This document shows, in pieces, positions 1 through 32,980 of a stretch of 32,980 bases of DNA. Position 1 is the stretch's first letter. Every line of letters starts with the position of its first letter. Origin of the DNA: Lachnospiraceae bacterium (GTDB lineage Bacteria > Bacillota > Clostridia > Lachnospirales > Lachnospiraceae); assembly GCA_011959285.1 (NCBI GenBank), contig BLLW01000041.1, positions 1 to 32,980 of the forward strand, given 5' to 3'. The notes below the pieces were generated by a model. That model was not told where the DNA came from and searched no databases. It saw only the letters and a program-made list of their open reading frames with translations. Made by a program: the position numbers and the translations under genes.

Positions 1-810
1 GCAATCGATGAGCAGATCGCCGCCATAAGTACCAATGGCGTGGATCAGGGTGCACTGATTGCAAAGTGGGGACCGGCAATTACCTATGCGGCGATTCTTG
101 ATCAAAAGCTGGCGGAACTGTCGGGAACACTTAACTCCCAGGAAAGCATGGCAAAGATGACGGCACTGGTACAGGGCGCAGGAAGCCTGGCAGACGGAAC
201 CCAGAGTGCCCTTTTAGGTGCAGCGGAGTTAAACAGCGGTGTCAATGAATTAAAAATCGGACTTGATTCTCTGGACAGCGGTGCCGGCGAACTGGCGGCG
301 GGAGCGGGCAGTTTGAAGGAGGGGGCAGCCACTTTAAAAGGTGGTACCAGTGAACTAAAGAGCGGTACCTCCACGCTAAAAAGCGGCGCCGGTGAGCTGA
401 AGGACGGGGCATCCGCTTTAAGGGACGGCACTGCCACATTAAAGGATGGAACCACGGAACTTAAGAGCGGAACAGAACAGCTGGTACAGGGCGTCGGAAC
501 TTTGAACGATGGCGCAGAAAGTCTTAAGGACGGCGCAGGCGCACTGCGGGATGGTGTACTGACACTGGATGAAGGGATGGGGACCTTAGATGAAGGTGCA
601 CTTGCGTTGGTGGATGGCATGTTTGAATTTGATGAGGAAGGCATCAGTAAGCTGACGGACCTGTTCGGAGATGACGTGGAGGATGTGATCGACAGATTGA
701 AGGCGGTGGCTGATGCAGGGAAGGAGTACAATACCTTTACACAGCTTCCGGCAGATGTGGACGGCAGCGTGAAGTTCATTATTAAGACAGAAGGGGTGGA
801 AAAGCAGTAA
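1..810 (+). CDS. C-terminal part of a heptad-repeat envelope protein (MMPL/RND or YhgE/Pip type), 5' end outside window
   Basis: The reading frame is open from base 1, so the gene begins upstream; a GTG at 40 is not a convincing start. The visible 269 residues hold about 22 consecutive seven-residue units of form G-x-x-x-L-x-x (residues about 59-212), such as GAGELKD and GTATLKD. They are followed by an acidic segment and a tail ending near SVKFIIKTEGVEKQ. Such G/L heptads occur in the extracytoplasmic regions of clostridial MMPL/RND-type transporters and YhgE/Pip proteins, where they form long helical stalks. I lean to an MMPL-type transporter because of the tail, but no membrane segment lies inside the window, so the choice is open. 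A hairpin with a short T-run follows the stop codon. Confidence 0.6.
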   Translation, partial: AIDEQIAAISTNGVDQGALIAKWGPAITYAAILDQKLAELSGTLNSQESMAKMTALVQGAGSLADGTQSALLGAAELNSGVNELKIGLDSLDSGAGELAAGAGSLKEGAATLKGGTSELKSGTSTLKSGAGELKDGASALRDGTATLKDGTTELKSGTEQLVQGVGTLNDGAESLKDGAGALRDGVLTLDEGMGTLDEGALALVDGMFEFDEEGISKLTDLFGDDVEDVIDRLKAVADAGKEYNTFTQLPADVDGSVKFIIKTEGVEKQ

Positions 811-840
811 CTATATAGAGGAAGTTTTTTGTACAAAGAG

Positions 841-880
841 GGGCTGTGTGCTAATTACTTAGTGCGGCAGTTCCTTTTTG
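841..880 (+). terminator. Probable Rho-independent terminator
   Basis: Imperfect hairpin with arms gggctgtgtgctaa (841-854) and ttagtgcggcagttcc (860-875), followed by ccttttt. It lies about 30 bases after the heptad-repeat gene and separates it from the MATE gene. The stem contains bulges and wobble pairs. Confidence 0.5.
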
Positions 881-1110
881 CATGGCAAAAAATTTCTTCT
901 CAATTGTGTAGTTAAATCCTCATATCAAAAATGTGGTGTGGAAAATTGATATGTATTTTCTTATAATTTACATTTTCTATAAAAATGAAAAATATGGAGC
1001 GGACAAGAGGAAAGATTCGTAAGAGACGATAACGTTTCAAATGCAATACAATATAATCAGTCATTTAAAAGCGAATTTCGACATATGAGCAAGGTTAGGA
1101 GGAAAAGAAA
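881..1110 (+). promoter_or_regulatory. AT-rich leader before the first MATE-beta-alpha module
   Basis: Non-coding stretch with a TATAAT hexamer at 1052-1057 but no good -35 box at 16-18 bases. AACGTTT (1031-1037) lies just upstream of it, and a second TATAAT lies at 962-967. Weak -35 elements are usual for activator-dependent promoters, which would fit control by the AraC protein encoded downstream; that is inference. The start codon at 1111 has a strong AGGAGG ribosome binding site. Confidence 0.3.
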
Positions 1111-2502
1111 ATGAACAGGAAAGGGAGGGATTTCACGGTAGGAGATCCCGGACGACAGCTTTTGATTTTTGCGTGGCCTCTTGTTTTATCCATGTTGCTG
1201 CAGAATCTGTATAATATGGCAGATACGCTGATTGTAGGAAGATATCTGGGCGATACGGCAATGGGAGCGGTAGGTACCTGCGGAAGTGTCACAAATGTTG
1301 TCTTGATGCTGATTGGCGGATGCACACAGGGGATGGCAGTGGTGCTTTCCCAGTATATAGGTGCGAAGGATGAAATAAAAGTAAAGAAGACGATTACAAC
1401 AGGTCTGTATATGATTGTGGGAATGGCAATTGTATTTGGGATTATAGGAATCGTGTTTGCCAGAAATCTGCTGATGTTGATTAACGTGTCAGGGGAGGCG
1501 CTTGACTATGCTGCATCCTATCTGGTGATTATCTTTGTGGGCTCTGTCGCCACTGCGCTATACAATATGGGAAATTCCATGTCAAGAGCCTTGGGAGATT
1601 CGGTAACTCCCATGATTGTGTTGATCGTTACCAGCATATTGAATATTTTTTTGAACATTCTTTTTGTGGCTGTTTTCCATATGGGCGTTCCGGGAGTAGC
1701 ATATGCAACCATATTGGCAACGATTCTTTCGGCAATCGTCTGCTGGGGAATCATCTGGAAGAAAATGCCCATTGTACATCCTGACAAAAATACCATTCGT
1801 CCGGATGGAGAAATGGCAAAGCTTGTGCTTAGAATCGGTCTTCCGTCTGCGCTTCAGTCTTCCACTGTCACGATCGGGATTCTGCTTGTCCAGGCTTTGG
1901 TAAATGCTTTTGACACGCCGCTGCTTCCCGTTATGGCTGCTTACGCTGCGGCAACGAAGATAGAAGCTTTTATTTCTTATCCGCCCGGGGGGATATCCCA
2001 GGGAATGCAGGTATTGGCAGGTCAGAACGTAGGCGCCGGCAAGTTCGAGAGAGTCGGCAAGGGGTTAAAAGCAAGTATTAAGATTATAGCAGTGTACTCT
2101 GTATTTTCGGCGTTTGTGCTGATTGCATTTGGACGGTTCTTAATGGGCTTTTTCACAGCGACTCCCGCTACCGTAACGATTGGCTATCATTATCTGGTAG
2201 TGACGGCAATAGGTGTATTCTTCTGTGGTATTGTTTTTACGGTACGTTATACCTTAAGCGGATCGGGGGATGCTTCTGCCGCCGTTTATATTTCGGTGAT
2301 AGAGCTGGCTGTAAGAATTGGCAGCGCTTATGTTCTTGCTCATTTTACGCCCCTTGGCTATATTGGGGTATTTTTAGGAACGCCCATTGGTTGGATGGTA
2401 TCGGGCGCCTATGCGGTTGTCCGTTATAGAAGTGGCAAATGGAAGAAGAAGAGGATTGTAAAAGAGGATCGGGAATCTGCCTCCGCAAATGTGGGAGCAT
2501 AA
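1111..2502 (+). CDS. MATE family exporter (module 1)
   Basis: A 463-residue membrane protein with about 12 hydrophobic helices, the usual MATE length and layout. Family hallmarks seen are an N-terminal LQNLYNMADTLIVGRYLGD segment, the SRALGDS motif near residue 160 and PPGGISQGMQVLAGQNVGAG in the second half. MATE proteins sit in the cytoplasmic membrane and export organic molecules by sodium or proton antiport. Start ATG 1111 is preceded by TTAGGAGGAAAAGAAA. It is only 34 bases upstream of the deglycosidase beta gene, so it probably heads that operon. It is clearly paralogous to the MATE at 17920, which also adjoins a beta/alpha pair. I infer export of an aromatic aglycone or toxic intermediate; the sequence alone does not give the substrate. 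Confidence 0.88.
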   Translation: MNRKGRDFTVGDPGRQLLIFAWPLVLSMLLQNLYNMADTLIVGRYLGDTAMGAVGTCGSVTNVVLMLIGGCTQGMAVVLSQYIGAKDEIKVKKTITTGLYMIVGMAIVFGIIGIVFARNLLMLINVSGEALDYAASYLVIIFVGSVATALYNMGNSMSRALGDSVTPMIVLIVTSILNIFLNILFVAVFHMGVPGVAYATILATILSAIVCWGIIWKKMPIVHPDKNTIRPDGEMAKLVLRIGLPSALQSSTVTIGILLVQALVNAFDTPLLPVMAAYAAATKIEAFISYPPGGISQGMQVLAGQNVGAGKFERVGKGLKASIKIIAVYSVFSAFVLIAFGRFLMGFFTATPATVTIGYHYLVVTAIGVFFCGIVFTVRYTLSGSGDASAAVYISVIELAVRIGSAYVLAHFTPLGYIGVFLGTPIGWMVSGAYAVVRYRSGKWKKKRIVKEDRESASANVGA

Positions 2503-2536
2503 AAATTTCATAAACAAAGAGAAAGGAGAGTAAAAG

Positions 2537-2983
2537 ATGTTTGACAATTTTCTGGTAAGAGAAAACAGTCTTCAAAACGTGGTGAGGGACGGCGAAATAG
2601 TTGGTTTTAAGTTCGATGTCCGTATCGCAGAGTACAGGGGGTGCTTTTTGAGCCTTCATAATGGGTATTATATTGATTTGGATGGAGAGGAATATCCAAG
2701 GAATCTTCAGAAGTTTGAAATCAATGGAATGCCGCCGAGAGATTTTGATGAAATTGCCAAGGCGGTATGGGAGCACTGGGATTATGGAGAATTTGGAACG
2801 GTGTATGTGGAGAAGCCGGGAGGACTTTCAAAAGGACATCACAAGCTGGGCATCATGCAGGGGGTTCTTATGCAGTATGGATGGCAGCCTCACGACCAGG
2901 AGTGGATCGACAATCCGCCGGATCCTAGAGATATGCCCTTTAAGCAGACAGAAGTTTATTATTATGATATGGTTGTGGAGTAA
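2537..2983 (+). CDS. C-glycoside deglycosidase beta subunit-like protein (DUF6379 type), copy 1
   Basis: A 148-residue soluble protein with no signal peptide. It has the pattern of the small beta subunit of C-glycoside deglycosidases (DgpB/DfgB/CarC type): an N-terminal LQNVVRDGEIVGFKFDVRI strand pair, a Y-x-D-x-D-G segment, a WEHWDYGEF motif and KPGGLSKGHHKL. In the family the beta subunit forms a complex with the TIM-barrel alpha subunit and helps shape the active site. The alpha gene starts 14 bases after its stop, the canonical order. Start ATG 2537 follows AAAGGAGAGTAAAAG. It is about 19 residues longer than the second copy at 16498. Family assignment is by recalled pattern, so the exact aglycone is unknown. 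Confidence 0.78.
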   Translation: MFDNFLVRENSLQNVVRDGEIVGFKFDVRIAEYRGCFLSLHNGYYIDLDGEEYPRNLQKFEINGMPPRDFDEIAKAVWEHWDYGEFGTVYVEKPGGLSKGHHKLGIMQGVLMQYGWQPHDQEWIDNPPDPRDMPFKQTEVYYYDMVVE

Positions 2984-2997
2984 GAAAGGAGATAAAA

Positions 2998-4038
2998 ATG
3001 GCTATTAAAAGAGGCGTTTCATTTTACAGCTACCAACAGGCGCAGTATTTTGGACAAATGGATTATCATGATATGTGTAAAGAATTGCATGACAACCTAA
3101 AATGTGATGGCGTGGAAATCATCAATGAGGCGACTGTGCCCGGATATCCTTTCCCGTCGAGAGCGTTTTTGGCAGATTGGGCAAATACGATGGCCCGCTA
3201 TGATTTAACACCGGTGGCACTTGACTGTTTCCTTGATACGATGCGCTTTAGGGATCATGTTATGAATAAGGCGGAAGCGGCTGAACTGATCAAGCTGGAT
3301 TTACAATTGGCACACGACATGGGCTTTAAGCACATCAGGACTATGACAGGACTGCCCGTGGAGGTTACAGAGCGTGCCCTTGATACGGCTGTCAAGCTGG
3401 ATGTAAAGATTGCATGGGAGATACATGCACCGATTCCCATCAGACCAAACCCGGAAATCAAGGGACTGTTCTGTGACAGTCCTGGAACTGCTGTAATGGA
3501 TACGGTGGAATTTATTAAAAAGACGGGTACAAAGCATGTTGGCTTCGTGCCTGATATGGGCATCTTTGCAAGAGGACCGCATCTGGATACGGTGGAGAGA
3601 ATGCTAAGAGATATGAAGGATCAGGGGCTTGCCAGTGAGATTACTGCCCTGATGAAGGAAGTTTCCTTGGGAGAATTATCTACAGAAGTGGAAAAGAGAT
3701 TTGCAGGAAGGCTTTCTGGGGAAGAAAAACGCACGCTTATGTGGAAGATGCATGCGGCGCCCGAAGATCTTGAGCTGATATTACCCTATGTATTTTCTAT
3801 TCATGGAAAATGCCATGATTTGACAGAGATACCTGGCAAACCCGGGCAATATGAGGAGCCGGCACTTCTCTATGAAGAGGTGATCGATGTTCTGAAAAAG
3901 AATAATTGGGATGGCTATATGTGCACAGAATTTGAGGGACAGCGTTCGCGTCAGGAACGTACCATGGATGATTTTGTGGACGAGGTGGATCAGGTAAGGC
4001 GTCACCATGAGATGATGGCACGGCTTATTGGAGAATAA
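2998..4038 (+). CDS. C-glycoside deglycosidase alpha subunit-like TIM-barrel protein, copy 1
   Basis: A 346-residue cytosolic protein of the sugar phosphate isomerase/epimerase (AP endonuclease 2-like TIM barrel) superfamily. It resembles alpha subunits of C-glycoside deglycosidases (DgpC/DfgA/CarB type), which cleave the C-C bond of a 3-keto C-glycoside by deprotonation and elimination. Candidate metal ligands and the general base lie in WEIHAP (E141, H143), PDMGIF (D186), HGKCHD (H269) and TEFEGQR (E311); the spacing fits the barrel strands. Start ATG 2998 is preceded by AGAAAGGAGATAAAA. It is paired with the beta gene just upstream, and a terminator follows. It is related to the alpha protein at 16916 but diverged, so the two pairs may serve different glycosides. 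Confidence 0.78.
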   Translation: MAIKRGVSFYSYQQAQYFGQMDYHDMCKELHDNLKCDGVEIINEATVPGYPFPSRAFLADWANTMARYDLTPVALDCFLDTMRFRDHVMNKAEAAELIKLDLQLAHDMGFKHIRTMTGLPVEVTERALDTAVKLDVKIAWEIHAPIPIRPNPEIKGLFCDSPGTAVMDTVEFIKKTGTKHVGFVPDMGIFARGPHLDTVERMLRDMKDQGLASEITALMKEVSLGELSTEVEKRFAGRLSGEEKRTLMWKMHAAPEDLELILPYVFSIHGKCHDLTEIPGKPGQYEEPALLYEEVIDVLKKNNWDGYMCTEFEGQRSRQERTMDDFVDEVDQVRRHHEMMARLIGE

Positions 4039-4054
4039 AACATATCGGCAAGAG

Positions 4055-4088
4055 CAGGGGGGCAGCTATCAGCCCTCCTGTGTTTTTT
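4055..4088 (+). terminator. Rho-independent terminator ending module 1
   Basis: Hairpin with arms caggggggc (4055-4063) and gccctcctg (4072-4080), a 9-bp stem with one G-T wobble and an 8-base loop, followed by TGTTTTTT. It lies 16 bases after the alpha-subunit stop codon, so the MATE-beta-alpha operon largely ends here. Confidence 0.85.
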
Positions 4089-4121
4089 ATATAAAAATAA
4101 ATGCATAGGAGGAAGAAAAAA

Positions 4122-4454
4122 ATGGCAGGAAAGCTGACAAAGGAAGATATTAAAAATTTTTATAAGGAATTTTTTCACGAACAGAAGATCGATTATGCAA
4201 AAAAAATCATAGCGCCGTATTATATCCAGCACAACCCAGGCGTGGAGGATAGCAGAGAAGGATTTATCAATACTTTTGCTGCTGCATTTGCTTCCGGCAA
4301 AAAGTTTAACATTGAAATCGAAGACATTGTCTTAGGCGAAGACATGGCGGCGGTCATACTGAAAAATCAGAGAGGATCCTTTGCGGTGGTGGATTTTTAC
4401 CGGATAAACAGCGAGGGACAGCTCTGTGAGCATTGGGATGTGTTTTCAAATTAA
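4122..4454 (+). CDS. SnoaL/NTF2-like small protein A
   Basis: A 110-residue soluble protein. The phrase YYIQHNPGVEDSREGF followed by strands ending in HWDVF is typical of the SnoaL-like branch of the NTF2 fold (COG4922 type), an alpha+beta cone that binds small hydrophobic molecules and in some members catalyses aldol-type or isomerisation reactions. Start ATG 4122 was chosen over 4101 because AGGAGG lies directly before it, inside the longer frame. It stands between the module-1 terminator and the AraC-GH39 gene and precedes a second NTF2-like gene. A role in handling an aglycone or keto-sugar intermediate is possible but unproven. Confidence 0.65.
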   Translation: MAGKLTKEDIKNFYKEFFHEQKIDYAKKIIAPYYIQHNPGVEDSREGFINTFAAAFASGKKFNIEIEDIVLGEDMAAVILKNQRGSFAVVDFYRINSEGQLCEHWDVFSN

Positions 4455-4524
4455 GATAGAGTGCAGATTAAAAAAGAAAAGGATTTGCAAAAAAAGAAAA
4501 AATTTTATAAAAGAGGGACTAGAA

Positions 4525-4860
4525 ATGAAGGAAGAACAAATGATAATAGAAATGTATGATGTAATATGCAATGCCAGAAAAACAGATAGGATCAGGGACT
4601 ATTTTTCGGAGGAATTTGAAGAGATCACGCCCGGATTTGAAGGGAAAGGACCGGAGGCGTTCCTTAAAAGAAATGAGGATTTCTTTACCTCTGCGGGCGC
4701 TGCCATAGAAATGGTAAAGGTCTTTGCAGATACACAAAAGCCAACGGTGGGTGTCTATGCAAAAGCAAGATTCAAAGGGAAAACATTATTTCGTATTGCA
4801 GGTTTTTTTGAAATCAAAGACGGAAAGATTGTATCTCACAAATCACTTCATCAACAATAA
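4525..4860 (+). CDS. NTF2-like small protein B
   Basis: A 111-residue soluble protein with the NTF2-like pattern: N-terminal helices (YDVICNARKTDRIRDYFSEEF), a central ITPGFEGKGPEAF segment and C-terminal strands ending FFEIKDGKIVSHKSLHQ. Start ATG 4525 is preceded by AAGAGGGACTAGAA. An in-frame upstream extension to 4426 is lysine-rich, overlaps the previous gene and has no ribosome site, so I rejected it. The next gene (AraC-GH39) starts 17 bases after its stop, suggesting co-transcription. It differs from protein A beyond the shared fold. Function unknown. Confidence 0.62.
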   Translation: MKEEQMIIEMYDVICNARKTDRIRDYFSEEFEEITPGFEGKGPEAFLKRNEDFFTSAGAAIEMVKVFADTQKPTVGVYAKARFKGKTLFRIAGFFEIKDGKIVSHKSLHQQ

Positions 4861-4877
4861 CAAAGGAGGGTTTGCCT

Positions 4878-7259
4878 ATGCCTGGATTGGGAGTTTGGTT
4901 CAGAATTGAGCAGATGAAAAGCGAAGCACATAGAAACAGTCCAAGGATGGAGCTTCTATATGTCATTGACGGGAAATTGTGCATTACGCTGGGAGAGCAG
5001 AATATCATACTGCAGAAGGAAGATATGTATTTTGTAAACGCAGGGTGCTCCGTCAGTTGTGTTGCCCTTCGCTCCGGCATTTTGTTCCGGATTTCTGTGG
5101 AACCGTCGGTACTGGAGGAGGAAATTGGAGGAGAGCATATTGAGATTGATCTTGACAGCACGCAGGCGGAAAGGAATGACACCCGCTATCGCCAGCTTCG
5201 GGTCTATATGATTGAGCTTATAAGGAGCTGTCTTTGCGGAGGAAATTCTGACAAATTTGATCAATACTCCAAGTGCTATCTGATTTTGGGATACTTGACC
5301 AAGTATTTCCGCAAGGTAAATGAGCGGGAGGAGAAAGCGGATTCTTATCAAAAGTACACGGATGAAGTCATTCGGTTTATTTGGGAGAACTATGACAAGC
5401 AGATAACCCTTCAGGATATGGCAGATAAGCTTTATATTACCAACTCTCATTTGTCGAGGGTACTGAAAAAAAGTCTTGGAAAGAATTTCAGATCTTATAT
5501 CAACGAGGTACGTCTTTTAAGGGCTGTGGAAGAGCTGGAAAACAGCGATAAGTCTATCCTGCGTATCGCCAATGACAATGGTTTTTCGGGCTTGGCAGCT
5601 TTCAACAAGGCGTTTAAGGAAAGCTATGCAGTTTCGCCTACCGTCTATAGGCGGCGGTTCAGGGATAAAGAAAAGGTCAGGGAAGAAGACAAGAGCACTT
5701 TAACAGAAGCGGCGCTGGTGAGCGTGGAAAGCAGCTTTGCGCATTTGATGACGGATAAGGGGATGCCGGAACTGGAGATTTCATCTTTTGTGGGAAACTA
5801 TACGCCTTATACAAAGCCCTGGCAGGATGTGATTAATGTGGGAACTGCCGCAGAACTTTTAAATAATAAAATTCAGCACCATATTCTGCGGGCAAAGCGG
5901 GAGCTTGGATATAAATATGTAAGGTTCTGGGGAATCTTTCAGGATGAGCTTTTAATCATGCCGCGTGCATTAGGGGACCGCCCCAACTTTAGCCGTCTGG
6001 ATGACAGTATCAACTTTTTGCTGAACAACGATTTGAAGCCGTTTATTCAGATGGGTCCAAAGCCTAGAAATATTATCCGCGGTCTTGGCAATAGCATTAT
6101 GCCTTCCGGCGCGCATCAGAGTCTTATATTGACATATGATGAACAGCAATGGAAGCAGTTGGTAGACAGTTTTATGAACCATCTTATGATTTATTATGGG
6201 GAGGATGAAATCAACACATGGATATTTGAAATGTGGAATCCTTATCCATGGGACAAGCAGTGGTATGAATGGTTCAAGCCTTTGAAGTACGCAGATTGCA
6301 GTAAGGTGGTCAAGAAATATGCGCCCAATGCATTCTTTGGGGGCGGGGAATTTGTAAGCTCTATGCTTTCAGGGCTGCCGGCAAAGCTTGGGGAGCTGGA
6401 AAAGCTTGGGACAAATTCGGATTTTCTCTCCTTTGCCATGTTTCCTTACGAGCCGGACGGGGTATCCTTGCCGCCGCTGGAGACAAACATCAATTTTATG
6501 CGGGACAGCTTAAAAAAAATTAGGAAAATGATGGAGGACTGCGGCGCTTCACACAAAAAACTTTATCTGGATCTCTGGAACAATACGATTTCCAGCCGGA
6601 ATGTCTTAAATGACGCGGTCTATAGAGGCGCTTATATCATTAAGAATGCCATTGACGCCATAGGCGAAGTGGATCAGCTCTGTTTTTGGCAGTGCACAGA
6701 TGCTTTTACGGAAGACTTTGACTCTGACGGTATTCTCCATGGGGGGAGCGGAATAATGACCAGGGATGGATTTTTTAAGCCTGCCGCATATGCCTTTGGC
6801 TTTTTGAAGCGTCTTTATGGAAAATTGATTGAGAAAAACGACAATTACATGATTACCACCAATGGTCATGGCAATTATGCCATTATCTATCATAATTTAA
6901 AGGCGCTGCTTGGCAGTATTTATTTAAAAAAAGAGGATGCCCTTCGCTATGAAGATCTTCATGAGGCGTTTGAAGACAATAATTCCATGAAGCTTAAGTT
7001 TAAACTCAGCGGGATGGTGGATGGCTATTATGATGTCCGTTTCCAGCATGTAGATAAATACAGCGGCAGTATATTGGACGAATGGAAGCAAATTGGAGGT
7101 TTTACGGATATGCCTAAGGAAGATAAGCAATATCTTGAAAATGTAAGTATACCGAAACGGTATTTTGTAAGAAAAAAGGTAATAGAAGGAATGATGGAAC
7201 TGGAACTTGAGGCTCTGGCGAATGGTTTTGGGCTGATTGAGATTATGTTTCGGGGATGA
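4878..7259 (+). CDS. AraC-family regulator fused to a catalytically dead GH39-like domain
   Basis: A 793-residue three-part protein. Residues about 1-85 look like a cupin-type AraC sensor domain (MELLYVIDGKLCITLGEQ). Residues about 160-262 hold two helix-turn-helix units (LQDMADKLYITNSHLSRVLK and ILRIANDNGFSGLAAFNKAF), which bind DNA. Residues about 300-790 resemble glycoside hydrolase family 39 (LGYKYVRFWGIFQDEL, then KNAIDAIGEVDQLCFW). In active GH39 enzymes the acid/base lies in a WNEP motif and the nucleophile in TEWN. Here these read MWNPYPW (residues 452-458) and LDLWNN (564-569), so both glutamates are gone. I infer a sugar or glycoside sensor driving the two flanking operons. ATG 4878 was chosen over TTG 4872 because GGAGGG is 7 bases upstream. 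Confidence 0.85.
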   Translation: MPGLGVWFRIEQMKSEAHRNSPRMELLYVIDGKLCITLGEQNIILQKEDMYFVNAGCSVSCVALRSGILFRISVEPSVLEEEIGGEHIEIDLDSTQAERNDTRYRQLRVYMIELIRSCLCGGNSDKFDQYSKCYLILGYLTKYFRKVNEREEKADSYQKYTDEVIRFIWENYDKQITLQDMADKLYITNSHLSRVLKKSLGKNFRSYINEVRLLRAVEELENSDKSILRIANDNGFSGLAAFNKAFKESYAVSPTVYRRRFRDKEKVREEDKSTLTEAALVSVESSFAHLMTDKGMPELEISSFVGNYTPYTKPWQDVINVGTAAELLNNKIQHHILRAKRELGYKYVRFWGIFQDELLIMPRALGDRPNFSRLDDSINFLLNNDLKPFIQMGPKPRNIIRGLGNSIMPSGAHQSLILTYDEQQWKQLVDSFMNHLMIYYGEDEINTWIFEMWNPYPWDKQWYEWFKPLKYADCSKVVKKYAPNAFFGGGEFVSSMLSGLPAKLGELEKLGTNSDFLSFAMFPYEPDGVSLPPLETNINFMRDSLKKIRKMMEDCGASHKKLYLDLWNNTISSRNVLNDAVYRGAYIIKNAIDAIGEVDQLCFWQCTDAFTEDFDSDGILHGGSGIMTRDGFFKPAAYAFGFLKRLYGKLIEKNDNYMITTNGHGNYAIIYHNLKALLGSIYLKKEDALRYEDLHEAFEDNNSMKLKFKLSGMVDGYYDVRFQHVDKYSGSILDEWKQIGGFTDMPKEDKQYLENVSIPKRYFVRKKVIEGMMELELEALANGFGLIEIMFRG

Positions 7260-7274
7260 TCCTATGCTTTTTGG

Positions 7275-7318
7275 GGCTATGTCAAAAACATTATATTTTT
7301 TTTTGACATAGCCTTTTG
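7275..7318 (+). terminator. Strong Rho-independent terminator after the AraC-GH39 gene
   Basis: Perfect 14-bp inverted repeat, ggctatgtcaaaaa (7275-7288... arm within one base) and tttttgacatagcc (7300-7313), with an 11-base loop, followed by TTTTGG. The A and T tracts let it work in either direction. It separates the regulator from the long operon starting at 7517. Confidence 0.85.
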
Positions 7319-7516
7319 GTTTATTTATTGCAATCTCATAAAACCCAATAAGTTTGTAGTAAAATGTCAATTTGCGCCATAGATTCATTTCCGGCAAGAT
7401 TTATAATTATAAGTAAGTTAAAGAGAAATGAATAGGCGTATTTTTAGTACTTTTCCGAAAGGCAAAATGATATATGGTGAAAATGTACAAAAATACGAGA
7501 AAAACAGGAGGGCGTT
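7319..7516 (+). promoter_or_regulatory. Leader and probable promoter region of the long catabolic operon
   Basis: About 200 non-coding, AT-rich bases between the terminator and the first dehydrogenase gene. TATAAT at 7402-7407 is the best -10 candidate; the 17-base-upstream hexamer (atagat) is a poor -35. No gene lies here and I saw no riboswitch fold. An activator-dependent promoter used by the adjacent AraC protein is the simplest reading, by inference. Confidence 0.4.
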
Positions 7517-8566
7517 ATGGATATTCGGTTAGGGATTATTGGATTTGGCGGAATGGGCAAGCATCATGCCAAGCATGCGCCAAAGGGCGGCGTAAAGGTA
7601 GAAGCGGCTTGCGATATACTTCCGGAAAGAGTAGAGGAAGCAAAGCAGGAAGGTATAAAAGGATACCATTCTGTCCAGGAGCTTTTGGCGGATCCTGAGG
7701 TCAATACGGTGATTTTGACGGTGCCAAATCATCTGCACAAGGAAATGGCAATTAAGGCAGCTGCAGCAGGGAAGCATGTGATTACGGAAAAGCCTGCCGC
7801 CTTAAGCGTTGCAGAACTGGACGAAATGGAGGAAGCCTGCAAAAAGGCGGGCGTATGCTTTACAGCCCATCAGAACCGCAGATGGGACAAGGATATGCTG
7901 ACCATCAAGCATGCCTATGATCATGGAACCTTGGGAAAAATTTTTACAATTGAATCAAAGCTACACTCTGGCAACGGCTATATGCATGAATGGCATTTAT
8001 ATAAGAAATATGGCGGCGGTATGATGTATGACTGGGGGGTTCACCTAATCGATCAAATCCTTTTTATGATGCCGGACGCAAAAATCAAATCCCTTTATGC
8101 AGATGTAAAAAATGTGCTGCATGAAGAGGTGGATGACTATTTTAAAATCATCATGAAACTTGACAACGGCGTAACAGTACATATCGAGCTGTCCACTTAT
8201 ATTCTCAAATATCAGCCCAGATGGCTTGCCGGTGGCGATAAGGGAACCATGATCGTGGAAAATCTTGGGGGAGGAAAAGGAGCCATCTACAGGACGGGAA
8301 AGATGCTTGAAAAACTGCCGCCACAAATCACGGAGACAGAGGCTGGTCCTACAAGACAGTTTGCGCCTGTGCCGCCTGGCGGAATCGTGGAAGAGGCTCT
8401 TCCCAAGATAGAATCAGATGTTTTGGAATTTTACCGCAATTTCAAGGATGTCATAAACGGGCAGGGAGAGCTGCTTGTCAAAATTCCCACCGTCAGGAGG
8501 GTGCTGACCGTCATGGAAGCGGTCATGCGTTCTGCAAAGACGGGTGAGGCAATCTTTCTTGAATAG
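7517..8566 (+). CDS. Gfo/Idh/MocA family oxidoreductase 1
   Basis: A 349-residue cytosolic NAD(P)-dependent dehydrogenase. The N-terminal Rossmann fold shows GFGGMG (residues 9-14) and the family EKP motif (E91-P93), where the lysine is catalytic. The C-terminal half holds YDWGVHLIDQ, giving the usual D-x-x-x-H pair (D172, H176). In C-glycoside pathways enzymes of this family oxidise the sugar C3 hydroxyl so that the alpha/beta enzyme can cleave the C-C bond. Start ATG 7517 has AGGAGG five bases upstream. It is the first gene of the long operon, 58 bases before the ABC permease. It could instead act on the released 3-keto sugar, since a second, different dehydrogenase lies downstream. Confidence 0.87.
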   Translation: MDIRLGIIGFGGMGKHHAKHAPKGGVKVEAACDILPERVEEAKQEGIKGYHSVQELLADPEVNTVILTVPNHLHKEMAIKAAAAGKHVITEKPAALSVAELDEMEEACKKAGVCFTAHQNRRWDKDMLTIKHAYDHGTLGKIFTIESKLHSGNGYMHEWHLYKKYGGGMMYDWGVHLIDQILFMMPDAKIKSLYADVKNVLHEEVDDYFKIIMKLDNGVTVHIELSTYILKYQPRWLAGGDKGTMIVENLGGGKGAIYRTGKMLEKLPPQITETEAGPTRQFAPVPPGGIVEEALPKIESDVLEFYRNFKDVINGQGELLVKIPTVRRVLTVMEAVMRSAKTGEAIFLE

Positions 8567-8624
8567 TACTCTTTAGAGGAAACATATGATTGGAAACTGA
8601 TGACAAAACCATAGGAGTGCATAT

Positions 8625-9608
8625 ATGACAAAGTATATTTTAAAAAGAATCCTATACATCATACCGGTCATGTTCGGTGTGATTGTGGTGGTGTTCCTCA
8701 TGAAAGCGGCAACTCCCGGTGATCCGGTATTGGAGCTTTTGCCGGCTACCGCAACCGAGGAACAGAAAGATGCAATGAGAGAAGAATTAGGTTTAAATGA
8801 TCCTCTTCCTATTCAGTTTGTAGATTACGTGGTGGGGATTGTTACCCGAGGAGATTTGGGAACCTCTTACAAAACAAAGCAGCCTGTTATGACAGAAATC
8901 CTGCAAAGGCTTCCCAACACCTTGATTGTGGCTGTGCTTGCTATGGCGCTCAGCCAGGTGATCGCAACCCCTTTAGGAATTTTGGCGGCAGTAAAACAAA
9001 ATACATGGATAGACAATTTAATTGTATTTTTTACTATGGTGGGCGCTTCCCTTCCTACCTTCTGGCTTGCCCTGATGCTGATTGACCTGTTTTCGGTGCG
9101 GCTCCATCTTGTGCCATCCATGTACAATGGCACGGTGGCAGGCTGGGTGCTTCCCATTATCGTAGTATCCTTTGGCGCTATTTCCCAGACGGCAAAAGGC
9201 GTGCGTACCAATATGCTGGAGATTATCAGACAGGATTACATCAGGACGGCTAGGGCAAAAGGGCAGAAGGAAAGCATCGTCATCTTTAAGCATGGTTTTG
9301 GCAATACCCTGATACCTGTTATTGCCGGAATTGGAAGCGGGCTTTCGGGACAATTGGGAGGCGCTTTAATCGTGGAGACGGTATTCGCCATTCCCGGTGT
9401 GGGCAAATATGTGGCAGACGCCGTTACCGCAAGAAACTTTCCGGCAGTTCAAGGCGGTGTTATCGTACTTGCTTTTATCTGTACCATTATCAGCATCCTG
9501 GTGGATGTGATGTATACAGTAGCAGATCCCAGACTAAAGACAAATCTCATGGCGCCTGCTAAAAAGAAAAAATCTTCAAAGGCAGCAGCCTCGAATGGAG
9601 GTGCCTGA
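8625..9608 (+). CDS. Dpp/Opp-type ABC importer permease (DppB-like)
   Basis: A 327-residue inner-membrane permease of the DppB/OppB branch. It starts with the typical MTKYILKRILYIIPVMFGVIV helix, has the N-terminal signature GDPVLELLP and ELGLNDPLPIQFVDYV, and contains the ATPase-coupling EAA-like loop RQDYIRTARAKG (residues about 204-215). Length and about six membrane helices match the family. It pairs with the next gene, two bases downstream. ATG 8625 follows ATAGGAGTGCATAT. The family also carries nickel and glycosides, so peptides need not be the substrate; gene context favours a glycoside. Confidence 0.9.
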   Translation: MTKYILKRILYIIPVMFGVIVVVFLMKAATPGDPVLELLPATATEEQKDAMREELGLNDPLPIQFVDYVVGIVTRGDLGTSYKTKQPVMTEILQRLPNTLIVAVLAMALSQVIATPLGILAAVKQNTWIDNLIVFFTMVGASLPTFWLALMLIDLFSVRLHLVPSMYNGTVAGWVLPIIVVSFGAISQTAKGVRTNMLEIIRQDYIRTARAKGQKESIVIFKHGFGNTLIPVIAGIGSGLSGQLGGALIVETVFAIPGVGKYVADAVTARNFPAVQGGVIVLAFICTIISILVDVMYTVADPRLKTNLMAPAKKKKSSKAAASNGGA

Positions 9609-9610
9609 TT

Positions 9611-10516
9611 ATGTCAAAGATAAACACTCCTGCAATGGAGAAGCTTAAGAAAAAGAATAAATACAACGAAAGCGGTGTGAGCACGCCGGGCAAAGAAGCT
9701 TGGAAAAGGCTGCGCAGAAATAAGACGGCTATGGCGGGAATGATTATTGTTCTGTTTTTGCTGGCGGTTGCGGTATTGGCGGATGTGATTGCTCCTTATG
9801 GATACCGGGATCAGGATTATAGCGCTGTTATGCAGCCCCCAAGTGCGGCACATCTTTTTGGAACGGATAATTTAGGGCGGGATATATTTTCACGCTGTGT
9901 ATATGGCGCCAGATACTCCCTTCCCATCGGCGTGATCTGTGTGCTGATTGGATTAGTAATCGGCGGCGGGCTGGGGCTTATCGCAGCGTATTTTGGAGGA
10001 CATACAGATAATATCATCATGAGGATTATAGACGTCATTCAGGCGATTCCTTCCACCATGCTCTGTATCGCGCTGGTGGCGATCCTTGACAATGGCATGT
10101 GGCAGCTTATTGTGGCAATTGCGGCGGGTTCCATACAGGGGATGACCAAATCCGTCCGAGCAGCCATTTTTATGGTAAGAAATAACGAATATGTGGATTC
10201 GTCAAAATCAATCGGTGTATCCGACGGCAAAATCATGCTGCGCCATCTTGTTCCCAATGCAGTGGGAATGATTGTAATAAACGCGGTGGGCGGCGTTTCT
10301 TCCAATATTCTTACCATTTCCACTTTAAGTTATATTGGGGTAGGTCTGGTGTCTCCCACGCCGGAGTGGGGCGCTATTCTTTCAGAAGGGAAAACTTATA
10401 TGGCGGTTGCCCCTTATATGGTTCTTTATCCCGGACTTATGATTGCGATTACTGTGGTGGCATTCAATCTTTTTGGCAACGGATTAAGAGATGCTCTTGA
10501 TCCAAGGATGAAATAA
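9611..10516 (+). CDS. Dpp/Opp-type ABC importer permease (DppC-like)
   Basis: A 301-residue membrane permease of the DppC/OppC branch. A cytoplasmic N-terminal segment (KEAWKRLRRNKTAMAGMIIV) leads into the first helix. HLFGTDNLGRDIFSRCVYGARYSL (shown in part) is the family signature near residue 80, and the C-terminal NLFGNGLRDALDPR is the classical DppC ending. It forms the channel with the upstream DppB-like protein. The ribosome site GGAGGTG overlaps the end of that gene, indicating translational coupling. Substrate as for the rest of the transporter: inferred to be a glycoside. Confidence 0.9.
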   Translation: MSKINTPAMEKLKKKNKYNESGVSTPGKEAWKRLRRNKTAMAGMIIVLFLLAVAVLADVIAPYGYRDQDYSAVMQPPSAAHLFGTDNLGRDIFSRCVYGARYSLPIGVICVLIGLVIGGGLGLIAAYFGGHTDNIIMRIIDVIQAIPSTMLCIALVAILDNGMWQLIVAIAAGSIQGMTKSVRAAIFMVRNNEYVDSSKSIGVSDGKIMLRHLVPNAVGMIVINAVGGVSSNILTISTLSYIGVGLVSPTPEWGAILSEGKTYMAVAPYMVLYPGLMIAITVVAFNLFGNGLRDALDPRMK

Positions 10517-10530
10517 GGAGGACAGGGGTT

Positions 10531-11577
10531 ATGAGTGAAAAAAATTTGTTGAGCGTCAGAGACCTGGTCGTCCATTATGAAACGGATGAAGCGGTGACGG
10601 AGGCAGTAAATAATGTATCCTTTGATATAAAGCCCGGTGAAATACTAGGCATGGTAGGAGAGACGGGAGCGGGAAAGACCACCATCGGCATGAGTATTAT
10701 GGGGCTTTTGCCAAAGCCCCCTGCCCATGTGATATCCGGCAGTATCGTCTTTGAAGGGGAGGAGCTTCTGCCAAAGTCTCCTGAACCCAAAAAACTTTTT
10801 GATTTTGGCATGAGAAGAAGGCGCAAGCATGAGGAAAAGGGATTGGAGCGGATGCTGCGCACCATCAGAGGGAAAAAAATCACGATGATGTTCCAAGACC
10901 CCATGACGGCGCTGAACCCGGTTATGTATGTGGGGGATCAGATTTCCGAAGTGTTAAAGATTCATGAAAATCTTTCTGACGCAGATGCAGTAAAGAGAGC
11001 CTGTGAGATTTTGGAGATGGTAGGAATCCCTGCCAATAGATATAAGGAATATCCCCATCAGTTTTCTGGAGGTATGAAGCAGAGAGTGGTGATCGCTATT
11101 GCCCTTGCTTGCAAGCCGGATCTGATTATTGCCGATGAACCTACCACAGCGCTGGATGTGACGATTCAGGCACAGGTGCTTGCCATGATGAAAGACCTTC
11201 AGCAGAAATTAGGCACGGCAATGATACTGATTACCCATGACTTTGGCGTGGTGGCGGATATCTGTGACAGATGCGTCGTAGTATATGCAGGTGAGATCGT
11301 GGAAAGCGGAAACCTTACCCACATCTTCGACAATCCCATGCATCCCTATACTAGAGGACTGTTTGGTTCCCTTCCCAATCTGGAAGTGGATACAGAAAGA
11401 CTGACACCCATAGAGGGGCTTATGCCAAATCCCATGAACCTGCTTCCCTATTGCAGCTTTTTTACCAGATGTAAGGAGAAATGCGACGATTGTATGAAGG
11501 GCAATCCGAAGCTGGTGGAGGTAGAACCGGGACATTTGGTAAGGTGCATTGTCACAACGGCAGGAAAGGAGAAATAG
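10531..11577 (+). CDS. Dpp/Opp-type ABC importer ATPase (DppD-like)
   Basis: A 348-residue cytosolic ATPase powering the importer. Walker A GETGAGKT is at residues 43-50, the signature FSGGMKQR at 178-185 and Walker B LIIADEPT at 198-205, with the switch histidine in ITHDFG. The oligopeptide-type C-terminal extension carries [14 protein letters not shown], whose cysteines resemble the iron-sulfur or metal site of DppD/OppD proteins. Between the Walker A region and the Q-loop (MMFQDPM) lies an extra, highly basic stretch of roughly 30 residues ([10 protein letters not shown]), longer than in most relatives. ATG 10531 follows AAGGAGGACAGGGGTT. Confidence 0.9.
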
Positions 11578-11579
11578 GC

Positions 11580-12536
11580 ATGGCATTGGTGGAAATAAAA
11601 AGCTTAAAAAAATATTATGATACACCTGGCGGCATCCTCCATGCCGTGGATGATGTGACCCTGAACATTGAAAAAGGAAAGACCTTAGGAGTAGTGGGAG
11701 AGTCCGGATGTGGTAAATCCACGTTGGGAAAGACGCTGATTAAAATGACGGAAGCGACTTCCGGGGAGGTGTATTTTGACGGACAGGAAATTACCTCCAT
11801 GAACCAGCGGCAGTTTAAGCAGATGCGTATGCGTATGCAGATGGTATTTCAGGATCCTTATGCATCTCTTGACCCCAGAATGAGCGTTTCCGCTTTGATT
11901 GCGGAGCCGATTAATACGTATCATCTGGCAAAAAACCGCAATGAGCTCAATGAGATGGTACTGTCATTAATGGATACGGTAGGACTTGCAAGGCGTCTTG
12001 CTAATGTATATCCTCATGAGCTGGACGGCGGAAGGCGCCAGAGAATCGGCATTGCCAGGGCACTTTCCCTAAGCCCTGAGTTTATCGTCTGTGACGAACC
12101 TGTTTCTGCATTAGATGTGTCAATCCAGGCGCAGATTTTGAACCTTCTGATGGATCTGCAGGAGGAAAAGGGACTTACCTATATTTTTATTACTCATGAT
12201 ATGTCTGTCGTAAAGCATATATCGGATGAGATTTGTGTGATGTATCTGGGACAGGTAGTGGAAAAATGTGAGTCCAAGGAATTGTTTAAAAATACTCTGC
12301 ATCCCTATTCAAAAGCGTTGTTGTCGGCAATACCGGTTCCGTCTATTCATAATAAGAAGGAAAGGATTTTGATTAAGGGGGAAATTACAAGCCCCATAGA
12401 TCCGGAGCCTTGCTGCAGGTTTGCCCAGCGCTGCCAGTACGCGAAGGAAGAGTGCTTTAAGAGCGAGCCGGCGTTAAAACCATATAAGGGAACAGGACAT
12501 CTGGTGAAATGTCATAGGGTAGAAGAAATTAATTAA
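11580..12536 (+). CDS. Dpp/Opp-type ABC importer ATPase (DppF-like)
   Basis: A 318-residue ATPase that partners the DppD-like subunit. Walker A GESGCGKS (residues 40-47) and Walker B FIVCDEPVSALD are standard. The signature is LDGGRRQR (148-155) rather than LSGGQ: the serine that contacts ATP is aspartate. I recall this ELDGG variant in a clade of clostridial oligopeptide-type ATPases, so it may be clade-typical, not decay. ATG 11580 was chosen over an upstream in-frame ATG at 11481 because GGAGA precedes it and it lies just two bases after the previous stop. The C-terminal CCRFAQRCQYAKEEC cysteine cluster matches the family. Confidence 0.88.
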   Translation: MALVEIKSLKKYYDTPGGILHAVDDVTLNIEKGKTLGVVGESGCGKSTLGKTLIKMTEATSGEVYFDGQEITSMNQRQFKQMRMRMQMVFQDPYASLDPRMSVSALIAEPINTYHLAKNRNELNEMVLSLMDTVGLARRLANVYPHELDGGRRQRIGIARALSLSPEFIVCDEPVSALDVSIQAQILNLLMDLQEEKGLTYIFITHDMSVVKHISDEICVMYLGQVVEKCESKELFKNTLHPYSKALLSAIPVPSIHNKKERILIKGEITSPIDPEPCCRFAQRCQYAKEECFKSEPALKPYKGTGHLVKCHRVEEIN

Positions 12537-12602
12537 GAGAAAACCAATGGGCGCGTCCTTTGGAATATAAAAACAAAAAAAGAAAAGAAAGGAAAAGGGA
12601 TT

Positions 12603-14255
12603 ATGAAAAAACGATTATCAATCATGTTACTTGTGGCTATGATGGCATCAGTGCTTGCCGCATGCGGCAGTTCTCCTGCAGCCTCCGATCAGGCAGGCAC
12701 GCAAGGAGAGGGTGCGGCAGAAACGACCCAGCAGGCGGCAGGAGATGAAACGGCAGAAGGAGATGAGACAGCAGCACCTGCGGCAGGAGAATTAAGCGAT
12801 AAAGTTATTACCATTGCGCTTGCCTCCGAGCCCAACACCTTGATTCCCAGCGTTAATTTTATTGGGAACCCGGTTCAGTATATTTTAAGAAATGTGTATG
12901 AACCCTTGGTGGTTTCCAATTACTCTGACGTGTCCCTGCAAAAGACGGGACTGTGCACAGATTGGGAATACTTGGATGATACGCATATTCATATCACGCT
13001 TCGGGAAGGCGTTCATTTCCACAACGGAGAAGAACTGACTACAGCTGATATCCAGTACCTTTTTGAACAGGGAAAATTGGGGGCTATGGCTTCTGATGTG
13101 TACGGTTTTTATGACCCTTCCCAGTTTGAAATCGAGGACGATTATAATATGGTCCTGGTACTAAATGAGCCCTATGCGCAGGCATTTGAAATGCTTGGTT
13201 TCAACAACTTTGAAGTGGTAAACAAAACCGAACTTGAGGCAGCAGGCGGCGCAGGCGCACAGGTGCAGTATCTGGCAGGCGCAGGAACCGGAAAATATAA
13301 GTTAAAAGAATGGGTTCCCGGCGAATATATCGAACTGGAGCGTAATGAGGATTATTGGGACAAGGATAATATGGGTTACTATGCAGGCTTTAAGTATGTG
13401 TTTATCAATGACACCAATGCAAGGGCATTAGCCGTTCAGTCGGGAGACGTTGACATTGCCACGGATATGATGCTTTCTGATTTTGCAACCTATGATGCAG
13501 ATCCTAATGTCAATGCAGTTCTTCTGGATGACAACAAAGTGAGCACAATTTTCTTAAACAGCGGAAAGGGCGGTCCTCTTGAGGATGTAAGAGTAAGACA
13601 TGCAGTTTCTCTCCTGATCGATAAGAACGCCCTTCGTCAGGTTGCTAACGCAGGCTATGGAGAGCTTTGTGATACCGTAATTGCAACCAATGGACCTATG
13701 GGAGATGGTATCTGCGAATCCGATACGGCAGCGGTGGATGTGGAAGGCGCAAAGGCCCTTTTGGAAGAGGCAGGATATGCAAATGGTCTTACACTTAGAA
13801 TGAGAGGCACTTCCGTAACGCCAATGATGTCCATGGTGCAGGAACAGCTTCGCGCCGGAGGCATTGAGGTGGAATTTGAACTTGCGGAGACACCGGTCCA
13901 TTTTGCAGCGCTGGCAGAGGGAGACTTTGACATGTATGCTTCCACCCAGCAGTATGCGCTCTATTCAGAACCGGTAAGATGTACGGATGGTATTAAATAT
14001 GATTATTCGGCAGTTATGGGCGGATGTGGTTATCAGAACGAAGAATATTCCGCGATTGCAGCGCGCTGCTATGCACTTGCAGATTTGACAGAACGAAAGG
14101 CAGCATATGCAGAACTGCAGAAGATGTTCAGAGAAGAATACGTATCTATTGGATTGTATACAAGCAAGACTTTTGTACTTACCCGTCCCGGTATTGAAAA
14201 TATCGAACTTTGGGGACTTGGTCTTACAAACTTCTCCAATATATATGGTGACTGA
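12603..14255 (+). CDS. ABC importer substrate-binding lipoprotein (DppA/SBP family 5)
   Basis: A 550-residue secreted lipoprotein. Residues 1-21 form a signal peptide ending in the lipobox LAAC, then an Ala/Glu/Thr-rich linker (about 22-60). The rest is a family-5 solute-binding fold: ITIALASEPNTLIP at the start of the mature domain, YEPLVVSNY, LREGVHFHNGEELTTADIQY, and the internal RVRHAVSLLIDKNALRQV hinge segment. It captures the substrate outside the cell and delivers it to the DppB/C channel. ATG 12603 follows AAAGGAAAAGGGATT. The last base of its stop codon is the first base of an in-frame ATG of the next gene's longer frame. The family includes peptide, nickel and glycoside binders. Confidence 0.9.
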   Translation: MKKRLSIMLLVAMMASVLAACGSSPAASDQAGTQGEGAAETTQQAAGDETAEGDETAAPAAGELSDKVITIALASEPNTLIPSVNFIGNPVQYILRNVYEPLVVSNYSDVSLQKTGLCTDWEYLDDTHIHITLREGVHFHNGEELTTADIQYLFEQGKLGAMASDVYGFYDPSQFEIEDDYNMVLVLNEPYAQAFEMLGFNNFEVVNKTELEAAGGAGAQVQYLAGAGTGKYKLKEWVPGEYIELERNEDYWDKDNMGYYAGFKYVFINDTNARALAVQSGDVDIATDMMLSDFATYDADPNVNAVLLDDNKVSTIFLNSGKGGPLEDVRVRHAVSLLIDKNALRQVANAGYGELCDTVIATNGPMGDGICESDTAAVDVEGAKALLEEAGYANGLTLRMRGTSVTPMMSMVQEQLRAGGIEVEFELAETPVHFAALAEGDFDMYASTQQYALYSEPVRCTDGIKYDYSAVMGGCGYQNEEYSAIAARCYALADLTERKAAYAELQKMFREEYVSIGLYTSKTFVLTRPGIENIELWGLGLTNFSNIYGD

Positions 14256-14305
14256 TGGTAAAGAAGAATGGAACAGAATTTGTGACGCTTCGGAATGGAG
14301 GAAAA

Positions 14306-15562
14306 ATGAAAGAAATCAGAGTAGCGATTATAGGCGGTGGGATGATTTCCCACAGACATATGGTGATTTATTCTAACATTCAGCGTAATGCTGAAAAACT
14401 TGGCTTTACTGCTAAGGTGGTGGCTGTTGCGGAAGTTGTTCCCGAGAGGCTGAAGGCATGGGGGGAACAATATGGTATGGAGGAAAAGGATCTTTACACC
14501 GATTATCGTGAGCTTTTAAAGCGCGATGATATTGATACTGTTGACGTGTGTGTACATAACAATCTCCATACCCCTATTTCTATTGAGGTTATGAAGGCTG
14601 GATTTGACTGTTATTGTGAAAAACCTGCTGCAGCCAGCTACCATGATGCCAAAATGATGGTGGACTGTGCGGCAAAGCTGGGACGTAAATTTCATGTGCA
14701 GATCAGTTCCCTTATGACGCCTCAGACCAGAGCGGCAAGGGATATCATTGCAAACGGCGATATCGGTACGCCATATTATGTAAACTTAGAGCAGTGTACC
14801 ATGAGACGCCGTCCGGGCTATGATCTTCCGGAGTTTACCACAGACTTTTATTCCCGGAGAATTGCCGGACATGGTCCTTCCATTGACTTGGGGATTTATG
14901 TGATTGGACAGATTCTCTTTGTACTGGGAAGACCGAAAGTAAAATCGGTTTCAGGTTTTTGCCGTAGAGAGGTGGAAATCGACCAGAAACTGGTTACAAA
15001 TCCCGATGGATTTGGGGTGGAAGATATTTGTGATGGGTTTGTAAAATTTGAAAATGGCATAGGGTTCCATTTCCTTTCCACTTCTGCAAACAACATCAAA
15101 GAGTATGCCATGACTTATATTCTGGGAACCAAGGGCGGTCTGGAATTTACGGATACGGACACCGTAGGCGGAAAGTTTGCCAGAAAGCCTGGACAGAGAA
15201 AAATGTTTGGAGGAGAGCCAGAGCTGAAGTTCTATGGCAATGTGAATGGAAGAGTGGTAAACACTGAGCTAAACTGCGATGCCAACGGCATAGTGGAGGA
15301 AAGGTTAGACCCGAAAATGATGCTGTATAATGATAATCAGTGCATGTGGCTGGCTTATAAACTGGGCATTCTGGATGATACCACAAGATATCAGACACCG
15401 GAGATCGCATTAGAACAGCTTTTGATCACAGACGGTATGTTCCTTTCCCAGGAGGAAGGCAGAGAAATGATGCTGGATGAAATCATTGCGAAATCTCCCA
15501 CCTTATATATTCCGGAGATAGAAATCAATGGTTCCCTGCACAAATTTGACGTAGCTTATTGA
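14306..15562 (+). CDS. Gfo/Idh/MocA family oxidoreductase 2 (GFOR-like active site)
   Basis: A 418-residue NAD(P)-dependent dehydrogenase, longer than oxidoreductase 1. It has the Rossmann glycine motif IIGGGMISHRH and the EKP motif (E105-P107). The usual D-x-x-x-H pair reads SIDLGIYVIGQ, so position 198 is tyrosine instead of histidine, with D194 kept. Tyrosine there is known from glucose-fructose oxidoreductase-type relatives, so I read this as a subfamily feature. It is the better candidate for oxidising the intact glycoside at C3 (DgpA-type role), by context. ATG 14306 with GGAGG four bases upstream was preferred over 14255, which would overlap the previous stop and add 17 residues. Confidence 0.85.
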   Translation: MKEIRVAIIGGGMISHRHMVIYSNIQRNAEKLGFTAKVVAVAEVVPERLKAWGEQYGMEEKDLYTDYRELLKRDDIDTVDVCVHNNLHTPISIEVMKAGFDCYCEKPAAASYHDAKMMVDCAAKLGRKFHVQISSLMTPQTRAARDIIANGDIGTPYYVNLEQCTMRRRPGYDLPEFTTDFYSRRIAGHGPSIDLGIYVIGQILFVLGRPKVKSVSGFCRREVEIDQKLVTNPDGFGVEDICDGFVKFENGIGFHFLSTSANNIKEYAMTYILGTKGGLEFTDTDTVGGKFARKPGQRKMFGGEPELKFYGNVNGRVVNTELNCDANGIVEERLDPKMMLYNDNQCMWLAYKLGILDDTTRYQTPEIALEQLLITDGMFLSQEEGREMMLDEIIAKSPTLYIPEIEINGSLHKFDVAY

Positions 15563-15568
15563 TAGACA

Positions 15569-15607
15569 ACATTGCCACCATTTGCCCTTAGGAAGTGGTG
15601 GCAATGT
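15569..15607 (+). other. Long perfect intercistronic hairpin without a T-run
   Basis: Arms acattgccacca (15569-15580) and tggtggcaatgt (15596-15607) are perfectly complementary, and three further pairs extend the stem into a nine-base loop. It begins six bases after the dehydrogenase stop and ends just before the ribosome site of the isomerase gene. No T-run follows, so it is more likely an mRNA processing or stability element than a terminator. Confidence 0.75.
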
Positions 15608-15629
15608 CAGATAAAAGGAGGAAATTTTT

Positions 15630-16463
15630 ATGAGCAGACTTCCCGTTGGCATTCAGGTGTATGGACTTCGCGATCTTTTGGAAAATACCCCTGACAATTT
15701 TAAAAATGTGATGCAGCAGATTAAGGATATGGGATATGACGGTGTGGAATTGGCAGGACTTTATGGGATTGACCCTGCCGATATCAAGCGCATACTTGAT
15801 GAAGTAGGACTAATTCCAATCAGCGCCCACGTTCCGTTGGTGGATATGATGGAAGATCCCGAGAAGGTGGCAGAAGATTATAAGACGGTAGGGGTGGATT
15901 ATGTAGTAGTGCCCTATCTTCCAGAAGAATATCGTCATAATACGCCGGGCTATCCCAAAGTGATTGAGGAGATGAAACGGATTGGTAAGGTCATGAAAGA
16001 TCATGGCATCAAACTCCTTTATCATAACCATGATTTTGAGTTTGTAACGCTGCCTGATGGCAGCTTTGGTTTTGACGATATTTATACCCAGATACCTGCG
16101 GACCTTCTTATGGTTGAGCCGGATGTGTGCTGGATCAAGGTGGCGGGTCAGAATCCGGCAGCTTATGTGAAAAAATATGGCGCAAGATGTGAGATTGTTC
16201 ACCTGAAGGACTTCATCAAGGAAGGAAATCCCCAAAATCTCTATAAATTGATAGGAATAGAGACAGAAGAGTCTAAGGAGGATACCGGCATATTTGAATT
16301 TAGACCGGTAGGATTTGGTCAGCAGATCTGGGAGCCGATTTTGGAGGCTTCCCTTGAAGCAGGCTCCAAATGGGTCGTGGTGGAACAAGATGAGCATTAT
16401 GAACTGCCGCCGTTAGAAGCTGCAAGGCGGAGCAGGGAATATTTAAAGATACTTGGTTGGTAA
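15630..16463 (+). CDS. Sugar phosphate isomerase/epimerase family TIM-barrel protein
   Basis: A 277-residue cytosolic TIM barrel of the xylose isomerase-like/AP endonuclease 2 superfamily (IolE/inosose group). Candidate metal ligands are in the expected order: HNHDFEF (E137), EPDVCW (D165), HLKDF (H191) and VVEQDEHY (E252). Members act on keto-sugars, epimerising or isomerising them, and relatives accompany C-glycoside and 3-keto-glycoside genes. It may process the sugar product released by the alpha/beta enzyme. ATG 15630 follows AAAGGAGGAAATTTTT. It sits between dehydrogenase 2 and the second beta gene in one operon. The precise reaction cannot be read from the sequence. Confidence 0.82.
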   Translation: MSRLPVGIQVYGLRDLLENTPDNFKNVMQQIKDMGYDGVELAGLYGIDPADIKRILDEVGLIPISAHVPLVDMMEDPEKVAEDYKTVGVDYVVVPYLPEEYRHNTPGYPKVIEEMKRIGKVMKDHGIKLLYHNHDFEFVTLPDGSFGFDDIYTQIPADLLMVEPDVCWIKVAGQNPAAYVKKYGARCEIVHLKDFIKEGNPQNLYKLIGIETEESKEDTGIFEFRPVGFGQQIWEPILEASLEAGSKWVVVEQDEHYELPPLEAARRSREYLKILGW

Positions 16464-16497
16464 TCATGAATTGACTTGACTTTGAAAGGGTGGGGTT

Positions 16498-16887
16498 ATG
16501 AACGAAAAATATATCATTGCAGATAACAAATTGGAAAATGTAACGGTAGACGGCAGAATCATAGGCTGTCAGGTGGGGCTTCGCATTCCTTATTACATGG
16601 GAGCCCCGCTCAGCCAGATTGAACATATCGTTCTCAAAATCGATGGGGTGGAAGTTTTGCAGGAGGATATGAGGATCATAACAGAGGATGGAGAGGAATT
16701 CAAAATGTCCGAAATCATAACCTGTTACCGTCATTTCTGGGAATATGGCGCAAAGCTTCAGGTGAGGGTTCTAAAGGAAGGCGGGCTTTCCAAGGGAAAG
16801 CACAGAATCGATGTGGATGTGGCGGTTGATGTAATCTATGCGCCCAAAGGATTTGGCAGTATTGCTTATGCGGAATTTACAATATAG
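16498..16887 (+). CDS. C-glycoside deglycosidase beta subunit-like protein (DUF6379 type), copy 2
   Basis: A 129-residue soluble protein matching the beta-subunit pattern: KLENVTVDGRIIGCQVGLRI, PYYMGAPLSQIEHI, a DGVEV strand, HFWEYGAKLQVRV and KEGGLSKGKHRIDV. The KxGGLSKGxH motif is shared with copy 1 (residues KPGGLSKGHH). It would assemble with the alpha protein starting 28 bases downstream. ATG 16498 follows AAAGGGTGGGGTT. It is shorter than copy 1 and looks closer to typical family length. Low overall similarity between the copies suggests an old split and different substrate preference rather than a recent duplication. Confidence 0.78.
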   Translation: MNEKYIIADNKLENVTVDGRIIGCQVGLRIPYYMGAPLSQIEHIVLKIDGVEVLQEDMRIITEDGEEFKMSEIITCYRHFWEYGAKLQVRVLKEGGLSKGKHRIDVDVAVDVIYAPKGFGSIAYAEFTI

Positions 16888-16892
16888 TTTAG

Positions 16893-16902
16893 CAAACGTT
16901 TG
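16893..16902. promoter_or_regulatory. Perfect palindrome CAAACGTTTG in the beta-alpha gap
   Basis: A 10-base perfect palindrome lying in the 28-base gap between the two deglycosidase genes and touching the ribosome site of the alpha gene. Its core resembles LacI/PurR-type operators. A related 13-base string occurs at 1028-1040 upstream of module 1, matching at 10 of 13 positions. No LacI-type regulator is encoded in the window, so function is uncertain. Confidence 0.35.
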
Positions 16903-16915
16903 AAAGGAGTAATCG

Positions 16916-17920
16916 ATGGCTATTACAAGAGGTGTTTCATTATACAGTCTTCAGGAAGACTATTATTTGGGGAAGCTGGATATAGAGGGATGTATCGCAA
17001 AGACGGCCAATGAGATCGATGCAAAGGGAATCGAGGTCCTGCCGGATCAGATGCCCCTGCCAAGCCTTCGGAGCGTGGACAGGGTATTGTCTCAAAAGGA
17101 TCTGGATATGTGGTTCGGATGGATGGAAAAATACGGTACCTTTCCGGCTGCTTATGATGCCAATTTCTTCACCACCATGTTTTCCAACAGGCACATGTCT
17201 GTAAAGGAAACCATTGAATGGACGAGAAAGGATCTTTACGTTGCCCATCAGATGGGATTTCCTGTGTACCGCACCGGTATCATACGGCATGAGGACATTG
17301 AGATTCTCTCTGCCTGCTTTGACTATGCGGAGGAACTGGGGGTTCAGATCGCTACCGAGGTGCATGCGCCCAGAGGCATCCATACATGGTGGACCCAGGA
17401 CTTTTTGGAAGAGATTCAGCGGAAAAATGCGAAGTATGCAGGATTTGTGGTTGACTTTGGTATTTTTACAGTAGGCATGTCCTTGTCCTCTAAACATAAG
17501 TATGAAAGGGCAGGGGCAAAGACGGAAATCTTAGAGGCGATTGATGAGGCTTACCGTGCAGGAAGTCCTTTGACGGATTCTGACATAGAAAAGCTGGGAG
17601 GCGGCAGTGTTGAGAAGGAAGCTGCCGAGAGGCTGAAAGGCGCTATACATGACGATCCGGCATGGCTTAGAGAGGTTCTGCCTTATACCAAGCATTGTCA
17701 TGGCAAATTCTATGAGATGACAGAAGAATGCAAGGAGCCTTCCATCGATTATGCAGGGCCCATCCGGGTTATGCAGGAAATTGGCTGGGAGGGGTGCATC
17801 TCTTCCGAATATGAGGGACAGAGAGATTATTTCGATATCGGTTGTGATATCTATATGGATCCTGTAGAGCAGTGTAGAAGACATCACATGATGCTAAAAC
17901 GGCTTTTAGGTGAGGCATAA
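16916..17920 (+). CDS. C-glycoside deglycosidase alpha subunit-like TIM-barrel protein, copy 2
   Basis: A 334-residue TIM-barrel protein related to the alpha protein at 2998. Both begin MAI-x-RGVS-x-YS, both carry E-[IV]-HAP (here E148, H150), a DFGIF/DMGIF strand (D180), HGK (H262) and an E-[FY]-EGQR segment (E298), then end with a RRHH-MM-RL tail. These residues are the candidate metal site and catalytic histidine of the C-C bond cleaving elimination. ATG 16916 follows GAAAGGAGTAATCG. The stop codon TAA shares its last base with the start of the MATE gene, so expression of the two is coupled. Substrate unknown; the divergence from copy 1 argues for a different C-glycoside. Confidence 0.78.
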   Translation: MAITRGVSLYSLQEDYYLGKLDIEGCIAKTANEIDAKGIEVLPDQMPLPSLRSVDRVLSQKDLDMWFGWMEKYGTFPAAYDANFFTTMFSNRHMSVKETIEWTRKDLYVAHQMGFPVYRTGIIRHEDIEILSACFDYAEELGVQIATEVHAPRGIHTWWTQDFLEEIQRKNAKYAGFVVDFGIFTVGMSLSSKHKYERAGAKTEILEAIDEAYRAGSPLTDSDIEKLGGGSVEKEAAERLKGAIHDDPAWLREVLPYTKHCHGKFYEMTEECKEPSIDYAGPIRVMQEIGWEGCISSEYEGQRDYFDIGCDIYMDPVEQCRRHHMMLKRLLGEA

Positions 17921-19278
17921 TGGCAGGAACAAGGAGAGACTTTACGGCGGGCAGTCCAGCCAGGGAGATGCTGCTTTTTGCTATACCGCTGATTGGCACC
18001 ATGATCTTGCAGAATTTATATACCACGGCAGACCTTGTAATCGTGGGACGATATATAGGAGACAGCGCCCTGGCAGCCGTTGGCGCAACAGCAAGTATTT
18101 CTGCAATGGTGTTGATGCTGATTGCAGGCGCCACCGAAGGGATGTCAGTGATCATAGCCCAGTTTTACGGAGCCAAGGATTATGAAAAGGTAAGACGTAC
18201 CGTCACCAATTCCCTGTATCTGATAGCAGGTATGGCGCTGGTATTCGGGGTGTTGGGCGCCGTTTTTGCAAAGCCTCTTTTGATGTTGATCCATGTTACG
18301 CCGGAAAACGGAGTATTGGAGCTTGCCACTGTTTATCTCAGAATTATTTTTCTGGGGGAGGTGGCAACTTCTCTTTATAATATGGCTAATTCCCTTTCAA
18401 GAGCGCTGGGAGATTCGCTGACGCCGCTGATTGTGCTGGTGGTGTGCAGTATCATGAATGTATTGCTTAATTTTGTGTTTGTTGCAAAGCTTGGCATGGG
18501 GGTAGAGGGCGTTGCCTACGCTACGATACTTGCCACCGTATGTTCAGCGGCTGTGAGCTGGGTATTGATGTTGAAGAAGAATCCTGTCGTCCGTTTTGGA
18601 AGAAAGGATATGAAGATTGACAGAACTATATTGATTCTTACTGCAAAAATCGGCGTACCCTCTGCTTTGAAAAGTTCTACTACGGCAATCGGAAATATTT
18701 TGCTGCAGAATTTGGTAAACAGCTTTGGGATGTTGGTGATGGCAGGGTACAATGCAGGTATGCAGCTGGAGCGGTTGATCGCGAATCCGCCGGGAGGAAT
18801 CACGCAGGCAATGCAGGTCTTTGCCGGGCAAAATGTAGGCGCCGGTCAGCAGAAGAGGGTGAAAAAAGGATTTACGGCTGGGTTTTGTATCATTACAATT
18901 TATTGTATCTTTTCCGCTATCGTGCTGGTGGCGGGAGGAAAATTTTTAATCGGACTTTTTTCAGCGGATGCAGACAGCGCTATGATGGATATCGGGTATG
19001 CGTATCTGGTAACCGCCGCATTCAGCACCTACTTCTGCGGCATGGCATGGCTTACCAAAAGTACGCTTATTGGGGCGGGAGACGCATCGGCAGGTCTGTA
19101 TATCAGTGTGATTGAAATACTGGTGAGGGTGGTGATCAGTTATATCCTGGCATGGTATACGCCTTTGGGATATTTAGGAATTTTTATCGCCACGCCGGTC
19201 AGTTATGTGGCATCGGGAATATATGGGCTTGTACGTTTCCGCGGCGGAAAATGGATGAAAAAGAGGTTTGTAGAATGA
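17920..19278 (+). CDS. MATE family exporter (module 2)
   Basis: A 452-residue twelve-helix MATE protein. It is clearly paralogous to the MATE at 1111: shared RDFT-x-G start, LQNLY...AD-IVGRY-GD, SRALGDS-TP, GVAYATILAT and PPGGITQAMQVFAGQNVGAG. The start ATG overlaps the alpha-subunit stop (TAATG), a strong sign of one translational unit. The same family sits next to each deglycosidase pair, before it in module 1 and after it here. I infer that it exports the freed aglycone or a pathway by-product; generic drug export by sodium or proton antiport is the alternative. Confidence 0.88.
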   Translation: MAGTRRDFTAGSPAREMLLFAIPLIGTMILQNLYTTADLVIVGRYIGDSALAAVGATASISAMVLMLIAGATEGMSVIIAQFYGAKDYEKVRRTVTNSLYLIAGMALVFGVLGAVFAKPLLMLIHVTPENGVLELATVYLRIIFLGEVATSLYNMANSLSRALGDSLTPLIVLVVCSIMNVLLNFVFVAKLGMGVEGVAYATILATVCSAAVSWVLMLKKNPVVRFGRKDMKIDRTILILTAKIGVPSALKSSTTAIGNILLQNLVNSFGMLVMAGYNAGMQLERLIANPPGGITQAMQVFAGQNVGAGQQKRVKKGFTAGFCIITIYCIFSAIVLVAGGKFLIGLFSADADSAMMDIGYAYLVTAAFSTYFCGMAWLTKSTLIGAGDASAGLYISVIEILVRVVISYILAWYTPLGYLGIFIATPVSYVASGIYGLVRFRGGKWMKKRFVE

Positions 19279-20615
19279 CGAAAACGGGAAAGAAGTTCAT
19301 TCCATTATATTTATCGCTGGTTCTTCAGCACATCATTACGCTTGCCGTGAATCTTGCCGACAATATGATGCTGGGCGCTTACAGCGAAATATCCCTATCG
19401 GGGGTGGCGGCTGTCAATCAAATTCAGTTTGTGCTGCAGCAGCTCACCCTTGCCGTTGGAGAGGCGCTTGTGGTAATCTGCAGTCAGTATTGGGGAAAGA
19501 GACGTACCGAGCCTATGAAAAGAATCTGTGCAGTGGCTATGCAGACGGCAGTCTTTTTTGCAGTGATCTTGTTTGCCGGGGTGAGCTTTTTCCCCGGTCA
19601 AACTACGAGGATTTTTACGAATGATGAGATCATCATCAAAGAAGGGGCAGCATACCTTGAGATGATTCGCTTTACCTATTTTTTCTTTGTCGCTACGCAG
19701 GTATTGCTGGCGCTTTTAAGGAGCATGACGGTGGTGCGGATTGCACTTTACCTTTCCCTGATGACATTCTTTGTCAATTGCGGAATCAATTATGTTTTAA
19801 TTTATGGGCGTTTAGGAATGCCCGAGATGGGAGTCCGGGGAGCTGCCATAGGAACCCTTGCGGCAAGAATCTTAGAGCTTGCGGTGTTGATTATTTTTAT
19901 TCGCATAAAAGGCGGGGAATTGCAGCTTCGATGTTCTGATTTTCTCGTGAGAGATAAGGAACTTAGCAAAGACTACTATCGTACCGCGCTGCCTTTGATG
20001 GCGGCACAAGGGCTTTGGGGATTAAATACCATGCTCCAGACTGTTATTCTCGGGCATATGGATAAAGCAGCCATTGCGGCGAACAGCGTGGCATCTAATG
20101 TATATCTGATGGTGAAGTCAGGCGCCTTAGGAGCCTCTTCCGCCGCCGCTGTCCTTATAGGAAATGGGGTGGGAGCGGGAGACTATGATGCTGTGAGGAA
20201 AAATGCGCTCTGGCTGCAGAAGTTCTTCGTATGTGTAGGGATTCTTTCGGGCGTGATTCTCTATGGAATCAGGATTCCCATTTTATCAATCTATCAACTC
20301 TCAGAGAGCACGAGAGAAATGGCGGACGCCTTTTTGATCGTCCTATGTGTAGTCATAGTGGGAATGTCCTATCAGATGCCGGCAGGAGGGGGAATTATCA
20401 GGGGCGGCGGGGAATCTTCGTTCGTGGTGAAAATGGATATTATTTGTATATGGATGATCGTGATTCCTCTTTCCCTTTTTATGGCATTTGTGGTAAAGGC
20501 GTCGCCGGTTGTGGTGGTGGCATGCCTGAATGCGGACCAAGTCTTCAAATGTATTCCGGTGTTCCTCAAAGTGAACAGAGGAAATTGGATAAAAAATCTG
20601 ACGAATGTCAGTTAG
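19275..20615 (+). CDS. MATE family exporter, third copy, different subgroup
   Basis: A 446-residue MATE-type membrane protein. ATG 19275 overlaps the previous stop (ATGA) and has AAGAGG eight bases upstream, so it is preferred over an in-frame start at 19152 that would run 41 codons into the neighbour. Signature regions are VNLADNMMLGAYSEISLSGVA at the N-terminus (in part), GVRGAAIGTLAARILE mid-way and GALGASSAAAVLIGNGVGAG in the second half. It is distant from the two module MATEs, so it is not a recent tandem duplicate. Two different MATE proteins back to back could work on different products or as a heterodimer; neither can be decided here. Confidence 0.85.
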   Translation: MTKTGKKFIPLYLSLVLQHIITLAVNLADNMMLGAYSEISLSGVAAVNQIQFVLQQLTLAVGEALVVICSQYWGKRRTEPMKRICAVAMQTAVFFAVILFAGVSFFPGQTTRIFTNDEIIIKEGAAYLEMIRFTYFFFVATQVLLALLRSMTVVRIALYLSLMTFFVNCGINYVLIYGRLGMPEMGVRGAAIGTLAARILELAVLIIFIRIKGGELQLRCSDFLVRDKELSKDYYRTALPLMAAQGLWGLNTMLQTVILGHMDKAAIAANSVASNVYLMVKSGALGASSAAAVLIGNGVGAGDYDAVRKNALWLQKFFVCVGILSGVILYGIRIPILSIYQLSESTREMADAFLIVLCVVIVGMSYQMPAGGGIIRGGGESSFVVKMDIICIWMIVIPLSLFMAFVVKASPVVVVACLNADQVFKCIPVFLKVNRGNWIKNLTNVS

Positions 20616-20696
20616 TTAAGGAAATGCGCAGGCAGGACGGCAGTGAGCCATGCCGGCGCTCAGCCGCGTATCTCTTCCTCTCTGATGCCCCTCCTA

Positions 20697-22055
20697 TTAT
20701 GAATTCTCAAGCCTTCTGAAAATACCCAACAGTGTAATCACCGCCGCCACCGCCAAAATCACTTCTGCCGTAAACTGCGCATACGCAAGCCCATAGAGCG
20801 GGATCAGCCAGTTCAAAATATAGAGAGCCGGAATCTCCAATATAATCTTTCTAAGCAGTGCAAATACGAACGCCTTTTTCCCCATACCGCAAGCCTGAAA
20901 GACGCCCACTGCAAGGAAGTCCATGCAAAGGAACGGAAGACCGATGCAAAGTCCGTGGAGAAAGCGGGTTCCGTAAGAGATGATGGCATCGTTTTTCATA
21001 AAGAGGGAGGTCAAAAAGCCTGCCCCGAAATAATAGAAAACAGAAACCATGACCATAAAGGAAAGGGAAATCTTTATGGTAAAGGAAAGGGTATTTTTCA
21101 TTCGCTTGACATTGCCGGAGGCATAATTATAGCTGATTAACGGCATGATGCCTTGAGAAAGCCCCAGTGCAAAATAAAGAGGCACCATATTGACCTTCTG
21201 TGCGATTCCCATAGCTGCTACGGCGTCTGAACCGTAGGACGAGGTGAAGTTGTTGAGAACCGTCATACCGGTCACATTCAGAAGGTTCTGAATGGCAGCA
21301 GGGATTCCCACACTGCAGATTCCCATTACAATATGCTGATTGAAGCGGAAGAGGCTGGGGCGTATGCATACATAGGTGTTATTCCGTTTGACGAACAAGA
21401 GAACGAAGAAATAAATGCATGCTGCGCAATTGGAGATAAAGGTAGCAAGCCCTGCTCCGGCAGCGCCCATATCAAGTCCCCATGGAAGGATGAAAATCGG
21501 ATCCAGCACAATATTAAGAAGGCATCCGCTCATGGAACCGATGCTGGCGTGAAGGGAGGAGCCCTCAGAACGGACCAGATACGCCATGACCACATTGAGG
21601 ATAGAAGGGGCTGCGCCGAAGGTAACGGTCCATTTCAGATATTGCGCCGTGGCGGCAATGGTCTCCGGGCTTGCACCCAGTACCGCGAGAAGAGGGCGGC
21701 TAAACAGGGTGTAAAGAAGGGAAAACATAAGACCGCAGAATACGGAACAGTAAAAGCCGAAGGCGGAACTACGGTATACGGTATCGTAGTCTTTTTTTCC
21801 CAGCGCCCGGCTCATCATGCTGGAGGTACCCACGCCGAAGAGATTGTTTACCGCGTTGAAGGCTAATAGCACCGGTGCAGCCAGCGTCACCGCCGCGTTC
21901 TGGATGGGATCGTTTACCATACCTACAAAATAAGTATCTGCCAGATTGTAGATTACCATGACCAGAGAACTTAAAATGGTCGGGACTGCTAACGTCATGA
22001 CAGCCTTTGGGATGGGCATTTGTTCAAATAAAACTGTTTTTTCTGTATTTTCCAT
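20697..22055 (-). CDS. MATE family exporter, fourth copy, convergent
   Basis: A 452-residue MATE protein read on the minus strand, converging on the long operon with an 81-base gap. Features are VIYNLADTYFVGMVNDP at the N-terminus, GVGTSSMMSRALGKKDYD, a conserved GLSQGIMPLISYNYASGN loop and a C-terminal GLAYAQFTAEVILAV helix. ATG 22055 was chosen over an upstream TTG (22076) because the purine-rich AAAGAAAGAAG lies at a suitable distance. Divergently placed on its far side is a broken AraC-type gene (22251), possibly its former regulator. It seems unrelated to the glycoside operon and resembles common drug/sodium antiporters. Confidence 0.88.
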   Translation of the reverse strand: MENTEKTVLFEQMPIPKAVMTLAVPTILSSLVMVIYNLADTYFVGMVNDPIQNAAVTLAAPVLLAFNAVNNLFGVGTSSMMSRALGKKDYDTVYRSSAFGFYCSVFCGLMFSLLYTLFSRPLLAVLGASPETIAATAQYLKWTVTFGAAPSILNVVMAYLVRSEGSSLHASIGSMSGCLLNIVLDPIFILPWGLDMGAAGAGLATFISNCAACIYFFVLLFVKRNNTYVCIRPSLFRFNQHIVMGICSVGIPAAIQNLLNVTGMTVLNNFTSSYGSDAVAAMGIAQKVNMVPLYFALGLSQGIMPLISYNYASGNVKRMKNTLSFTIKISLSFMVMVSVFYYFGAGFLTSLFMKNDAIISYGTRFLHGLCIGLPFLCMDFLAVGVFQACGMGKKAFVFALLRKIILEIPALYILNWLIPLYGLAYAQFTAEVILAVAAVITLLGIFRRLENS

Positions 22056-22250
22056 ATCTAATCTTCTTTCTTTCAAGTCTTCTTATTAGGCAAACAGGAA
22101 ATCGTTTCGTCTGTTTTGTAGAAACAAAAACGCAAACATGATACAATGATAGCACAAATCATTAGAAACCGATATAGAATTTGTCCAAATAAGTCAAGGA
22201 ATTCCTCTTTGAAATCAGTATAATGGAATGATAAAGGTGGATCTAGTTGG

Positions 22251-22379
22251 ATGGAGGCAATGGAAGCGGTACAGAAAATGCAGGATTACATCCGTGCATA
22301 TCATAAGGAAGAAGGCTTCTGCGCGGACCAGGTCTGTGCTGCGGCAGGATATTCAAGGCGGCAGGCAGATGCACGTTAG
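22251..22379 (+). pseudogene. Remnant of an AraC-family regulator (N-terminal end only)
   Basis: Forty-two codons beginning MEAMEAVQKMQDYI and ending AAAGYSRRQADAR before a TAG stop. This matches the first helix-turn-helix of AraC regulators that start directly with the DNA-binding domain. The second helix-turn-helix and the rest are absent; what follows is unrelated low-complexity coding-like sequence. TATAAT at 22219-22224 may be its old promoter. It lies divergent to the MATE gene at 20697, a common regulator-transporter arrangement. Best read as a decayed gene. Confidence 0.6.
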
Positions 22380-22433
22380 GTACAGGCGCCAGGCGGTAAA
22401 GATGCCGGAGGGGCAGGAAAGGATGGATACAGG

Positions 22434-22974
22434 ATGGAAAAGCAGCAGCAGGGGGAGCAGCCCCATAAGAGAAGGGCGCGTTACAAAGGGACTCACCCAA
22501 GAAAGTACAGTGAGAAATATAAAGAACTGAACCCAGAGAAATATCAGGATACCATCGAGAAGGTGATTCAGAAGGGGAGCACGCCCGCGGGGATGCACAT
22601 TTCCATCTGTGTCAGGGAAATCCTTGACTATTTCAGGAGCCCTTGCTTTCCTGCCCGAGGCAGAGCGCAGGGAGAGCGTAAAAAAGTCCTGCGCCCGGGT
22701 ATTTCAGGCGCTTCGAATCGATGTAAACAGCGAGTATGAAGTGCTGGATGCTTTCCTGCAAAAACTCCCGGCGGCAATGGCGCCGGGAGGAAGAATTGCC
22801 ATCCTAACCTTTCATTCGGGAGAAGACAGACTGGTAAAAAAATCCTTTAAAGAAGGAAAAAGAGCAGGCGTTTACAGCGAAATCGCAGAGGAAGTGATTA
22901 GACCGTCGGCGCAGGAGTGCGCTAGAAACAGCAGGGCACGCTCTGCGAAGATGCGCTGGGCAGTTAAAGCATGA
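22434..22974 (+). pseudogene. Broken RsmH-like 16S rRNA methyltransferase gene with internal deletion and frameshift
   Basis: The first fragment (22434 to about 22632) reads KRRARYKGTHPRKYSEKYKE and KVIQKGSTPAGMHISICVRE, the N-terminus of a clostridial RsmH/MraW-like methyltransferase. From about 22635 the matching C-terminus continues in another frame: VFQALRIDVNSEYEVLDAFL, ILTFHSGEDRLVKKSF, then NSRARSAKMRW and a stop. The whole central part, including the SAM-binding site, is missing; intact relatives are about 150-180 residues longer. The switch occurs near TATTTCAGGAGCCCTT (22628-22643). The product cannot be an active methyltransferase. The main rsmH of the cell is presumably elsewhere in its cell-division cluster. 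Confidence 0.82.
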
Positions 22975-22979
22975 AAATA

Positions 22980-23009
22980 GCCCCAAAGAATCAACAGATT
23001 CTCTGGGGC
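22980..23009 (-). terminator. Terminator hairpin for the 79-residue gene
   Basis: Arms gccccaaagaatc (22980-22992) and gattctctggggc (22997-23009) pair at 12 of 13 positions around a four-base loop. Read on the minus strand it is followed by CTATTTTCAT and sits 27 bases after the stop of the gene at 23276-23037. It also abuts the end of the RsmH remnant, so it could act in both directions. Confidence 0.8.
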
Positions 23010-23036
23010 AAAGAATTTTGCATGGCTTACAAATCA

Positions 23037-23276
23037 TTACTTTCCCATCATCATGTAATCTACCAGAAGCTTTACATCATCAGGGTCGGAAGCAATCAGC
23101 TCCATTTCGTTGATAAAAGCATCGTCATTAAAAAGCTTGGAAAGTGCAAGGTACTTTGTCAGTTCAGACTTTAAGTTAAGGCGGTCTCCCTGCTTGGAGA
23201 TCAATTCTACGGTTCCCTTACACTGTTTGATTGTATCAAGGAACTTTTCGGCGTCATCAATGTTATAAATTTTCAT
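23037..23276 (-). CDS. Small conserved Lachnospiraceae-type protein, function unknown
   Basis: A 79-residue acidic, soluble protein starting MKIYNIDDAEKFLDTIKQCK and containing GTVELISKQGDRLNLKSEL. I recall similar short proteins in Lachnospiraceae genomes, sometimes labelled polya polymerase without clear basis. ATG 23276 has a strong GGAGGAAAAGAA ribosome site, a good promoter lies about 50 bases upstream and a terminator follows, so it is a complete single-gene unit. It stands intact between two decayed genes. No catalytic motif is visible. Confidence 0.75.
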   Translation of the reverse strand: MKIYNIDDAEKFLDTIKQCKGTVELISKQGDRLNLKSELTKYLALSKLFNDDAFINEMELIASDPDDVKLLVDYMMMGK

Positions 23277-23323
23277 TTCTTTTCCTCCATCTCGTTTTTA
23301 ACCACTTCATTTTCATCGGCATT

Positions 23324-23352
23324 ATTTTAGCAGGGATGTATTTGGCAGACAA
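23324..23352 (-). promoter_or_regulatory. Sigma-A-type promoter of the 79-residue gene
   Basis: On the minus strand: -35 TTGTCT (23352-23347), 17-base spacer, -10 TAAAAT (23329-23324) preceded by TGC, an extended -10. It gives a leader of about 40 bases before the start codon at 23276. The rest of 23353-23588 is AT-rich with no recognisable gene. Confidence 0.5.
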
Positions 23353-23588
23353 TGTCAATAATGTGGAATTTTAAGGTGGTTTGCTTAGGAAAGTATGAAA
23401 AATATACAATAAATGCATGAAAAGAATAAATGCTATTATGTTATTATATAGGAAAAGCAAATGATTTCTTTAAACGAAAGCTTATTTAGCAGCATTGCTG
23501 CATCTTACAGAGTATTCTGTTCCGACATTCATTCTTTGAAATTCTGCTTTTAAGAACCTAACATATTTCGCAGGAGTTCTTAGATTTT

Positions 23589-23908
23589 ATGGAATATATC
23601 ACAGTGTCTATAGACGAAAAAGTGAAAGGGATAAAGAGTAGCAGAATAAGACTTATCCATGAAAAAGTAGATAGGATTAGAGCATCAGAAAAGGCAGGGA
23701 TGAAATATATGCAGAGATGGGAAGAGATAGAGTATGCCAGAGATGATGGACGCGAGGAGGGTTTCATCCAAAGGTTAATCCAGATGGTGTGCAAAAAATC
23801 TGCAGAGGAAAAACCATTGCTGAGATAGCAGACGATTTAGAAGAAGATTTAGAACAGATTGAAAAAATCTATAATGTAGCACAAGAATTTGCACCTGATT
23901 ACGATTAG
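23589..23908 (+). pseudogene. Remnant of an Rpn-family PD-(D/E)XK nuclease/putative transposase (C-terminal part, frameshifted)
   Basis: The frame from 23589 gives RIRLIHEKVDRIRASEKAG, MKYMQRWEEIEYARDDGREEG and LIQMVCKK, the C-terminal region of Rpn-type recombination-promoting nucleases common in Lachnospiraceae. After the run of A's in TGCAAAAAATC (about 23790-23800) the natural continuation, GKTIAEIADDLEEDLEQIEK ending at TAG 23906-23908, is in a different frame. The N-terminal nuclease domain is absent upstream. Truncation plus a homopolymer frameshift marks it as a pseudogene. Confidence 0.75.
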
Positions 23909-23939
23909 AGGGTTAAAACAGGCTCCCTCCAGGTCACTC

Positions 23940-24713
23940 CTATGACCCAGAGGAAGTATAATGCCTTACCCCCAGTTTCCACAACAAAAAGCAGGGTATG
24001 ATAAACAGGCAAGCCGCCAGCGGCAGCAGGCAGTACCAGGGCTTCCCCCGGTCCAGCAAAAAGAGAAAAGGATAGTACTGGATTAGTCCATAGGGAATCA
24101 CGAAGGTACATATCTGCAGGATTCTTTTGCCGTAAATAGAGACGGGGTACTTTCCATACTCCCTTGCGCCGTCCGTAAACACATTCATAAATTCCAGTCC
24201 TTCTATGGTAAAGAAGCAGATGGAAGCATAAACGAGGAAGAGTCCGCTAAAGACGACGGTGCCGCCAATCAGCATAAAAAGTACCGCAATGACTTTGGCA
24301 GGCGTCCACCGCACGCCGCTCACCGCAAATCCGTAGACGAACATGACGACAGCCTGAAGGATGCGTCCAATCCGGGAAAATTCAATGCGGCTGCCCAGCA
24401 CCAATAGAATCTCATGCCGGGGTCTTACCAGCACCCGATCAAATTCCCCTTGATTGATCATATTGTCAAACGTGTCAAATCCCCTTGCTACGGATTCCGC
24501 CAGCGAAAACTCCATCAGCGTGATGCCGAAACATAAGAGCACTTCATTGTAGGTAAATCCCTCTACGTTGGAAAAACGCTGGAACATAAAATACATGCCC
24601 AGAAAAACATTAAATGAAACCAAAAACTGACCAATGCACGTCAAAAAGAAAGAAGTCTTGTACTCCATCAGACTTTTCAAATGCATCACAAAGAATTTTC
24701 CATATAACCGCAT
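23940..24713 (-). CDS. ABC-2 type exporter permease (COG3694-like)
   Basis: A 257-residue membrane protein with about six helices. It starts MRLYGKFFVMHLKSLMEYKT and contains NMINQGEFDRVLVRPRHEI, a cytoplasmic segment characteristic of this uncharacterised permease family. It is the last gene of a three-gene minus-strand operon (ATPase, permease, permease). Start ATG 24713 has AGGGAGG upstream and lies three bases from the stop of the preceding permease, which points to coupled translation and a heterodimeric channel. The family is linked to export, but substrates are unknown. Confidence 0.82.
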   Translation of the reverse strand: MRLYGKFFVMHLKSLMEYKTSFFLTCIGQFLVSFNVFLGMYFMFQRFSNVEGFTYNEVLLCFGITLMEFSLAESVARGFDTFDNMINQGEFDRVLVRPRHEILLVLGSRIEFSRIGRILQAVVMFVYGFAVSGVRWTPAKVIAVLFMLIGGTVVFSGLFLVYASICFFTIEGLEFMNVFTDGAREYGKYPVSIYGKRILQICTFVIPYGLIQYYPFLFLLDRGKPWYCLLPLAACLFIIPCFLLWKLGVRHYTSSGS

Positions 24714-24716
24714 CTT

Positions 24717-25520
24717 TCAACCTCCCTGTATGGTAACTTTTTTCATGGCAACCGCATCTAAAAGCCTCCCCAATCCAATCAGTGCAAAAAGCCAGAAGAG
24801 CTGCAAGAAAAGAGCGCGCCCTGCGGCGGCGCCGGAAAGGTTCCCGCTGTAAATGCGCAGGGGCACATTTTGCATGGAGGCAAAGGGAAGCAGTTCTAAA
24901 AAGGCACGCACCTTTTCTGGAAAAAAGGGAAGAGGAATGGTGGCACCCGAGAGAAATTCCACCATGGAGACGGCCACAATGCGAATCCCCGCAGGGGATA
25001 TGGTAAAAAACGAAAGCATATACACCAGCATGCAAAAGGCAACCGTCACTCCCACACCGGCGAACAGGGTAAAGAGAAAAAACAAAAAAGCCAAGGGACT
25101 TGCGGGAAGCATCAGCCCGTACGGCGCAGGCAGAAAAGCTGCCACTAAAAGAATCGGCAGGCAGCGCAGCACGGCTTTGGACAGCCTGTTGGCAAGACTT
25201 CTGGAAAACCACATATTGTAGATGCTGACGGGGCGGCACAGCTCGTAGGAAATATTTCCGTTCACGATTGAGTCAAAGATTTCATTTTCCATCATCCATG
25301 CCATAAAAAGCGTGAGAAATGCCTGCTGCATCCATACATAGGCGCAGGTCGCCTGAAAGGTCATGGGGAAGGAAGCGGCATCCGTCCGGTAAAAAGCGCG
25401 GAACATCATGATTTCCATGCCAGCCCATGCAAACTGTGTGACGACGCCGGCAAATGCCGCCGCCCGATACTGCAGTCCCATGCTGAAACGGAGGCGGAAA
25501 AAGGCAAGATATTTTTTCAT
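24717..25520 (-). CDS. ABC-2 type exporter permease (COG4587-like)
   Basis: A 267-residue membrane protein with about six helices, beginning MKKYLAFFRLRFSMGLQYRAAAFAG (in part), with an IFDSIVNGNISYELCRPVSI cytoplasmic segment that parallels the GEFDRVLVRP segment of its partner. That shared N-x-G-x-x-[SD]-x-x-L-x-RP pattern shows the two permeases are distant relatives, as usual for this pair. The start lies 11 bases after the ATPase stop with AAGGAGGGACACG upstream. It likely forms the exporter channel with the 23940 product. Confidence 0.82.
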   Translation of the reverse strand: MKKYLAFFRLRFSMGLQYRAAAFAGVVTQFAWAGMEIMMFRAFYRTDAASFPMTFQATCAYVWMQQAFLTLFMAWMMENEIFDSIVNGNISYELCRPVSIYNMWFSRSLANRLSKAVLRCLPILLVAAFLPAPYGLMLPASPLAFLFFLFTLFAGVGVTVAFCMLVYMLSFFTISPAGIRIVAVSMVEFLSGATIPLPFFPEKVRAFLELLPFASMQNVPLRIYSGNLSGAAAGRALFLQLFWLFALIGLGRLLDAVAMKKVTIQGG

Positions 25521-25531
25521 CGTGTCCCTCC

Positions 25532-26320
25532 TTAAAGATTGTGGCTGCGATAAAAATCAGCCAGCGCTGCTTCGGCGGAATCAGTTCCATGTTTGATATC
25601 CTCCAGATTTCCGTCCAGCAAGATAGAGCCCTTACCAATTAGAATGATCCGGCTTGTAAGTGCTTCGATATCCTGCATGTCATGGGTAGTCAACAGGACG
25701 GTAGTCTTCTTTTCACGGTTCAGCTGCAGGATGAATTCTCTGACAGCCAGTTTTGAAACGGCGTCCAAGCCGATGGTGGGTTCATCCAGAAAAAGGAGTC
25801 GGGGACCGTGCAGAAGGGAGGCGGCAAGCTCACAGCGCATCCGCTGTCCTAAGGAAAGCTGTCTGGCAGGCGTCCTTAAAAGGTCTGAAAGCTGCAGCAT
25901 CTCTGCAAGAAGCGCCAGATTCCGCCGATAGTCTGCGTCGCCGATCCGGTAAATCTCTTTCAGCAGTTCAAAGGAATCCAATATGGGCACATCCCACCAC
26001 AGCTGGGTACGCTGACCAAAGACCACGCCGATACTCTTTACATATTCAATTCTGTTTTTCCAGGGAATCAATCCGTTTACGAGACAGGTACCTTCCTCGG
26101 GGGTAAGGATACCGCTTAAAATTTTGATGGTAGAACTCTTTCCGGCGCCGTTAGGACCTATGTAGCCCACCATTTCACCGTCGCTTATGGTGAAAGAAAC
26201 GTCGTCGAGCGCGTGAATGTACTCATATTCCTTGTGGAATAGAGCCTTAAATGCCGAAGTAAATCCGGCATCACGTTTTGAGACCTTGTAGGTCTTGCAT
26301 ACATGCTGCATTGTAATCAT
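25532..26320 (-). CDS. ABC exporter ATP-binding protein (COG4586-like)
   Basis: A 262-residue cytosolic ATPase. Walker A is GPNGAGKS (residues 55-62), the signature LSLGQR (155-160), Walker B LLFLDEPT (175-182), and the switch histidine is in LLTTHDMQD. The GQRTQLWWDVP segment (102-112) is typical of the COG4586 group that serves the two-permease ABC-2 exporters downstream. Most members I recall run beyond 300 residues, so the C-terminus is short; the frame ends cleanly with DFYRSHNL, so I do not call it truncated. ATG 26320 has GGAGGAAGCAGAC upstream. Confidence 0.85.
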   Translation of the reverse strand: MITMQHVCKTYKVSKRDAGFTSAFKALFHKEYEYIHALDDVSFTISDGEMVGYIGPNGAGKSSTIKILSGILTPEEGTCLVNGLIPWKNRIEYVKSIGVVFGQRTQLWWDVPILDSFELLKEIYRIGDADYRRNLALLAEMLQLSDLLRTPARQLSLGQRMRCELAASLLHGPRLLFLDEPTIGLDAVSKLAVREFILQLNREKKTTVLLTTHDMQDIEALTSRIILIGKGSILLDGNLEDIKHGTDSAEAALADFYRSHNL

Positions 26321-26669
26321 GTCTGCTTCCTCCTGGTAGTTTTATAATCGTATAACTTGCCAAGCCGGTCTGCTCTCTCTGGGGATTTGCCAGAGAATTA
26401 CCGCAGGTAAGTATGAAATTGTAGCTCCGCGCTTTCAAGATGCAGAAAAGCGAAAGGAGTTTAAGAATAGCATATCCCTACAGGGATGTCAATTACCTTT
26501 ACTGCATTTTTTGACCGTTTTGTTACATGTCAGGGCTAAAAGCTAACTTTTTTTATAGTACAAGACGATATAAGAGATAAGGCGTAAGATTACCTGTAAG
26601 GAACAGGAAAAGCGTATGCGCCAGAGCCGGGGTAAAGGATTACCCTGTTGAATGGAGGTAGAAGGATCT
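26321..26669. promoter_or_regulatory. Divergent intergenic region with an operator-like inverted repeat
   Basis: About 350 non-coding bases between the ABC exporter (minus) and the coiled-coil pair (plus). It holds a perfect inverted repeat ATCCCT-AC-AGGGAT at 26474-26487, a small hairpin ctctgg/ccagag near 26376-26394, and a TTGACC hexamer at 26511-26516 without a convincing -10 at normal spacing. The repeat lies between the two starts and could be an operator for either side. Confidence 0.4.
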
Positions 26670-27623
26670 ATGAGAGTGCAGAATCAGGCAATTTTTATGG
26701 GGGACAGCGCCCAGAAGGCAGTATATGACGTCACCCAGAGCAAAGAAGGGCAGAAAAGTATTTTTGCAGGAAACAGAAATGAAAAGCCGGATCTTATTGC
26801 GATGCGGCAGCAGCAGGCAAGAAAGCAGGTCATGAAGATTGTGGGCGATGCATGGGAAGGCGACCGCAAGCTGGAGGATTGTCTTAAGGAGAGCAGAGAT
26901 AATCTGAAAGGATATCAGAAGACCGTTGGGGAAGCGAATGAAGAGCTGAAACAGCTCCGCGAAGAGCGACAGACAGTGAGGGAACTCTACAACGTGGAAG
27001 AGGACTCGAAGGAAGAGCAGGACCTAAAGCTTTTGGAAAAAGAAATCGATGCGCAAAGGAGTGGCTCCGGCGCATTCTTAACAATAGAAGAAAGTGAGCA
27101 AATCGCGCAGCTTAAGGCGGAGGGACTTACAGAATATCAGACAAGATGCCTTGAACTGAAAAAAAGAAGCAGTCTCAATGAGGAAATGCTTGATGACGCA
27201 AAGATGGGAATCGAGCAGGAAAATGCAGCCATCCGCAGCATGAAAGAGGCAAATCTGAAATCCCAGGCGATGACCAAGGCTGAAAAAGCGGCGGCTGAAA
27301 TTGAGGATGGGGTCAAGGATGAAATCATCGGCATGCTGATAGGCGAGGCTAAGGATCATATCGACGAGGAAATGGAAGAGAAGAAGGAAGCTGCCGAAGA
27401 GAAGGCGGAAGAAGAAAAGGAAGAGCAGGAGAAGATCGAGAAGCAAAAAGCACAAAAGGAAGAAAAGGAAGCTTTTACGCAGGAGATTGCAGATTCCATC
27501 AGTTCCGTTACGGAGGCGGAAAGCACGATGGGAGAGGTGCAGAAGGAAATCAAGAAAATCATGGATGAAATGAAGCTGCTAGACGAAGATTTAAAGGGAG
27601 CAGCAGTAGACACCGTCAAATAG
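26670..27623 (+). CDS. Coiled-coil protein of unknown function, tandem paralogue A
   Basis: A 317-residue, highly charged soluble protein without signal peptide or membrane helix. The N-terminus has the motif MRVQNQAIFMGDS, then SIFAG and KQVMKIVGDAW. Residues about 65-110 and 165-310 are predicted coiled coil, and the stretch about 230-275 is almost pure Glu/Lys/Ala. It ends IKKIMDEMKLLDEDLKGAA. ATG 26670 was chosen over 26652 because the GGAGGT ribosome site lies between them and the paralogue starts at the same MR-[IV]-QN position. I recall similar proteins in Lachnospiraceae genomes, always unnamed. A structural or scaffold role is a guess. Confidence 0.8.
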   Translation: MRVQNQAIFMGDSAQKAVYDVTQSKEGQKSIFAGNRNEKPDLIAMRQQQARKQVMKIVGDAWEGDRKLEDCLKESRDNLKGYQKTVGEANEELKQLREERQTVRELYNVEEDSKEEQDLKLLEKEIDAQRSGSGAFLTIEESEQIAQLKAEGLTEYQTRCLELKKRSSLNEEMLDDAKMGIEQENAAIRSMKEANLKSQAMTKAEKAAAEIEDGVKDEIIGMLIGEAKDHIDEEMEEKKEAAEEKAEEEKEEQEKIEKQKAQKEEKEAFTQEIADSISSVTEAESTMGEVQKEIKKIMDEMKLLDEDLKGAAVDTVK

Positions 27624-27651
27624 AATCTGAAAATTAGGAGGCAGGAAAGCG

Positions 27652-28617
27652 ATGAGGATACAAAACACAACTATTTTTATGGGGGATAGTACCCGAAGTG
27701 AACGGAATCAGCAGATTTCAAAGGAACAAGAGGGGGCAAATGGGCAGAAAAATATCTTTGCAGGCGGTTTAAATGGAAGCCTAGACCCAATCGCAAGGAA
27801 ACAGCAGGAAGCCAAAAAGCAGGTGATGAAGATTATTGGTGACGCGCGGGAAAGCGACCGGAAGATAGAGGATGGCATTGCTGAGAGCAGGAACAATATC
27901 AAAGAGCAAAAAAAGACCATAGACAAGGCAAATGATGAGCTGAAACTGATTGAAGAGGCAAGGCAGGAGCTGAAAGAACATTATGGCATTGAAGAGGACT
28001 CTCAGGAAGAGCAGGATCTGAAACTGCTGGAAAAGCAGAGAAAATCCCTTAAACCTGATTCAGGTATTCATCTTACAGAAGAAGAAAAGGAACGTATCGC
28101 CCAGATCAAAGAGGAAGGGCTTACAGAATATCAGAGGCGTTCCATGGCTTTGTTAAACAGCGGCTCGCCTTACGAGAAAGAAATTTCGGAAGCACAGAAA
28201 CAGATAAAGGCGGAAACCGGAACGATTTCCGTGCTCAAGGAAGCAACTTTAAAGTCTAAAACAATGATAAAAGCGCAGAAGGCGGCGGATGACGTTATGG
28301 ATGCGGCAAGGGAAGATATCATAGGCATGCTGGCTGATGAATCCAAAGATCACATCGACGAGGAGATGGAAGAGAAGAAGGAAGCAGCCGAAGAGAAAGC
28401 AGAGAAGGAACAGGAAGAAGAGGAAAAGATCGAGAAGCGCAAAGAGGAGAAGGAAGAACAGGAAGCGTTCGCAGAGCAGATAGCAGCGTCCACTGAGCTT
28501 GTCGTCGAAGCAGAAAAGTCCATGGAAGATGTGCAGAGAGAAATAAAGAAAATCATGGACGATATGAAGCTGTTAGAAGAAGACCTTAAGGGCGCTGCTG
28601 TGGATACCAGTAAGTAG
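27652..28617 (+). CDS. Coiled-coil protein of unknown function, tandem paralogue B
   Basis: A 321-residue paralogue of the preceding protein, 28 bases downstream, with AGGAGG ten bases before ATG 27652. It keeps the same landmarks in the same order: MRIQNTTIFMGDS, NIFAGGLNG, KKQVMKIIGDA, EEDSQEEQDLKLLEK, a DHIDEEMEEKKEAAEEKAE block and the end IKKIMDDMKLLEEDLKGAA. Conservation is highest at the two ends and in the acidic block, while the middle has diverged, so both copies appear to be under selection. No enzyme motif is seen. The pair is probably one operon, and the products may form a hetero-oligomeric coiled coil. Confidence 0.8.
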   Translation: MRIQNTTIFMGDSTRSERNQQISKEQEGANGQKNIFAGGLNGSLDPIARKQQEAKKQVMKIIGDARESDRKIEDGIAESRNNIKEQKKTIDKANDELKLIEEARQELKEHYGIEEDSQEEQDLKLLEKQRKSLKPDSGIHLTEEEKERIAQIKEEGLTEYQRRSMALLNSGSPYEKEISEAQKQIKAETGTISVLKEATLKSKTMIKAQKAADDVMDAAREDIIGMLADESKDHIDEEMEEKKEAAEEKAEKEQEEEEKIEKRKEEKEEQEAFAEQIAASTELVVEAEKSMEDVQREIKKIMDDMKLLEEDLKGAAVDTSK

Positions 28618-28626
28618 CCATAGGCA

Positions 28627-28651
28627 GGCAAGCAGCCATAGGCAGCTTGCC
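28627..28651. terminator. Hairpin between convergent genes, possible bidirectional terminator
   Basis: Arms ggcaagc (28627-28633) and gcttgcc (28645-28651), seven perfect pairs and an 11-base loop, immediately after the stop of paralogue B and overlapping the end of the opposing gene's 3' flank. There is no T-run on either side, so efficiency is doubtful. A direct repeat gccataggcag occurs at 28617-28627 and 28635-28645. Confidence 0.4.
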
Positions 28652-28652
28652 A

Positions 28653-29156
28653 TTAAGCTTCTTCAAAGGAAATTTCATTTTCTGAAAGAAAGTGAGTGAC
28701 AAAATCATCCCAGAGTCTATCGGGAGTCTTGTCGGGAAGAAAGGTATAAAAGGCGGTGGCAGTGATGCAGGTGAGCATACTGCCATCGTATTTTATGTTC
28801 AGAACAAATGCTTTGATGTCAGAGGAAGAAACGTCCGCATTTCCCTGTGTCAGGATTTGCTGGACGATTTCCGGTTTTAGGTGGAGTACCAGCTTAAAGC
28901 CGACGGGGGTACGCTTCCCTTTTATTAAATCGAAGCACAGAGAACGCATATTTTTCCATTCAGAAAAGGCATAGGGCGGAAGAATGTTGTCATCATTGAT
29001 ATCGCCGGTAAAAAAAGCCTTTTCAATGTGACCGTCTATTACGAAGGTGTTATAGGTGGTAATGGAGGCTTCCGCCAGCAAAAAACAGTCAAAGGTGTCG
29101 TTTCCAAGCAGCCTTCCCATAAAATTTTTCACGTCTTTGATCTGGTGGGCTTTCAT
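28653..29156 (-). CDS. DUF5721 family protein
   Basis: A 167-residue soluble protein. The pattern [53 protein letters not shown] and a C-terminal [19 protein letters not shown] is that of DUF5721, a family I recall as widespread and unnamed in Lachnospiraceae. Its start codon ATG 29156 overlaps the stop of trpS by four bases, so the two are co-translated. The fold is unknown to me and no catalytic residues stand out. The tight trpS linkage may be conserved but need not mean a role in tRNA charging. Confidence 0.75.
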
Positions 29157-30247
29157 AAAGAGGTACTCCCATATTTCTGCGCCTGCTCTGCAATCAGCGC
29201 TTGATCGTCAAAATAGTTGATCTTCATCGCTTCCTTGACGCTGTCTAAGGTGTCAGCGGCGACTTTTCTTGCCTCTATGCTGCCTTTTTGAAGAATTTCA
29301 TAAACAGCAGGGATATCTTTTTCCCATTCCTTCCGTTTGCTGCGAATGGGAGATAATTCTTCCTGGAGCACATTGTTCAAAAATTTCTTGACTTTCACAT
29401 CGCCTAACCCGCCTCTGGTATAGTGGTTTTTCAGCTCTTCCAAATTTGCATATTCAGGAAGGTATTCGGTAAACATTTCATCTTTGCAGAAAGCATCCAG
29501 ATAAATAAAGACGGGATTGCCTTCCACCTTGCCGGGATCGGAAACTTGCAAGTGATTGGGGTCGGTAAACATGGACATGACTTTTTTGCGCACGTCCTCT
29601 TCTGTATCGGATAGATAGATACAGTTATTCAGCGATTTGCTCATCTTTGCCTTGCCATCGATGCCCGGAAGGCGCAGGCAGGCTTTGTTGTCAGGAAGCA
29701 GCGCATCAGGTTCTATTAGGGTATCTCCGTAAACCGAATTGAACTTCCGCACAATTTCTTTGGTCTGCTCTAGCATGGGAAGCTGGTCCTCTCCAACGGG
29801 GACAGTAGTAGCCCTAAATGCGGTAATGTCTGCCGCCTGGCTGATAGGATAAGTAAAAAAGCCTACGGGAATGCTGGCTTCAAAGTTGCGCATCTGGATT
29901 TCTGATTTAACCGTAGGGTTTCTCTGCAGTCTTGAAACGGTCACAAGATTCATATAGTAAAAAGAAAGCTCGCAAAGCTCAGGAATCTGTGACTGGATCA
30001 GCAGGGTGGATTTTTCAGGGTCGAGTCCGCAGGATAAATAATCCAGCGCCACTTCGATAATGTTCTGACGCACCTTTTCAGGCTGCTCTGCATTGTCGGT
30101 GAGGGCCTGCGCATCAGCGATCATAATAAAGATTTTATCGTATATACCGGAGTTTTGCAGTTCTACTCTCCTCTTTAAAGAGCCTGCATAGTGTCCTACA
30201 TGAAGGCGCCCGGTAGGTCTGTCACCGGTTAAGATAATTTTTGGCAT
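29153..30247 (-). CDS. trpS: Tryptophanyl-tRNA synthetase
   Basis: A 364-residue class I aminoacyl-tRNA synthetase that joins tryptophan to tRNA-Trp in the cytosol. The N-terminus [14 protein letters not shown] gives the HIGH-type motif (H16-H19), and AKMSKS (K201-S205) is the KMSKS loop. LERNPTVK-like [11 protein letters not shown] and [11 protein letters not shown] are typical of the TGDRPTG branch found in lactic acid bacteria, streptococci and many clostridia. ATG 30247 follows AAAGGAGAACCTATT. The leader before it is too short for a T-box, and none is visible, so control by uncharged tRNA at this site is unlikely. Confidence 0.95.
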
Positions 30248-30336
30248 AATAGGTTCTCCTTTGACTGCGGTTTATCTGGCAAAATGCCCTTGTGAATTAT
30301 TATACACTATAAGATAAGAATTTCCTATAAAATTTT

Positions 30337-30365
30337 TTGACCAATGGCGGTATTTGGTATAGAAT
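30337..30365 (+). promoter_or_regulatory. Sigma-A-type promoter of ktrB
   Basis: TTGACC (30337-30342), a 17-base spacer and TAGAAT (30360-30365), each one base from consensus. The transcript would start about 27 bases before the ktrB ATG. On the opposite strand TATAAT at 30304-30299 is a -10 candidate for trpS with a poor -35. Confidence 0.65.
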
Positions 30366-30398
30366 GGGAAACAGGTATATTTTAAAGTGGGAGCAGAT

Positions 30399-31754
30399 AT
30401 GAAATTTTTAAATAAGATACAGGACAAAATTACTTATGTGCGCATTATCGCAGTGGGATATCTGACGGTGATTCTTGTGGGAACAGGGCTCTTGATGCTG
30501 CCGGTATCTACCGCAGCGGGAGAAAAAACAGGATTTCTCTCAGCGCTTTTTACAGCTACAAGCGCTACCTGCGTGACAGGGCTTGTGATTGCGGATACGG
30601 CGACTCACTGGACATTATTCGGACAGACGGTGATTCTCTTTATGATACAGGTGGGCGGACTTGGATTTATGACCATGGGAGTGCTTCTGGCGGTCTTTCT
30701 CCGCAAGAGGATTTCCCTAAGGGCAAGGGGAATCTTGCAGGAAAGCATGAACTATATGCAGATGGGCGGAGTCATCCGCCTGCTTAAGACGACCTTTAAG
30801 GGAACGCTGCTGTTTGAAGGTGTGGGAGCATTGCTTCTGGCGGTGCGGTTCATTCCGGTCTTTGGTGTTGCGAAAGGCATCTTCTTCGGCGTCTTTCACT
30901 CCATTTCCGCATTTTGTAATGGAGGATTTGACCTAATGGGAACTTATTCCGGTCAGTATTCTTCCTTTGTGGAATTTCACGGCGATGTTTTGATCAACCT
31001 TGTATTGATGGCGCTGGTGGTTCTGGGTGGAATTGGATTTTTTGTGTGGAGTGATGTAAAGAAAAACGGTCTTAGGTGGAAGAAATATATGCTGCACACT
31101 AAGATTACATTGTTTACTACGGCGGTGCTCCTTGTGGCAGGAACGATGCTCTATTTTGTGTTTGAAAATCAGAATCTTCTTGCGGGGATGAGCGGAAAGG
31201 ATAAATTTCTGGCAGCCGCATTCAGCTCTGTGACGGCAAGGACGGCAGGGTTCAACACCATTGACACAGGAGGGCTGACCCATGCGTCCAAGCTGCTGAC
31301 CATGCTTCTTATGTTTATTGGAGGGAGCCCCGGCTCCACGGCAGGCGGCATCAAGACGGTGACGGCGCTGGTCCTGGTGGCGTATGTCTGGTCTAATTTG
31401 CGGGACAGTAAAGGCGTTCATATGTTCCGCAGAAGGCTGGATGATGATGTGATCAGAAAAGCAAGCAATGTTGTGGTTATTAGTCTTTTGATGGCAGTTT
31501 TTGCAGTGATTTTTATCTGCTTTAAACAGCCGGAACTTCCGGTGGAAGATGTGATGTTTGAAGTGTTTTCTGCGATTGGAACGGTGGGAATGAGCACAGG
31601 GCTTACAAGAAGCCTGACCACGGCATCGCGGATTGTTATTATTTTGCTTATGTATTGCGGGCGAATCGGAAGCATGTCTTTTGCACTTTCCTTTACGGAG
31701 CGCAAAAAGGTTGCGCCGGTTCAGTTCCCGGTTGAAAAAATTATGATAGGATAA
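30399..31754 (+). CDS. ktrB: Potassium uptake channel subunit KtrB (TrkH/KtrB family)
   Basis: A 451-residue membrane protein with the four M1-P-M2 repeats of TrkH/KtrB potassium transporters. The four filter-type loops are visible: TSATCVTGL near residue 60, SAFCNGGFDL, VTARTAGFNT and IGTVGMSTGL, each with its conserved glycine. Length is normal for KtrB. ATG 30399 was chosen over GTG 30387 because GGGAG lies just upstream of it. The partner KtrA gene follows after 14 bases. Together they form a potassium uptake system in the cytoplasmic membrane, coupled to sodium in characterised relatives. Confidence 0.92.
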   Translation: MKFLNKIQDKITYVRIIAVGYLTVILVGTGLLMLPVSTAAGEKTGFLSALFTATSATCVTGLVIADTATHWTLFGQTVILFMIQVGGLGFMTMGVLLAVFLRKRISLRARGILQESMNYMQMGGVIRLLKTTFKGTLLFEGVGALLLAVRFIPVFGVAKGIFFGVFHSISAFCNGGFDLMGTYSGQYSSFVEFHGDVLINLVLMALVVLGGIGFFVWSDVKKNGLRWKKYMLHTKITLFTTAVLLVAGTMLYFVFENQNLLAGMSGKDKFLAAAFSSVTARTAGFNTIDTGGLTHASKLLTMLLMFIGGSPGSTAGGIKTVTALVLVAYVWSNLRDSKGVHMFRRRLDDDVIRKASNVVVISLLMAVFAVIFICFKQPELPVEDVMFEVFSAIGTVGMSTGLTRSLTTASRIVIILLMYCGRIGSMSFALSFTERKKVAPVQFPVEKIMIG

Positions 31755-31768
31755 GGGATGGGGTAAAT

Positions 31769-32449
31769 ATGAAATCAGTATTAATTATCGGACTGGGTGA
31801 GTTTGGCAAGCATCTTTGTAAAAAGATGGTAGAACTTAAAAATGAAGTCATGGTCATGGATGTACAGGCGGAAAGGGTGGAGAGCATGATGCCCATTGTG
31901 ACCAATGCGCAGATTGGCGACTGCACCAATGAAGAGGTCTTAAAAAGCATCGGCGTCAATAACTTCGATCTTTGTTTCGTGTGTATCGGAAAGAATTTTC
32001 AGAGCAGTTTGGAGGTGACCTCCCTGCTCAAGGAAAACGGAGCAAAATACGTCATCAGCAAGGCGACCCGGGATATTCAGGCGAAGTTCCTTCTCCGCAA
32101 CGGAGCGGATGAGGTTATTTACCCCGACCGGGATATCGCCCAGAAAGCGGCGATACGATATAGTGCAAATCATGTGTTTGACTATATCAGCGTAAACTCC
32201 GAATATTCTATTTTTGAAATTCCGGTGGCGCAGGAGTGGGTGGGAAAGACCATCAAAGAGGTAAACTTCCGTGCCAGATATAAGGTGAGCATTCTCGGAA
32301 TCAAAAAGAATGACAGCACCAGACTTATGCCCATGGCGGATCATGAGTTTGATGTAAAAGAACATTTGATGGTGATTGGGCAGATGGAAGACGTGAAGCG
32401 GCTTCTTGCAAATTTTGAACATGAAAAAATTAAGAAAAATCGTAAATAG
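31769..32449 (+). CDS. ktrA: Potassium uptake regulatory subunit KtrA (TrkA-N/RCK)
   Basis: A 226-residue cytosolic RCK protein. The N-terminal Rossmann domain shows IIGLGEFGKHL (G8-x-G10-x-x-G13), which binds nucleotides such as ATP/ADP. A TrkA-C-type domain follows from about residue 140 (YSIFEIPVAQEWVGKTIKEV). KtrA rings gate the KtrB channel. ATG 31769 follows AAGGGATGGGGTAAAT. The last 29 bases overlap the start of the DUF2752 gene. Confidence 0.92.
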   Translation: MKSVLIIGLGEFGKHLCKKMVELKNEVMVMDVQAERVESMMPIVTNAQIGDCTNEEVLKSIGVNNFDLCFVCIGKNFQSSLEVTSLLKENGAKYVISKATRDIQAKFLLRNGADEVIYPDRDIAQKAAIRYSANHVFDYISVNSEYSIFEIPVAQEWVGKTIKEVNFRARYKVSILGIKKNDSTRLMPMADHEFDVKEHLMVIGQMEDVKRLLANFEHEKIKKNRK

Positions 32450-32891
32450 AATCTTGGCAGATTTAAAAGGATTCCGCGGGGTCTTTCCCGCGGTTTTACT
32501 CTATTATCTGATGATGCATGCCGCCTTTGATGCATTCTGCCCGATGCTGGTTCTGACAGGGATTCCCTGTGCAGGCTGCGGGCTTACCAGGGCGGCGCTC
32601 TTTCTTGCCACAGGACAGATCGGGCGAGCCCTTTCAATTAACCTTTCCATTTTGCTTATCCTGTTTTTGGCGCTGTATTGCGGATACTTCCGCTATGTAA
32701 AGGGCAGTAAGGTAAAGGGAATGGGCGTCGTGCTTGGCATTGCGATTATAGGTATGCTGGCAGTTTATGGGTATCGAATGTATCTTTATTTCCCGGACAG
32801 AGCGCCTTATACGTATATGGAAAACAATGTTGCTGCCAGATGGATGCCTGGTTATAGAGAGTGGATTATGAATCTGTTAGTGCGAAAGTGA
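32421..32891 (+). CDS. DUF2752 family membrane protein
   Basis: A 156-residue membrane protein with the family motif CAGCGLTRA in GIPCAGCGLTRAALFLATG and about three to four hydrophobic helices. Function is unknown; the paired cysteines are the family's only hallmark. ATG 32421 lies inside the end of ktrA and has no clear ribosome site, so translation is probably coupled to ktrA; a TTG at 32406 in the same frame is the alternative start. A C-terminal extension with RAPYTYMENN follows the last helix. Confidence 0.8.
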   Translation: MKKLRKIVNRILADLKGFRGVFPAVLLYYLMMHAAFDAFCPMLVLTGIPCAGCGLTRAALFLATGQIGRALSINLSILLILFLALYCGYFRYVKGSKVKGMGVVLGIAIIGMLAVYGYRMYLYFPDRAPYTYMENNVAARWMPGYREWIMNLLVRK

Positions 32892-32895
32892 TTTT

Positions 32896-32910
32896 GGGGG
32901 GGGGGGAGGG
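32896..32910 (+). repeat. Poly-G run
   Basis: Eleven G's in a row, one A, then four more G's, directly after the DUF2752 stop codon. Such runs are rare at this GC content; they are prone to slippage in vivo and to length errors in sequencing. The 70 bases beyond hold no certain gene; an ATG at 32965 could begin one outside the window. Confidence 0.8.
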
Positions 32911-32980
32911 GCGGCAGATCAGAAGCGAAAGGCATGACGCAGACAGGGAAATCGAGAAAAAGTGATGAAAAATGATGAAT

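Follow-up and report, generated by a model that had tools for sequence, protein, structure and literature searches.

The window analysed here, 32,980 nucleotides from an uncultured Lachnospiraceae bacterium, contains a probable glucoside island that spans about positions 811-20,690. The open reading frames of the first-pass annotation were confirmed at their coordinates, while two SnoaL-like genes and a gene for an AraC-GH39 fusion protein were missing from its list. The features of the island are given below.

811..1110, + strand: upstream region of the first unit; three genomes aligned, mean column identity 85%
1111..2502, + strand: MATE1, MATE-family transporter, likely aglycone exporter; PF01554 1.4e-50, TIGR00797 202.8 bits (cut-off 147.4)
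2537..2983, + strand: beta1, C-glycoside deglycosidase (CGD) beta subunit; PF19906 E 3.8e-34, DgpB 2.7e-9, DfgB 4.1e-9
2998..4038, + strand: alpha1, CGD alpha subunit; 8qvc_A 2.6e-38, 7bvs_A (DfgB partner) 7.8e-30, 7bvr_A 1.1e-22
4054..4081, + strand: hairpin resembling an intrinsic terminator, downstream of alpha1; genome G020 preserves the stem with different bases
4122..4454, + strand: SnoaLa, candidate hydratase with a SnoaL/NTF2 fold, from a subfamily linked to CGD genes; PF07366 1.5e-10, model pLDDT 90.4
4525..4860, + strand: SnoaLb, divergent SnoaL-like protein; PF12680 8.6e-9, no better than 7e-6 with the profile of the SnoaL subfamily
4878..7259, + strand: AraC-type regulator with a fused GH39-like domain, probably acting as sensor; PF12833 6.4e-20, PF01229 1.7e-37
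7273..7315, + strand: terminator-like hairpin after the regulator; 16-bp stem, conserved in three genomes
7517..8566, + strand: GfoA, DgpA2-like, probable glucoside 3-dehydrogenase; GFO_IDH_MocA, 9m37_A (P581a DgpA2/isoorientin) E 7.1e-93
8625..9608, + strand: OppB permease; PF00528 9.5e-35
9611..10516, + strand: OppC permease; PF00528 4.1e-29, PF12911 9.1e-19
10531..11577, + strand: OppD ATPase; PF00005 2.2e-27, PF08352 9.6e-15
11580..12536 (likely start; ORF opens at 11481), + strand: OppF ATPase; PF00005 4.9e-29, PF08352 8.3e-15
12603..14255, + strand: OppA-type solute-binding lipoprotein (SBP_bac_5); PF00496 3.9e-60
14255..15562, + strand: GfoB, DgpA1-like Gfo/Idh/MocA enzyme; GFO_IDH_MocA, 9m3d_B (DgpA1) 1.4e-27, DgpA 2.4e-24
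15630..16463, + strand: TIM3, 3-keto-beta-glycoside 1,2-lyase/OGE-like protein of 277 aa; AP_endonuc_2, 8tcs 1.6e-20, AtOGE (8bvk) 3.8e-20
16498..16887, + strand: beta2, CGD beta subunit; PF19906 E 1.9e-30
16916..17920, + strand: alpha2, CGD alpha subunit; 8qvc_A 2.9e-49, 7bvr_A (DgpB partner) 1e-28, 7bvs_A 2.6e-31
17920..19278, + strand: MATE2 transporter; PF01554 2.4e-53
19275..20615 (likely start; ORF opens at 19152), + strand: MATE3 transporter; PF01554 2e-37

The first-pass annotation had proposed to compare the two small proteins with DUF6379 and their partners with DgpC, DfgA, and CarB, and had named two contrary outcomes that can be looked for in the sequence, namely the lack of a DUF6379 match and a grouping of the alpha proteins with unrelated isomerases. 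Neither was found. Both small proteins match PF19906 (CGDB, formerly DUF6379; cut-off 27.6 bits) far above the cut-off, with 117.3 bits for beta1 and 105.4 for beta2. AP_endonuc_2 is marginal for the alpha proteins (31.1 bits for alpha1 at a cut-off of 31.1, and 28.6, below it, for alpha2), and the PDB matches at E <= 0.001, eight for each, are in every case the alpha chain of a structure that is either a CGD entry or also contains a DUF6379 chain or domain. The active site of CGD alpha subunits has Glu, Asp, His, Lys, and Glu as metal ligands, together with a catalytic His and a second Glu (PMC8563793). When aligned with these residues both proteins are seen to keep the metal ligands, the catalytic His and the second, supporting Glu; E141, H143, D186, H269, K271, E311, and E313 are retained in alpha1 and E148, H150, D180, H262, K264, E298, and E300 in alpha2. 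By family and active site both alpha-beta pairs are CGDs, with a predicted cleavage activity. According to PMC10628242, Tyr39 in the beta subunit of PuCGE is required for cleavage of the C-C bond, and the Y39F exchange lowers C-cleavage by more than 99% and O-cleavage by only 59%. The equivalent residue is Y33 in both beta1 and beta2, and it is needed, but not sufficient, for C-cleavage. The same source describes PuCGE as acting on 3-keto O-glucosides and C-glucosides alike, and the earlier label of a C-glycoside island is therefore too narrow, even though the CGD pairs it was built on are present.

The two Gfo/Idh/MocA enzymes that had been proposed are also there. The family of GfoA is established and the enzyme, being DgpA2-like, is predicted to oxidize C3 of the glucoside, probably as a dehydrogenase. 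The similarity of GfoB to the DgpA types is weaker (1.4e-27 for 9m3d, compared with 7.1e-93 for GfoA and 9m37). Relatives of GfoB with 69-72% identity adjoin CGD pairs in G020:C45, L074, L059, and L060, and it may be a second dehydrogenase or a 3-keto-glucose reductase. It could also be an oxidase acting on another substrate instead of a reductase.

TIM3 had been called a TIM-barrel isomerase. The barrel is confirmed by AP_endonuc_2, but the protein resembles 3-keto-glycoside lyases. Its PDB matches at E <= 0.001 are six: 8TCS, AL1 (1.9e-20), BT1 (1.7e-11), AtOGE (3.8e-20), and two Parabacteroides proteins with no named activity. The stretch of 8TCS that aligns to TIM3 equals that of AL1. The closest solved relatives are the 3-keto-beta-glucopyranoside-1,2-lyases BT1 and AL1 of Bacteroides and Alistipes, from which TIM3 differs in its 20-22% identity over the fold alignment and in its position beside CGD pairs. 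His132, His134, Asp163, His189, and Glu233 make up the active-site set of AtOGE (PMC10628242); H132, H134, D165, H191, and E252 of TIM3 align with this His-x-His, Asp, His, and Glu set. AL1, BT1, and AtOGE also rank on top in a fold search, although the model is weak (pLDDT 62.5), and since residues 133-221, which include part of the active site, are poorly modelled, the assignment rests on sequence. TIM3 is most plausibly a 3-keto-beta-glycoside lyase of the AtOGE type, and together with the two CGD pairs this would give the island three eliminases of two kinds. Outside the genus, relatives with at least 58% identity were found in eight genomes, seven of them CGDB-positive, and four of the eight copies have a CGDB gene no more than 5 kb away.

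SnoaLa scores 41.4 bits against PF07366 (cut-off 28.4). Its fold matches include SnoaL2, KSI, and LEH at low identity, the top one being 3g0k (23%), a protein of unknown function. The SnoaL subfamily to which it belongs recurs close to CGD genes in other loci, and SnoaL and TIM3 co-occur with CGDB with p-values of 2.1e-7 and 1.1e-7, respectively, which ignore kinship, assume the same 397 genomes in all three family surveys (the genome handles agree) and serve as a guide only. The strong SnoaL form is absent from 27 of the 33 CGDB-positive genomes of the family, G000 not counted. CGDB-positive genomes are enriched in weaker SnoaL matches as well (9 of 15), indicating that shared ancestry or habitat contributes to the link. 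The idea that SnoaL is found only where a further TIM barrel is missing was considered. PF01261 was run on five (L081, L083, L084, L085, and L088) of the seven SnoaL-bearing loci, to which the contigs were assigned by coordinates. No further TIM barrel was detected elsewhere on the contigs of L084 and L085 or within 10 kb of the alpha gene in L083. In L088 none was seen over about 12 kb to one side; to the other, the contig stops after about 5 kb. In L081, however, the second Gfo gene is directly followed by a gene for such a barrel (about 4816-5616), which weakens the idea. The bacterium's own genome has nine PF01261 places, and as four of these lie outside the CGD alpha genes and TIM3, hydration in trans is possible. 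A limited literature search gave no mention of SnoaL, and its role as a candidate for the hydration step is speculative.

The complete Opp/Dpp importer of the first-pass annotation, with two permeases, two ATPases, and an SBP_bac_5 protein, is encoded on the island strand, as are its exporters in the form of three MATE genes, which are found at both ends of the island. SBP_bac_5 is a broad family, and among NCBIfam models OppA scores best with a nickel binder, though far below the threshold (110 bits, cut-off 393). Relatives of MATE3 with 72-75% identity adjoin other CGD pairs of the genus. A glycoside as ligand of the importer and aglycones as cargo of the MATE proteins are what we infer from this setting.

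Judged from its sequence, the island probably comprises at least three transcription units. The earlier description as one unit is correct for a conserved presence/absence block that includes the importer and MATE genes, but at the RNA level a single operon is unlikely, since conserved terminator-like hairpins follow both alpha1 and the AraC-GH39 gene. The case is made by these two conserved sites, as positions 1-20000 hold 20 terminator-like sites against 18.4 +/- 4.0 in shuffled sequences, which is no excess. A promoter scan (44 sites, 37.4 +/- 6.2 expected) was uninformative. The upstream region contains the terminator of the preceding gene (a hairpin after orf1) and a conserved inverted repeat at about 921-953, CATATCAA..TTGATATG, a possible operator. 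Asn-Glu-Pro is the GH39 motif; it was not found in the GH39 part of the regulator, which has FEMWNPYP in its place.

The complete island is present in three of 37 genomes of the genus. Synteny of the gene set in two other genomes of the genus, at 88-100% protein identity, shows that it is not a product of chance. In the relatives G010 and G005 the corresponding site is empty. A mobile element with border repeats was rejected because the two island edges share no word of at least 10 bases. Pfam detected no integrase among 30 ORFs scanned, Rfam gave no match, and the base composition shows no clear shift (GC 0.454 in the island and 0.463 to its right).

A wider scan for CGD genes gave 37 loci, which are biased toward one alpha branch since a four-row subset was used as query, the nine-alpha alignment being too diverse. 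Neighbours were sought with the window's own proteins, plus Pfam on ten proteins per scan in two scans, so that outside the Pfam-scanned stretches unrelated transporters and divergent enzymes went unnoticed. Outside the genus the importer is linked to CGD genes in two of 32 loci (L060 and L067) and MATE in three of 32, some flanks being short; at L061 (alpha 52% identical, flanks 9.5-10 kb) this search found no other island gene. A self-contained import-cleave-export set had been suggested, and the gene set is indeed present, but it is not unique. L060 repeats OppC, D, F, and A-GfoB-beta-alpha at 47-76% identity. L067, from Anaerobacterium chartisolvens DSM 27016, combines importer, CGD, and MATE genes in the order Gfo-TIM-Gfo-MATE-beta-alpha-OppABCDF, a functional set much like that of the island. 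It differs in gene order, in having a single CGD pair and no SnoaL match, and in identity (37% for alpha and 23% between its TIM protein and TIM3).

Three characterized systems share parts of this layout. Like the island, the dgpABC puerarin cluster of strain PUE has a Gfo oxidase and a CGD alpha-beta pair for oxidation followed by C-C elimination. Compared with the dgpABC genes, the island has two CGD pairs and two Gfo enzymes, and carries in addition a lyase of the OGE type, an importer of the Opp type, three MATE and two SnoaL genes, and AraC-GH39. In dfgABCDE of E. cellulosolvens a CGD pair (DfgAB) shares the cluster with DfgE, which is homologous to DgpA, and with the O-glycosidase DfgCD, whereas the candidate for the O-side in the island is the AtOGE-like TIM barrel. 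The GlycDH-AtOGE-AtHYD-Gfo operon of A. tumefaciens follows the same logic of oxidation, elimination, hydration, and reduction, with TIM3 matching AtOGE; in the island Gfo enzymes replace the flavoenzyme GlycDH, CGD pairs are added, and there is no clear AtHYD.

Our main reading, to which we assign a probability of roughly 0.72, is a glucoside-utilization island for import, oxidize-then-eliminate cleavage that extends to C-C bonds, and aglycone export. The Opp-type ABC importer would take up plant glucosides, and GfoA would oxidize the glucosyl C3. The alpha-beta pairs, as metal-dependent eliminases, would then expel the aglycone from the 3-keto-glucoside, C-C bonds included, with TIM3 as a putative third eliminase of the AtOGE or 3-keto-beta-glucoside 1,2-lyase type suited to O-glucosides. 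The resulting 2-hydroxy-3-keto-glucal might be hydrated by a SnoaL-like protein, which is speculative, or by an enzyme encoded elsewhere, and by analogy with the A. tumefaciens and PUE pathways GfoA or GfoB would convert 3-keto-glucose to glucose and close the redox loop. MATE pumps would expel the aglycone, and AraC-GH39 probably senses the glycoside and turns on the separately terminated units. The first-pass proposal of uptake and cleavage of dietary aromatic C-glycosides fits the CGD pairs, the DgpA2-like Gfo and the importer genes; O-glucosides are possible substrates too, given what is described of PuCGE, and the substrate may be dietary.

The island might instead be mainly a system for plant phenolic O-glucosides, with C-glycoside cleavage missing or incidental, which we consider rather unlikely. 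Such a system would agree with the dual specificity of PuCGE, with the OGE/lyase-like TIM3 and with the predominance of O-linked plant natural-product glycosides mentioned in PMC10628242. Two full alpha-beta pairs and a separate OGE-like lyase would nevertheless be redundant for O-glycosides alone, the tyrosine needed (though not sufficient) for C-cleavage is kept in both beta subunits, and GfoA is nearest to a DgpA2 solved with isoorientin. It is similarly doubtful that TIM3 is an epimerase or takes the AtHYD role of 2-hydroxy-3-keto-glucal hydratase instead of being an eliminase. The pathway demands a hydratase (PMC10628242), the sole NCBIfam match of TIM3 is the keto-inositol dehydratase IolE (2.5e-14, below the cut-off), and the fold search with the weak model places AtHYD at rank 13 and the epimerase YcjR at rank 16. 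AtHYD is, however, not among the six PDB matches, which include AL1, BT1, and AtOGE, and with its 277 residues TIM3 is closer in size to AtOGE (29.9 kDa) than to AtHYD (41.0 kDa).

The transporters could have a more general role, Opp being an importer of peptides, nickel or other substrates that lies in the operon by chance and the MATE proteins being general drug pumps. The nearest NCBIfam models of OppA, all below cut-off, are nickel (NikA) and oligopeptide binders, and of three partly scanned SnoaL-type CGD loci two carry other transporters, MFS proteins in L081 and a pair of ABC permeases in L088, while none was found among the three proteins scanned at L083. Against this, the opp genes sit between GfoA and GfoB with successive gaps of 58, 2, 14, -4 (2 with the start at 11580), 66, and -1 bases, and the linkage recurs in L060 and L067, making a chance position a tentative alternative of low probability. 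The searched literature gave no report of a dedicated Opp-type uptake system for C-glycosides.

The core chemistry of the proposed glucoside-utilization island is already known, while the packaging and some of the helper genes look new. Puerarin, isoorientin, mangiferin, and other C-glycosides withstand ordinary glycosidases, and the identity of the gut bacteria that cleave them matters for whether the host receives their aglycones. To our knowledge, the entry of C-glycosides into the cell and the recycling of the odd sugar product have been little studied. The island offers candidates for uptake (Opp), a parallel O-glucoside branch (TIM3), hydration (SnoaL), aglycone export (MATE), and control (AraC-GH39). 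Parts of it have relatives in the cultured Hungatella hathewayi DSM 13479 and A. chartisolvens DSM 27016 and are thus testable in culture. The most far-reaching version, in our view improbable, is a full import-oxidize-eliminate-hydrate-reduce-export circuit that handles aromatic C- and O-glucosides and relies on the SnoaL/NTF2-fold protein, instead of a TIM barrel, as its 2-hydroxy-3-keto-glucal hydratase. If true, the SnoaL subfamily that travels with CGD genes would add a new enzyme to the non-hydrolytic glycoside pathway, and the Opp-type importer would represent dedicated C-glycoside uptake.

The window corresponds to contig C41 in a draft genome of 4.23 Mb and 317 contigs. Its island carries two pairs of C-glycoside deglycosidase (CGD) subunits, and the gene order is as follows:

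Plus strand: MATE1, CGD beta1, CGD alpha1, two SnoaL-like genes, AraC-GH39 fusion, GfoA
Plus strand, continued: OppB, OppC, OppD, OppF, SBP_bac_5 protein, GfoB, TIM3
Plus strand, concluded: CGD beta2, CGD alpha2, MATE2, MATE3
3' of the island, minus strand: fourth MATE gene

The family of the beta subunits, PF19906 (CGDB), is named 'C-glycoside deglycosidase beta subunit' in Pfam, and several PDB chains belonging to it are labelled DUF6379. The first-pass annotation had proposed a DUF6379 profile check on the two small proteins, and both beta1 and beta2 score far over the PF19906 cut-off. Its reading of their partners as CGD alpha subunits is borne out as well. Searched against PDB sequences at E <= 0.001, alpha1 and alpha2 gave eight matches each: AgCGD2 (7DNM/7DNN), the partners of DgpB (7BVR, 7XRF), DfgB (7BVS) and P581a DgpB1 (9M3B), and chains of 8QVC, 9M3A and 8QRZ, three entries in which a CGDB-like stretch or a chain labelled DUF6379 is present as well. 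In AgCGD2 the metal is bound by Glu147, Asp179, His269, Lys271 and Glu305, while His149 is catalytic and Glu307 supporting (excerpts of PMC8563793). By motif and alignment, the equivalents are E141, D186, H269, K271, E311, H143 and E313 in alpha1, and E148, D180, H262, K264, E298, H150 and E300 in alpha2. The exchange Y39F in the beta subunit of PuCGE lowers C-cleavage by >99% and O-cleavage by only 59% (excerpts of PMC10628242), and the equivalent residue is Y33 in both beta1 and beta2. Because the alpha active-site residues and the beta tyrosine are kept, the two pairs appear to have intact catalytic sites and to be capable of C-C cleavage. Their natural bond may be C- or O-glucosidic; the sequences are compatible with either, since PuCGE also cleaves 3-keto O-glucosides (same excerpts).

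At L022:14548-15630 in genome G008, a CGD alpha-like protein with an adjoining beta subunit gene has its Glu-x-His pair replaced by Cys-Leu-Ser, the His of HxK by Glu and the first Glu of ExE by Met, and is possibly an inactive or metal-free variant. A further pair in the window's own genome (L025:10336-11474, contig C54) is apparently broken, with a beta match starting at profile position 30 and an alpha frame no longer than 256 aa; further downstream is a GfoA relative at 66%. CGDB domains within open frames of 472-539 aa (G146:C69, G344:C66, G103:C6) suggest beta-alpha fusions, to which the 435-aa PDB chain 8qrz, matching beta1 and alpha1 alike, offers a parallel.

GfoA matches DgpA2 of strain P581a (structure with isoorientin) at E 7.1e-93, while GfoB is more weakly matched to DgpA1 (1.4e-27) and DgpA (2.4e-24). 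Relatives of GfoB at 69-72% adjoin CGD pairs in G020:C45, in Hungatella hathewayi DSM 13479 (L074) and at L059 and L060. Each enzyme may be a glucoside oxidase or a 3-keto-glucose reductase, both roles being consistent with the sequences.

TIM3, which had been described as a TIM-barrel isomerase, is probably a lyase. It has six PDB sequence matches at E <= 0.001, the first three being 8TCS, 8TCD and 8BVK. By their PDB titles, 8TCD, 8TCR and 8TCT are 3-keto-beta-glucopyranoside-1,2-lyases and 8BVK is the O-glycoside beta-eliminase AtOGE; the stretch of 8TCS aligned to TIM3 is the same as that of 8TCD. H132-N-H134, D165, H191 and E252 of TIM3 lie at the positions of AtOGE His132 (metal), His134 (catalytic), Asp163, His189 and Glu233. 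The glucal hydratase AtHYD is absent from the PDB sequence matches at this threshold and comes 13th in the fold ranking, for which the TIM3 model had a mean pLDDT of only 62.5. The sole NCBIfam match, to the keto-inositol dehydratase IolE, is under the cut-off. Given the lyase and AtOGE matches and the active-site set, the most likely role of TIM3 is that of a third eliminase, one for O-glucosides. Eight of 397 family genomes from beyond the genus contain a close relative (>=58%), and seven of the eight have CGDB. Four of the eight copies lie within 5 kb of a CGDB gene; in G330, G103 and G307 the relative is away from CGDB though the genome is positive, and G413 has no CGDB match.

SnoaL-like genes recur in the neighbourhood of CGD genes. 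Among 32 CGD loci outside the genus, with neighbours sought using the window's own proteins, seven have SnoaL-like genes (L080-L085, L088; L081/L082 and L083/L085 are close kin of one another). In six, the gene is right downstream of a pair's alpha gene; at L080 it adjoins a distantly alpha-like gene of the opposite strand, and the alpha-beta pair is about 8 kb off. A profile of the subfamily gave seven strong matches (E < 1e-43) in the 397 family genomes, all CGDB-positive. Excluding the window's genome, all six strong copies have CGDB on the same contig, at a distance of 4.9-6.0 kb in three, 13.1 and 16.6 kb in two and 71 kb in one. Fifteen weaker matches (E 1e-18 to 1e-30; threshold 1e-15) fall in nine CGDB-positive and six CGDB-negative genomes, and none of the copies in the nine is on the CGDB contig. 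Iron-sulphur flavoproteins of the NADH dehydrogenase type lie downstream of the CGD-SnoaL genes at L081:5699-8997 and L083:11314-14696, and may be connected with electron transfer or with reduction of the aglycone.

The model of SnoaLa (pLDDT 90.4) has an NTF2-type fold. Its best fold match is a protein of unknown function, and others include SnoaL2, ketosteroid isomerase and limonene epoxide hydrolase. Enzymes of this fold that add or remove water include scytalone dehydratase and limonene epoxide hydrolase. The published route proceeds by oxidation, elimination, hydration and reduction, and the hydration step is required (excerpts of PMC10628242). Because the route needs hydration and the fold handles water in known enzymes, the SnoaL-like protein is by analogy a candidate 2-hydroxy-3-keto-glucal hydratase. 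Against this role, L081 carries a further TIM barrel besides SnoaL, four other PF01261 genes are found elsewhere in the window's own genome, and, of the 33 family genomes besides the window's own that are CGDB-positive, 27 are without a strong SnoaL match.

An Opp importer accompanies the CGD pair in two of the 32 outside loci. L060 has OppC, D, F and A at 60-76%, GfoB at 72%, beta at 47% and alpha at 59%, and L067, from Anaerobacterium chartisolvens DSM 27016, reads Gfo-TIM-Gfo-MATE-beta-alpha-OppABCDF. MATE genes occur at three (L065, L067, L092), and at L061 (Paenibacillus periandrae, alpha 52%) none of the other island genes were found beside the alpha-beta pair. The combination of importer and CGD genes recurs, neither universal nor unique to the window, and this recurrence argues for function. 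In Catenibacillus the dgpA genes are separate from dgpBC; statements on Catenibacillus transporters are not tied to the dgp genes (excerpts of PMC11170127). Uncultured gut species with dfgAB homologues have been tied to mangiferin conversion (excerpts of PMC12101588), and none of six terms for transporters, clusters or operons occurs in PMC12724307.

A terminator-like hairpin follows alpha1, its stem retained in G020 despite base differences, and a longer one follows the AraC-GH39 regulator. Because of these hairpins, the island probably divides into separate units: MATE1-beta1-alpha1, SnoaLa-SnoaLb-regulator and GfoA-to-MATE3. Three genomes share conserved sequence 5' of MATE1 and 5' of GfoA, including an inverted repeat 5' of MATE1 (921-953, CATATCAA...TTGATATG), a possible operator. 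GH39 enzymes have an Asn-Glu-Pro motif; the regulator has FEMWNPYP in its place, and its GH39 part is for this reason probably a sensor rather than an enzyme. Relatives of the fusion are found at eight of the 32 outside loci, the match at L069 covering only 13% of the protein.

CGDB is present in four of the 37 genus genomes. Of these, G020 and G035 share the entire island set with the window's genome at 88-100% identity, spread across two contigs in G035, and G008 has other CGD loci. G010 and G005 have no CGDB match, and there the flanking genes adjoin, the flank matches being 55 bases apart in G005 and 1.6 kb apart, with two other ORFs between, in G010. The island borders proposed earlier are consistent with this empty site, which may reflect either gain or loss. 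At the left border, window positions 1-810 encode the last part of a large protein that carries heptad repeats of the form X-X-X-Leu-X-X-Gly (TIGR03057); in close relatives its open frame spans about 965 aa. Two neighbouring ORFs at 26652-28617, 323 and 321 aa long, alike at the start (RVQNQAIFMGDS / RIQNTTIFMGDS) and with no match in the Pfam scan, are perhaps tandem paralogues.

The chemistry proposed for the island is already known, and the sequences support it. What is new is its packaging with what is most likely a third eliminase of a different kind, with an importer and MATE genes alongside, and with a recurrent SnoaL partner.
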